Shown: in pieces, positions 1 through 64,000 of the stretch
Position numbering within the stretch: position 1 is the first letter of the stretch
How the letters are laid out: each line of letters begins with the position of its first letter
Source: Crambe crambe
Taxonomy: Eukaryota; Porifera; Demospongiae; Poecilosclerida; Crambeidae
Length of the DNA stretch: 64,000 nucleotides
Direction of reading: 5' to 3'
NCBI GenBank assembly: GCA_963924555.1
Contig: OZ004595.1
Coordinates: forward strand, 682,001 to 746,000
Position numbers and translations under genes: made by a program
Notes under the pieces: model-generated
Databases searched by the model: none
Seen by the model: only the letters and a program-made list of their open reading frames with translations
Told to the model about the DNA's origin: nothing

Positions 1-2053
1 GGATTGAATACTACAAAGGTGGAAAGCCACTGGGTGAGCCTTATCCTTTCCCCATGAGCCACAAGGAGATCTTCCTACACTGTTTCCAGACCATTTCTTC
101 CCTCCCTTCCACTTCTCCGAAGGATCAGGCCCCAACTTGCCCGAAGATTCTCGTCTTGGGAACTCATCGAGACGAAGAGAGCAAGTGTTCTGAAACACGT
201 GATGAAAAAGAGAAGATTCTCAGGGATGTCTTGCACAAAGGACCAAAACCTGACTCAGCCATCTCAGAAGACTTACTGTATTACGGAAATAAGTGCATCT
301 TTCCTTTGAATGCTAAATCACCCGAGAAGCAGGACGAGGAGATCATCGGTGATATTCGAGAAGAAATAGTGCGTCTTGCACCTCAACCCCAATCCATCCC
401 ACTGCAGTATTACGCACTCGAACTGGAACTTGAAAAAAAAGAAAAAAGTGTGATTAGCTTCAAAGAATGTTTGGACATTGCCAAGCATTCCCTGCTTTTC
501 GAAGAGACTGCAGCCAAAGCTGCCATCCATCATCTTGATAGCCTCAACCTCATCCAACACTTCCCAGAGTGTGCCAAAGAGGTCATATTCTGTGACCCCA
601 ACATCCTCCTCAACAAGGTGAATGAGCTGATAGAGAAAAGCTACAGTTTGAGGGGTTGGACCCCTTCAAAACCCGAGGTACTTGTAGGAGGAGACTGGAT
701 TAAATTCCACATGCGTGGCAGGGTGACCTTACCCATGCTTAAAGAGTTTCCTGAAGGCTTTGTGCAAAATCTTTACGATCATCACACTTTGGCCAAGATC
801 TTCGAAGACCTGCTCATTTTCACTCGTTTTGAGCATGATGATAGCTTTTTCATGCCTGCCCTGCTCGATGTTAAAGATCTGAAGCTCATCCAGCGACCGA
901 CTAAGACATGCCTGATCATAGCGTTCTCCTCTGGATATGCCCCCTTGGGGCTTTTTTCTTCCTCCATTGCCTTTCTGACTTCAAGCAATAATCGATGGCC
1001 TTCTCCATGGATGTTCTTGTTCGAAAAAGGTCAACTCTTCCGAAATGTGATCAGCTTCAATGTGGAATCAGTGGTGGTCACTCTTATTGACCGCTCCAGT
1101 AACTTTGAGGTTCATGTGCAACTGCAGGGAAGCATGCAAGAAGACCCGTCTATGATGCCTGAAGTGTGCAAAACTGTACGACAAGGGATCAAGGAGGCCA
1201 TCAAGCAATCGATGAAGAAACGCCACATCTGTAATGCATCGTACAGTGAGAGTTTCTTCTGCCCGTGTGACTCATATGCTACCTACCACTTGGCTAGTGT
1301 GAAGAAAGCATTTGGAAAGAAATATCATAGGTGTTGTGATGTCCACACTGGGAATAATGGAGCTTTGGAAGAACATCACTACCAGTGGCTGGGAATAGAA
1401 CCCTCTACACCATCAAAAGGTAGGAATAACAATTTAGTTGTGGCACTGGTCTAAATCGTCCTCTATTATGTTCTTTATAGCCACTTCTGGTTCTCTTGGG
1501 ATGGCTGCTCTTCCTGCAGTTAGTGAGTACTTGAAAGACGTGAACAGAGAAGAGGTGATCAGACTGGGGCTAGCTCTTGGATTGTTATACAGTAGACTTG
1601 AAGGGATGAAAATGTTTCCTGAAGATGTCATAGCTGCATGGTTGAGGGGAGACGACGAATGTGGTTTTCCCAGCTGGACTAGACTGGCCACAGCTCTTGA
1701 TAAAACTGGTCACACAGCTATTGCCTCCAAAGTCAGGAAAGGTGAGCACAGTCAAAATCAATGAGATTACGAACACTTAATTAGTCGATCTGTTTCCTAT
1801 TTTATAGAAAAGCTCAGTCAAGTCCTCACTACTCCTTCACTTCCAAGACCTACACCAGCAGGTGAGCAGTTTAACAGAGTGTGTATTATCATACTGGTAC
1901 ATGGTACTGTTAATGAATGCAGGTCCTTCTGTCAACCCTTTACCTGGTGAGGTGGACAGTGCTGCAAACAGTTCTCCTAATGACAGGCAACAAAGGTCTC
2001 ACCAAACTTCTTCCACTCCTCAAAGACGTGATAAATTTTGCCGATTTTTGTGA
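1..2053 (+). CDS. Unit 1: Roc-COR-Death protein, 3' part (class A), cut by window start
   Basis: The window opens inside the large GTPase exon, which runs to 1419. It keeps the guanine-specificity motif GTHRD, the COR-like region and the Cys/His-rich end (CPCDSYATYH, then RCCDVH and HHYQWLG). It is followed in phase by a Death-domain exon 1481..1741, a tail exon 1808..1861 and a last exon 1923..2053 ending in TGA. The Death exon has the usual helical pattern (EVIRLGLALGLLYSRLEGM, AAWLRGDD, SWTRLATAL) and ends KVRKG. By family knowledge a Roc-COR-Death protein is a cytosolic GTPase signalling through homotypic Death contacts, as in the C-terminal half of DAPK1; the ligand here is unknown. The last exon keeps about 25 more in-frame residues than units 3 and 4, whose equivalents stop early. 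P-loop and coiled coil lie outside the window. Confidence 0.85.
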
Positions 2054-2330
2054 TTGTTATCATCTCATGTCTTCCATCCTTAAGCATTGTTCATAACTTC
2101 TTTATAACAATGGGGAAATAATACAGCCGCTTGACTTTGCCACAGGTGATGAGGTTTCTCAGAGTCATCAAGGAACTCTTGGTATCCATCCTTCCAATGA
2201 ACTGGACATGGAACAATGTCTAGTCTTATCTGAGTCTCCCAGCAAATCTGTCCGCCCTCAAATTTCAGCCCCCAGTCATCCTCTCACTGAATTGGGAAGA
2301 GAGGAGGGTATCAGGATTGAACGAGTCCTT
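2054..2330. other. 3' flank of unit 1, no separate gene seen
   Basis: AT-rich sequence after the unit 1 stop. A consensus acceptor before position 2146 followed by a short open stretch could be an alternative terminal exon of unit 1, but nothing in the other units supports it. The TAATAATACAGCC stretch near 2118 resembles the 3' flank of units 2 and 3. Confidence 0.3.
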
Positions 2331-2510
2331 GTATTCTCCAGCACTTTGGACCCAACATTTTCCCCTTTGTAGAGAGACCTCTTCTTGGAGGCTGTAGAGT
2401 GTAAGGCCATTGATTCCTGGGTCTAGTCTCTCTCATCTCACACTCCCTCTGGTCCATGCTACCATAAAGTATATGCAATGTCACTATTTTAGTATTGAGA
2501 GATGTCAATA
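2330..2510 (+). pseudogene. Detached copy of the delta-catenin C-terminus and 3' UTR
   Basis: The stretch from about 2402 matches the last codons and 3' UTR of the catenin gene at about 45846..45977, including the codons for AIDSWV and the TAG stop (2426..2428 region). The stretch 2336..2392 matches intron sequence at about 45270..45335. The roughly 500 bases that separate these blocks in the full copy are missing here. This is therefore a partial duplicate with an internal deletion, not a gene. No upstream catenin exon is present in this part of the window. Confidence 0.7.
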
Positions 2511-2601
2511 TGTGACAGTTCAGTATGCATGACTAGAATAAGTTTAGGGTCTGTTGAATTATGTATGTATGTAGGATGCTAAAAGTCAGTTTGTTCAAGT
2601 A

Positions 2602-4560
2602 TTAATTTTCATTGACGACTTCCACATAAGCATAGCCATTCTTGTCTCTTCTTTGCCAAAAGATCCTCTTTGGTGGTCGTCCTTGTGCTACTTTTGGTTG
2701 ACTGGGGGTGGGTGTGGCCCTCTGCTGCTGCTGCTGTGGTGGTGCACTTGGCCTGGTCTCGTAGTAGCCTGCCTGGGGTGGAGGGTGAGGCCGCCTCACT
2801 GCAGTCTGACAAGATGTGTTAGAGACATGCAAGACCTGCTGGGAGATAGGGAGATACACAATTCATTGTGCGGGTTTTTAAATGATAGCAGCAAATTGGT
2901 AACTACAACTGTCAAATAATTATGCATGAGCATTGTTTGATTGCACATAATGTGAACATGGTAAAGGTAAAACAACATGATCATGCCTTTTGACAAGTTA
3001 AACTTGTGGTTAGTACATGGACAGGCCAGATAATACTCTTACAGCCAGCTGCTAGTGACATGCGAGCAAGCAAAATCTAAAAGAGCTGTGTAAACTTGAG
3101 GCATTTCCTCAATAATACTGTAGATTTCAGGATGGTTGTCCATAGGGACTGGCACATTCTGTCACATTCTGTCCATCAAAGCAGGAAGCATAATGCTGGC
3201 ATAATAGGCTATCGAAAGTGAACTTCATGGTTGATCTTGAATGTATTTATCATGTGTGCCTACACTAGCTAGCCTAGCTGGACCAAACTTGTCTGCTAAT
3301 AGCTATTTACATAGTCTTTCAATACATATGACATCAGGTACGAGCGTAATTAAAGAATAGTAGGTCAGTGAAATTAGAATAATGACTTTATAAAGCTGGA
3401 ATTAAAGAATAGGGAAGCATAATGTGCCAGTCCCTAGAACTTGTCCATAAGGAATGAGAAATAGGTAGTGGCTTATAAGACCTAAGAAACCTGATCCTTT
3501 CATGTCCTATACAATCCATGCAGTTGTGTAAACGATAGGACAAAATGTATCCACCTATTCCCCAAACCTTCCTGACAACCAACCTGCAATGGACAGTAGA
3601 GGGAAGTTTTATTGCAGTCAATTTGCATTTCACCATATTAATTAAAGAGTTCCCTAATCTTTAAGAGAAATCCCCACATTCCACTGCCAATAGTAAATAT
3701 CTAAGGGTGAGGTGGCTTCTTAGTAGATCAAGAGAAGGAATTTTTATTTAACATAATACAGCACACTTTGCAATTTGGGAGGGAATGAAACTTGTAAAGG
3801 TGAGGTTTCCAAGGTAACTTCACTAGACATTTAAAATATGAAGTTTACAATGATTTAGATTTTGTTAATTCTGTCCTCTGATAACTGTATCAAAGTAGCT
3901 GATAACAGACATTTTAAATGTCTTGATATCATGTTAAAGTTTAGTAGGTAACAATAGGTAAGAGCTATACATAGCAACATAGCAGGGAGATATGTCTACT
4001 GGTGGCTTACACGGGTAAATACACTAACAGTATAGGTCTTCATGGTGCATGGAATGTCCTTATCCATTCATAAGGATTATCATTGAAGGACTATGTTTGT
4101 ACTACAAACATCATTGCAGGTGCTCGTCGAAACCTCCACAGAAATCATGATCTAGCTAATCCTTGAGCTCTGAATCCGTCCATTTTAAAATCTAGTACTC
4201 TATCTCTCATCAACCTTAGGTATTATTTGATGTGTGGCAACTAGGTCACCATTGAAACATCCTGTCTCCGATTTAGCTAGCTAGCTCTAGGTGCCCAGCC
4301 CAGAACTTAGCCCTAGGACATAAGAAGAGGGTTTAGCCCTAGGGGATCACAGACCTAGTCCTATAGCTTAACTTTAATCTGTGATGACCCTCTCACCCTT
4401 GGTCTTGCAACAACTATTAATTTTTTTACCTGCCGTTGGGGGACTGCACGATAGACCCGCCTCTCTTCCACGCGCCTTCTTCTCTCCTCACCTTCTTGGC
4501 ATGCTCCGAAACAAGCTGCTATAAGGCCAACCGGAATTATAACTAGCATTCTCACTTGCA
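2602..4560 (-). CDS. Possible single-pass membrane protein, 3' exons (copy A)
   Basis: Two minus-strand exons can be joined in phase 0. The upstream one (about 4560 down to 4430) encodes a hydrophobic stretch (MLVIIPVGLIAACFGAC) followed by a very basic/acidic segment (EGEERRRRVEERRVYRAV) and ends at a GTAAAA donor. The downstream one (2835 down to the stop at 2602) follows a CCCAGCAG acceptor and encodes a Pro/Gln/Tyr-rich tail (QAGYYETRPSAPPQQQQQ) ending VEVVNEN. The layout resembles the transmembrane-plus-proline-rich-tail end of Shisa-type adaptors, but I do not recognise a family. The signal peptide and ectodomain exons were not found. The intron would be about 1.6 kb, longer than most here, so the model is tentative. 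Confidence 0.35.
2860..4360. other. Gene-poor stretch with a dispersed repeat
   Basis: No convincing exon on either strand. The sequence around 3130..3240 and 3410..3640 is shared in scattered form with 9890..10040 and 44010..44060 (minus-strand reading VKCKLTAIK in two copies), so it is probably old transposon-derived repeat. Confidence 0.4.
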
Positions 4561-4614
4561 CTGTTCAAAGAAGGCTTGCTCAAGTCACGCATGCGCAATA
4601 CAAAGAAAAGGCGT

Positions 4615-5440
4615 TTATGACAAAATTTTAATGATAACTGGCCTCTTTGTCCTTGTGCTACTTTTGGTTGACTGGGGGTTGGTGTGGCCCTCTGCTGCTG
4701 CTGTGTGTGGTGGGTGTGGTTGGCAAGCACTTGGGCTGGCCTGCTTGGGGGGATGAGGGTGAGACTGCCACACTACAGTCTGACGAGATGTGTTAGAGAC
4801 ATGCACCACCTGCCACAGATACATACACAACTCTATAGGAAAATTTTGTAGCTCTCTAAGTATGAATGTTGGAAATAAAATAGCTAACATGATTAGATAT
4901 GCTCTTATCATGATTTAATACTTAACTTTAGCCCGATAATTGCTACTGCAGAAATGGTCACCTTATTAAGTTGCCAGAGAACATAACAAACTTTGAGGTG
5001 AAGTAGCTACGAGGTCTAATCTCTCTGCAGAATCACTTCAAAATGATCCATTTTTGTCTGGAACATGGTGACGCTCCCCTATTGCATGTATGAACCTTAG
5101 ACCTACAGATGTATGGAGTGAGAAGTGAGCTATAAGCTACTAGGCCAGCATCAAAATATTAAAATATTCTTTTAGCCCTAGGACATGATCACAGGCCTAG
5201 CCCTAACTTTACTCTTCTTGGTTGTAGCTTTTTTTTCTTTTGACCTCCTCAGGCTCCAGGTCTTGAGGCTCCAAATCTTGTTGGGGAACCTCCACTGCAC
5301 GAAATAACCGCTTCTCTTCCTCTCTTCTCATTCTTTTTCTCTCCTCATTTTCTCCGAGGCATGCTCCGAAGCAAGTTGTTAATAGTGGGTATAAGACGTA
5401 TTATCAGGCCTATGGGAATGTGAATCATGTGATACCTGAA
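4615..5440 (-). pseudogene. Degenerate tandem copy (B) of the membrane-protein 3' exons
   Basis: The block at 4615..4830 repeats the Pro-rich tail exon of copy A. The phrase QQQRATPTPSQPKVAQG and the upstream HVSNTSRQT are both readable, but they lie in different frames, so the tail is frameshifted. The block at 5235..5420 repeats the transmembrane/basic exon (FGACLGENEERKRMRREE, then EEEKRLFRAVEVPQQ) but has stop codons just before FGAC and no clean hydrophobic segment. The order on the minus strand (B membrane exon, B tail, A membrane exon, A tail) indicates a tandem duplication of a two-exon cassette with B decayed. Confidence 0.4.
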
Positions 5441-5804
5441 GAAATTAGGAGAAGAGATCGTTAAAAACACAAGTCAAAATGCTACAACCTTAATACGATA
5501 TCTTGTAGCATCTAGCTATAAAAATTGCCCTTTTTTGCTGTGTGTAGTAACAGCATGTGCAGTAGCTACTCCATAGCTAGCAGGTGCTTGTTTCATTTAG
5601 CTACTCCAAGCAACAGTGCGGGTTGCAAGCACCCAGTCTGGTGCAGCTGCTTAGGTTCAGAGTTATAGCTAATTATCATGTCCAATCAGTCCTGGCACAA
5701 AATGACATTTTCAAGTGGCCCAGCTAGCTAAAATATCCCGGGGGCCCCAATAACCCTATTACTTTAAGGACCCCTGGTCCCCATATCCCTAGGGGCGGGC
5801 TCTA

Positions 5805-6960
5805 TTGCGGGCACCAGACTGCTCTAATCAGAGATACCACACTATACCAGCACTAAGACACTCTTGAGAGTCTCTGTACTGCATGTAATTAGAGTTGACA
5901 CCCCTGTGATGGAATCAATTTAGGATCACAGAGAAGGACCGGATGAAAAAGAGAAGGACCGGGCTCTATTGCGGGCACCAGACTGCTCTAATTAGAGAGA
6001 CCACACTATACCAGCACTAAGACACTCTTGAGAGTCTCTGTACTGCATGTAATTAGAGTGGCAGAATCAAATTAGAATCAAAGAAAAGGACTGGATGAAA
6101 AGAGAAGGGCATAAAAGTCAAGCACTCAGATTACTGAATGCCTGTGCCTCATACTTGCAACAATAGTTCACCTCAACTTGGCTTGCATGCAAACAATATT
6201 TCAGACTTGCACACTCAAGCTATCCAAAGAGGGGTGGAGCTGCACATCTGCAGGGTATTTCGGAGACTTTAAGGGGTTAACACACAATAATGTTGTCATG
6301 GGTAGATTGGATGAGTAGAAAGGCTGTGACAATTTGGTGACCACAGACTTATTAATATCCGAGTAACAGGTAATTGATGTGCTTGTGACAGATTTCATGA
6401 AAAGATCATATAACATTAGCTATGTAGTGATTTTTTCCCTCCACTATGCTAGAAATCAGATTTTTGCTCGCAGAAAGTATAGTTTTGGTGATAGGAGGGT
6501 CAAACTATGACATCGGGACCTCTATACAGTGCTCTACCACATACTTCATGGAACCCCATCTAAGCTGATTAGCTACATGGCGTACCAAATATATAATCAC
6601 AGAGAAGCTCCAATTAGAGCAGTCTGATGTCCACAATAGAGCCTGGTCCTTCTCTTTTCATCCGGTCCTTCTATGTAATTCTAATTTAACTCCGTCACAG
6701 GGTGTCAAATCTTTACATTCAGTACATAGACTCTCAAGAGTGATTTAGCAGTGTGGTCTCCCTAATTGGAGCAGTCTGGTGCCCACAATAGAGCCTGGTC
6801 CTCCTCTTTTCATCTGGTCCAGACCACACTGTACCAGCACTAAGATACTCTTGAGAGTCTCTGTACTGCATTAAAATTGACACCCTGTGACAGTATCAAA
6901 TTAGAAGGACCGGATGAAAAAGAGAAGGACCGGGCTCTATTGAAGGCACCAGTAATGGAG
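5805..6960. repeat. Direct and inverted copies of a ~150-bp repeat unit
   Basis: A unit recognisable by GGGCTCTATTGCGGGCACC, ACTCTTGAGAGTCTCTGTAC and GAAGGACCGGATGAAAA occurs in direct orientation at about 5805..5955, 5967..6110 and 6828..6955, and in inverted orientation at about 6600..6815. The inverted copies put self-complementary sequence within 1 kb. Nothing in it codes. It could be a MITE array or a small satellite. Confidence 0.65.
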
Positions 6961-7158
6961 ACAACAGATTAAATGAAGTATTATCGTTGTCATCATTATT
7001 ATATATAATTCATACACATTCCTGTTAATTTTATAATGAAATTGTAAGAGCTATTGAATAATGATTGCTGTTCATGTGTGATGCCCTTCCTAGTTTTTCC
7101 CCCTAAACGAAAAAATAAAACCATTATCATAGTATGTAGGTTCTTCCAATAGATTCAC

Positions 7159-9414
7159 CTTATTAGATTGTAGCATTCAAGCAGACACAGCCCCCTGATT
7201 TGTGCTGGGTCTACATTCTTTTTTGCAGACTTAAATGTTTTGATAATATCATCACTGGATACCTATGGATCAAAATAATATCGAAATGGAGAAGGTAGAC
7301 CATTAAGTGGCATAATTATACTTCAGCCAAAATTTGAATGTTGTGCATTACATGAATGCCACAATTGTAACCATCCTCTTGTTCAGCCACCTGCAAACGT
7401 TATCACTACATATTTTGAAATAGTGCTGATACAATACTGTCCACTTACCTTGATGTATACAGGGTTTAAACATATATCTACCCCTAATAAAATTGCAAAG
7501 AATTTTCCTACGTCTTCTATAGTTTGCTGTGCAAAGACCTTAGTGCTATCCCCTCCCGAGTCAAATATATAAGCCCTATATATAAAGCAGAAAAAGTGAC
7601 AACTATTGTCTTGTAAACAGTCTCTTACGTTTTGCTTGCAGGAACAACAGCAATTGCAATCCAGTGCCAAATGTCTGCTGACTCTGAACCATGTCCTATC
7701 CTGCTTACAATGTATTAAATTAAAATGTTATTGTTGCAAGGAGTAAAAATACCTTGGCTTGCAAGGAAAAACTATCATATCAAAATTCCATATACAATGC
7801 TATCATTGAAACAGGTCATAATTTAGGCTAGAAATTAAACTTAACATTATTTTGTCTTCACTAGACGTAATTTGCCCGCAGCAAGCAAAGCTGGGAAAAC
7901 TTTCCTCCGTCACCCCACAACATACACAGTGATACCAACTGCTGCACTTGCTACACTGGATCCAGTCTACATCACTATCCCCACGGAGGTGCTTCACCAT
8001 GCACTGGTGAGCTCCTTTGAAGACACACACCTCCCTAATGCTGTCAGCGATGTCTGTGCGATTATTGGGCATTGCACTAGCAGTCACAAGATGTTCTCGT
8101 TCTGGTAATGCCACCATCATTATTGATTATTACCTGTAGCTACATACATAATGTACCTTCAGGCAGTAGAGGAACAATGTGGTTTAATTCTTTGCTTCCT
8201 CTAGTCATCCGTACCCACATGATATGGATAACAGATGTAGAGGCTTCACTCAAGCAACAGCGAAATAGAGTAAGCCGAGAGAGTCATCATCATCATTATC
8301 ATCTTCACTGTGCTGTTATAGCAACTCCCACAGCACCAGCTAGAAACTGAATTTGTAACATTCTTAAAAATAACATGGACGACTTTAGTGAAGTGCAAGT
8401 CATTGCTAATTATAGCTACCAGAATATGATCCAGAAATCGTTTTGCTGCAAATCTCTTTCTCTAAGATGTATCGAACCATTTCTGGGACAGTAGCATCCA
8501 CTGGCTTATCTTCAAAAATCTTGTCACTGCTAGCCACAGCAGACACAAATGCTTGTGCTTCAGATATATCACTGAGTTGTGAGGCATACTGGGAATGCAA
8601 TTGTACATAATACTCAAAAGAAATCAATAATCAATGATAATACCATTTTACAATAGTGATCAACTGCATTACAAACACTTGCAAGCCGTAGAAGATGAGA
8701 ATGTCTTTGCAAGCCAAATACTAGCAGGCTGACAGAGTTATACAAGCAATCACCATCACCGCGCGACTTCCCAATCATGAACTTTCGAGGGACTCTGGAT
8801 CTCAACTGATTCTGACGTCTGCAAGGTAAACAAAAATAAAATATTCCTTAATCTAGCATTTTAGCTAGCTACCTCTTATCAAGTAAAAAGGATGGAATAT
8901 CTGATGCCATCTTCAAATCCACTGATTGAAGGACAACAGTCTTTTTTATTATTTCTGCTGCCCTTTTTAGAAGTGGCCAGGAATGGGCACACTCTTCTAA
9001 TAGCAAAAGAGCTCTTCTTGGTTTCTGCATAGATATCCAGCTATTAGCTAGTGTAATAATCACCAGTACTTACTTACCACAGAACCATCAGCGGCTGCAT
9101 ATACGTGTACTAACTCTGGCACATTCACATCTTCACTCTGTTATAATTACTATCATCCAATTCTCATGAAGTATAATCATCATAAACCTACTTTCTTGTC
9201 ACTGCTGTGTGGCTACACAGACAATAGATAAATAATATTGTAAAAATGAGTCTTACACAATTGTTGTGACTTAATGCTCACTTCTTCATTCTCAATTGTG
9301 GAAGCTTTGGGGGGTGACTACAGTATAATAGCATACTATAATTACATGCAAGAGCAAATGCATTTGTCTGATTACCATTTCATGTCCTGATTCGCTGCTG
9401 TCATCATTTTCATC
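7159..9414 (-). CDS. OTU - PHD-like - Ulp1 (C48) double cysteine protease gene
   Basis: Exons on the minus strand, 5' to 3': 9414..9376, 9317..9282, 9212..9192, 9137..9078, 9024..8873, 8818..8644, 8588..8420, 8243..8157, 8101..~7870, 7674..7629, 7575..7449, 7390..7322 and 7262..7159. All but the end of the PHD exon have consensus sites and matching phase. The OTU domain shows its nucleophile in RGDGDCLYNSVS and the C-terminal His in LNHIVPLL. A PHD-like finger follows (WIQCSKCSSWYHCVC, GV). The last four exons form a Ulp1/SENP-type protease with His in WHW, Asp in IFDSGGD and Cys in QEDGYNCGIHV. By family knowledge OTU enzymes cleave ubiquitin and Ulp1 enzymes cleave SUMO-like conjugates. Early exons are short and acidic; no start codon was fixed, and the exon between PHD and Ulp1 is unresolved. 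It could be a host gene or derive from a transposon, since OTU and Ulp1 domains are carried by some eukaryotic transposons. Confidence 0.75.
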
Positions 9415-9469
9415 CTGAAATCCATTTCACTGTCATTATCATCTTTGCTGTAAAAAATTACATTCATCA

Positions 9470-10440
9470 AAAGTGATTGCTTTAATACTCCTTACATTTC
9501 ATAGTGATTTGGACATTTATCTAAAAATGCTTGCAGGATACATCTCATCTCTTTGGCAGTATACTTTGTGTTGTTTTCTAATAATTATTATAGCAACAAT
9601 GATAATTTTAATTTTGAGCATGTTGTGCATGTATACTTTTGGGATGGTTTGGGCTCTTAAATGTTAAGTCCTTCGGAAACCATTCAGCTCTGTTATTTGG
9701 ATTTGAGTAGAAGTTGTATTTTCCTATATTGTATATACAATAGTAATGTCATCCATCATTTTATCTCCAGATTGCAAGTCTACCCTCCGGATTCATTATC
9801 CTGGGTAAGATTTTATATAGGAGATCTGCCACATAGTGTTCTGAATCTCTTGAAGGGAGCATTTCCGTGGCAATCTTCGTCACAATCTTAAGAAATTATA
9901 GGCATGAAGTTACGACTGTCCGACTTTGAGTACCATGTACAGTGAATTGCAGCTTGGTTGCCCAATGTAGGATGCATGTGTAAACTTGCAGTTTTTATTG
10001 CAGTCAATTTGCACTTTACATTTGGACAACCCACTTGTAATTCGTGGTGGCTCAGATACCACTTCACACACCTCAGCTTTGACATGGGCAATGAAATACG
10101 ACCAAGTTGGTTAACTAACTTACCAAAATTAATGGCTGCACTTCGAAATTTTTCCTGAACTTCTTTATCATTTACAAATGATTTCATGTGTGTTGGAACT
10201 ACGTAAAACGTGTAATAATGAACAGTATTGCAGAGTAGCATTAAACTAACCTTTCCAAACAACCTGATGACGACCCTTAGAAACTTCCCAATAGAGGATA
10301 GCAAAGCTAGGGGGGTTGGGTTTAGTGGCTCTTATCCATCCATCAGCCTAACATAGGTATAGTAGGTTCAGTAATTATACAGTACTACATGACACACTAT
10401 ACCATACATACATACATACGTGCACTGAGTTATCCAATGT
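9470..10440 (-). other. Mostly non-coding; one isolated exon-like segment
   Basis: The only exon-like piece is 10198..10124 on the minus strand. It lies between a TACGTAG acceptor and a GTAAGT donor and reads PTHMKSFVNDKEVQEKFRSA in one frame. It has no partner exons that I could find and shares flanking repeat sequence with 3.1-3.6 kb, so it may be a transposon fragment. The rest is AT-rich with no support for a gene. Confidence 0.25.
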
Positions 10441-10657
10441 GAGACCTTGAAAGTTCAAGCCAAAGTGTCTTCCATAGCTCATAGTCTTCAAGGGAGTTAT
10501 GGTTTCAAAAATAAAGGACACTTTTAAAACATCTAACTTCAACAATTGAGGTCATATTCATATATTGGGGGGATGGAGGGTGAGGGGGAGTATTTAAGTA
10601 CACTAAGAGAGTTCTCTTTTGAAGTTTTGTTGGGTAGTATGAATACATTAAGAATAA

Positions 10658-10679
10658 ACCCCCCCCCCCCCCCCCCCCC
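10658..10679 (+). repeat. Poly-C run
   Basis: An uninterrupted C run of about 20 bases inside duplicate R2. The equivalent run is about 25 C at 22647..22671 and only 7 C near 31520, so it varies in length between copies. Confidence 0.9.
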
Positions 10680-10946
10680 AGAGATCCACCCTTATTTACA
10701 AGCAATTAGGTTTTTTGATCCAATTAGTAGGAGGGGGTTAGGACACTCATCACTTATGGATCAATTCCAGAAGGACCGGCCCCACGGAGAACCCTGTTGC
10801 TGACAATAATGGAACTATAATACTATTAGCAATTAGCTTTGAATGGATGTGGGAGTTTCCAGCTCATGACTCAGCTTTTTCTGATGATCATGTGATAGTC
10901 ACATGGTGTATCATGTAGCAGGAGAGGGTTGTGTGTGGTTGCTTAC

Positions 10947-11036
10947 CAGGTATGGTGTCTCCTTGGTGTGACTCTTGATGTGTCTGCGTAGTTTGTAGGG
11001 TGTGGCAAATCTCCAGGGACAACCGTCAAAGGGGCA
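10947..11036 (-). CDS. C2H2 zinc-finger exon, copy 1
   Basis: A 90-base minus-strand exon in phase 0 at both ends, bounded by a CCACAG acceptor and a GTAAGC donor. It encodes one C2H2 finger (CPFDGC, 12 residues, then HIKSH) followed by the linker-like TKETPYL. This matches the consensus C-x4-C-x12-H-x3-H and the usual TGEKPY-type linker, so DNA binding is the expected role. Nearly identical exons are at 22929..23018 and 31787..31876. The other exons of the gene were not found next to this copy; a different finger exon lies at 35338..35468 on the same strand. Confidence 0.6.
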
Positions 11037-11275
11037 CTGTGGAGAGGAGGGGAGAGGGAGGGGAAAGGGAGGGGGAGGAGGGGAGAGGGAGGGGAGAGGG
11101 AGAGGAGGGGAGAGGGAGGGGGAGGGGAGAGGGAGGGGGAGGGGAGGGGAGAGGGAGAGGAGGGGAGAGGGAGGGGGAGGGGAGAGGGAGGGGGAGGGGA
11201 GGGGAGAGGGGGAGGAGGGGAGAGGGAGGGGAGAGGGAGAGGAGAGGGAGGGGGAGGAGGGGAGAGGGGAAGCAG
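11037..11275. repeat. Long purine repeat (GGGGA/GAGGG)n
   Basis: About 230 bases of almost pure purine on the plus strand. Read on the minus strand it is a TCCCC-type pyrimidine tract directly upstream of the zinc-finger exon acceptor. Open frames across it on both strands are only low-complexity artefacts. Equivalent tracts are about 160 bases at 23020..23180 and about 20 bases at 31878..31900. Confidence 0.9.
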
Positions 11276-12656
11276 GTGAATAAAATGTTAAATCTTTTTT
11301 TCCTAAATGCACATGCAACCATGCACATATTTTGAAAACTTGAGAGAAACCTCACCACTCAGTGTTTCTATACTTCCACCATTTACAGCTGCTCAAAGTA
11401 GAGGTGGATTTATCAGACTGGTAACACCAGCTCAATGGAAAGTGACAACAAAGAAGCAATCATATCATTAGCTGGACTATTCCACACCAGCAAGTATCAC
11501 AAGCACAGCAAAAGGTGATCCACAATTTATCAAACCATTAATAGTGGTATAAGACGTATTATCAGGCCTTGAATCATGTGATACCTAAAGGAATCGGGAG
11601 AAGAGATCATTAAAAACACAAGTCAAAATGCTACAACCTTAACCACTTTTTTCACCTCATAGGTATAGGGGTGCTTGCAACCCCTGTCCATGCACCGTTG
11701 CTAGGGTATTATAACGTCAGAGCTGCTTGGAGTAGCTAAATGAAACAAGCACCTAGCTATGGAGTACTGCACATGCTGCTACTACACACAGCAAAAAAAG
11801 GGCAATTTTTATAGCTAGATGCTACAAGATATCGTATCGACAAGATCTTGCTGACAGGTGTAGCTAATAGCGATAGTCTGGTGCAGCTGCTTAGGTTCAG
11901 AGTTATATCATGTCCAATCAGTCCTGGCACGAAATGACATTTTCAAGCAGGAATTTACGGCCCAGCTAGCTAAAATATCCCCATATCACTAGAGATTAGG
12001 GACTCCCTATACTTGGCTTGGCTAAAGGGACTGGGCAGATAGGTAGGCCTGGACTACCTATGGAACTCTGGATCTGCATCTGGATCTACCCATGGAAGTG
12101 ATGCTAGCTGTAACTACATTAGCAGTTCAAGTGAGTGTGGGTCCCCTAACTAGAAAAATGGGGACCCCAGGATCCCCACTTCTCTAATGATTTGGGGATG
12201 GTGGGCCCTGATTTACAATGGTTCGACTTACATCGCTGATCTTTGCTCCACACAGCCTTCTCTCCCAACACCACACAAGGTAACATTGAGCTTGGTCTTG
12301 GAGTTAGTCAGTGACACTACAGGAAGACAGTCATGTCAACTGATGGCTTACATTGGTTCAGTATTAGCTAGGTTTCCATGGTGGAATGTCAAGGAAAGGT
12401 TCATTAAGTAATTAACCCTCATGAAAACACTTTCTCTTGAAGCTGAACTTTGGACTCTACACACACCCATCACTGCTCATCAGAATATCACCACTCAGTT
12501 TTCAAAATGACCTAATCCTTGCAATGCTTCCAATAACACTATCTCCTGACCACAATAAGCTCATGAAACTATTCTACTAGCTAATACTTCTAGCCAGTCA
12601 CTACATTTACTAAACAGTTGTATGTTTTGATACGGCCATAACGTGCCACGAGTATA

Positions 12657-12784
12657 CATGGCACTGAATTACGTCAGTGACTTAATTCCATGCCAATATA
12701 AGTATTCACATTAAATGGCAGCATTTTAAGTCGGAGTAGGTCCCTGGTAATTAGAATAATAGGCTGACTTAATTCAGTGCCATG
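12657..12784. mobile_element. 128-bp MITE with 20-bp terminal inverted repeats, copy 1
   Basis: The element starts CATGGCACTGAATTA and ends with the complementary TTAATTCAGTGCCATG. An intact copy of the same 128-base length in opposite orientation is at 58604..58731, and a decayed one is at 14477..14610. No open frame is present. Flanking sequence (TACTTAAATAATTGCCC) is also shared between copies, so it was duplicated as part of a larger block. Confidence 0.65.
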
Positions 12785-13874
12785 ATCATGATTATAACTA
12801 AATGGGCAATTATTTAAGTATAAAAGTTATTAGGTAATGTTGACATGGTGATAAATTTGCAAGGTAATTATTGTACATGAGATTATAACACAGTCTCTAG
12901 ATTCAATAGCTAAAACAGTTTCTTCATCCTCATCATTTTCCATTGCATAAGTCACGGGGGGGGGGGGAGGAGGGAGGAGGGAGGGGGGAGGAAGAGGGAG
13001 GGGGGTTACTTGACTAGTTAAAAATATCATGACAATTATGAGAAAACTGGCTGTACGTAGTTTTTGGGCATTGATGTTGCGAATGACATGGCAGGTATAT
13101 AATATCCACTCACTCCACTTGACGTATGAGATCTTTACGAGGTTCTATTAGCTCTCAGTATGTGGAGCAACTGTTAACAATAACTCAATGTCTATTACAA
13201 GTGAGTGTTTGTGTTCAGTAATGAATATTCTTAACCAGTGAGGTCTCGTCTCGTACCCGGTGTAAAGTAGCTACCGTTGTAAAGCTTTCTTTTGAGACCA
13301 AAATCAAATTGATGGGGGTAGCTAGCATCATGGAGGTATGGATGGGAAAAAGAATGGCAGCTGTAAATAGTGGGTGGGAGGCCACCACTATAATTGTAGG
13401 GTGGTCTGGAAGCATTCACCCTCAGAAGTATCACTGCATCAGTACTTAATTCCTGCACAATGTTGGGCATTCACTGAGGGGGACTAAGCCCCATAGTTAA
13501 TTTGGGGGGGGACAGCCCCCAGATTTCTACGTCGCTGTACTATGTTGAGAATTATTCACAGATAGAAATGATTCTTTTTTATGGAGCAACAATACAGGGA
13601 CCAGTTATTTATGTGAATTTATAGGATATACAAAATTCTAAAATGAAGAAAAGTCAACTCTTCTTGAAGTACAGGTTACTAACAGCCATGATACCGCCAT
13701 TATAGATGAAAGATGGTGCTCCCTTGCACTTATTGTGGTACTCGTAACCATGGCATCAAAAGGAACTTATTATTATGAAATACAAACTCATGGAAATAAA
13801 AGTTACTAAGCGATCCTATTAAAATAATTTCACCTGAAAGATGAAGATGAACTAGTAGCTAACTTCTCTCAAAG

Positions 13875-13971
13875 ATGCTGATCTCACGAGTCTTGCCAAA
13901 GAGGCATTAGAGACAGGATCCATCCCACAAACTATCTTTGATTTGTTCATATCCTGCTCACTCAAGATCAG
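13875..13971 (+). other. Exon-like segment in the duplicated spacer
   Basis: This lies between a CTCTCAAAG acceptor and an AG/GTACTT donor. One frame is open and reads like a helical segment (DADLTSLAKEALETGSIPQT, then IFDLFISC). A copy at 58003..58099 keeps the frame with one amino-acid change (S to F). No adjoining exons were identified, so a function cannot be assigned. Confidence 0.25.
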
Positions 13972-14824
13972 GTACTTTTTATGTATGTGTACGAGATGGT
14001 ATTCATTATGAGAAATGGCTAAACTTACTTTCTCAATTTATTTCGAACTACCTCACATAAGGAATCAAATAAAACCAATACGAAGAAACAGGCAAAAGGT
14101 TTGACATCTCCAGTTCCTTCTAACTGGAAACTATAAGGTAAAATCATGTTTATCATACAGGAACGTGGTTTTGTGGTAGAATTGTTATGTGAGGTCAAAT
14201 GAAATATGCTGTACACATGCATGAATTTGATACTGTGGAGATCATGTAGCTAGCTAACAACACTCCATCTTGTTGCATCATAATCACCTTGCAAATTCTA
14301 TACTCACAGTAATCTATCAGCTATGTTGCTACTGTAGCTTGTTTACAAGCTTGTACAGCAGGACAATTAATTGTTTTATTTTCATTGTTGAATTTACTGT
14401 TGCATGTTTTTGACTTTTATTATTATCACAGTTTTGAGTGTACTTAAATAATTGCCCATTTAGTTATAATCATGATCATGGCACTGAATTAAGTCAGCCT
14501 ATTATTCTAATTACCAGGGACCTACTCTGACTTAAAATGCTGCCATTAACTTATTGGCATGGAATTAAGTCACTGACTTATTTACTTAATTCAGTCGTGG
14601 CATGTTTGACTTAGCTAAATCAACGCCATGAGTGACTCAAGGCATGGATGACTTAATTCAATGCCATGAGTAACTCAAAGCATTTATGTAGGCTGTAAAT
14701 TATCTTACCTGGATCTCAATCACATGATCCTAACACTCCTTAAAATCTGCCACGCCCCCTTATTTTGTTCTTGAACAATCTTCTTTTTCAGAGCTATATC
14801 GTATCTCTTAGTGGCTGTTGTGGT

Positions 14825-17800
14825 ATGGCAGAGGGAAAATATAAACAGGTGAGCTGTAATGCATGCTCATCAGTAGGTTTAGAAATCCAGATGAAGAACT
14901 TGTTCACTACACGCATAGATGCCATTTATAAGGCTATGGCGCCTAAAATATTGGGGAGGACAGCTGCATTGGTCGGCTAATTCGCCTCAAAACTGCAGCT
15001 GTTTGTTTGTTATGTACAGCCTGTCCTGCTATTTATCAGTTGGCCAATTTATCTTTCTAGTAGAGATAGCAGTTAGCTAGGTCTGCAAGTTCTTTTACTT
15101 TAGACTTGACTGGTAGATAGTGTTACTGCTAGTTTATAGTTTGACTATCTAGATGTTTCCTCCCAATACAGGAACTTGAGGGAGAGCTTAAAACAGAATT
15201 GGCGGTAAGTTGTCATGAAAGTAGCTGCTGTGATGTTGTGTTGGTCCAGTGCCCTCTGGTCAGTCACTGCAGCACCTTAGGCCCATAGAAACAGTCTGTC
15301 AAAGATGAGGGGTGCTCGTATAAAGGGACAGGTTGCTTATTGGAATGCTGGACTACTCAACCTTAAAGCAGTTACCTCCAGCATGTGGGCCCCAATGTTT
15401 CGTACAGATTGTCAACACGCCTCAGCTTGTGTGCCTACTAGACCCCTGTTCATTTTTATAGGCCAAATGCTGACTCGGCATAATTCCTAGTGCCCCTCTG
15501 CCGAGGGAAGTGGGTAGAGTCTTGTTACTCACAGACACCAGGACAATATTGAGCACACTTTTTAATGAACATTCTCAACGTTTGGAGTGTACAGCTCAAA
15601 CACCTTGCATGCTAGACCCCTGCTCAATTTTTTACAAGCCGTTACCAACCCATTCAAGTGTGCCGAGGGAAATGGGCGGGGTCTAGTGACTCATGGATCC
15701 CATGACCTTATAGAGCAAGATGTGCTCTACAGGTTCTCCAAGTTTGGAGGCCGTAGCTCACATGCTGTGGGTGTGGTGATTTTTTTTTGTGGTGCATGAT
15801 GGCTGTCTTTGTGTGTTGGTTGTATGGTTGTCTCACCTTCTCTCTCTCACTCCTCACAGTTGAAGGCAAACCATCAGATTAACATAGAGGACTATGAACT
15901 GGTGAGTGATGAGTGTAGCAGTGGTGTGATGAGGGCGTGGCATGTGGCCCAGTCCATACATGGTGTGTATTCCATGTGTGCAGGGATTGTCTGCTGCTCA
16001 GAAGGAGCTCAGTCAGCCTTCCCTGAGTGAACTAAGGAGGTCTGAGCTTGAGGAGGAGGTGAAGCGTTGTGAAGGAATGATCCAGTTGAATAAAAAGCTT
16101 CTCCTTGGTAGAGAAGAAGCTATAAAGAAGCTACAAGATGCCCTGGGGCAACTTACTTGTAAGTATAAAGATTTAGCACTAATTAGATGATGTAATGATA
16201 CATTATACAAGTTAAGTAATAGCCCAGAGCTATAAAATAGTGTGCGCTCGGCTGGGAGGTGTAATTAGTAATAGATAAAGCATGTGCGCGAGGTTTCTGG
16301 TTGATTTAGTGCACCGTAGCCCGAGGGCCGCAGGCCCGAGGGATGGTGCACTAAATCAACCAGAAACCGAGTGCGCATGCTTTATCTATTTTAGATCCCA
16401 TTGCGCATGCGCGTAGCTACTGTAGTCCATAGTTACAAACATCAGTACTCTTTGGTTTGCTATAGCTAGCTAATTGTTGTGTCTCCACTTCTTTCTTGAG
16501 TTGTGAAATGGCGGCAAGAATAGTCCACGTACCTGCTGATGTTCCTGTTATAGCTATCTATAAATCGGGGATACTCCCCCGAGCACGAAGGATACAAGTA
16601 TTTTGTGCCTGCCCAGTCCGAAGATCAAAGAAGGCGGCGTGTGAAACACCAGCTTGCTGTAGACCAGCTAGAATGTTCCTTCTTTTATACTAGCTACTCT
16701 CAGAAAAGCTTGTTGGGTTTGAAATGTGGAATTTTAATGTTATTCATTGCCACGTTGCACGTTTATAATGACATAACGTTTCAAACCCAACAAGCTTTTC
16801 AGAGAGTATAGTAGCCAGCATAAAAGGCAGAACTTCAACAACTTCTTCAAGCTGTCTTGCAGCATTCAGCATAGCCTGGGGATGCAAAAAAATTAGTGCA
16901 CTCCTACAAAACTAGAGATGCTCGTATAGCATTAGTTGGGCGAGCAAGCAGCCAGTGGTCATTTCAATGTGCTCCTCCCTCACTTATGATTATATAGCCC
17001 CAACAGTGACTTTCGATATCTAGCTATTCAGGTTGTTAACTGACTTGGTGCATTCCCAGTTAGCATTAGAGTGTCTTCTCTGAACCCAGGCTACCACTCC
17101 TGTTCAGACTCAGTAGCTAGTCTCTCAAATAATGAGCCCTCATATGCTCTAATCTGGCAGCTCTGTGTTCTGCTGACTCTGCTCTCCTTCTGGCTCTCAT
17201 TTGCTCTGCTCTTGCAGCATTATCTTCTGCTGACTCTGTACATTCCCTCCTCCTGGCTCTATCTGTCGCATTTCTTTGCTAGTCTTGTTTTTCTCTGTTC
17301 CTTTGACTCTGTTCTCCTTCTAGCTCTATCTCTTTCATTTCTTTCATGAGGTCTCGCTCTTCTTTGCTGGTCAGTTTCTAGAGGGTGTTCTGGGGCCCTC
17401 CTTCGCTTGTTTTCTGGTTCTCTGGGTTCCATAATACTCGCTACAATATAGTGTTTTAACTTCAAGCTTAACGAAAAATTAATGATTGCTTATTATGACG
17501 TTGCTTAGTAGCTATTTCATGCGCATGCGTAAGCGCATGCGCATTTTGAGTGACGTACGTGTAACATATAAATATCGCAATTTTCCATTTTGACCAATTA
17601 GTGTGGGGCTTCGCTCGCTCGCCAATTAGTGCACTCCTACAGAATTAGTGCACACTTGCTGATTTAATGCACATAGCAACCACATAGCAACGGGATCTAA
17701 GTAATTAATAGTAACATGTATTAATTAATTAGTGACTAATTAAAAGTAGGTGAAATTAATAAATGTTTGAGTGGCCATAACTTTTGAAGGGAAAGTGCTA

Positions 17801-20800
17801 TAGTCTTGAAATAAGAACCATTCTGCTCAGAAAATTCTACTCTTTCTTTGTGTCACTACTAGCATTACCTAAGAGAGTGTTAGGGAGGTGGTAATCCATT
17901 TTGGCATGTATTTTATGACCTTATTATCATTTTATCAGCAGAATGTGACTGTTGTGATGTCTTGTAACACTTATTATAAACTGTTATGTAAATAATGTTC
18001 TTTTTTCCTCTTCAGCTGCTTCCCAGAAGCCTGACTCTTCTTCCCAGAAAGAAACACAGAGTGAGTATTGTAAGCCACAATAAGTGGTCCCATGTACACA
18101 TACAATGGTGTGCTTTAATTGAGGTTCTTAGGCAATAACATAATAATTTATTCAGTCAATGATTTACTTTACAGAATCAACATCAAGTGACTTGCGTCTA
18201 GATGATGCAACTAGAGAGAAAATGGTAAGTGTAATTAATGGAGGGGGTGTGTGTATGCAGATATCATTCATGTGGGGTGTGAACTCTATGATCGCTCTCC
18301 TGGTTTCTCTGATTCAGTTCAACCAGTCCATGACGTGGGGCCACGTTGAGGCAATCATCATCAAGGTCCTGATCGTGGGGGCTGCTGGAGTCGGCAAATC
18401 CCTTTTTTTGTCTCGTCTCCTTGGTGTCGCTATTTCTCTCATTCGAAACAGTACAGGAGTGGTCGAGAAAGCCCAGAGGGTCAACTGTCAAAGGTTGGGC
18501 ACAACAGATCACTTAAAGAACATAGTTTGGGAAGTGGTCGGACCGAAAGAACTGATGAAACTTCTTGCCGATGCCATAACCTCAGGAATTGAGAAGTTCA
18601 CTGCTTCTGTTTCCCCTCCACATGCATCTCGTCGTTCCAATAATGGATCAGGTTCTCATTCGACCAGTTTTGCTGATGCAAGCTACTCTACAGCTAGAAC
18701 TACCGTCCTTCAGCTGATAGGTCGTTCCAAGGAAGGTAAATTGCTGAAGATGACTTGGATCTATCTGATAGATAGTGGAGGGCAGCCTCAGTTCCACGAG
18801 CTTCTTACAGCATTCATCAGAAACACCACTTTAGGTATCTTTGTCTTCAGGCTCTCAGATCAGCTGGATGATAAGCCACGGATTGGATACTACAAAGGTG
18901 GAAAGCCACTGGGTGAGCCTTATCCTTTCCCCATGAGCCACAAGGAGATCTTCCAGCACTGTGTCCAGACCATTTCTTCCCTCCCTTCCACTTCTCCTCT
19001 GAAGGATCAGGCCCCAACTCGTCCAAAAATTCTCGTCTTGGGAACTCATCGAGACGAAGAGAGCAAGTGTTCCGAAACACGTGATGAAAAAGAGAAGATT
19101 CTCAGGGATATCTTGCATAAAGGGCCAAATCCTGACTCGGCCATCTCAGAAGATTTGATCTACTATGGAAATAGGTGCATCTTTCCTTTGAATGCTAAAT
19201 CACCTGAGAAGCAGGACGAGGAGATCATCGGTGATATTCGAGACAAAATAGTGCGTCTTGCACCTCAACCCCAATCCATCCCACTGCAGTATTACGCACT
19301 CGAACTGGAACTCGAAAAGAAAGAAGAGAGTGTGATTAGCTTCAAAGAATGTTTGGATATTGCCAAGCATTCCCTGCTTTTCGAAGAGACCGCGGCCAGA
19401 ACTGCCATCCATCATCTGGATAGCCTCAACCTCATCCAACACTTCCCAGAGTGTGCCGAAGAGGTCATATTCTGTGACCCCAACATCCTCCTCAACAAGG
19501 TGAACGAGCTGATAGAGAAAAGCTACAGCTTGAGAGGTTTAACCCCTACAAAACTTGAGGCAGATGTGGGAGGGGACTGGATTAGATTCCACATGCGTGG
19601 CAGGGTGACCTTACCCATGCTTAAAGAGTTTCCCGAAGGCTTCGTGCAAAATCTTTATGATCATCGCACTCTGGCCAAGATCTTTGAAGACCTGCTCATT
19701 TTCACTCGTTTTGAGCATGATGATAGCTTTTTCATGCCTGCCCTGCTCGATGTTAAAGATCTGAAGCTCATCCAGCGACCGACTAAGACGTGCCTAATCA
19801 TAGCGTTCTCCTCTGGGTATGCCCCCTTGGGACTTTTTTCTTCCTCCATTGCCTTTCTGACTTCGAGCAAAAATCGATGGCCTTCTCCATGGATATTCTT
19901 GTTCGAAAAAGGTCAACTCTTCCGAAATGTGATCAGCTTTGATATGAATACGGTAAAGGTCACTCTTATTGACTGCTCGGCTCATTTCGAGGTTCATGTG
20001 GAGCTGCAGGAAGGCATGCAAGAAGACCCGTCCATGATGCCCGAAGTGTGCAGAATCATACGCCAAGGGATCAAGGAGGCCATCAAGCAATCGATGAAGA
20101 AACGCCACATCTGTAGTGCATCGTATGGTGAGAGTTTCTTCTGCCCGTGTGACTCGTATGCTACCTACCACTTGGCCAGTGTGAAAGAAGTCTTTGGAAA
20201 GTATCGCAGGTGTTGTGATGTCCACACTGGAAAGGGTGGAGCTTTGGAAGAACATCACTACCAGTGGCTGGGAATAGAACCCTCTACACCATCAAAAGGT
20301 AGTAATACATTCTATTTAGCTAGTGGCCAAGGTACTGTAGGTGGCCGAGTCTTTGGTCACTCCAGCAGCTTGAACTACCTAGTGCATGCAGGCCTGTAAC
20401 TGGGTACGGTGAACCTGCCTTAAAGACCACCTGTATCCAGAGACCAACCTTCTATAAAGTGGTGTTCCCAAAGTATCATTTCGATTGATTTTGACCTCCA
20501 TATAGAGACCATCTTCCTATTAAGACCCACTTTTTTTTTGTGGCCCAGAGGTGATTGCTGTAGGCAGCTTCTCTGTATATAATTATTGATCTGATGCTCC
20601 ATCCCTTGTAGGATCAGTTAAGCTCCCAGATATCAAGTATTTCCACCTCCAACTCATAAAATGGATCAACCCAAATGGTGAGGAAGCAAAGCTGAAAATT
20701 TACGAAGAGATGTCATCAAAATGGAAGGAAGTTGCTGGAGTGATTGGTCTGAGTAAAGCTGAGATTGACAATATAGCTGCTCCAGGGATGGGACGTGAAA

Positions 20801-21587
20801 TGACTGATTGCATGCGTGACGTCTTTGGGAAGTGGATGGAGAATAGTGATACGCTTCCTAACCACACATGCTATCCACTAACTTGGGATGGCTTGTGCAA
20901 CATTCTACAAGACTCTGACAGTGATACGCTGGTGAAGCGATTGAAAGAAGCTCTAGCTGCTGAACAAAGCACCTTAAGAAACACCTTCCCTGCTAAACAG
21001 TGTAAGTCCTTAATTCTACGTTCATAGGTGGTAGAGAGGTACATAGCTAACCTTGCAACTACAAAATTTGTACATAGCCTCCTTTCAAATGTGGTTTTGA
21101 AGTTGGGCTACTTGAAAGGAAGCTATGTTAGCCACCAAAGCTACCAATTTCAGTGCTGGGTGCAGGTCCTAGTTAAGACTGAATGTGATACTATTATTAG
21201 TGGTGCCTATTGTGTTAGTCTATGTTAGTGGTGCCTATTGTGCTATGTTTGCTGGACTTCGACATTATTAACAACTCTTTTCATTATTATGTAGCTCTGG
21301 TCACAGCTCTTGAAGGAACTGGTCACACAGCTATTGGCTCCAAAGTCAGTAAAGGTGAGCACAGTCAAAATCAATGAGATTACAAACATTGATCTGCTTC
21401 TATTTTATATTTTATAGAAAAGCTCGGTCAAATCCTCACTACTCCTTCACCTCCAAGACCTACACCAGCAGGTGAGCAGTTTAACACAGAGTGTGTAATA
21501 TCATACTGGTACATGGTACTGTTAATGAATGCAGATCCTTTACCTGATGAGGTGGACAGTGTAAAGAGCTCACCTGATAAGTCATGA
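14825..21587 (+). CDS. Unit 2: coiled-coil Roc-COR protein with variant Death-fold exon (class A)
   Basis: Exons: 14825..14848, 15172..15204, 15860..15901, 15984..16158, 18016..18060, 18175..18224, 18318..20298, 20612..21001, 21295..21354, 21418..21471 and 21535..21587. They join in one frame to 968 residues. The ATG chosen (MAEGKYKQ) is the start shared by unit 3 and unit 6. Residues 1-91 are charged and heptad-like; the P-loop GAAGVGKS, DSGGQ and GTHRD mark a Roc-type GTPase, and a COR-like region follows. Unlike units 1, 3 and 4, the exon after the GTPase encodes a different Death-fold domain (KWKEVAGVIGLSKAEIDNIA, later MENSDTLP and WDGLCNIL). Only the last 20 codons of the standard Death exon survive (21295..21354, ALEGTGHTAIGSKVSK). 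The intron between exons 4 and 5 carries a large insertion. Likely a cytosolic signalling GTPase; ligand unknown. Confidence 0.85.
16275..16390. mobile_element. Near-perfect palindrome with ~43-base arms
   Basis: The left arm begins AGATAAAGCATG and ends TTTAGTGCACC. The right arm is its reverse complement with a few mismatches and ends GCATGCTTTATCT. The roughly 29-base loop is GC-rich. It is absent from the same intron in units 3-6, so it is an insertion specific to unit 2. Confidence 0.6.
16391..17701. mobile_element. Unit 2-specific intron insertion with short inverted ends
   Basis: The segment begins TTAGATCCCATTGC and ends GCAACGGGATCTAA, its reverse complement with one mismatch. Units 4, 5 and 6 have an uninterrupted intron here. 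Inside are a second inverted repeat (16694..16814, arms around AAAAGCTTGTTGGGTTTGAAA) and a small open frame from 16503 (MAARIVHVPADVPV) that I do not recognise. It is probably a non-autonomous DNA transposon with nested insertions. Confidence 0.5.
16694..16814. repeat. Inverted repeat inside the unit 2 intron insertion
   Basis: Arms of about 30 bases read AAAGCTTGTTGGGTTTGAAA outward to CTACTCTC and its complement, separated by about 55 bases. It could form a hairpin. It is not found in the other units. Confidence 0.65.
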
Positions 21588-21589
21588 AA

Positions 21590-22410
21590 GGTCTCACCAA
21601 ACTCCTTCCACTCCTCAAAGACCTCATCATAAATGCCAAGTTTTATAAATATTTAGTTTGTCATGACTTCATGATTGAAATATCCACACACACCATCACC
21701 CCTTTGTATCAATCTACCACTGCTTGTCTTCATTACACAAAAATTCTTTATTAAATTTTTACATTTTGTGTAAAATAAATAATGAGAAGAGAAGATAAAG
21801 TATGGAGGTCATCAGCTGCTTGACTGTGCCAGGCACCACAAGGAATAGAAGTATGTAGAGATACACACTGATAAATGAGTTAGGAGTGTTATGGCACAAG
21901 AAAAGAATTTCAAATCAGAAGATGTAGAACAGAATAGAATCAAAATAATGAAGTATGTAAGAATATTCAGTAAGCTAAAACTTTCACTAAAAAGTCTTAA
22001 ATTTTCACTAAAAAGTCTTAAATTTTCACTAAAAGTCTTAAAATTCCACAGGACCCTGATGGAGTCCACCATGGCTTCTGGCTAGAAGGGTGTTGTGGTG
22101 CAACTGGAGGAAAATGTGTTGGATGTGGTACTTGGAACTGTTGTCCTCATCACTCACCCCATCCAGTTCCTGAGCTCCATCAGGGTCAGATCCAGGATTG
22201 CCACTGGGCCACGGGGAAGGAGGGGACATAAATATGACAGCATGAGTGTAGGCAAAGGGGTGAAGTACCCCATGCATGTGTTATAGCTATTCTGAAGTGA
22301 CACATGCAAGGTCACAGGTCGCAGGTGTGATTTGTTAAAGGAAATATGCACTGAGTTATCTAATGTGTGACCTTCCAAAGTACAGTGCAATATGGATGTT
22401 CCGAAAGATA
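21590..22410. repeat. Segmental duplicate 'R1', copy 1 (3' flank of unit 2)
   Basis: Nearly identical to 30420..31230 downstream of unit 3. It starts right after the coding end and contains a polyadenylation-like AATAAA (about 21774) and a short tandem ACTAAAAAGTCTTAAATTTT (21985..22045, one repeat more than in copy 2). No gene is supported within it. Confidence 0.75.
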
Positions 22411-22928
22411 TCTTTGAAGCAACAATGACACATGCTAGATCACAGCCAAAGTGTGTCTTCCATAGCTCATAGTCTTCAAGGGAGTTATGGTTTCAAAACA
22501 TAAAGGACACTTTTAAAACATCTAACTTCAACAATTGAGGTCATATTCATATATTGGGGGGATGGAGGGTGAGGGGGAGTATTTAAGTACACCAAGAGAG
22601 TTCTCTTTTGAAGTTTTTTGGGGTAGTATGAATACATTAAGAATAAACCCCCCCCCCCCCCCCCCCCCCCAGAGATCCACCCTTATTTAGGTTTTTTTGA
22701 TCCAATTAGTAGGAGGGGGTTAGGACACTCATCACTTATGGATCAATTCCAGAAGGACCGGCCCCACGGAGAACCCTGTTGCTGACAATAATGGAACTAT
22801 AATACTATTAGCAATTAGCTTTGAATGGATGTGGGAGTTTCCAGCTCATGACTCAGCTTTTTCTGATGATCATGTGATAGTCACATGGTGTATCATGTAG
22901 CAGGAGAGGGTTGTGTGTGGTTGCTTAC

Positions 22929-23018
22929 CAGGTATGGTGTCTCCTTGGTGTGACTCTTGATGTGTCTGCGTAGTTTGTAGGGTGTGGCAAATCTCCAGGG
23001 ACAACCGTCAAAGGGGCA
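22929..23018 (-). CDS. C2H2 zinc-finger exon, copy 2
   Basis: Same 90-base phase-0 exon as at 10947..11036, with identical finger residues (CPFDGC, HIKSH, TKETPYL), a CCACAG acceptor and a GTAAGC donor. It is preceded on the minus strand by the purine/pyrimidine tract at 23020..23180. No neighbouring finger exon was found within this spacer. Confidence 0.6.
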
Positions 23019-23019
23019 C

Positions 23020-23180
23020 TGTGGAGAGGAGGGGAGAGGGAGGGGAGAGGGAGGGGGAGGAGGGGAGAGGGAGGGGAGAGGGAGAGGGAGGGGAGAGGGA
23101 GAGGGAGGGGAGAGGGGGAGGGGAGAGGGGGAGGAGGGGAGAGGGAGAGGAGAGGGAGGGGGAGGAGGGGAGAGGGGAAG
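23020..23180. repeat. Purine repeat (GGGGA/GAGGG)n, copy 2
   Basis: About 160 bases, shorter than the 230-base tract at 11037..11275. It again forms the polypyrimidine region before the minus-strand zinc-finger acceptor. Confidence 0.9.
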
Positions 23181-24678
23181 CAGGTGAATAACATGTTACA
23201 TCTTTTTTTCCTAAATGCACATGCAACCATGCACATGTTTTGAAAACTTGAGAGAAACCTCACCACTCAGTGTTTCTATACTTCCACCATTTACAGCTGC
23301 TCAAAGTAGAGGTGGATTTATCAGACTGGTAACACCAGCTCAATGGAAAGTGACAACAAAGAAGCAATCATATCATTAGCTGGACTATTCCACACCAGCA
23401 AGTATCACAAGCACAGCAAAAGGTGATCCACAATTTATCAAACCATTAATAGTGGTATAAGACGTATTATCAGGCCTTGAATCATGTGATACCTAAAGGA
23501 ATCGGGAGAAGAGATCATTAAAAACACAAGTCAAAATGCTACAACCTTAACCACTTTTTTCACCTCATAGGTATAGGGGTGCTTGCAACCCCTGTCCATG
23601 CACCGTTGCTAGGGTATTATAACGTCAGAGCTGCTTGGAGTAGCTAAATGAAACAAGCACCTAGCTATGGAGTACTGCACATGCTGCTACTACACACAGC
23701 AAAAAAAAGGGCAATTTTTATAGCTAGATGCTACAAGATATCGTACATGACAAGATCTTGCTGACAGGTGTAGCTAATAGCGATAGTCTGGTGCAGCTGC
23801 TCAGGTTCAGAGTTATATCATGTCCAATCAGTCCTGGCACGAAATGACATTTTCAAGCAGGAATTTACGGCCCAGCTAGCTAAAATATCCCCATATCACT
23901 AGAGATTAGGCCCCCCCCCCCCCAGAAAAAATGACCCCATTACTTTAGGGCCTCCTGGTCCAGGCCCCAAATTAGGGACTCCCTATACTTGGCTTGGCTA
24001 AAGGGACCGGGCAGATAGGTAGGCCTGGACTACCTATGGAACTCTGGATCTGCATCTGGATCTACCCATGGAAGTGATGCTAGCTGTAACTACATTAGCA
24101 GTTCAAGTGAGTGTGGGTCCCCTAACTAGAAAAATGGGGACTCCAGGATCCCCACTTCTCTAATGATTTGGGGATGGTGGGCCCTGATTTTGGGGGGTCC
24201 CCATATCACTGTTACAATGGTTTGACTTACATCGCTGATCTTTGCTCCACACAGCCTTCTCTCCCAACACCACACAAGGTAACATTGAGCTTGGTCTTGG
24301 AGTTAGTCAGTGACACTACAGGGAGATAGTGGTTCAGTATTAGCTAGGTTTCCATGGTGAAATGTTACCAGGGACCTACTCTGACTTAAAATGCTGCCAT
24401 ATATAAATGTGAATACTTATATTGGCGACTTAATTCAGTGCCATGTATACTCGTGGCATGTTTGATTTAGCTAAATCAACGCCATGAGTGACTCAAGGCA
24501 TGGATGACTTAATTCAATGCCATGAGTAACTCAAAGCATTTATGTAGGCTGTAAATTATCTTACCTGGATCTCAATCACATGATCCTAACGCTCCTTAAA
24601 ATCTGCCACGCCCTTATTTTGTTCTTGAACAATCTTCTTTTTCAGAGCTATATCGTATCTCTTAGCGGCTGTTGTGGT

Positions 24679-27600
24679 ATGGCAGAGGGAAAATCGAAAC
24701 AGGTGAGCTGTAATGCATGCTCATCAGTAGGTTTAGAAATCCAGATGAAGAACTTGTTCACTACACGCATAGATGCCATTTATAAGGTTATGGCGCCTAA
24801 AATATTGGGGAGGACAGCTGCATTGGTCGGCTAATTCGCCTCAAAACAGCAGCTGTTTGTTTGTTATGTACAGCCTGTCCTGCTATTTATCAGTTGGCCA
24901 ATTTATCTTTCTAGTAGAGATAGCAGTTAGCTAGGTCTGCAAGTTCTTGACTGGTAGATAGTGTTACTGCTAGTTTATAGTTTGACTATCTAGATGTTTC
25001 CTCCCAATACAGGAACTCGAGGAAGAGCTTCAGGATGCATTGTTTGTAAGTTGTCATGAAAGTAGCTGCTGTGAGGTTGTGTTGGTCCAGTGCCCTCTGG
25101 TCAGTCACTGCAAAGCACCTTAGGCCCATAGAAACAGTCTGTCAAAGATGAGGGGTGCTCGTATGCAGGGACAGGTTGCTTATTGGAATGCTGGACTACT
25201 CAACCTTAAAGCAGTTACCTCCAGCATGTGGGCCCCAATGTTTCGTACAGATTGTCAACACGCCTCAGCTTGTGTGCCTACTAGACCCCTGTCCATTTTT
25301 ATAGGCCAAATGCTTACTCGGCATAATTCCTAGTGCCCCTCTGCCGAGGGAAGTGGGTGGAGTCTTGTGACTCACAGACCCCAGGACAATATTGAGCACA
25401 CTTTTTAATGAACATTCCCCACGTTTGGAGTGTACAGCTCAAACACCTTGCATGCTAGACCCCTGCTCAATTTTTTACAAGCCGTTACCAACCCATTCAA
25501 GTGTACCGAGGGAAATGGGCGGGGTCTAATGACTCATGGACCCCATGACCTTATAGAGCAAGATGTGCTCTACAGGTTCTCCAAGTTTGGAGGCCGTAGC
25601 TCACATGCTGTGGGTGTGGTGATTTTTTTTTGTGGTGCATGATGGCTGTCTTTGTGTGTTGGTTGTATGGTTGTCTCACCTTCTCTCTCTCACTCCTCAC
25701 AGATGAAGGCATACTATCAGAGGGTGTTAGAGTATGATGAACAGGTGAGTGATGAGTGTAGCAGTGGTGTGATGAGGGCGTGGCATGTGGCCCAGTCCAT
25801 ACCTGGTGTGTATTCCATGTGTGCAGAGATTGTCTGCTGCTCAGAAGGAGCTCAGTCAGCCTTCCCTGAGTGAAGCAAGGCAGTCTGAGCTTGAGAAGGA
25901 GGTGAAGTATTGTGAGGGACGGATCCAGAAATGGAAAAAGTTTCTCCTTGCTAGAGAAGAAGAAATAAAGAAGCTACAAGATGCCCTGGGGCAACTTACT
26001 TGTAAGTATAAAGATTTAGCACTAATTAGATGATGTAATGATACATTATACAAGTTAAGTAATAGCCCAGAGCTATAAAATAGTGTGCGCTCAGCTGGGA
26101 GGTGTAATTAGTAATTAATAGCATAGATATAAGATGTTTACGGGATTGGAAACGGATCACGTGCTCTCGTTAGCAACTAACAACCGAGGCGCGTTGACAG
26201 CTGAATGACATAGCACTTTTGTCAAAGTTGCTGTTCTGACAAGATCCATGAGGTAAGACTTATGCCAATGATACTATAATACACTAGGGCATAGATTTAC
26301 TGTATGAAATTAATTTTAGCTCAGATTTTCAAGTTTAATCCTACAAATACTACTGTAGTGGTTAATGGGACTATAATCCCTCTCACGCTTGATAGAATCA
26401 ATCGCTGTTGCCCATTTTCTGATCAAAAGGCATGTAAACGTTAGCTACATAGAATAGTAATGTTAGTTTTTGTATTAGCTGACATATATTGTCTCTAACA
26501 TTTGCAAGTGGTGTTAAAACTGTAATCCCTCTCCCAAGAAATAGATCAACAATATTGCAACTGTATTAGTTATTTCAGGGAAAGGATAGAACAGTAAATG
26601 GAATTGGTGCATTCGTTTTCTATACAATAGTCATCCTATGGAGATGGCAAGCTTACTATATACCCCCCCTAATATCCATAGGGTCCACAGGACAGCTGAC
26701 TGAGCCGAATTCTTGAGGTGGATGGTGTCAAAATCCAACAGCCAAAAGCTGGAAATATTGCAATAATGCTGATGAGGGAGAACTGAGCAGAAACTGGCGG
26801 ATAACTTTGGGGCAAAATTATCTAGCTATAATAATGATGAATTTATGTCTAATTTTAATACCAAAAGTCATTTTGGCCTTTCTTTCAAATCAATCACATA
26901 AAATTAATGTATAATGAGCAATGATAGGTACTCATAGTTATAATTACAAGGAAAAAAGTTATAAATAATTAATAACTTCCTTCCTCAGACTCTCCAACTT
27001 CAACTCTCTGACTCTTCACTTCTTCAATACCTTCCCCTTAGCTTACTTGTACTATTCTGTGAGCTGTAGGGGCAGAACATCACTTTAACTGCCTTGAAAG
27101 GAGTGAATATTGATCTCCTTTCACGGCCATTAATATAATTAATGCTGCATGCGCGTGCGCATCTGTCAACGCGCCTCGGTTGTGCAGTTCATTGTGCGTT
27201 TCCAATCCCGTAAAACCTCTTATATCTATGTTAATAGTAACATGTAAGAATTAATTAGTGACTAATTAAAAGTAGGTGAAATTAATAAATGTTTGAGTGG
27301 CCATAACTTTTGAAGGGAAAGTGCTATAGTCTTGAAATAAGAACCATTCTGCTCAGAAAATTCTACTCTTTCTTTGTATCACTACTAGCATTACCTAAGA
27401 GAGTGTTAGGGAGGTGGTAATCCATTTTGGCATGTATTTTACGACCTTATTATAATTTTATCAGCAGAATGTGACTGTTGTGATGTCTTGTAACACTTAT
27501 TATAAACTGTTATGTAAATAATGTTCTGTTCCCCTCTTCAGCTGCTTCCCAGAAGCCTGACTCTTCTTCCCAGAAAGAAACACAGAGTGAGTATTGTAAG

Positions 27601-29875
27601 CCACAATAAGTGGTCCCATTGACAGCAATGTACACATACAATGGTGTGCTTTAATTGAGGTTCTTAGGCAATAACATAATTTATTCAGTCAATGATTTAC
27701 TTTACAGAATCAACATCAAGTGACTTGCGTCTAGATGATGCAACTAGAGAGAAAATGGTACGTGTAATTAATGGAGAGGGTGTGTGTATGCAGATATCAT
27801 TCATGTGGGGTGTGAACTCTATGATCGCTCTCCTGGTTTCTCTGATTCAGTTCGACCAGTCCATGACGTGGGGCCACGTTGAGGCAATCATCATCAAGGT
27901 CCTGATCGTGGGGGCTGCTGGAGTCGGCAAATCCCTTTTTTTGTCTCGTCTCCTTGGTGTCGCTATTTCTCTCATCCGAAACAGTACCGGAGTGGTCGAG
28001 AAAGCCCAGAGGGTCAACTGTCAAAGGTTGGGCACAACAGATCACTTAAAGAACATAGTTTGGGAAGTGGTCGGACCGAAAGAACTGATGAAACTTCTTG
28101 CCGATGCCATAACCTCAGGAATTGAGAAGTTCACTGCTTCTGTTTCCCCTCCACGTGCATCTCGTCGTTCCAATAATGGATCAGGTTCTCATTCGACCAG
28201 TTCTGCTGATGCAAGCTACTCTACAGCTAGAACTACCGTCCTTCAGCTGATAGGTCGTTCCAAGGAAGGTAAATTGCTGAAGATGACTTGGATCTATCTG
28301 ATAGATAGTGGAGGGCAGCCTCAGTTCCACGAGCTTCTTACAGCATTCATCAGAAACACCACTTTAGGTATCTTTGTCTTCAGACTCTCAGATCGGCTGG
28401 ACGATAAGCCACGGATTGAATACTACAAAGGTGGAAAGCCACTGGGTGAGCCTTATCCTTTCCCCATGAGCCACAAGGAGATCTTCCAGCATTGTGTCCA
28501 GACCATTTCTTCCCTCCCTTCCACTTCTCCTCTGAAGGATCAGGCCCCAACTCGTCCAAAAATTCTCGTCTTGGGAACTCATCGAGACGAAGAGAGCAAG
28601 TGTTCCGAAACACGTGATGAAAAAGAGAAGATTCTCAGGGATATCTTGCATAAAGGGCCAAATCCTGACTCGGCCATCTCAGAAGATTTGATCTACTATG
28701 GAAATAGGTGCATCTTTCCTTTGAATGCTAAATCACCTGAGGAGCAGGACGAGGAGATCATCGGTGATATTCGAGACAAAATAGTGCGTCTTGCACCTCA
28801 ACCCCAATCCATCCCACTGCAGTATTACGCACTCGAACTGGAACTCGAAAAGAAAGAAGAGAGTGTGATTAGCTTCAAAGAATGTTTGGATATTGCCAAG
28901 CATTCCCTGCTTTTCGAAGAGACTGCGGCCAGAACTGCCATCCATCATCTGGATAGCCTCAACCTCATCCAACACTTCCCAGAGTGTGCCGAAGAGGTCA
29001 TATTCTGTGACCCCAACATCCTCCTCAACAAGGTGAACGAGCTGATAGAGAAAAGCTACAGCTTGAGAGGTTTAACCCCTACAAAACTTGAGGCAGATGT
29101 GGGAGGGGACTGGATTAGATTCCACATGCGTGGCAGGGTGACCTTACCCATGCTTAAAGAGTTTCCCGAAGGCTTCGTGCAAAATCTTTACGATCATCGC
29201 ACTTTGGCCAAGATCTTTGAAGACCTGCTCATCTTGACTCGTTTTGAGCATGATGATAGCTTTTTCATGCCTGCCCTGCTCGATGTTAAAGATCTGAAGC
29301 TCATCCAGCGACCGACCAAGACGTGCTTGATCATAGCGTTCTCCTCTGGGTATGCCCCCTTGGGACTTTTTTCTTCCTCCATTGCCTTTCTGACTTCGAG
29401 CAATAATCGATGCCCTTCTCCATGGATGTTCTTGTTCGAAAAAGGTCAACTCTTCCGAAATGTGATCAGCTTCAATGTGGAATCAGTGGTGGTCACTCTT
29501 ATTGACCGCTCCAGTCACTTTGAGGTTCATGTGCAACTGCAGGGAAGCATGCAAGAAGACCCATCCATGATGCCCGAAGTGTGCAGAATCGTACGACAAG
29601 GAATCAAGGTGGCTATTGATCAATCGATGAAGAAACGCCACATCTGTTGTGCATCGTACAGTGAGAGTTTCTTCTGCCCGTGTGACTCGTACGCTACCTA
29701 CCACTTGGCCAGTGTGAAGAAAACATTTGGCAAGAAATATCATAGGTGTTGTGAAGTCCACACTGGGAATAATGGAGCTTTGGAGGAACATCACTACCAG
29801 TGGCTGGGAATAGAACTCTCTACACCATCAAAAGGTAGGAATCACCCCTATGGTAGATTGCTTATACCAAGTCAC

Positions 29876-29908
<33 letters not shown>

Positions 29909-30404
29909 AACAGCTATCCAAAGTTCTCTAGGACCACCTGACCATTTTGAAACCTCAAGATTACTTAAAGCTTTGAGCAACGATGAGTTGATAGAGTTGG
30001 GGACAGCTCTTGGATTATCCTTCAGCAATTTGAAAAGGATGACAATGCTTCTTGGAGATATGATTCAGGCATGGTTAAATGGTGACGATGACGTCACTAC
30101 TAGAAGTGGTCCTCCCAGCTGGTCCAGTCTGGCCACAGCTCTTGAAAGAACTGGTCACACAGCTATTGCCTCCAAAGTCAGGAAAGGTGAGCAGTCAAAA
30201 TCAATGAGATTACAAACATTGATCTGCTTCTATTTTATAGAAAAGCTCGGTCAAGTCCTCACTACTCCTTCACTTCCAAGACCTACACCAGCAGGTGAGC
30301 AGTTTAACACAGAGTGTGTAATATCATACTGGTACATGGTACTGTTAATGAATGCAGGTCCTTCTGTCAACCCTTTACCTGATGAGGTGGACAGTATACT
30401 CTAA
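24679..30404 (+). CDS. Unit 3: coiled-coil Roc-COR-Death protein (class A), complete
   Basis: Exons: 24679..24702, 25013..25045, 25703..25744, 25827..26001, 27542..27586, 27708..27757, 27851..29834, 29914..30186, 30241..30294 and 30358..30404. All joins are in phase, giving 908 residues, and this is the reference model for the array. Residues 1-91 are the coiled coil (MAEGKSKQ start) and 92-123 a Ser/Gln-rich linker. The P-loop GAAGVGKS is at about 144-151, DSGGQ at about 275 and THRD at about 366-369. COR-like sequence starts near 443, with a Cys/His-rich end near 710-785. The Death domain spans about 785-876 (LIELGTALGLSFSNLKRMTM, IQAWLNGDD, SWSSLATALERTGH). The THRD form of the G4 motif is typical of Roc domains. 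The intron between exons 4 and 5 holds a 1.1-kb inverted-repeat element. Expected role is cytosolic signalling by GTP-controlled assembly and Death-domain contacts; the partner is unknown. Confidence 0.9.
26122..27230. mobile_element. 1109-bp inverted-repeat transposon in unit 3 intron, 7-bp target duplication
   Basis: The ends are CATAGATATAAGA and its complement TCTTATATCTATG. Imperfect inversion continues through TTTACGGGATTGGAAACG, and a further inverted segment is ACAACCGAGGCGCGTTGACA. Direct repeats TTAATAG flank it at 26115..26121 and 27231..27237. Units 4, 5 and 6 have the empty site with a single TTAATAG, which proves insertion. It has no substantial open frame, so it is non-autonomous. 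The superfamily is not assigned. Confidence 0.85.
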
Positions 30405-30419
30405 GAGCTCACCTGATAA

Positions 30420-31230
30420 CAGCCATGAAATGTCTCACCAAACTCCTTCCACTCCTCAAAGACCTCATCATAAATGCCAAGTTTTATAAATATTTAGTTT
30501 GTCATGACTTCATGATTGAAATATCCACACACACCATCACCCCTTTGTATCTATCTACCACTGCTTGTCTTCATTACACAAAAATTCTTTATTAAATTTT
30601 TATATTTTGTGTAAAATAAATAATGAGAAGAGAAGATAAAGTATGGAGGTCATCAGCTGCTTGACTGTGCCAGGCACCACAAGGAATAGAAGTATGTAGA
30701 GATACACACTGATAAATGAGTTAGGAGTGTTATGGCACAAGAAAAGAATTTCAAATCAGAAGATGTAGAACAGAATAGAATCAAAATAATGAAGTATGTA
30801 AGAATAGCTAAAATTTTCACTAAAAAGTCTTAAATTTTCACTAAAAGTCTTAAAATTCCACAGGACCCTGATGGAGTCCACCATGGCTTCTGGCTAGAAG
30901 GGTGTTGTGGTGCAACTGGAGGAAAATGTGTTGGATGTGGTACTTGGAACTGCTGTCCTCATCACTCACCCCATCCAGTTCCTGAGCTCCATCAGGGTCA
31001 GATCCAGGATTGCCACTGGGCCACGGGGAAGGAGGGGACATAAATATGACAGCATGAGTGTAGGCAAAGGGGTGAAGTACCCCATGCATGTGTTATAGCT
31101 ATTCTGAAGTGACACATGCAAGGTCACAGGTCACAGGTGTGATTTGTTAAAGGAAATATGCACTGAGTTATCTAATGTGTGACCTTCCAAAGTACAGTGC
31201 AATATGGATGTTCCGAAAGATATCTTTGAA
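30420..31230. repeat. Segmental duplicate 'R1', copy 2 (3' flank of unit 3)
   Basis: Matches 21590..22410 apart from a few substitutions and one fewer short tandem repeat. It supports a recent duplication of a roughly 9-10 kb unit including the gene. Confidence 0.75.
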
Positions 31231-31289
31231 GCAACAGTGACACATGCTAGATCACAGGTGTGATTGTTAAGTTAGTGTGCACTGAGTTA

Positions 31290-33300
31290 TCCAATGTGAG
31301 ACCTTGAAAGTTCAAGCCAAAGTGTGTCTTCCATAGCTCATAGTCTTCAAGGGAGTTATGGTTTCAAAACATAAAGGACACTTTTTCAACATCTAACTTC
31401 AACAATTGAGGTCATATTCATATATTGGGGGGATGGAGGGTGAGGGGGAGTATTTAAGTACACCAAGAGAGTTCTCTTTTGAAGTTTTGTTGGGTAGTAT
31501 GAATACATTAAGAATAAACCCCCCCCAGAGATCCACCCTTATTTACAAGTAATTAGGTTTTTTGATCCAATTAGTAGGAGGGGGTTAGGACACTCATCAC
31601 TTATGGATCAATTCCAGAAGGACCGGCCCCACGGAGAACCCTGTTGCTGACAATAATGGAACTATAATACTATTAGCAATTAGCTTTGAATGGATGTGGG
31701 AGTTTCCAGCTCATGACTCACTGATGATCATATGATAGTCACATGGTGTATCATGTAGCAGGAGAGGGTTGTGTGTGGTTGATTACCAGGTATGGTGTCT
31801 CCTTGGTGTGACTCTTGATGTGTCTGCGTAGTTTGTAGGGTGTGGCAAATCTCCAGGGACAACCGTCAAAGGGGCACTGTGGAGAGGAGGGGAGAGGGGA
31901 AGCAGGTGAATAACATGCTACATCTTTTTTCCCTAAATCCACAATGCAACCATGGGGTTTCTTGAGAGAACCTTACCACTCATGATTATACAGTGTTTGG
32001 AAAGAGACAACTAAGAACCTCATTAGCTGGACTATTACACACCAGCAAGTATCACAAACACAGCCAAAAGGTGACCCATTCAACCACAATTTATCAAGCC
32101 ATTAATAGTGGTATAAGACGTATCTTAAAGGTGCTTGCAACCAGTTAACTTCAGAGCTGCTAAATGAAACAAGCACCTAGCTATGGAGTACTGCACATGC
32201 TGCTACTACACACAGCAAAAAAGGGCAATTTTTATAGCTAGATGCTACAAGATATCGTATGGACAAGATCTTGCTGACAGGTGTAGCTAATAGTGATAGT
32301 CTGGTGCAGCTGCTTAGGTTCAGAGTTATATCACGTCCAATCAGTCCTGGCACGAAATGACATTTTCAAGCAGGAATTTACGGCCCAACTTGCTACTTAT
32401 TATCGTAGGCTAGCAATAATCATAAAATTATTTTAGTTAGTGGATTAATTTTTCATTAATAGACCTGGCAACCTCTGGTTGTGCCAGTGTGAAAACTGAC
32501 TGGTTTCTGGATAGACTAGTTAGACTAACTATCATCTTGGAACTAGACCTGAAACTTAGAAAGACGATATGGATGCATGAGATTCTCCCATATCGATTAG
32601 GGGGCCCCCAACAACCCCATTACTCTGGGCCCACTGGTCCCCATATCCCTAGGGGGATGACGAGAGGCCCCAAATTAGGGACTCCCTATACTTGGCTTGG
32701 CTAAAGAGACCGGCAGATAGGTAGGTCTGGATCTACCTATGGAACTCTGGATCTGCATCTGGATCTACCCATGGAAGTGATGCTAGAAAATATTCCACTC
32801 CTAAACTGCAACTACATTAGCAGTTCAAGTGAGTGTGGGTCCCCCTGACTAGAAAAATGGGGACCCCAAGATCCCCACTTCTCTAATGATTTGGGGATGG
32901 TGGGTCCTGATTTTGGGGGTCTCCATATCACTGTTATAATGGTTCGACTTACATCGCTGATCTTTGCTCCACACAGCCTTCTCTCCCAACACCACACAAG
33001 GTAACATTGAGCTTGGTCTTGGAGTTAGTGACACTACAGGGAGACAGTCATGTCAACTGATGGCTTACATTGGTTCAGTATTAGCTAGGTTTCCATGGTG
33101 AAATGTCAAGGAAGGATTCATTAAGTAATTAACCCTCAAGAAAACACTTTCTCTTGAAGCTGAACTTTGGACTCTACACACACCCATCACTGCTCATCAG
33201 AATATCACCACTCAGTTTTCAAAATGACCTAATCCTTGCAATGCTTCCAATAACACTATCTCCTGACTACAATAAGCTCATGAAACTATTTTACTAGCTA
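31290..33300. repeat. Segmental duplicate 'R2', copy 3 (deleted form)
   Basis: Third copy of the spacer, with a short C run, an almost absent GGGGA tract and several deletions after 31940. It rejoins the other copies around 32980..33300. No gene beyond the zinc-finger exon. Confidence 0.65.
31787..31876 (-). CDS. C2H2 zinc-finger exon, copy 3
   Basis: Same finger as copies 1 and 2 with an unchanged protein sequence, a CCACAG acceptor and a GTAATC donor. Only about 20 bases of purine repeat remain upstream. It lies on the same strand as, and 3.4 kb downstream of, the finger exon at 35338..35468, so the two could belong to one gene that starts at 35995. Confidence 0.6.
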
Positions 33301-34190
33301 ATACTTCTAACTAGTCACTACATTTACGAAGCTAATCTCTCACTTTAATACATGATATAGCCAGACTCATCAAGATGATGAAGTAAAAGTTCAGGCAACA
33401 ATGTCTGGTGTGCTTCTTCATGGGGTGGAACCATCAAAATTTGAGTGGGTAGTGACTTAATGATTACTTGCAAACATAAAATTATAGCAATTTCAATTTC
33501 ACTGAGTGAGAGACAAAACTAACACATACATAATTAAATAACACCGAAGTTCTCATGGGGAGGAGGACAATGCTCCCTTACTACAATTACATGGGGAAGC
33601 TATTGCCCCCTTGGCCCCCCCCCATGCCCCCCTGTGATGAAACACAATTTTCAGGGCTCTAGGAGGAGCTAAGGACCTTGTGTATAAGCCAGGAGGGTGT
33701 GGGAGTTTAACAATACTGAGAGAACTCACATCATGTAGTTGTATAGAGAGTCATTAGTACTAGACTCACCACTCAAACATGCATTGATATGGTACAGAGA
33801 AATACAATAGAATTGAACCATTAATCAAATTACAGGGTTTTCCCCATAATGTTGTATCAAGTGGTTATTACAGGGTTTTCCTCACAGTATTTGTACTGTC
33901 TTATCAAGTGGTTATTACAGACAGTATCTGTACTGTCTTATCAAGTGGTTATTACAGGGTTTTCCTCACAGTATTTCATGAGTTGCTTAGCAGTGCCTCC
34001 TGGGTATGCATAATACATTATATAGTGAACACTGGGACCAGTTAATGGAGAGGGTTTCACTCTTCAGAGGTTTAATTTGTATTGGCAGTATATATGGTTT
34101 GGTTCCTTGGAACATGTCCCTAATAGGGTAGGGAGGTTTTATATACTGTGTCCTGAGACTGTACAACTGCTCCAGTTGTAGGTGCTAGAC
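33300..34190. other. No gene seen; short tandem repeat at 33832..33985
   Basis: AT-rich spacer. A block around TACAGGGTTTTCC and TGTACTGTCTTATCAAGTGG is repeated three times between about 33832 and 33985. No splice-bounded open segment was found. Confidence 0.4.
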
Positions 34191-34216
34191 TTATCTAAGT
34201 GCTTTGTGGTAAGCAT

Positions 34217-34407
34217 TGCAGCACAACATTATGGGTGTGGGTTTGGATGCTACACACAGAGGTGCCCCTGAAGACAGGGATATCAACGATGAAGAGGAGG
34301 GGGAGCAGAGGGACGTTTGTTGTCCCGACATTCCAAGGTGCGGCTGGATACCTAAAGGAGAAGAAACCACAAAGAGAGCTCTATCCCCCAATTTCAATAT
34401 CTCCTGA
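34217..34407 (+). other. Small open frame conserved with 41932..42060
   Basis: The frame reads MGVGLDATHRGAPEDRDIND, then an acidic run, then RDVCCPDIPRCGW. The copy near 41934 keeps the frame and the whole CCPDIPRCGW end, and most differences in the acidic part are conservative. This could be a short exon or a transposon remnant. No homology is recognised and no splice partner was found. Confidence 0.3.
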
Positions 34408-34419
34408 TTAAAGGGACTG

Positions 34420-35335
34420 CCTCATAACTAGTTTTTAGACTAGAGCTATCATGTGATAATGCCCTACAAGTGCCTAGTTAGCTCAATCAGGTCAAGGAGC
34501 TCGTTACTACAGGACATTGAAAACAAAAACATGGTGGGAAAGAAGTATACAAGTGGATGAATCTTCTAGAGAAAGAAATGAAGTATTACAAGAGGAAGGA
34601 AGAGACTTCTTCCTGACCTGAATTGAAACCTTGAGGTTAGTTGAAGGACTGATAGCTCTTGAGTTAAGTGCATGTCAAGAGGTGAGCATCCGCTGGGGTT
34701 TGGGAGGAAGCAAGAGAGAAAGTGACCGTGTACCATCTGCCCAGACATGGACCCTACTTTGAGGTCAGTCATTAGGGAGACCAAGGCAGGCCACATTGAT
34801 CTTTCTCGTTTTATGTTTGTTTGTTTTACAAGTAAGGACACTTGTGATGGAGTAGGAAAGGAAGAAGATTTTAAGAGTTTTTTTTTCTTTATACTCGTTG
34901 AAACACACAAGAATCTCCCTTAGCATTGTCCCCCTTTAACTTTACTTCTTCTCACCTTGTGTTTCAACTTGGTGTTGTTGGCACTGGACAGGTAGGGGTG
35001 ACGTCCTCCCCCTCCAGACTGCAGAAAATTATAAATAAGCGAGTTATCAAGAAACATTATCAAAAGCAAGTATGAAGGTAAGTCAAGTAAATATTTATGC
35101 CTAGATGCTTTGTGGATCAACCACCACCATTCAGCAAATAGCTAAGGCAGTTCCTCTATCAACAAGGCAACAGTGTGAATAGAACTAAGATCAAAAAAAG
35201 TTAAGTCAAAGATGCTTAACATTAACCCTTAATTAAAGGGACTGCCTCATGCACAACTAGTCAAGGGAAACCACTTTATTCACCAACAGGGAAGGGGCTT
35301 GAAGGAGGTGGACAGACCTGTGTCACTGCTTGGCA
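34420..35335 (-). other. Spacer with one possible minus-strand exon
   Basis: On the minus strand a segment near 35025..34958 follows a CTGCAG acceptor, reads SGGGGRHPYLSSANNTKLKH and ends at a GTGAGA donor. It may be an internal exon of the zinc-finger gene that starts at 35995. Nothing else is supported. Confidence 0.3.
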
Positions 35336-35337
35336 TA

Positions 35338-35995
35338 TTATGGAGAGTGGATCGCCAGCCTCTTGTGGGAGAGGAAGCTGAGTTCACAGCCAGGGTGGGG
35401 GCAGTTGTACCCATAGTTGGTGAAGTCCATGTTGTAGACACTCTCTGAGGTAAATTTCTGACTGGAATCTGGAGAAGAGTGGGAACAATACTGGATGACA
35501 AGGTGATTACAGTAAATCTTTTCTGATCTGGCCACCCTTGGAGATCAAGTGTCCTGATTAGAGGGTGGCCTCATTTCACATTGGAACATTTTCTAGCAGT
35601 CATGATGACCCCTTACCTAACACACACCTTTAATGTCTGACATTGTCATTATCTTGATGAGTGTGATGTTATTGGATCTGCTCTGTAAGTGAGAGACATA
35701 ATACTGTGGAAATGACAGCTGGTGATCATAGGCCTTCCAGCTATAGCATTAACTAGCTACTCGATGACTCACCCATAACTTCCACAGGTCTAATGCAACT
35801 CAACTGCATCAAGTCAGACTTCTTCCCATCCTTGGCTACAGGAAATAATAACTGACTCTAATGATACTCTTTAGTTGAGAATAACTTACTGTATTCCTTC
35901 AGGTCTCTGACCAGGGACCCTTGAATCTGCTTAGTTGTAGGCCTACTCTTCAGTGTTTGGTTCTCTGTAGCTGAAGACCATGTGCAATCACTCAT
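35338..35995 (-). CDS. Zinc-finger gene 5' part, divergent from unit 4
   Basis: A first exon with ATG at 35995..35993 (MSDCTWSSATENQTLKSRPT) ends at a GTAAGT donor (35890). A second exon, 35835..35773, follows in phase (KDGKKSDLMQLSC). A later exon, 35468..35338, encodes a C2H2-like finger start (YNCPHPGCELSF, then HKRLAIH) but meets TAA two codons after the first His, so the second zinc-binding His is lost. An intervening exon near 35700..35630 (YYVSHLQSRSNNITL) could not be joined in frame. The gene starts about 190 bases from unit 4 exon 1 in the opposite direction, so the two may share a promoter region. It may be truncated or decayed. Confidence 0.4.
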
Positions 35996-36188
35996 CTTCA
36001 GGTAATCTTACAGTTGCTAGCCGGACCTGTATTGTATTGGATGACGTGTGCATCTAGTGAGGGGGTGTGGCATTTTAATAGCAATCCTAGCACATGATCG
36101 TCATCTACCACGCCCTTATTTGTTTTAGAATAGTTTCCTTTTCAGCTCAGAGCGAGTACTTACCTCTGTTAACTCACGTATCAGTGCC

Positions 36189-39100
36189 ATGGAAGAGGGA
36201 AGATCCCAACAGGTGAGCAATAATGCATGCTCATCAGTAGGTCTAGAAATCCAGATGAAGAACTTGCCAGATTAGCTTAGTCTCGCGAGCCAGCCCACGA
36301 AAAAATAAGTGGGCTGGCATGCGAGACTAAGATTAGCTATGGCGCCTAAAATATTGGGGAGGACAGCTGCATTGGTCGGCTAATTCAATTCACCTCAAAA
36401 CAGCAGCTGTTTATTTGTTATGTACAGCCTGTCCTGCTATTTATCAGTTGGCCAATTTATCTTTCTAGTAGAGATAGCAGTTAGCTAGGTCTGCAAGTTC
36501 TTTTAGACTTGACTGGTAGATAGTGTTACTGCTAGTTTATAGTTTGACTATCTAGATGTTTCCTCCCAATACAGGAACTCGAGGAAAAGCTTCAGGATGC
36601 ATTGTTGGTAAGTTGTCATGAAAGTAGCTGCTGTGATGTTGTGTTGGTCCAGTGCCCTCTGGTCAGTCACTGCAAAGCACCTTAGGCCCATAGAAACAGT
36701 CTGTCAAAGATGGGTGCTCGTTTGCAGGGATGGGTTGCTTATTGGAATGCTGGACTACTCAACCTTAAAGCAGTTACCTCCAGCATGTGGGGCCTAATGT
36801 TTCGTACAGATTGTCAACACGCCTCAGCTTGTGTGCCTACTAGACCCCTGTCCATTTTTATAGGCCAAATGCTGACTCGGCATAATTCCTAGTGCACCTC
36901 TGCCGAGGAAGTGGGTGGAGTCTTGTGACTCACAGACACCAGGACAATATTGAGCACACTTTTTAATGAACATTCTCCACGTTTGGAGTGTACAGCTCAA
37001 ACACCTTGCATGCTAGACCCCTGCTCAATTTTTTACTCGCTATTACCAACCCATTCAAGTGTGCCGAGGGAAATGGGCGGGGTCTAATGACTCATGGACC
37101 CCATGACCTTATAGAGCATGATGTGCTCTACAGGTTCTCCAAGTTTGGAGGCCGTAGCTCGCATGCTGTGGGTGTGGTGATTTTTTTTTGTGGTGCATGA
37201 TGGCTGTCTTTGTGTGTTGGTTGTATGGTTGTCTCACCTTCTCTCTCTCACTCCTCACAGAGGAAGGCATACTATCAGAGTAGGATAGAGGACTATGAAC
37301 AGGTGAGTGATGAGTGTAGCAGTGGTGTGATGAGGGCGTGGCATGTGGCCCAGTCCATACCTGGTGTGTATTCCATGTGTGCAGGGATTGTCTGCTGCTC
37401 AGAAGGAGCTCAGTCAGCCTTCCCTGAGTAAAACAAGGAAATCTCAGCTTGAGAAGGAGGTGAAGGATTGTGAGGAATGGATCCAGACATGGAAAAAGCT
37501 TCTCCTTGCTAGAGAAGAAGCTATAAAGAAGCTCCAGGATGCCCTGGGGCAACTTACTTGTAAGTATAAAGATTTAGCACTAATTAGATGATGTAATGAT
37601 ACATTATACAAGTTAAGTAATAGCCCAGAGCTATAAAATAGTGTGCGCTCAGCTGGGAGGTGTAATTAGTAATTAATAGTAACATGTAGGAATTAATTAG
37701 TGACTAATTAAAAGTAGGTGAAATTAATAAATGTTTGAGTGGCCATAACTTTTGAAGGGAAAGTGCTATAGTCTTGAAATAAGAACCATTCTGCTCAGAA
37801 AATTCTACTCTTTCTTTGTGTCACTACTAGCATTACCTAAGAGAGTGTTAGGGAGGTTGTAATCTATTTTGGCATGTATTTTAATCATTTTATCAGCAGA
37901 ATGCGACTGTTGTGATGTCTTGTGACACTTATTATAAACTGTTATGTAAATAATGTTCTTTTTCCCTCTTCAGCTGCTTCCCAGAAGCCTGACTCTTCTT
38001 CCCAGAAAGAAACACAGAGTGAGTATTGTCCACAATAAGTGGTCCCATTGACAGCAATGTACACATACAATGGTGTGCTTTAATTGAGGTTCTTGGCCAA
38101 TTAAATAAAATATTACCATTACACCAGCATTACCCAGAGCTATATAAAATAGTGCTAATTTTACTCTTTCTTTGTGTCACTACTAAAGTATCAGGGAGGA
38201 CCGGGTGATATCCATTTTGACATGTGATATAATAGAGTACTAAAGTATCATTATTATTTCTCCTCTATAATAGATACCTCCTCTAGTCCTGTTTCTACTC
38301 AAAATGAACCTCTGACTGGATTTGGTGAGTTATACTGGAATGTGGCATCTCAAGTACAATAACATCCATACAATTTCCTTTTCAATCTTTATGACTCAGT
38401 TTCCAATGAGATGCTGCAACGTGAGAATGCTTGTTCTAAGGTTATTGCAGAGAAAATCTGTGTGGATATCGACATAATAAGGATGGTTTACTCTGGCCTT
38501 CCTCGATCAGGGAAGACGTGCAGTCGACGTCGTTTGATGGGAGAGATCTTGAATATCTTGATGGCCATGGAGAAGGAACAGCCAAGCACAGGAGTGGTGG
38601 AGGAGGGAGGCCATGTTGTCATCAGGAATGTCCATTCTGATGTTGGAACAATTGTGTCCCGGAGATGGTCGGTACTTAAGGATGTGTTAGAGGAAGCTGG
38701 TATATATAGCCGGTTATTCTATGAAACTGTCAAGAGTGGCACAACATTGGCAGTTGGCAGAGATACAGCTTCGCAGTCTTCTATATCTGATGTTGATACG
38801 AGAAGGCAGAGGGTAGAGGACATGGAAGAGATTCTCTCTCTTTTCCGAGAAGCCATGCGTAATGAAAAGTGGGGCAAAGTAAAGTACCTATTGGAGGACA
38901 CAATCCTTTTGATAAATACTGACACTGGTGGTCATGCAGAATTTTTGGAAATGCATGCTGCCCTCGTCATGGGTCCTTCCCTTTACCTTCTCTTCAGCCG
39001 ACTGACCGACCAACTGGATAGCCTCTTTAAAGTGTATTATACCAATGAAGAAGGTGTGTCTACTGACCCAGAAGATTCTACATTGACCATGGAAGAAGTT

Positions 39101-41260
39101 TTATTTCAATCTCTCTCCAGCATCGAATGCTTTAGTGAGCGTTCACTGGATAGTCGTGATGGACCCCCAGTAAAGCGTCGTGAGTTCTCGGGTCACTTCA
39201 AGTCAAAAGCTGTCTTTGTGGGAACACATCGAGACAAGGTGAATGACGAAGAGTTCAAGGAGAAAGATGGACTCCTTCAGAAGAGAATCGAAAATACAAG
39301 TTTTTATAAGAACGAGATTATCGAGTTTGTCTCAGAGGACCAGCTGATGTTGGCAGTCAATAATTATGATGGTGGCCAAGAAGAGATAGAGGAGATCAGA
39401 AAAGTCCTGGAGAGAATAATCAAAAGGAGCTTCAGTAAAATAACCATTCCAGCTGCCTGGTTAATGTTGAGTCTCTATGTACGGAAATTGAATTTGCGTG
39501 TGATGAGTTTAGTGGAATGTGAAGAGCTGGGAGGGAAGCTCGGAATCAGTCCCAGTGAGCTGCAAGAAGCGTTGTGGTTCCTACACCATTGTGTGGGCCT
39601 CATTTTGTATTATCCCGAGTTAGACTCATTAAAAGATACAGTCATCTGTGATGTGCAAGTCCTGTTTGATAGCGTAACAAACCTTGTCAAGAAGACGTTC
39701 ACTTTTGAGAAAGTTGGGAAGAGAGTGGCAGAAAGATTCAGGGAGAAAGCACAGTTCTCGCTTAAAGATTTGAAGAGTGCTACATCAAGTTGCACTGATG
39801 CCCCTATTCCACTGGAGAAATTGGTGGAGCTTCTTGAATACCTCAACATATTGGCACGCTTCACTCCCACATCTCCTACAGGAGCTAGTTCCACTCAAGA
39901 GGAGGTGTACTTCATGCCCAGTATCCTCAAGAGTGCCAGAGCCAGTGAATTGACAGTCGAGACCTCCAATGAAGACCCAGCCCCCCTACTGCTACGCTAT
40001 GATTGTGGCTATGTGCCTCTGGGCACATTTTCATACATGATTGCCAACATTGTTTCTCAGCACTCAAAGGACTGGAAACTGGTTGAAAGAACTATTCGAA
40101 AAAATAAAGTTGAGTTCCACGTGTGGAAAAACTATGACAAAATCACACTCATCTCACGTCCCTTGTACCTTGAAGTTGCAATTACACGACGACAACAGCA
40201 TAGGAAACCAGTAAGTCAGACTAAAATGCTCTGCAGTCATGTTCGTGGGGTAGTTCAGTCCACCCTGAAGACAGTCACCTCACGTTTGAACTACAAATTC
40301 ATGATGAAATATAAGTTCGCCTTCAAGTGCCCCATCCACTCTAGTACAGATCATCTCTGTGTGCTGGCAGAAGAATCTGCACCCTGTATGGAGTGTCTAC
40401 AAGACCCTCAACAGATAGAACCAGTGGACTTGAAGCCTAAACATACCATTTGGTTTGAAGAGGTAAGGAACCACTGAGTTAATACTTATGTCATTGGATT
40501 TGACTCAATTCATTTCTTCTTAATAGGAATGTGGTGTGCAACCTTTTAATGTCAGTGGTAAGTAATTATTTCCCTCTATAATGTAAGAACATTACTACCA
40601 GTGGCTGGGAATAACCCTTTACACCATCAAAAGGTAGGAATGTAGTTTGATCCCTACCACTAATAGACTGCTTCAAAAATTGTGTTTGTTGGATCACTTT
40701 GATGTTGATAAATGAATAACAGCAATATAATTACATCAAGTGATTAACTCTTTCTCTTGTTGTGTAGCTGTTCTAGGACCACCCGACCATTTTGAAACCT
40801 CAAGATTACTTAAAGCTTTGAGCAACGATGAGTTGATAGAGTTGGGGACAGCTCTTGGATTATCCTTCAGCAATTTGAAAAGAATGACAATGCTTCTTGG
40901 TGATATGATTCAGGCATGGTTAAATGGTGACGACGACATTACTACAAGAAGTGGTCCTCCCAGCTGGACTAGTCTGGCCACAGCTCTTGAAAGAACTGGT
41001 CACACAACTATTGCCTCCAAAGTCAGGAAAGGTGAGCAGTCAAAATCAATGAGATTACAAACACTTAATTAGTTGATCTGTTTCCTATTTTATAGAAAAG
41101 CTCAGTCAAGTCCTCACTACTCCTTCACCTCCAAGACCTACACCAGCAGGTGAGCAGTTCAACAGAGTGTGTATTATCATACTGGTACATGGTACTGTTA
41201 ATGAATGCAGGTCCTTCTGTCAACCCTTTACCTGATGAGGTGGACAAAGAGCTCACCTGA
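36189..41260 (+). CDS. Unit 4: coiled-coil Roc-COR-Death protein with diverged GTPase (class B)
   Basis: Exons: 36189..36212, 36575..36607, 37261..37302, 37385..37559, 37974..38018, 38274..38324, 38400..40462, 40527..40557, 40768..41031, 41096..41149 and 41211..41260, joining to 943 residues. The start is MEEGRSQQ. Coiled-coil exons and their introns match the class A units, but exon 6 and the GTPase exon differ strongly. The P-loop is GLPRSGKT at about 156-163. The switch motif is DTGGHAEF with His where Gln is usual, followed by GTHRDKV. The COR-like part contains IPAAWLMLSLYV and LHHCVGLILYYPE. An extra small exon (ECGVQPFNVSG) links to a Death exon almost identical to that of unit 3. A fossil of the class A exon tail lies in the intron at 40586..40642, showing that the 3' module came from a class A gene. 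Confidence 0.88.
36278..36329. mobile_element. 52-bp palindromic MITE with 9-bp target duplication
   Basis: The element begins TAGTCTCGCGAGCCAGCCCA and ends with the near-complement GGGCTGGCATGCGAGACTA. The 9-base direct repeat AGATTAGCT flanks it exactly (36269..36277 and 36330..36338). It lies in intron 1 of unit 4 and is absent from other units. A 9-base duplication is characteristic of Mutator-like elements. Confidence 0.8.
40586..40642 (+). pseudogene. Fossil 3' end of a class A GTPase exon inside a unit 4 intron
   Basis: The sequence aligns to the last bases of the class A big exon, including the codons for HYQWLG, CCATCAAAAG and the GTAGGAAT donor. It carries small changes: GGGAATAACCC in place of GGGAATAGAACCC, which removes bases and breaks the frame. 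It lies between the class B exon 40527..40557 and the Death exon 40768..41031 and is spliced out in the model. Confidence 0.85.
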
Positions 41261-41930
41261 TAACGGCTGTGAAGTCTCACCAAACTTCTTCCACTCCTCA
41301 AAGACATGATCGTAAATGCCAAGTTTCGTAAATATTTAATTTGTCATAACTTCATGATTACAATATTCACATGCACCATTTGTTACCACTGCTTGTCTTC
41401 ATTACACAAATATTGAAATATACATATAATTATTGTGTGTAAAGAAGGTAAAGAGGTCATCAGCTGTTTGACTGTGTCACAAAGAATCGATGTAAGTATG
41501 TGATGAGTCATAAATAGAATGGAAGAGTGTGTGAAGTTTATAGCACAGGAAAAGGAAATCATGATAACAAATAGGATCAAAATTAACATGTAAAATATGA
41601 GCATTTTAAAATTCGAAGGTTAAATTCACATAAAGTATGTATTATGGACTTGGTGGACCAGACTCATCAGAGAAGGATGGTGGAAAGTTGGGTTGTTGAA
41701 CAGAGGGGAGTGGTGTGATTGAGGGTAGACAAAGGGGGGCAGGATGGGATTGAGACGAGCAGAATACCCACTGTCTGATTCATAACTAGCCAATGAGAAC
41801 AACTTGGATTCAATCTCGCTCAGATCAACAGCAGAGCGGAGAAACTGGTCACTCGACGAACTCAGAGAGAACAGCCTTAATAATTATTGCAGACAGGCCT
41901 GGGAGGTACAAGTCTTTATTCACGATGCTG
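41261..41930. other. 3' flank of unit 4, no gene seen
   Basis: Related to the R1 flank of units 2 and 3 but diverged, with CATCAGCTGTTTGACTG and AGGAAAAGGAAATC landmarks. No exon is supported. Confidence 0.4.
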
Positions 41931-41931
41931 C

Positions 41932-42060
41932 TTATGGGTGTGGGTTTTGATGCAACACACAGAGGTGCCAATGATGACAAGGATATCAACGAGGAGGAGG
42001 AGGAGAAGCAGAGGGACGTCTGTTGTCCCGATATTCCAAGGTGCGGCTGGATGATGAATA
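41932..42060 (+). other. Second copy of the small conserved open frame
   Basis: Reads MGVGFDATHRGANDDKDINE, an acidic run, then RDVCCPDIPRCGW, matching 34217..34350 in frame. The palindromic element at 42059 follows directly and breaks what came next. Confidence 0.3.
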
Positions 42061-42081
42061 GTCTGGCGTCGCCAGCCCAGC

Positions 42082-42112
<31 letters not shown>

Positions 42113-42173
42113 TTCTTCCCCGTCCCAAAAAAAAAAAAAAAAGAAGAAAAGCTGGGCTGGCGACGCCAGACTA
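42059..42173. mobile_element. 115-bp palindromic MITE, same family as 36278..36329
   Basis: The left arm TAGTCTGGCGTCGCCAGCCC runs into TTTTCTTC and a poly-T. The right arm is the exact complement, from poly-A through AAAAGCTGGGCTGG to CGCCAGACTA. Flanks are GATGATGAA (42050..42058) and GATGGTGAA (42174..42182), a 9-base target duplication with one change. The shared TAGTCT end and GCCAGCCCA core link it to the 52-bp element. Confidence 0.8.
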
Positions 42174-42189
42174 GATGGTGAAGAGAATC

Positions 42190-42655
42190 AATACCTAAAG
42201 GAATCGAAAGCAAAGAGACTGTTTAAAATGTAAGTGGAAGAAGGATGCTTACTCTATTCCCCTGAAATTCAGCACCTCAAGTATCTTGATTAAAGGGTAA
42301 TGTACAAGTAATCGAGGAAGACAACTTAATACAGAACAGTGTTTGTAAGGGAAAGAGCAGCCTCACTTGAGGGGGTGAAATCAATTGCCGAGGGAAACAT
42401 AATTGATATGTATGTTGCTCTGACTGCACCAGATCTGGAGAACAATACTGGATGATAAGGTGATCTTTCTTCTAAGACTCTTCATTGTTCTCATTTTAAG
42501 TGGAATTTTTTGTGACCACTTTTTAATCTAGGCATTATGCTGATTTCCATTAGAACTAAAGTCTCCATGTAGTGGTGATCTTTTACCATACATAGACCCA
42601 AGTGGTTTTAGTGGTGATGACCCCTTACCATACATCACCTTTACCTGTCCCTCCC
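42190..42655. other. Spacer upstream of the catenin fragment, no exon seen
   Basis: The catenin arm repeats that should precede the exon at 42659 were not found here. The segment is AT-rich with the short direct repeat GTGGTGATCTTTTACCATACAT / GTGATGACCCCTTACCATACAT, given here as GTGGTGATC and GTGATGACC. Confidence 0.4.
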
Positions 42656-43401
42656 CAGGCACTCTTCGAAACATGTCTTCTGCGGGAGAGTCTGCTCGTT
42701 CATTCATGCGCAGCACCAATGGCATGGTCGACACCCTCCTCTGGCTGGTGTTCAGCAAAAGTCAGCGGCTGATGAAAAGGTAAGAGGGCAGAGTGGGAGA
42801 GAGGGGGGGAGGGGGGGTGGTCATTTTCCAAGCACTGAATGATAAGAAATTTCACTTCTGCTTATTCAATAATTTTTTAGACGGTTGAGAATACTGTCTG
42901 TATCCTACGAAACCTGTCATACCGGTTGGAAAACGAGGTGGACCCGCAGGAAGGAGGAGAGGACATTTTGGACCGGGAGTGGGAACAGGAGCAGCGGAGG
43001 GAAGTGGAGGACCTGAACCGTTCCTTCTCCAAACCTTCCTCTGGTTGTCTGTCCTTCTGTGTGCGTCCCAAGACTCATGATGATGCTCCTCGTGTGGCTC
43101 TCACTGCTGTCAACAGACCAGTCTTCAATGTGGACTTTGTCTATCCTGGTATGTACGCACCTCATTATTCAACCCCTTACTTACTTATGTAATGGAATTG
43201 ATGGATCATTCCCTCTTTGCTGCAGATGCCTCAGTGATGCCGAAGTGTCGGAAGCCAGTGTATGGGAAGTGTTTACTGTGGCAGCCTGAGGTTGTGTTTG
43301 TGTACCTGGCAGTGGTGGAGCAGTATCCTGACTCTGTGGAGACCATAGAGGCTGCAGCAGGAGCTATACAGAACTTGACAGCATGTAATTGGAAGGTACT
43401 G

Positions 43402-43404
<3 letters not shown>

Positions 43405-43466
<62 letters not shown>
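43405..43466. repeat. (TC)n microsatellite in a catenin intron
   Basis: About 30 CT repeats immediately after the GTACTG donor at 43396. Frames across it are artefacts. Confidence 0.95.
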
Positions 43467-43467
<1 letters not shown>

Positions 43468-44871
43468 GAGAAAGTGTCTTGGAGTAAATTCCTTTTTTCT
43501 TTCTTTCCAGTGGTCAGTTTATATTCGTAACATCGTTCGCACATCAAATGGCCTCCACCTAATAGCTGAACTTCTCAACAATGGGCATGATTCAGTGGTT
43601 CGAGCAGCTGCCACAGCCCTGCGAAATGTGGCCATAGACCAGAGAAACAAGTCTATCTTGGGTGCCCAAAGCATCGCCAATATCATCCCTCGTCTTCCTC
43701 TGAGTACCAACCATCTTGGCATCTCCGAGGACACTTCAGTAGCATTGCTCTGCTGCCTTATGGAACTCTTCTCAAACTGTCCAGAAAATGCCAAGTAGGT
43801 CATGTGATTGTCATGTGATTTGTCATGTGAGTGTGGTGGCTATGTAGGTTAAAGAAGGTGTTCTCCTGCTGACAAGACTGGACAGCACACAGTTAAGGTC
43901 ACCTTTGCAGTACATAAGGTAAACAATGTCATATACACACTCTTTAGGGAGATTGGTTGCCCAAAAGAATGGTGGTGCTTACTAGGACCACTGAAACCTG
44001 GAGATTGCAGTGATCTTGCAACGAACACCAAACCAAAATTTACATAGCTTCCTTTTAAGTAACCCCAACTCCAAAGCCACAGTTAAGTCCTTCGCTATGT
44101 TTTTTGCTGGTCTGGATTTCTTGCACTGCAACACTAATCCATGCAGTTGTGTAATCCATAGAATGTCCCCCCCACCAACCAGTACTGTATCATATTCCAT
44201 GAACGAAATGGCATGTTTGATAGGAAGAGAAATGTGACTATGAAGGATTACTCAGTGTTTTGCAATGGATTTTATTATTTCCTGTATGTACTAGGTTTGT
44301 TCTCTGCTGTGGGACTACAAGGACTACAGGTCAGTGCTGAGGAAGTTGGGATGGGAAATCAGCCACTTCAACCATGCGGCCAAGGACAGCAAAGTGGCCC
44401 AGTTTGAGTTTGACATTCAGGGGAGCATTTCACGAGACTACCAGGGCTCCCGTAGGAAGAAGCGAGACAGCAAACGTTCCAGTAAAAGGTCAGGGAAGAA
44501 GAAAGATAAAGATGGAGGGCCAGGCAGTGGAATAGGTTTTATTGCTGGGGGCTTACCCCTAGGGGAGATGGCAGATGTACCAATGCAGGTATGTATGTAT
44601 GTGTAACATCAGAGCTAGAAATAACTGGACCAGTGACCGACCAACAGGATACTGTCAGACCAAATCTTTATAATGACCTGTATGTATATAATTATATGGT
44701 ATTCTATTCTCTATTTCTTCAGAATCCGTCGTCTGCCATGAGTGTTGGTACTGGTACCATTAGTCCTTCCTTGACTAGCCCTTCTTCAGTGAACCCTTCC
44801 TCAGTGAACCCCTCCATGCTCTTAGAAGACCCCAACTATCAAACCATCCCCAGCCCCTCATCAGGCCACCA

Positions 44872-44879
44872 TCATCATC

Positions 44880-44910
<31 letters not shown>
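44872..44910 (+). repeat. His-Gln trinucleotide repeat in catenin exon
   Basis: CAT/CAC codons followed by about ten CAA codons give HHHH and a poly-Gln run in the C-terminal tail. This is a likely length polymorphism. Confidence 0.85.
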
Positions 44911-44912
<2 letters not shown>

Positions 44913-45061
44913 CCCCTGCCTTGATTGAACCCAGTTACCAAAGTGTTCCTGCTGCTTCCTCTCAACACAACCAATCCCCTCCCATGATAGAACCCAATTA
45001 TGCCAGCGTCCCCACCACTTCCCCTGACCCCACCCCCTCCACCACAAACCCCCCAGCACCA

Positions 45062-45270
45062 ACTATAATATACCAGGTATTTATAATAGTATACCAGGCA
45101 TGTATAATAGTAAACTATAATATACCAGGTATTTATTATTATACCAGGCATGTATAATAGTAAACTATAATATACCAGGTATTTATAATAGTATACCAGG
45201 CATGTATAATAGTAAACTATAATATACCAGGTATGTGTAATAGTATAGGTATGTATGTTAGTATACCAGG
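45062..45270. repeat. Minisatellite (ATACCAGGTATTTATAAT-type) over a splice donor
   Basis: About five imperfect units containing TATACCAGG and AGTAAACTATAA. The catenin exon ends inside the first unit at CCAG/GTATTT, and later units repeat the same donor-like string. Confidence 0.8.
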
Positions 45271-45609
45271 CACTTGGGACCCAGCCTTTTGCCCTTTGTA
45301 GAGAAGTTGTCCTCTTTAGAGGTGGTAAAGGTACGAGAGTCTGTCCTCTTTCAGAGTGGGAGACTGGGACAGTGTGTGGTGCTTCAAAATCTCACCCTGT
45401 TCAGTTGGATTTTATTTTCTTACTTGCTGCAGTCTATTAATGACCCTGACATGAAGTCAGGGGTGCAAGCGAGTGCCACTACAGTGGAGACATCTGCCAT
45501 AGCCTCCACCACCAGTGGACCAGTGTCAGTCACTTCTCTGGAGGAGGAGGTGGAGCCTGACCCCAATGCCACTTACGCTTGTGTAAGTATAATTATGTGC
45601 AGTGACTCC

Positions 45610-45712
45610 TGATCAGAGAGGTGTCCTGATTAGAGGGGTGTCCTGATCAGAGAGGTGTCCTGATTAGAGGGGTGTCCTAATTAGAGGGATGTCCTAATTA
45701 GAGGGGGTTTCC
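45610..45712. repeat. Short tandem repeat in the last catenin intron
   Basis: Five or six units around GAGAGGTGTCCTGATTAGAG occupy most of the intron before the final exon. Confidence 0.85.
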
Positions 45713-45979
45713 TCAATTTAGGGGAGAATAATTTACTGTGTTGTGATATTTAGGTGGATATTGAGAAGAAGAGAGCCTCTCGTCGGAAGAAGAAAGAACA
45801 AGAGAAACAAGAACAGCAGCAGCAGCAGAGCCAGGAACAAGGAGAGGCCATTGATTCCTGGGTCTAGTCTCTTTCATCTCACACTCCCTCTCATTCAAAC
45901 TGGTCCATGCTACCATAAGTATATGCAATGTCAAGTCCAACTTGTTAATATATCACTATTTTAGTATTGAGAGATGTCA

Positions 45980-46400
45980 ATTTTACTTATCGATAATCAT
46001 ACTGGAAATGTAGGACAGTAAAATGAAAGGAAAAAGTAGACGCTGAAGATAACATCCTGGGGGGGGGACACAAAGTACCAACCTCAGACACAACGTGAAA
46101 TATGGGAGAGAGGACTTGGCAAGGGTAGTTCCGGGCTGTATGAAAGTAACACCCTGTACTGTGGTGTTATTAAAAGTATCATGTCAATATTTGATTAGTT
46201 TCAATGTTAACATCACTACTTCCCCACTACAGACTTTATAGTCTTGTATATAGTGGTCAAGTTCAATCATTTCAAGAAATAAGCAGGAATCTACTCGTGA
46301 AGAGTTATAAATTTGATATCATTCACGTGATACTCTGATGCGATTGATCATGCCACGCCCTTATTAAATTTTCTTTTCAGATCAGAGCGACAACTTAAAC
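45980..46400. other. Spacer between catenin 3' UTR and unit 5
   Basis: No exon seen. The last part (CCACGCCCTTATT, TTTTCTTTTCAG) matches the region immediately upstream of exon 1 in the other units and probably holds the promoter and first splice acceptor or 5' UTR. Confidence 0.4.
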
Positions 46401-46413
46401 TCACGTAGCTACA

Positions 46414-49400
46414 ATGGGTGAAGGAAGATCTAAACAGGTGAACTGTAATGCATGCTCATCAGTAGGTCTAGAAATCCAGATGAAGAACTTGTTCACTGAT
46501 GCCATTAAGTATCAGGCTATGGCGCCTAAAATATTGGGGAGGACAGCTGCATTGGTCGGCTAATTCGCCTCAAAACAGCAGCTGTTTGTTTGTTATGTAC
46601 AGCCTGTCCTGCTATTTATCAGTTGGCCAATTTATCTTTCTAGTAGAGATAGCAGTTAGCTAGGTCTGCAAGTTCTTTTAGACTTGACTGGTAGATAGTG
46701 TTACTGCTAGTTTATAGTTTGACTATCTAGATGTTTCCTCCCTCTACAGAAACTCGAGGGAAAGCTTTATTTTGCATTGAAGGTGAGTTGTCATGAAAGT
46801 AGCTGCTGTGATGTTGTGTTGGTCCAGTGCCCTCTGGTCAGTCACTGCAAAGCACCTTAGGCCCATAGAAACAGTCTGTCAAAGATGAGGGGTGCTCGTA
46901 TGCAGGGACAGGTTGCTTATTGGAATGCTGGACTACTCAACCTTAAAGCAGTTACCTCCAGCATGTGGGGCCTAATATTTCGTACAGATTGTCAACACGC
47001 CTCAGCTTGTGTGCCTGCTAGACCCCTGTCCATTTTTATAGGCCAAATGCTGACTCGGCATAATTCTAGTCTTGTGACTCACAGACACCAGGACAATATT
47101 GAGCACACTTTTTAATGAACATTCTCAACATTTGGAGTGTGCAGCTCAAACACCTTGCATGCTAGACCTCTGCTCAATTTTTTACAAGCCGTTACCAACC
47201 CATTCAAGTGTGCCGAGGGAAATGGGCGGGGTCTAGTGACTCATGGACCCCATGACCTTATAGAGCATGATGTGCTCTACGGGTTCTCCAAGTTCGGAGG
47301 CTGTAGCTCGCATGCTGTGGGTGTGGTGATTTTTTTTTGTGGTGCATGATGGCTGTCTTTGTGTGTTGGTTGTATGGTTGTCTCACCTTCTCTCTCTCAC
47401 TCCTCACAGTTGAAGGCATTGAAGCAGAGTGAGATAAAGAACTGGGAACAGGTGAGTGATGAGTGTAGCAGTGGTATGATGAGGGCGTGGCATGTGGCCC
47501 AGTCCATACCTGGTGTGTATTCCATGTGTGCAGAAATTGTCTGCTGCTCAGAAGAAGCTCAGTCATCCTTCCCTGAGAAAAGGAAGGAAATCTCAGCTTG
47601 AGAAGAAGGTGAAGGATTGTGAGGAAGAGATCCAGGGATGTAAAGAGTATATCCTTGGTAGAAAAGAAGAAATAAAGAAGCTTCGGGATGCCCTGGGGCA
47701 ACTTACTTGTAAGTATAAAGATTTAGCAACTAATTAGATGATGTAATGATACATTATACAAGTTAAGTAATAGCCCAGAGCTATAAAATAGTGTGCGCTC
47801 AGCTGGGAGGTGTAATTAGTAATTAATAGTAACATGTAAGAATTAATTAGTGACTAATTAAAAGTAGGTGAAATTAATAAATGTTTGAGTGGCCATAACT
47901 TTTGAAGGGAAAGTGCTATAGTCTTGAAATAAGAACCATTCTGCTCAGAAAATTCTACTCTTTCTTTGTGTCACTACTAGCATTACCTAAGAGAGTGTTA
48001 GGGAGGTGGTAATCCATTTTGGCATGTATTTTATTATCATTTTATCAGCAGAATGTGACTGTTGTGATGTCTTGTAACACTTATTATAAACTGTTATGTA
48101 AATAATAATTTTTTCCCCTCTTCAGCTGCTTCCCAGAAGCCTGATTCTTCTTCCCAGAAAGAAACCCAGAGTGAGTATTGTAATTAAGCTGCAATAAGCG
48201 GTCCCATTTGGACATACAATGGTGCGCTTTAATTGAGGTTCTTGGCCAATTAAATAATATTACCATTATACCAGCATTACCCAGAGCTATATAAAATAGT
48301 GCTGGGTGGTAAGTGATTAGTGACTAATTAAAAGTAGATGAAATTAACTTTTGAAGGGAAAGTGCTATAGGCAGAGAATTTTACTCTTTCTTTGCTAGCC
48401 CATTCCATTCCACTGAATAAAGACACCCTGCTGAACTGGAACTTCAGTTTGTTATTACTACAACTAGCAGTGCAAACATTAATAATTATAGCTAGCTATG
48501 TGCTTATTGCATGATTAGCAATACTCTCAGTGATTATGAAGCTATGTCCATTAATATAGCTATCTATAATTTTAATGTTCATGGGCTATGATTGCTCTAT
48601 AAATCTCACTTTCCAACTGTGATTTAAATTGTTATGTGCACAGATGATATGTCCCGAGGTAATACACAACACACGGAAGCTTATTATAAAGCCATCAAAG
48701 ATAAAATTACATTGATGATAAAGGTGGTTAGGCTCGTTCATGCTGGCATTCCTCGATCAGGAAAGTCAACTACGATAAAACGCTTGGTGGGAGATATTTT
48801 GAATATTTTAGACATTTCACCTAGTACTGGAGTTGGCAAGCAAGAAGGTCAGATTATTGTCACAAGAAAGATGAATTCCGATATGGTAGCAATTGGAAAA
48901 TCATCTGAGTGGTCCAGACTGAAGGGCTTCATAAAAGAAGATAGCTTGCTCAAACAACTACTAAAGACAAAAAAGAAGTCAGATCAAGAAAATCAGTCAG
49001 CTGCTTCTGCTTCAGTAAAGGCGTCTTCACGACATGTACATAACGAAGCAACAAGAGAGGAAATACACGAGCTAATGTCACTTTCTTCTGTGGGTACCAA
49101 GGATCCAGCTGAAGTCGAGGATCTGGAGGAACTCGAAAATCTGCTGAGTAATTTGCTTGTGCTTTTGATCAATACTGACACTGGTGGCCAGTCTGAATTC
49201 CTGGATATGCTGTGTGCTCTCATCATGGGTCCTTCCCTTTACCTTCTCTACCATAACCTAATTGATCCACTGGACAAACCTTTTGATACTTATTTTGCTG
49301 ATGATAAAGGTAATCCAACTGAAAAAGTAAAATCTACTGATACAGTAGAGGAATGCTTATTCCGAATTCTCTCGAGCATTGATTGCTTTAGTAAGCCTAA

Positions 49401-52400
49401 AGAGGAATCTACTATTCAGAAAGATCCAAAGTATTTTATTCGTTCCAAGGCCATTTTTGTTGGGACACACCGAGATAAGGTGAAGAGTGATAAAGAACTT
49501 TTTAAAAAGCAAAATTATCTTAAGAAAAAAGTTGAGAAATTGGGTGTGTGTACAGAAGGCACTCTTCTCTTCCTCCCTAATGGCGAGCCTATTTTGGCGG
49601 TGGATAACTTCAAAGGAAATGACGATGAGAGAAAAGATATGAAAGATACTTTTACAGATTTAATTAATCGTCACTTTGATGAGATCCCCATTCCGGCAGC
49701 ATGGCTAATTCTGAGTCTCTACATGCGCAAGGATCTACAAGCTAATCGTATAATGTCTTTGAAAGATTGTGAAGAGCAAGCAATGAAACTTGAAATGGAC
49801 TCCGAAGAATTAAAAACAGCTCTTTGGTTCTTGCATCACTGCTTGGGGCTGATCTTATATTATCCTGAAGTGAACGAGATCAAGAATAAAATTTTCTGTG
49901 ATGTGCAGGTTGTTTATGACAGCATTACACAATTGGTTGTGCACACGTTTACAACAAAAAGTGGTCAACATGGTATAACAAAGAATTTCCGAGAAAAAGG
50001 GATGTTTTCAGATCATGATTTGGAGTGTGCAATGAGATGTGGTGATAGCAAACCTGATCTACTCCCATTACATGAATTAGTAGCACTTCTCAAGCACCTT
50101 AAGATTTTGGCAGTAATACCTGACGAAGAAAGTCAAAAAGGGAAAACATACTTCATGCCATGTGTCCTGAATAATGCTACAGGTGATGAATTAAAGAGCA
50201 TGTTGAAGACAGTCAAGGAATCGAAGGACAATCCTGCTCCTCTGATGCTTCAATACGATTGTGGCTATGTGCCTGTGGGGATATTTCCTCACATGATTGC
50301 TGACATTGCCTCTCGGTGGAAATTGGCTGAAGATAAAGTTATCAGGAAGAATATGATCCAATTTTCTGTTGGTGAAAACGAAGTCATCTTCACGTCATGT
50401 CCCTCAAATATTACAGTTGCACTTTCACGAGATCGCATTTGTAAAACTTCAAATGAACAGATATGTCCAGACATACGTGGAGAGATTGTGTCTTCTTTGA
50501 AGAATGTAGCCAAATGCATGAATTACAAGTTTGATATGAAGTATAAATTTGGCTTCAAGTGCAATCATAACGACCTCTGGACACGGTTTTGTAATTTTGC
50601 TCAAAGTTTACTCTTCCACCCTCCAAAAGGTCACCTCTGTTTGTATAAGAGAAATCATGTGCATGGAAATCACGTGCAATGTCAGTCTGACTATCATAAA
50701 GATAATCTCACAGAGTCTCAACGGGTTTGGTTTCCTAAGGTGAGCTTAGTATTACCATGAGAATAAATAAAGTTATTATAATTTTGTTTACTTTAGCAGT
50801 GCAAAGATGGTCCAATTGCTGTTGGTGAGTGATTACTGCAGTAGAGGAACAACCCATTGTTTGGATTGTAAAAAGGTCACCTACAGCAGACCACATGATA
50901 ATAGCCTATCAGCAACTGTCTGGTCCAGTTTACATAATGAGATAAGGTTGTGTACTAACCTTTGAGTATAATCCTGCCCTCCACAGTCCAGAATAATTGT
51001 TTAGTGTTAGTGATACATGTACTCACAATACATCTTGCAAGGTTGCTGTAATTAACAATACACCCTTGATAGTACTTCTATTTTACAAGCAGGAATTGCA
51101 CAGCCTGCCACTCAAACATCTAATCGAGGTTAGTCACTACAGTATAGTCAGCCTCACTGCATTATGGTAACATCATCATCTAGGCTGGTTCTGGTGGACT
51201 GTAATTGCATTACTAGCCATTCTCTTTGCCCTCTCTTGTAAGTTATGCCATGGATGGCCTTATCTGCTAATAATATTAATAATTCTTTAGACATTGTACC
51301 ATCCAGTAAAGGTGAGTTTACTGTGTTTGTATGTTTCCTCACTGTATTCAGGACCATCAGGTTCATGAATACTATCACTCCCTTAATGTGTTCACTATTG
51401 ACTCCTGTATAGAGCAAACCTCTGTTGATCTGGGAAGGAGTGATGCAACTACTCAACTAGGTGAGTATAGTACATTACAATCCCTTCCTCATGCAGTTGG
51501 ACAGAAATGATGTTTGACAATATCTATAACTAATGCCCCTTGGCTTTATCCATTGTAAAGCCTATAGTGGTGAATATTACATACAAGTCCCTTATCTGAT
51601 CACAATGTGACTGTGTTTTAGGGTGCATTAATAAACCTGCTTGCAATGCTGTGCCTGGTCCTTCGGACTCTGTGAAGAAAGAAGCTTGGAAGACTGAGAA
51701 GCAAGCTTCAAAGGCAGGGGAAGAAACTGAGAGGGTTATTGCATCATTTGAAGGTTGGTGAAGAAAGGCTCTCTAATGATAGCTACGTATATGAGTTAAA
51801 TTTGGCAGTGTATTAAATTTGACGGTTTGGCGGTCTGTCTTGGAACTGCCAATAATAATGTCTGCCGATATCTATAGCTAGGTTATAGGGTCTGGGGGTT
51901 GGACTTGAGTGTATCAATGAGTTGCGCACAAGACTATAGTAGCTAGCTAGCTAGCTAGTTCAGTTTCCAGCTGTTTTGCGATTGTGATGGCTCTTCAAAT
52001 ATACTTGAAGAAGGAAGAAGTGAGCAGGCAGCTGACATCAATTTGGCAAACTACATATAAGTTGCCATCTGATATTACTGCAACAGCATATGGGTCCTCC
52101 GAGTTTCCTTCTTCCCTTGACAGCTGAATAACTACTTTTGGATTTCAGGTAGCTTTGTATATGTAATAGCCTTGAACACAACTAGTCAAGTGAAACTCCC
52201 TGGCTTGCTTGGCGCTCGACCAATGGCACGCGCATGCGGTGGGTAATAATGCAATAATGATGTCTGCCAAAAGCCTTCCATGGTAAAAACACCAAATAAA
52301 ACTCCTTGGTACTCACACTTGAAACAAAACTAACAAACAAAAGAAGAAGAAGAAAAAAAAAAGAATGACTATTCCTCCATTAAGTTTTGTACATGTAGCC

Positions 52401-52943
52401 TATAGCTAGGTTGTTTTTTTATATTTTGTTTTGTTGTTATTCTTGTTGGTGTTTGTTATTTGTTGTTTGTTCTTGTTGTTCTTGTTGTTTTTAGTAGTTG
52501 TTTCATATCTCAGTGAGTCTTTATTGAGGGGTTTCATATACTAGCTAAGCTTTCATTAATTGGACCATGTATTATTATCGTGCTATAGACACTCCACAGC
52601 TTACCAGTAAGGACCATTCCACTATCTCTCGCCTCCTGAATGATTTAAATCGCGAAAAATTGAGATGCCTGGGTGGAGCTCTGGGATTACTGGACAGCAA
52701 TCTACAGAGGATGAGGAACCTCCTTGCAGACATGGTGTCTGCGTGGCTCAATGGAGATGACAATGTAATGAATATGGATGGAGTTGGAGACACTCGTAGT
52801 TGGGAGGGTCTAATACAGGGCCTATTGAAGTGTAGCATGAAAGGAACAGCCGACAAAGTCAGGAAGGTAAGAATCTTGCACACTTACCTAGCTACTCTAA
52901 GATTTTTATTTTTTATTTTTCTATTGTATAGAGTCTCGAGTAA
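46414..52943 (+). CDS. Unit 5: coiled-coil Roc-COR protein with transmembrane exon and Death domain (class B)
   Basis: Exons: 46414..46437, 46750..46782, 47410..47451, 47534..47708, 48126..48170, 48644..50739, 50797..50824, 51093..51128, 51184..51237, 51291..51311, 51413..51460, 51622..51753, 52589..52866 and 52932..52943. Every join is in phase and the total is 1007 residues plus stop. The start is MGEGRSKQ. The GTPase has P-loop GIPRSGKS, DTGGQSEF and GTHRDKV, followed by a COR-like region (IPAAWLILSLYM, LHHCLGLILYYPE). The exon 51184..51237 encodes GWFWWTVIALLAILFALS, a predicted transmembrane helix near residues 828-845. Three linker exons then lead to a Death domain (LRCLGGALGLLDSNLQRM, SAWLNGDDN). 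Such a helix would anchor the protein with the Death domain on the other side of the membrane from the GTPase, or mark a re-entrant hairpin. The final exon is only SLE-stop and is the least certain. Confidence 0.82.
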
Positions 52944-53113
52944 CTATAACAACTGATAACTTCATACTTTTTTGATATTAGCTATTGCACATCCAATGCA
53001 GCCTCTGTGATGGGCATGCACACAAATCATGATGTATAGTAGTTATACAGGTGTAGAGGCATCTAGGAGAATTATTTATTTTTGTAAACCAAATAATGTA
53101 GCTACAAAATGAC

Positions 53114-53500
53114 TTAATTGTCGAATCGAGTCAATCTGAAAGGTGAAAGGTTGTAAGACGGAGATTGGTCCAGAGCAAGTTCGCTTAAAATCTTACCAAT
53201 CACAGGACTCAGCTTGAACCCATGACCTATATGCAGAATTATGATTAATCGTCATGGACCCTGTGCGGATAATCCCTCATGATCTTGCAGAATGGACACT
53301 TTTCTAGCACATTCAATATAAAAAAGCTGTTTCAATCATACCTGAAAAACCTGTTCCAATAATGATATTTGGGTGTTCAGTATGTCTGTCCAATACTGGG
53401 TTCTCATCAGGACTCTCCTAATAATTATCAGAAAATCAATATTATTAGCAGATTGAGTTCTTACTGAATATTAAGAGTTAAATTATTCAGCTAACACTAT

Positions 53501-53540
<40 letters not shown>

Positions 53541-54731
53541 ACCGTGTACATGCAAGGCTCCACTATGCTAGGAGTAGAAGCCACTCCCTTGAAGATTCTC
53601 TTCACAAAGCCTGTAGCCACACTGATAATGGAGCTGAATGATTGGTTGGCATCACGATCATCAGGCTCTATTTCATATTCTGGACTAGGTTGAGAATGAT
53701 AGAAAATCTGTGTTGATTCACACAATATAAATCTACGTTTACCTACTATAGTAGACTGTATTTGCAACATTGTGGTTAGCTATAGCACTCAATACTAACC
53801 TTGACTAGCCCAGGATATTCATGTATTGGCAAGCCATAGAATAAATGTAGATGTCCTCCCTCTGTATATCGAGCCATTAATACAGGGAAATTCTTCGGAG
53901 AGTAGTCCTCAGGTGAATCAACTTTCCAGTACAAAACTTTAGCTCTCAAAATCTGCAAGGCCGGAACATTGTTCATGGTGAATACTATAGACTAATAACA
54001 GCCAGACACAAATTCCTTAGCTTTGCTGCAGGCTAGTGGACCAGTGTACTATAAGCAATATGACTATCATCTGGTACTACGCATGTCCTTGATAATAAAT
54101 GTTACTTCAAGGACTGCCCACCTTCATAGGTATCTCTATACCAAGTGTTTTCAAGATGGTAGGTGTCCAAGCTCCAGCTGTTATCACTAGCTTTTTTGTC
54201 TTGAAATCTCCTTTGGTTGTCTTGATGGTGATCACATCGCCAGGGACAATCTCGGTCACTGGATGTTCATCTTGCAGTTCTCCTCCAGCTGACACAAACA
54301 GTTTCTGTAAATTGTAAATGGAATCCTCAATCTATCTAGCTACTACATACTAAAGGAGAAAATAGCTTTGGAAAAGAAAAAAATTGCCATAGCACACAGC
54401 TTCAAAGTCCATGCACAATCACAACTAAAAGGCTCCTTGCAGTTCAGTACCACACCTGATAAGCAGCCAGTGCTTCTGAGGCTTGTAGAATTCTTCCATC
54501 TTCTTCAAATACACATGTAAAATCTGATGGTATGGATATCTGGTTAGAGTACCTTTCATTGGCCTGCAGAGTGAAGTCAAGAAAGTTATACTGACTGTGA
54601 GTTCCTTCACATCACCAGCACAACTTACTTCACTAGCAGAGAAAGTTTCGTGTGAAATTCCATTGCTTTCCAGACTGTCAGTTACACTAGTCATGACATC
54701 CTCTGAACCAAATGCCAAAATACCTGTCTGA
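53114..54731 (-). CDS. PIPOX: Peroxisomal sarcosine / L-pipecolate oxidase-like, 5'-truncated
   Basis: Minus-strand exons 54731..54629, 54563..54456, 54304..54122, 53952..53800, 53707..53543, 53417..53342 and 53226..53114 join in phase to about 266 codons and a stop. Landmarks are [83 protein letters not shown] and [14 protein letters not shown]. These match the substrate/FAD domain of the monomeric sarcosine oxidase family, which oxidises sarcosine or pipecolate with FAD and releases hydrogen peroxide. The N-terminal nucleotide-binding GxGxxG third is absent; a GA repeat and duplicated spacer lie where it should be. The C-terminus reads RFDN, not a canonical SKL-type peroxisomal signal as in vertebrates. 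Probably a truncated copy, though the remaining frame is intact. Confidence 0.75.
53500..53538. repeat. (GA)n microsatellite in a PIPOX-like intron
   Basis: About 18 GA repeats just downstream, on the minus strand, of the donor at 53542. Confidence 0.95.
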
Positions 54732-54734
54732 CTG

Positions 54735-54766
<32 letters not shown>

Positions 54767-54830
54767 TGTAGCAGCTTGTGAAGGAGGGGAGGGGATGGAG
54801 GGGAGGGAGGGGGGGGGGGGGGGGGGGGGG
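54732..54830. repeat. (GA)n plus G-run at the truncation point of the PIPOX-like gene
   Basis: GA repeats (54733..54760), a purine stretch and about 22 G (54809..54830) lie immediately before duplicated spacer R3. The missing 5' exons of the oxidase end at this junction. Confidence 0.85.
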
Positions 54831-55587
54831 TTACTTGACTAGTTAAAAATATTCATAACTGCATCATGACAATTATGAGAAAACTGGCTGCACGTAGTTT
54901 TTGGCATTGATGTTGTGAATGACATGGCAGGTATATAATATCCACTCACTCCACTTGACGTATGAGATCTTTACGAGGTTCTATTAGCTCTCAGTATGTG
55001 GAGCAACTGTTAACAATAACTCAATGTCTATCACAAGTTTGTGTTTGTGGTCAGTAATGAATATTCTTAACCAGTGAGGTCTCGTCTCATACCCGGTGTA
55101 AAGTAGCTACCGTTGTAAAGCTTTCTTTTGAGACCAAAATCAAATTGATGGGGGTAGCTAGCATCATGGAGGTATGGATGGGAAAAAGAATGGCAGCTGT
55201 AAATAGTGGGTGGGAGGCCACCACTATAATTGTAGGGTGGTCTGGAAGCATTCACCCTCAGAAGTATCACTGCATCAGTACTTAATTCCTGCACAATGTT
55301 GGGCATTCACTGAGGGGGACTAAGCCCCATAGTTAATTTGGGAGGGGGGACAGCCCCCCAGATTTCTACGTCACTGTACTATGTTGAGAATTATTCACAG
55401 ATAGAAATGATTCTTTTTTATGGAGCAACAATGACAGGGACCAGTTATTTATGTGAATTTATAGGATATGCAAAATTCTAAAATGAAGAAAAGTCAACTC
55501 TTCTTGAAGTACAGGTTACTAACAGCCATGATACCGCCATTATAGATGAAAGATGGTGCTCCCTTGCACTTATTGTGGTACTCGTAA
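54831..55587. repeat. Segmental duplicate 'R3', copy 2
   Basis: Matches about 13008..13755, including TTACTTGACTAGTTAAAAATAT and the block AGTATCACTGCATCAGTAC. It breaks off at ACTCGTAA, where retrotransposon sequence begins. A third copy runs 57521..58565. Confidence 0.75.
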
Positions 55588-55900
55588 GCAAAAGCAGAAG
55601 CAGAATTTTGACAGCCGTCATCGTGTTCGAGTACTCCCTCCTATTCCTAACAACACAGAAGTGCAAATCACATCTGGGACTGAGACCACAGGCCAGGTAA
55701 TCACACCAGCCAATGCTCCAAGGTCATACATAGTTGAAACGCCCACTGGCTTAGTGAGGAGGAATCACCGCCACCTCAATGTTATTCCTAATGACCAGAC
55801 TTCCGATGGAGTTCAACAACCTGATACTCCTCCCCGCCAGATTATGATAAGGTCCCAAACCGGAACAGTAATTCACCCCCCTGACCGATTCCATTTCTAA
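55588..55900 (+). pseudogene. Ty3/Gypsy polyprotein C-terminal fragment
   Basis: An open frame reads FDSRHRVRVLPPIPNNTEVQ, later PRSYIVETPTGLVRRNHRHL and ends HPPDRFHF-stop. This is the region that follows the integrase core in metazoan Ty3/Gypsy elements. Reverse transcriptase, RNase H and the integrase core are absent, so it is a dead fragment. A purine-rich GAGAAAGAGAGATG follows at 55908..55921, as expected for a polypurine tract. Confidence 0.7.
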
Positions 55901-55920
55901 CCAAACTCTGAGAAAGAGAG

Positions 55921-56091
55921 ATGTGGTATAACTATACTAGTTCATGTAGTTACATGTACTGTTTATAATTAGGTTACATGTTTACAGGTTAGCACCTGCT
56001 TAGAGGTGCATGATCATACTAGCAGCTGTTTTATATAGAGAGAACTAGCTATCAACAGACTATTACTCTTATACTATTTCGTAGATACCAT
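55921..56091. mobile_element. Candidate 3' LTR of the Gypsy fragment
   Basis: It starts TGTGGTATAACTATAC directly after the polypurine-like stretch and plausibly ends near GTAGATACCA. No 5' LTR is present in the window, so the right boundary is a guess. Confidence 0.35.
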
Positions 56092-56185
56092 AGGGACCTA
56101 AGGGACCCCTTTTCCATTACCATTAGCCACAGTATACTCACTGCATGGTGCTGTGGATAATTATTGTGGTTTAAATGAAAGAGCC

Positions 56186-57010
56186 ACATGGTAACATATT
56201 TTGAGCCAGAGAAAGACTACATGTAGCTGTATAGACAAGAACAGAATTATGAAGCTAAGCTACAGTTGATCTAGTTGTTATTTGGGTGTGGTTTGGTCAA
56301 AAGTCAGCCAAAAATTTTAGGGCTGGAGCTAGCTATTTTATAGTGGTACAGCTTGCGACCACACAGTGGCACATAGCTACTGTGCAAAGTGCACCATTTA
56401 GGCCCAGAAAATTTTTTTCTATTTTAGGTGTCTCAGATCCAATCTGGTGCAATCTGGAGCATCAAATTTATCCAACTGAACTTGGATAAACTATCAGTTT
56501 CATCTGTGTGAATGTGCAGCACCATTAGGTTATTCAAAGCATTTGACTCACTGTAGTTCTCAGGTAAGGACAATCCATACATTTGAGAATGCTAGTCTCT
56601 GAGTGATACAACTTTATTATATTATCATGAGCTTTAAATAGTGCCAAAATTTATAAATCACATTGTGCACCCACCCATGGTTCACCATGCTTTCTTAAAT
56701 CAGCTAGGCTATAGAATTACAACTTCATTACTCTAATCAGTGAGTGGGTGGATGAATACCACAATTGTAATGGAGTAATGAAGTGTGAAATTGAAATTCC
56801 TGTAAGTTACATGTAGTGTTCATCCATCCACTAATTAATTAGTTGGTGATAAATCTTTTAAGTGGGAGAGGATGTGGTATGAATAATTCACACATCTGAT
56901 GAGTGAACACTTGCTAACACCTAAAACTAATACTGTTGAATATCAGACCGAGCCATATGACAATATGCTGCTTATGAATAATTTGAGAGGGACCCAATTC
57001 ATCCCTGTCC
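56186..57010. repeat. Segmental duplicate 'R4', copy 1
   Basis: Nearly identical to 63238..64000 (window end). No exon was found. The shared block starts CACATGGTAACATATTTTGAG. Confidence 0.85.
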
Positions 57011-57520
57011 AGAGTCTCCACTACAGTTTTCAGGGTTTTAAAAAAAATGTGGTTTATGTTCACTGAAATCCAACTATATTAACATCTTAATTGAGATCAA
57101 TTTAATACTTCATACATAATCAGTGGCTGATCCAGGGGCCATGGTGCAAGCACATGGACCCTCTTTCCAAAAACTCTGGATCAGCTCCTGGTGAGTGTGG
57201 GTCCCCCCCCAACTAGAAAATGGGGACCCCAGGATCCCCACTTCTCTAATGATTTGGGGATGGTGGGCCCTGATTTTGGGGGGTTCCCATATCACTGTTT
57301 ATACAATGGTTCGACTTACATCGCTGATTTTTGCTCCACACAGCCTTCTCTCCCAACACCACACAAGGTAGGTCTTGGAGTTAGTGACACTACAGGGAGA
57401 CAGTCATGTCAACTGATGGCTTACATTGGTTCAGTATGAGCTAGGTTTCCATGGTGAAATGTCAAGGAAGGATTCATTAAGTAATCAACCCTCAAGAAAA
57501 CACTTTCTCTTGAAGCTGAA

Positions 57521-58565
57521 CCACTATAATTGTAGGGTGGTCTGGAAGCATTCACCCTCAGAAGTATCACTGCATCAGTACTTAATTCCTGCACAATGTT
57601 CACAATGTTGGGTATTCACTGTTGATTTGGAGGGGGGGGGGGGGGGGGGGGGAGACAGCCCCCCAGATTTCTACGTCACTGTACTATGTTGAGAATTACT
57701 CACAGATAGAAATGATTCTTTTTTATGGAGCAACAATGACAGGGACCAGTTATTTATAGGATATTCTAAAATGAAGAAAAGTCAACTCTTCTTGAAGTAC
57801 AGGTTACTAACAGCCATGATACCGCCATTATAGATGAAAGATGGTGCTCCCTTGCACTTATTGTGGTACTCGTAACCATGGCATCAAAAGGAACTTATTA
57901 TTATGAAATATAAACTCATGGAAATAAAAGTTACTAAGCGATCCTATTAAAATAATTTCACCTGAAAGATGAAGATGGACTAGTAGCTAACTTCTCTCAA
58001 AGATGCTGATCTCACGAGTCTTGCCAAAGAGGCATTAGAGACAGGATTTATCCCACAAACTATCTTTGATTTGTTCATATCCTGCTCACTCAAGATCAGG
58101 TACTTTTTATGTATGTGTACGAGATGGTATTCATTATGAGAAATGGCTAAACTTACTTTCTCAATTTATTTCGAACTACCTCACATAAGGAATCAAATAA
58201 AACCAATACGAAGAAACAGGCAAAAGGTTTGACATCTCCAGTTCCTTCTAACTGGAAACTATAAGGTAAAATCATGTTTATCATACAGGAACGTGGTTTT
58301 GTGGTAGAATTGTTATGTGAGGTCAAATGAAATATGCTGTACACATGCATGAATTTGATACTGTGGAGATCATGTAGCTAGCTAACAACACTCCATCTTG
58401 TACATCATAATCACCTTGCAAATTCTATACTCACAGTAATCTATCAGCTATGTCGCTACTGCAGCTTGTTTACAAGCTTGTACAGCAGGGCAATTAATTG
58501 TTTTATTTTCATTGTTGAATTTACTGTTGCATGTTTTTGACTTTTATTATTATCACAGTTTTGAG
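57521..58565. repeat. Segmental duplicate 'R3', copy 3
   Basis: Matches 13400..14445 with deletions; it contains a G-run (57631..57652) and the exon-like segment at 58003..58099. It runs on without a break into the sequence upstream of unit 6, as copy 1 does for unit 2. Confidence 0.75.
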
Positions 58566-58603
58566 TGTACTTAAATAATTGCCCATTTAGTTATAATCAT
58601 GAT

Positions 58604-58731
58604 CATGGCACTGAATTAAGTCAGCCTATTATTCTAATTACCAGGGACCTACTCTGACTTAAAATGCTGCCATTTAATGTGAATACTTATATTGGCATGG
58701 AATTAAGTCACTGACTTAATTCAGTGCCATG
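58604..58731. mobile_element. 128-bp MITE with 20-bp terminal inverted repeats, copy 3
   Basis: It starts CATGGCACTGAATTAAGTCA and ends with the exact complement. It is the best-preserved of the three copies in the window. Confidence 0.75.
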
Positions 58732-58964
58732 TATACTCGTGGCATGTTTGACTTAGCTAAATCAACGCCATGAGTGACTCAAGGCATGGATGACTTAATT
58801 CAATGCCATGAGTAACTCAAAGCATTTATGTAGGCTGTAAATTATCTTACCTGGATCTCAATCACATGATCCTAACACTCCTTAAAATCTGCCACGCCCT
58901 TATTTTGTTCTTGAACAATCTTCTTTTTCAGAGCTATATCGTATCTCTTAGCGGCTGTTGTGGT

Positions 58965-61900
58965 ATGGCAGAGGGAAAATCGAAACAGGTGAGCTGTAAT
59001 GCATGCTCATCAGTAGGTTTAGAAATCCAGATGAAGAACTTGTTCACTACACGCATAGATGCCATTTATAAGGCTATGGCGCCTAAAATATTGGGGAGGA
59101 CAGCTGCATTGGTCGGCTAATTCGCCTCAAAACAGCAGCTGTTTGTTTGTTATGTACAGCCTGTCCTGCTATTTATCAGTTGGCCAATTTATCTTTCTAG
59201 TAGAGATAGCAGTTAGCTAGGTCTGCAAGTTCTTTTAGACTTGACTGGTAGATAGTGTTACTGCTAGTTTATAGTTTGACTATCTAGATGTTTCCTCCCT
59301 CTACAGAAACTCGAGAGAGAGCTTAAGATAGAATTGGAGGTGAGTTGTCATGAAAGTAGCTGCTGTGATGTTGTGTTGATCCAGTGCCCTCTGGTCAGTC
59401 ACTGCAAAGCACCTTAGGCCCATAGAAACAGTCTGTCAAAGATGAGGGGTGCTCGTATGCAGGGACGGGTTGCTTATTGGAATGCTGGACTACTCAACCT
59501 TAAAGCAGTTACCTCCAGCATGTGGGCCCCAATGTTTCGTACAGATTGTCAACACACCTCAGCTTGTGTGCCTACTAGACCCCTGTCCATTTTTATAGGC
59601 CAAATGCTGACTCGGCATAATTCCTAGTGCCCCTCTGCCGAAGGAAGTGGGTGGAGTCTAGTGACTCACAGACCCCAGGACAATATTGAGCACACTTTTT
59701 AATGAACATTCTCAACGTTTGGAGTGTGCAGCTCAAACACCTTGCATGCTAGACCCCTGCTCAATTTTTTACAAGCCGTTACCAACCCATTCAAGTGTGC
59801 CGAGGGAAATGGGCGGGGTCTAGTGACTCATGGACCCCATGACCTTATAGAGCATGATGTGCTCTACAGGTTCTCCAAGTTTGGAGGCCGTAGCTCGCAT
59901 GCTGTGGGTGTGGTGATTTTTTTTTGTGGTGCATGATGGCTGTCTTTGTGTGTTGGTTGTATGGTTGTCTCACCTTCTCTCTCTCACTCCTCACAGGACA
60001 AGGCATGGTATCAGAGTCTCAAAAGGTACAATGAACAGGTGAGTGATGAGTGTAGCAGTGGTGTGATGAGGGCGTGGCATGTGGCCCAGTCCATACCTGG
60101 TGTGTATTCCATGTGTGCAGAGATTGTCTGCTGCTCAGAAGGAGCTCAGTCAGCCTTCCCTGAGTGAATCTAGGAAATCTCAGCTTGAGGAGGAGGTGAA
60201 GTATTGTGAGGGAGAGATCCAGGGATGGAAAAAGATTCTCCTTACTAAAGAAGAAGAAATAAAGGAGCTGCAAGATGCCCTGGGGCAACTTACTTGTAAG
60301 TATAAAGATTTAACACTAATTAGATGATGTAATGATACATTATACAAGTTAAGTAATAGCCCAGAGCTATAAAATAGTGTGCGCTCAGCTGGGAGGTGTA
60401 ATTAGTAATTAATAGTAACATGTAAGAATTAATTAGTGACTAATTAAAAGTAGGTGAAATTAATAAATGTTTGAGTGGCCATAACTTTTGAAGGGAAAGT
60501 GCTATAGTCTCGAAATAAGAACCATTCTGCTCAGAAAATTCTACTCTTTCTTTGTGTCACTACTAGCATTACCTAAGAGAGTGTTAGGGAGGTGGTAATC
60601 CATTTTGGCATGTATTTTATTACCTTATTATCATTTTATCAGCAGAATGTGACTGTTGTGATGTCTTGTAACACTTATTATAAACTGTTATGTAAATAAT
60701 GTTCTTTTCCCCTCTTCAGCTGCTTCCCAGAAGCCTGACTCTTCTTCCCAGAAAGGAACACAGAGTGAGTATTATAATTAAGCCACAATAGAGGTATTTA
60801 CACCCTCCCCACATACAATGATGTGCTTTAATTGAGGTTCTGGGCCAATTAAATAACTTATGGTATTCAGTCAATGATTTACCTTACAGAACTGGCATCA
60901 AGTGGCTCACATCTAGATGATGCAACTAGAGAGAAAATGGTAAGTGTAATGGAAGAGGGGTGTGTGTATGCATTCATGTAGGGTGTGAACTCTATGATTG
61001 CTCTCCTGATTTCTCTGATTCAGTTCAACCAGTCCATGACGTGGGGCCATGTTGAGGCAATCATCATCAAGGTCCTGATAGTGGGGGCTGCTGGAGTCGG
61101 CAAATCCCTTTTTTTGTCTCGTCTCCTTGGTGTCGCTATTTCTCTCATCCGAAACAGTACAGGAGTGGTCGAGAAAGCCCAGAGGGTCAACTGTCAAAGG
61201 TTGGGCACAACAGATCACTTAAAGAACATAGTTTGGGAAGTGGTCGGACCGAAAGAACTGATGAAACTTCTTGCCGATGCCATAACCTCAGGAATTGAGA
61301 AGTTCACTGCTTCTGTTTCCCCTCCACATGCATCTCGTCGTTCCAATAATGGATCAGGTTCTCATTCGACCAGTTCTGCTGATGCAAGCTACTCTACAGC
61401 TAGAACTACCGTCCTTCAACTGATTGGTCGTTCCAAGGAAGGTAAATTGCTGAAGATGACTTGGATCTATCTGATAGATAGTGGAGGGCAGCCTCAGTTC
61501 CACGAGCTTCTTACAGCATTCATCAGAAACACCACTTTAGGTATCTTTGTCTTTAGGCTCTCAGATCGGCTGGACGATAAGCCACGGATTGAATACTACA
61601 AAGATGGAAAGCCACTGGGTGAGCCTTATCCTTTCCCCATGAGCCACAAGGAGATCTTCCAGCACTGTGTCCAGACCATTTCTTCCCTCCCTTCCACTTC
61701 TCCTCTGAAGGATCAGGCCCCAACTCGTCCGAAAATTCTCGTCTTGGGAACCCATCGAGACGAAGAGAGCAAGTGTTCCGAAACACGTGATGAAAAAGAG
61801 AAGATTCTCAGGGATATCTTGCATAAAGGGCCAAATCCTGACTCGGCCATCTCAGAAGATTTGATCTACTATGGAAATAGGTGCATCTTTCCTTTGAATG

Positions 61901-63004
61901 CTAAATCACCTGAGGAGCAGGACGAGGAGATCATCGGTGATATTCGAGACAAAATAGTGCGTCTTGCACCTCAACCCCAATCCATCCCACTGCAGTATTA
62001 CGCACTCGAACTGGAACTCGAAAAGAAAGAAGAGAGTGTGATTAGCTTCAAAGAATGTTTGGATATTGCCAAGCATTCCCTGCTTTTCGAAGAGACTGCG
62101 GCCAGAACTGCCATCCATCATCTGGATAGCCTCAACCTCATCCAGTACTTCCCAGAGTGTGCCGAAGAGGTCATATTCTGTGACCCCAACATCCTCCTCA
62201 ATAAGGTGAACGAGCTGATAGAGAAAAGCTACAGCTTGAGAGGTTTAACCCCTACAAAACTTGAGGCAGATGTGGGAGGGGACTGGATTAGATTCCACAT
62301 GCGTGGCAGGGTGACCTTACCCATGCTTAAAAAGTTTCCCGAAGGCTTCGTGCAAAATCTTTATGATCATCGCACTCTGGCCAAGATCTTTGAAGACCTG
62401 CTCATTTTCACTCGTTTTGAGCACGATGATAGCTTTTTCATGCCTGCCCTGCTCGATGTTAAAGATCTGAAGCTCATCCAGCGACCGACTAAGACGTGCC
62501 TAATCATAGCGTTCTCCTCTGGGTATGCCCCCTTGGGACTTTTTTCTTCCTCCATTGCCTTTCTGACTTCGAGCAAAAATCGATGGCCTTCTCCATGGAT
62601 GTTCTTGTTCGAAAAAGGTCAACTCTTCCGAAATGTGATCAGCTTTGATATGAATACGGTAAAGGTCACTCTTATTGACTGCTCAGCTCATTTCGAGGTT
62701 CATGTGCAGCTGCAGGAAGGCATGCAAGAAGACCCGTCCATGATGCCCGAAGTGTGCAGAATCATACGCCAAGGGATCAAGGAGGCCATCAAGCAATCGA
62801 TGAAGAAACGCCACATCTGTAGTGCATCGTATGGTGAGAGTTTCTTCTGCCCGTGTGACTCGTATGCTACCTACCACTTGGCCAGTGTGAAAGAAGTCTT
62901 TGGAAAGTATCGCAGGTGTTGTGATGTCCACACTGGAAAGGGTGGAGCTTTGGAGGAACATCACTACCAGTGGCTGGGAATAGAACCCTCTACACCATCA
63001 AAAG
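58965..63004 (+). CDS. Unit 6: coiled-coil Roc-COR protein (class A), Death exons not in window
   Basis: Exons: 58965..58988, 59307..59339, 59997..60038, 60121..60295, 60720..60764, 60890..60939 and 61024..63004, joining in phase to 783 codons. The start is MAEGKSKQ. It shares the P-loop GAAGVGKS, DSGGQ and GTHRD with units 2 and 3. The intron after 63004 follows unit 2 up to about 63233 and then switches abruptly to duplicate R4, which fills the rest of the window without a Death exon. Either the 3' exons lie beyond 64000 or the gene was truncated by this junction. If the intron is retained, the frame would run to a stop at 63105. Confidence 0.82.
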
Positions 63005-63237
63005 GTAGTAATACATTCTATTTAGCTAGTGGCCAAGGTACTGTAGGTGGCCGAGTCTTTGGTCACTCCAGCAGCTTGAACTACCTAGTGCATGCAGGCC
63101 TGTAACTGGGTACGGTGAACCTGCCTTAAAGACCACCTGTATCCAGTTCCCAAAGTATCATTTCGATTGATTTTGACCTCCATATAGAGACCATCTTCCT
63201 ATTAAGACCCACTTTTTTTTTGTGGCCCAGAGCTACA

Positions 63238-64000
63238 TGCCACATGGTAACATATTTTGAGCCAGAGAAAGACTACATGTAGCTGTATAGACAAGAACAG
63301 AATTATGAAGCTAAGCTACAGTTGATCTAGTTGTTATTTGGGTGTGGTTTGGTCAAAAGTCAGCCAAAAATTTTAGGGCTGGAGCTAGCTATTTTATAGT
63401 GGTACAGCTTGCGACCACACAGTGGCACATAGCTACTGTGCAAAGTGCACCATTTAGGCCCAGAAAATTTTTTTCTATTTTAGGTGTCTCAGATCCAATC
63501 TGGTGCAATCTGGAGCATCAAATTTATCCAACTGAACTTGGATAAACTATCAGTTTCATCTGTGTGAATGTGCAGCACCATTAGGTTATTCAAAGCATTT
63601 GACTCACTGTAGTTCTCAGGTAAGGACAATCCATACATTTGAGAATGCTAGTCTCTGAGTGATACAACTTTATTATATTATCATGAGCTTTAAATAGTGC
63701 CAAAATTTATAAATCACATTGTGCACCCACCCATGGTTCACCATGCTTTCTTAAATCAGCTAGGCTATAGAATTACAACTTCATTACTCTTATCAGTGAG
63801 TGGGTGGATGAATACCACAATTGTAATGGAGTAATGAAGTGTGAAATTGAAATTCCTGTAAGTTACATGTAGTGTTCATCCATCCACTAATTAATTAGTT
63901 GGTGATAAATCTTTTAAGTGGGACGGGATGTGGTATGAATAATTCACACATCTGATGAGTGAACACTTGCAACACCTAAAACTAATACTGTTGAATATCA
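63238..64000. repeat. Segmental duplicate 'R4', copy 2
   Basis: Copy of 56186..57010 joined to a unit 6 intron. Only scattered substitutions separate the two, so the duplication is recent. No exon seen. Confidence 0.85.

Follow-up and report, generated by a model that had tools for sequence, protein, structure and literature searches.

Hypervariable micro-exons between almost invariant introns in a tandem family of predicted Roco proteins from the sponge Crambe crambe

The sponge Crambe crambe carries a tandemly expanded gene family in which short exons diverge far more than the introns that flank them. We analyzed a 64,000-nucleotide stretch of contig OZ004595.1 (assembly GCA_963924555.1, positions 682,001 to 746,000; here called the window). 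The five units described from it are part of a larger family, with no fewer than 77 copies spread over five contigs of the assembly. Judging from sequence and structural models, the genes appear to encode receptor-like Roco proteins that begin with a two-helix N-terminal hairpin. The predicted domain order is hairpin, short linker, Roc-COR GTPase, and Death-like C-terminus, the latter at least in unit 2. We favor, with a probability of roughly 0.6, a receptor-like recognition repertoire produced by extreme diversifying selection together with short-tract gene conversion. See Table 1 for the features of the window; exons were called from alignment reading and splice signals only, in one assembly.

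Table 1. Positions of the repeated units within the window.
Feature	Position	Strand	Basis or remark
Unit 1 Roc-COR exon	3..1451	+	Truncated at window edge
Unit 2 exon 1	14825..14848	+	Start codon, MAEGKYKQ; alignments, splice signals only
Unit 2 exon 2	15172..15204	+	Alignments; 33 nt, phase 0; hypervariable codons form helix stripe
Unit 2 intron 2 invariant tail	15781..15859	+	Left arm of exon-3 cassette; nearly same on five contigs
Unit 2 exon 3	15860..15901	+	Alignments; 42 nt, phase 0
Unit 2 intron 3	15902..15983	+	82 bp; the 58 bp after exon 3 (right arm of cassette) hardly vary genome-wide
Unit 2 exon 4	15984..16158	+	175 nt; last part of helix 1, then a QPSLS turn and helix 2, which bears another variable stripe
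Unit 2 Roc-COR exon	18147..20396	+	Open frame; true exon start internal
Unit 2 Death-like C-terminal segment	20590..21024	+	PF00531, below curated cut-off
Unit 3 exon 2	25013..25045	+	
Unit 3 intron 2 invariant tail	25624..25702	+	
Unit 3 exon 3	25703..25744	+	
Unit 3 intron 3	25745..25826	+	
Unit 3 exon 4	25827..26001	+	
Unit 3 Roc-COR exon	27680..29938	+	Open frame
Unit 4 exon 2	36575..36607	+	
Unit 4 intron 2 invariant tail	37182..37260	+	
Unit 4 exon 3	37261..37302	+	
Unit 4 intron 3	37303..37384	+	
Unit 4 exon 4	37385..37559	+	
Unit 4 Roc-COR exon	38363..40474	+	Open frame; protein 25% identical to unit 2
Unit 5 exon 2	46750..46782	+	
Unit 5 intron 2 invariant tail	47331..47409	+	
Unit 5 exon 3	47410..47451	+	
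Unit 5 intron 3	47452..47533	+	
Unit 5 exon 4	47534..47708	+	
Unit 5 Roc-COR exon	48628..50757	+	Open frame; identity 42% with unit 4 and 23% with unit 2
Unit 6 exon 2	59307..59339	+	
Unit 6 intron 2 invariant tail	59918..59996	+	
Unit 6 exon 3	59997..60038	+	
Unit 6 intron 3	60039..60120	+	
Unit 6 exon 4	60121..60295	+	
Unit 6 Roc-COR exon	60982..63102	+	Open frame; protein 99% identical to unit 2

A preliminary description of units 2–6 had counted variable sites at 14 of 33 positions in exon 2, 23 of 42 in exon 3, and 2 of 82 in intron 3. We reproduced these counts exactly and confirmed the five exon 3 starts, as well as the codon 8 series AAC, GTG, AGG, GAG, and CTC; exon 4 varies at 41 of 175 sites. 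When 74 copies on five contigs were compared at the DNA level, exons still outpaced introns, and the contrast around exon 3 was seen in every group. Exon divergence did not fall to the level of intron divergence with more copies, which confirms the observation. Exon 3 differs between copies at ~25% of sites, while the 79 bp on its 5′ side and the first 58 bp on its 3′ side (its arms) are almost invariant, even across contigs whose neighboring sequence is ~10–70% different. Among the 30 copies on contig C18, pi is 0.27 in exon 2, ~0.24 in exon 3, and 0.15 in mid exon 4. It is only 0.0033 over the final 80 bp of intron 2, 0.0047 over intron 3, and 0.0057 over the 106 bp of intron 4 that come next. 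Other non-coding regions of C18 are noisier (0.10 in intron 1, 0.08 across the 80 bp that begin intron 2, 0.36 upstream of exon 1, and 0.12 in intron 4 past 16273), these being partly indel-rich, with two copies broken there.

The hypervariable codons of exon 3 are 1, 4, 5, 7, 8, 11, and 12, and the framework codons are 2, 3, 6, 9, 10, 13, and 14. Over exons 2 and 3 of C18, variability (entropy) repeats every 3.65 residues (p < 0.001), which corresponds to one face of a helix; periodicity in the alpha-helix band is also observed in C17 (p 0.002) and C8 (p 0.009). Similar positions vary in three arrays whose exon-4 sequences are 30–50% different over most of their length. The variable stripe falls in the predicted two-helix hairpin preceding Roc-COR. 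The coiled coil of the preliminary description is better named a predicted helical hairpin before a Roc-COR GTPase. The diversifying selection proposed there is well supported for one helix face; the proposed exposure of that face is probable, because the constant face holds Leu, Ala, and Ile. The putative recognition surface would be one hairpin face, with ~10 residues from exons 2–3 and more from exon 4.

The excess of replacements is limited to the hairpin. A star-tree codon model, which ignores recombination, gave an omega of 227–335 at the seven variable codons across 69 distinct exon 3s. Its neutral distance of ~0.003, taken from the variable codons' own synonymous behavior, is of the same order as that of the arms. 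A recombination-proof floor is 18-fold, with 2.24 extra base states per variable-codon site vs 0.124 per arm site. We know of no case with an omega as large as that of exon 3, and the exon-3 framework fits an omega of 3.5–4.4 under the same model; we count both against our preferred explanation. Codon 11 also counts against it, with a fitted replacement rate of 0 at its third base and of 330 at bases one and two, a split that most other codons do not show. Exon 4 has an omega of 16–27 in three arrays, with a kappa (2.5–3.4) near that of the introns; the exon-3 kappa (1.7) is below it, a further point against.

Synonymous sites of exon 3 are quiet. Per-site synonymous change in the exon-3 framework is 0.001 in C18, 0 in C17 and C16, and 0.043 in C8, and minority synonymous states make up only 12 of 966 exon-3 codon states. 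Codon 3 ends in A in 74 of 74 copies, though the adjacent codon 4 is saturated. In exon 4, framework pS (0.02–0.05) exceeds that of intron 4, mostly through one Leu codon at 16131, and this too counts against our explanation. The quiet exon-3 sites argue against blanket hypermutation. Among 483 hypervariable codon states in the 69 distinct exon 3s, there are no stop codons (24.8 expected if codon positions were independent) and no Pro, and Tyr, Arg, and Trp account for 43%. No single-base substitution signature was found; variable sites carry site-specific base sets. The replacement excess probably comes from selection and not from a dedicated mutator. Targeted diversification, which had been offered as an alternative, is not required and stays a lesser possibility: synonymous sites in the framework of exon 3 vary about as little as intron sites, and exon 4 has a mutation spectrum close to the intronic one.

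The invariance of the introns is itself a finding, which the first account had passed over. The block around exon 3 (15781–15983 in unit 2) hardly differs among five contigs that have diverged in their other introns, and the left edge of its 79-bp arm carries a T tract. Exchange of repertoire units between loci is seen in three pairs. Loci L049 and L059 match fully in exon 3 and its arms, yet 15 of 175 sites in exon 4 and 6 of 27 in the readable part of exon 2 are different; L079 and L080 are another pair with exchange. The one case between contigs is L027 (C18) and L070 (C16), where 2 of 42 exon-3 sites and 1 of 161 arm sites are different, compared with 95 of 175 in exon 4 and 201 of 559 in the body of intron 2. 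The shared exon-3 block, and the movement of cassettes from locus to locus and across contigs, make gene conversion a part of the explanation. The 5′ region of unit 2 recurs in units 4 and 5 at 92–94% DNA identity, yet their Roc-COR frames show only 23–25% protein identity to that of unit 2. Mean runs of exon-4 block sharing were in excess in C18 (0 of 300 permutations) and C8 (p 0.023), with p 0.22 in C17; the maximum-run test was significant in no set, and exon 3 showed no run excess (p 0.67). Among the 74 copies, 71 exon 3 sequences are distinct, with three identical pairs; frequent conversion would be expected to leave more, which also counts against our explanation, as do the negative run tests.

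The Roc frame of unit 2 contains the P-loop GAAGVGKS. Pfam detected PF08477 in three of six units at 25 bits, just under the cut-off of 27, and PF16095 (COR) in all six (E 2.8e-5 to 9.5e-5, below the curated cut-off). Foldseek placed LRRK2, LRRK1, and C. tepidum Roco as the best matches of the unit 2 model (best E 2.7e-14), and the model matched the folds of the RocCOR tandem 3dpu and COR 3dpt. By these models, the hairpin sits ahead of an LRRK-like Roc-COR GTPase. The Roc-COR sequences of units 1, 2, 3, and 6 are under purifying selection, with pN/pS of 0.18–0.40 in six of six pairs. PF00531 matched the unit 2 C-terminal segment weakly (E 0.0028), and Pfam gave no match in those of units 3, 4, and 5. 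NACHT and NB-ARC had no match in ten frames at E 0.01, and we rejected an NLR identity, as the NTPase is Roc by fold. Pfam gave no LRR or kinase domain in the frames scanned.

In the explanation that we favor, very strong diversifying selection would push up the frequency of ordinary point mutations that alter the hairpin face. Gene conversion in short tracts would copy exon-sized cassettes between loci, contigs included, and would keep the introns and the exon-3 framework nearly identical. The outcome would be a combinatorial collection of binding faces that share one scaffold and one switch. The hairpin may bind something variable, such as a microbe, a symbiont, or another individual, with the Roc-COR/Death part relaying the signal.

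Programmed diversification resembling that of diversity-generating retroelements (DGRs), in germline or soma, might instead rewrite chosen codons of exons 2–4, with the arms as recognition or homology sequences. One tandem gene pair fits this, as its 2,046-bp Roc-COR frame is identical and only 12 of 4,633 sites differ outside exons 2–4 (frame included), yet 39 of 256 differ inside them. So do the nearly invariant arms, the near linkage equilibrium of codons (28 pairs tested, smallest p 0.012), and the third bases that are often fixed where first and second bases vary. Exon-3 differences also fail to grow with intron divergence over 729 within-group pairs, but those of exons 2 and 4 do grow (3.3 to 15.8 and 12.3 to 22.0), and L039 and L040, with 3 of 698 intron and 2 of 253 exon sites different, indicate that such a process is not always on. 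It would also have to respect codons, given the untouched exon-3 framework synonymous sites, and the absent base signature and intron-like exon-4 kappa speak against it. No template or donor was present among the matches listed (100 of 154 framework-pattern places), which are cassettes, a low-diversity minisatellite (C15), and three one-mismatch places; the other 54 have one mismatch. We consider this process unlikely, and about as unlikely a codon-precise system in an animal, in which conserved intron arms would flag cassettes of micro-exons for copying from contig to contig and for rewriting at selected codons.

Old balanced exon variants could sit beside young introns if conversion homogenized introns and halted at diverged exons. 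Introns are indeed homogenized within arrays, and exon 3 is about equally diverse inside contigs (0.247) and across them (0.256; permutation p 0.06), which is what a shared pool of ancient variants predicts. This reading is disfavored and has little probability, as it expects old synonymous differences, and the few minority synonymous states and the constant third base of codon 3 run against it. It is about as improbable that the arms are constrained, through splicing of a 42-nt exon or an RNA or regulatory role, while the exons reflect ordinary positive selection among old duplicates. So short an exon may depend on intronic enhancers, and conservation between contigs is limited to the exon-3 arms and does not extend to the introns around exons 2 or 4. 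However, the arms tolerate change (17 variant states in 137 bp, 13 of them transitions), the unit 2 cassette shows no RNA structure (z +1.76), and constraint leaves unexplained both the identical Roc-COR frames and near-identical introns of tandem genes and the exon 3 common to two contigs. Assembly artifact, pseudogenes, or misread exons have a very small probability. Exons were predicted from DNA alone, and the exon 1–2 regions of L014 and L036 are broken. Yet exon 3 lies between the same arms in 74 copies, similar positions vary across the three diverged arrays, and the exon-3 length of 42 nt in 72 copies (36 and 60 nt in the others) and the lack of stops make assembly error unlikely.

If selection acts alone, this would be among the strongest site-specific diversifying selection known to us, with the adjacent intron as a built-in neutral clock. 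A dedicated process would give an early-branching animal its own repertoire generator, and a programmed one would supply Roc-COR signaling proteins with a library of helical binding faces, encoded in the germline or even somatic. Either way, the candidate recognition system is a helical hairpin on a Roco switch, not Ig, LRR, or NACHT, and it makes testable how an animal without antibodies distinguishes microbes, symbionts, and other individuals.

Several known systems share parts of this pattern. The sponge genes have the Roc-COR fold of the LRRK/Roco family but differ in their N-terminal hypervariable hairpin, tandem arrays, and lack of Pfam LRR or kinase matches in the frames scanned. Sea urchin 185/333 genes, as far as the available part of their report goes (PMC1988830), are also a large linked invertebrate family with extreme exon diversity, for which conversion and recombination are proposed. 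Their introns are overall more diverse than exons, though several gene sets have an intron as conserved as the exons; they form mosaics of element presence and absence, and that part describes neither a helix-face codon pattern nor shared cassette arms. Accelerated segment switch in exons (ASSET) of snake venom genes, by a mechanism that its paper calls unclear, also replaces exon segments and changes surface residues (excerpt of PMC2711939); it switches whole segments, whereas single helix-face codons vary in the sponge within an invariant framework. Cyst nematode HYP effectors (HVD editing) likewise have a hypervariable part in an otherwise conserved gene, and their order prompted the proposal of a programmed process; the partial text (PMC11228951) describes single loci, reordered motifs, and proposed somatic editing, in contrast to substitutions at fixed codons of many loci. 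DGRs acting on bacterial antigen sensors share targeted variation in putative conflict-system sensors (PMC10907252, in the portion available), but the sponge genes lack a base-specific (adenine) pattern and a template among the listed matches. In the Podospora NACHT/WD-repeat incompatibility genes het-d, het-e, and the NWD family, the available portion of PMC1805685 gives the WD repeat, with four positively selected codons, as the exchanged unit and RIP as a possible mutator. Like the sponge family, these genes join a switch protein to a repertoire domain, keep a near-identical framework through inter-locus exchange, show positive selection at a few surface codons, and form combinatorial variants. 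The sponge counterpart of that selection is an omega far above 1 at the variable codons with helix-face periodicity on a probably exposed face. Unlike in that account of NWD genes, what is exchanged in the sponge is an intron-exon-intron cassette belonging to the helical hairpin of an animal Roc-COR protein, and the introns act as a clock.

The window holds parts of six tandem Roco genes, of which units 1 and 6 are truncated at its edges. A complete unit runs from small exons 1–4 through linker exons, which we read in unit 4, to a long Roc-COR exon. Splice sites were placed from the DNA sequence alone. Unit 2 also has a Death-like segment 3' of Roc-COR. Among the best 120 of 472 relatives of the Roc-COR exon, the top match has 96% identity, and a relative from the sponge Ephydatia muelleri has 29% identity over 64%; we therefore describe the host only as sponge-like. 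The predicted Roc-COR structure (pLDDT 77, pTM 0.79) finds its best PDB matches in LRRK2, LRRK1, and bacterial Roco proteins. Scanning the window for Rfam families and tRNAs gave no hits. The source genome comprises 143 Mb in 119 contigs.

Coordinates of features (window positions unless a contig is named)
Position	Feature	Remark
C18:682001-746000	The window	
15779-15780	Contig-specific differences	Just beyond the left edge of the invariant block
15781-15983	Invariant block	Internal variants rare
15962-15969	Contig-specific differences	Right end of the invariant block
16131-16136	Two codons, Leu and Gln, at the 3' end of exon 4	Hold much of the exon-4 synonymous variation on C18
16273-17700	~1.4 kb of unit-2 intron 4, with an inverted repeat	No counterpart at that spot in unit 4; probably a mobile-element insertion
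37112-37573 and 47261-47722	Minus-strand frame of 154 codons	Open from exon 4 through intron 3 and exon 3 into the intron-2 tail; shorter in two other units
42881-45400	Armadillo-repeat gene (PF00514 in one exon)	Lies between units 4 and 5 of the Roco array
56183-56945 and 63239-64000	Duplicated 763-bp stretch	99.5% identity
C11:1.6-3.6 Mb	More Roc-COR frames, 35-37% identity to the query (61 of 539 candidates scored)	Looks like another array
C15:6583000-6591000	L083, a 47/59-bp minisatellite of ~80 units	Exon-3-like unit, different flank; low diversity

The preliminary description had reported micro-exons more variable than their introns in five units, and its counts were reproduced: 14 of 33 sites vary in exon 2, 23 of 42 in exon 3, and 2 of 82 in intron 3. 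Exon 4 varies at 41 of 175 sites. Exon 3 lies between two nearly invariant arms, the intron-2 tail (79 bp) and the start of intron 3 (58 bp), with which it forms a cassette. Between the contigs bearing family arrays, the close pair C8/C15 excepted, divergence is ~9–69% by segment in intron 2, 30–54% over most of exon 4, and 21–52% in intron 4; it is 0–0.4% in the final 80 bp of intron 2 and 1.6–3.5% in intron 3. The arms of the divergent copies L039 and L040 contain gaps in the alignment that delimits the invariant block. Exon-3 divergence (0.24–0.33) is alike within and between contigs, with means of 0.247 and 0.256, respectively (300 permutations, p 0.06). Exon length also varies. Exon 2 is 39 nt in seven C17 copies (L042, L043, L045, L046, L048, L079, and L080) versus 33 nt on C18, with two extra codons at the start, and in-frame variants of exon 3 measure 60 nt in L069 on C16, through a six-codon insertion, and 36 nt in L060 on C8.

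The family extends well beyond the window. A 601-base query matched the genome 41 times (40 of 87 candidates scored), with 8 rows on C17 and 33 on C18, of which one is a 100-base fragment immediately 5' of another copy. Allowing up to 3 mismatches, a 58-base probe from intron 3 located 72 places (C8, 16; C15, 2; C16, 10; C17, 14; C18, 30), of which 62 match perfectly and 10 have a single mismatch; its reversed control was found nowhere in the genome. A 40-base probe from the end of intron 2 located 76 places, 69 of them perfect matches and 7 with a single mismatch. All 76 (≤3 mismatches) are cassettes, and we rejected the idea that the left arm belongs to a dispersed repeat. With L039, L040, and three places common to two pattern searches added, the family has at least 77 members. 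DNA was read for 74 copies.

We compared exons with flanking DNA in 729 within-group pairs, leaving out pairs with fewer than 400 aligned flank bases. Exon-3 differences stay flat against intron divergence, with nine bin means between 8.4 and 11.0 of 42. Exon-4 differences climb from 12.3 to 22.0, and exon-2 differences from 3.3 to ~15.8, where the last bins probably include badly aligned copies. L051 and L056 are identical over 852 intron bases and differ at 7/42 positions in exon 3, 16/175 in exon 4, and 5/27 where exon 2 can be read. On C17, L046 and L043 differ at 12 of 4,633 positions outside exons 2–4, gaps not counted (Roc-COR frame 0/2,046, upstream 4/543, intron 2 3/677, intron 3 1/82, exon 4 to Roc-COR 4/1,048, 3' of Roc-COR 0/237), versus 39 of 256 within them (10/39, 12/42, and 17/175). 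All six pairs among L042, L043, L046, and L048 show 0–2 differences over the 2,046-base Roc-COR frame and 9–13 of 42 in exon 3. L045 and L048 are alike upstream (0/585), in exon 2 (0/39), intron 2 (1/679), and intron 3 (0/82), and differ in exon 3 (12/42), exon 4 (14/175), and Roc-COR (120/2,041). Between L039 and L040 there are 3 differences in 698 intron positions and 2 in 253 exon positions; therefore, some close copies are similar in their exons as well.

A star-tree codon model was fitted to 69 distinct 42-nt exon 3s. At the seven hypervariable codons (1, 4, 5, 7, 8, 11, and 12), omega was 227 with kappa 2 and 335 with kappa 4, and the seven framework codons gave 3.5–4.4; star-tree omegas are upper values because shared codons are counted as independent. 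Fixing omega at 1 at the hypervariable codons worsened the fit by 98 and 133 log units, respectively. With kappa free, exon 3 gave kappa 1.7 and omega 231. Exon-4 omega was 16, 27, and 26, with kappa 2.5, 3.4, and 2.8, for C18, C17, and C8, where intron transitions to transversions were 123:72, 35:15, and 31:13. Counting base states alone sets a floor of 2.24 per site in variable codons versus 0.124 in the arms, an 18-fold excess, and a codon-allele count (87 extra at 7 codons, ~16 replacement sites) gives ~44-fold by our arithmetic. As a control, Roc-COR pN/pS was 0.18–0.40 for the six pairings among units 1, 2, 3, and 6, and 0.53–0.73, near saturation, for pairs involving units 4 or 5.

Minority synonymous states make up 12 of 966 exon-3 codon states. 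An exception is the Leu codon at 16131 in exon 4, with four synonyms beyond the commonest. Exon-4 framework pS (0.047, 0.019, and 0.039 for C18, C17, and C8) exceeds that of intron 4 (0.005, 0.002, and 0.007). The framework-synonymous comparison covers exon 3, introns, and exon 4 of these three contigs. The 483 hypervariable exon-3 codon states include no stops and no prolines, and Tyr (89), Arg (60), and Trp (58) are frequent. Stops occur in 2 of 31 C18 exon 2s.

The variation follows a helical rhythm. The period that best fits amino-acid entropy over exons 2 and 3 is 3.65 residues on C18 (any period, p<0.001 of 1,000), 3.70 on C17 (p 0.008), and 3.65 on C8 (p 0.069; alpha band 0.009); C8 exon 2 is cut at the ends of the sequence pieces used, so the C8 result rests mainly on exon 3. 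For exon 4, any-period p values were 0.003, 0.064, and 0.036, and alpha-band values <0.001, 0.002, and 0.004, for C18, C17, and C8. AlphaFold predicts for exon 4 alone (5 rows) a helix at 2–9, a QPSLS turn, and a helix at 16–57 (pLDDT 95.8, pTM 0.67). Judging from the entropy periodicity, exons 2–3 would extend helix 1.

Several genes share cassettes. L049 and L059 have identical exon 3 and arms and differ in exon 4 (15/175) and exon 2 (6/27). L079 and L080 share exons 3 and 4 and differ in exon 2 (7/39) and intron 2 (10/577). L027 on C18 and L070 on C16 differ at 2/42 in exon 3 and at 0/79 and 1/82 in the arms, and the rest of the genes is 36–54% different. Units 4 and 5 join a common 5' part to Roc-COR frames 23–25% identical to that of unit 2. 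In a run test for block sharing in exon 4, the mean run was supported in C18 (0/300 permutations) and C8 (p 0.023) and not in C17 (p 0.22); the maximum-run test gave no support in any set, and neither did the run test in exon 3. Pairwise distances of exons 2, 3, and 4 are nearly uncorrelated (seven Mantel tests without L014, L036, L039, L040, and C8 exon 2; r -0.05 to 0.19, one p 0.043). Exon-3 codons are near linkage equilibrium (28 codon pairs, three with p ≤0.05, smallest 0.012).

Quiet exon-3 framework synonymous sites led us to reject blanket local hypermutation of the exons, and for the same reason we disfavour old, balanced exons kept apart by heterology barriers. A donor library elsewhere was sought with a framework pattern, which, among 100 of the 154 places, gave instead the C15 minisatellite of near-identical units. 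The antisense open frame over exons 3 and 4 was set aside, as arm variants, judged by eye, lack a codon rhythm. No RNA structure was found in the unit-2 cassette (z +1.76).

Since the arms are young and the framework synonyms quiet, we take the exon-3 variation to be young as well; the near-ordinary exon-4 kappa and absent stops indicate that it is filtered at the protein level, and cassettes shared by genes that otherwise differ indicate that pieces move between genes. Therefore, extreme diversifying selection with short-tract conversion is our best explanation, from one assembly. Very strong selection would drive exon-3 replacements, and conversion would move cassettes between genes. We put the joint reading, which includes a recognition repertoire, at a probability of about 0.6. 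It sits uncomfortably with how large omega is, with the scarcity of identical exon 3s, and with an exon 3 that keeps no clock. A programmed process diversifying the exons would account for these more directly, and we consider it unlikely.

Searches of open-access papers in PMC turned up no description of Roco repertoires or of hypervariable micro-exons in sponges, and the available parts of work on TRADD-N expansions and sponge NLRs do not mention this family. As far as the accessible portions of each source describe them, sea urchin 185/333 genes (PMC1988830), venom ASSET (PMC2711939), nematode HYP genes (PMC11228951), and bacterial DGR systems (PMC10907252) have features in common with the Roco hairpin family but differ in anatomy. 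Fungal NWD repertoires (PMC1805685), on the same partial view, follow the same logic.
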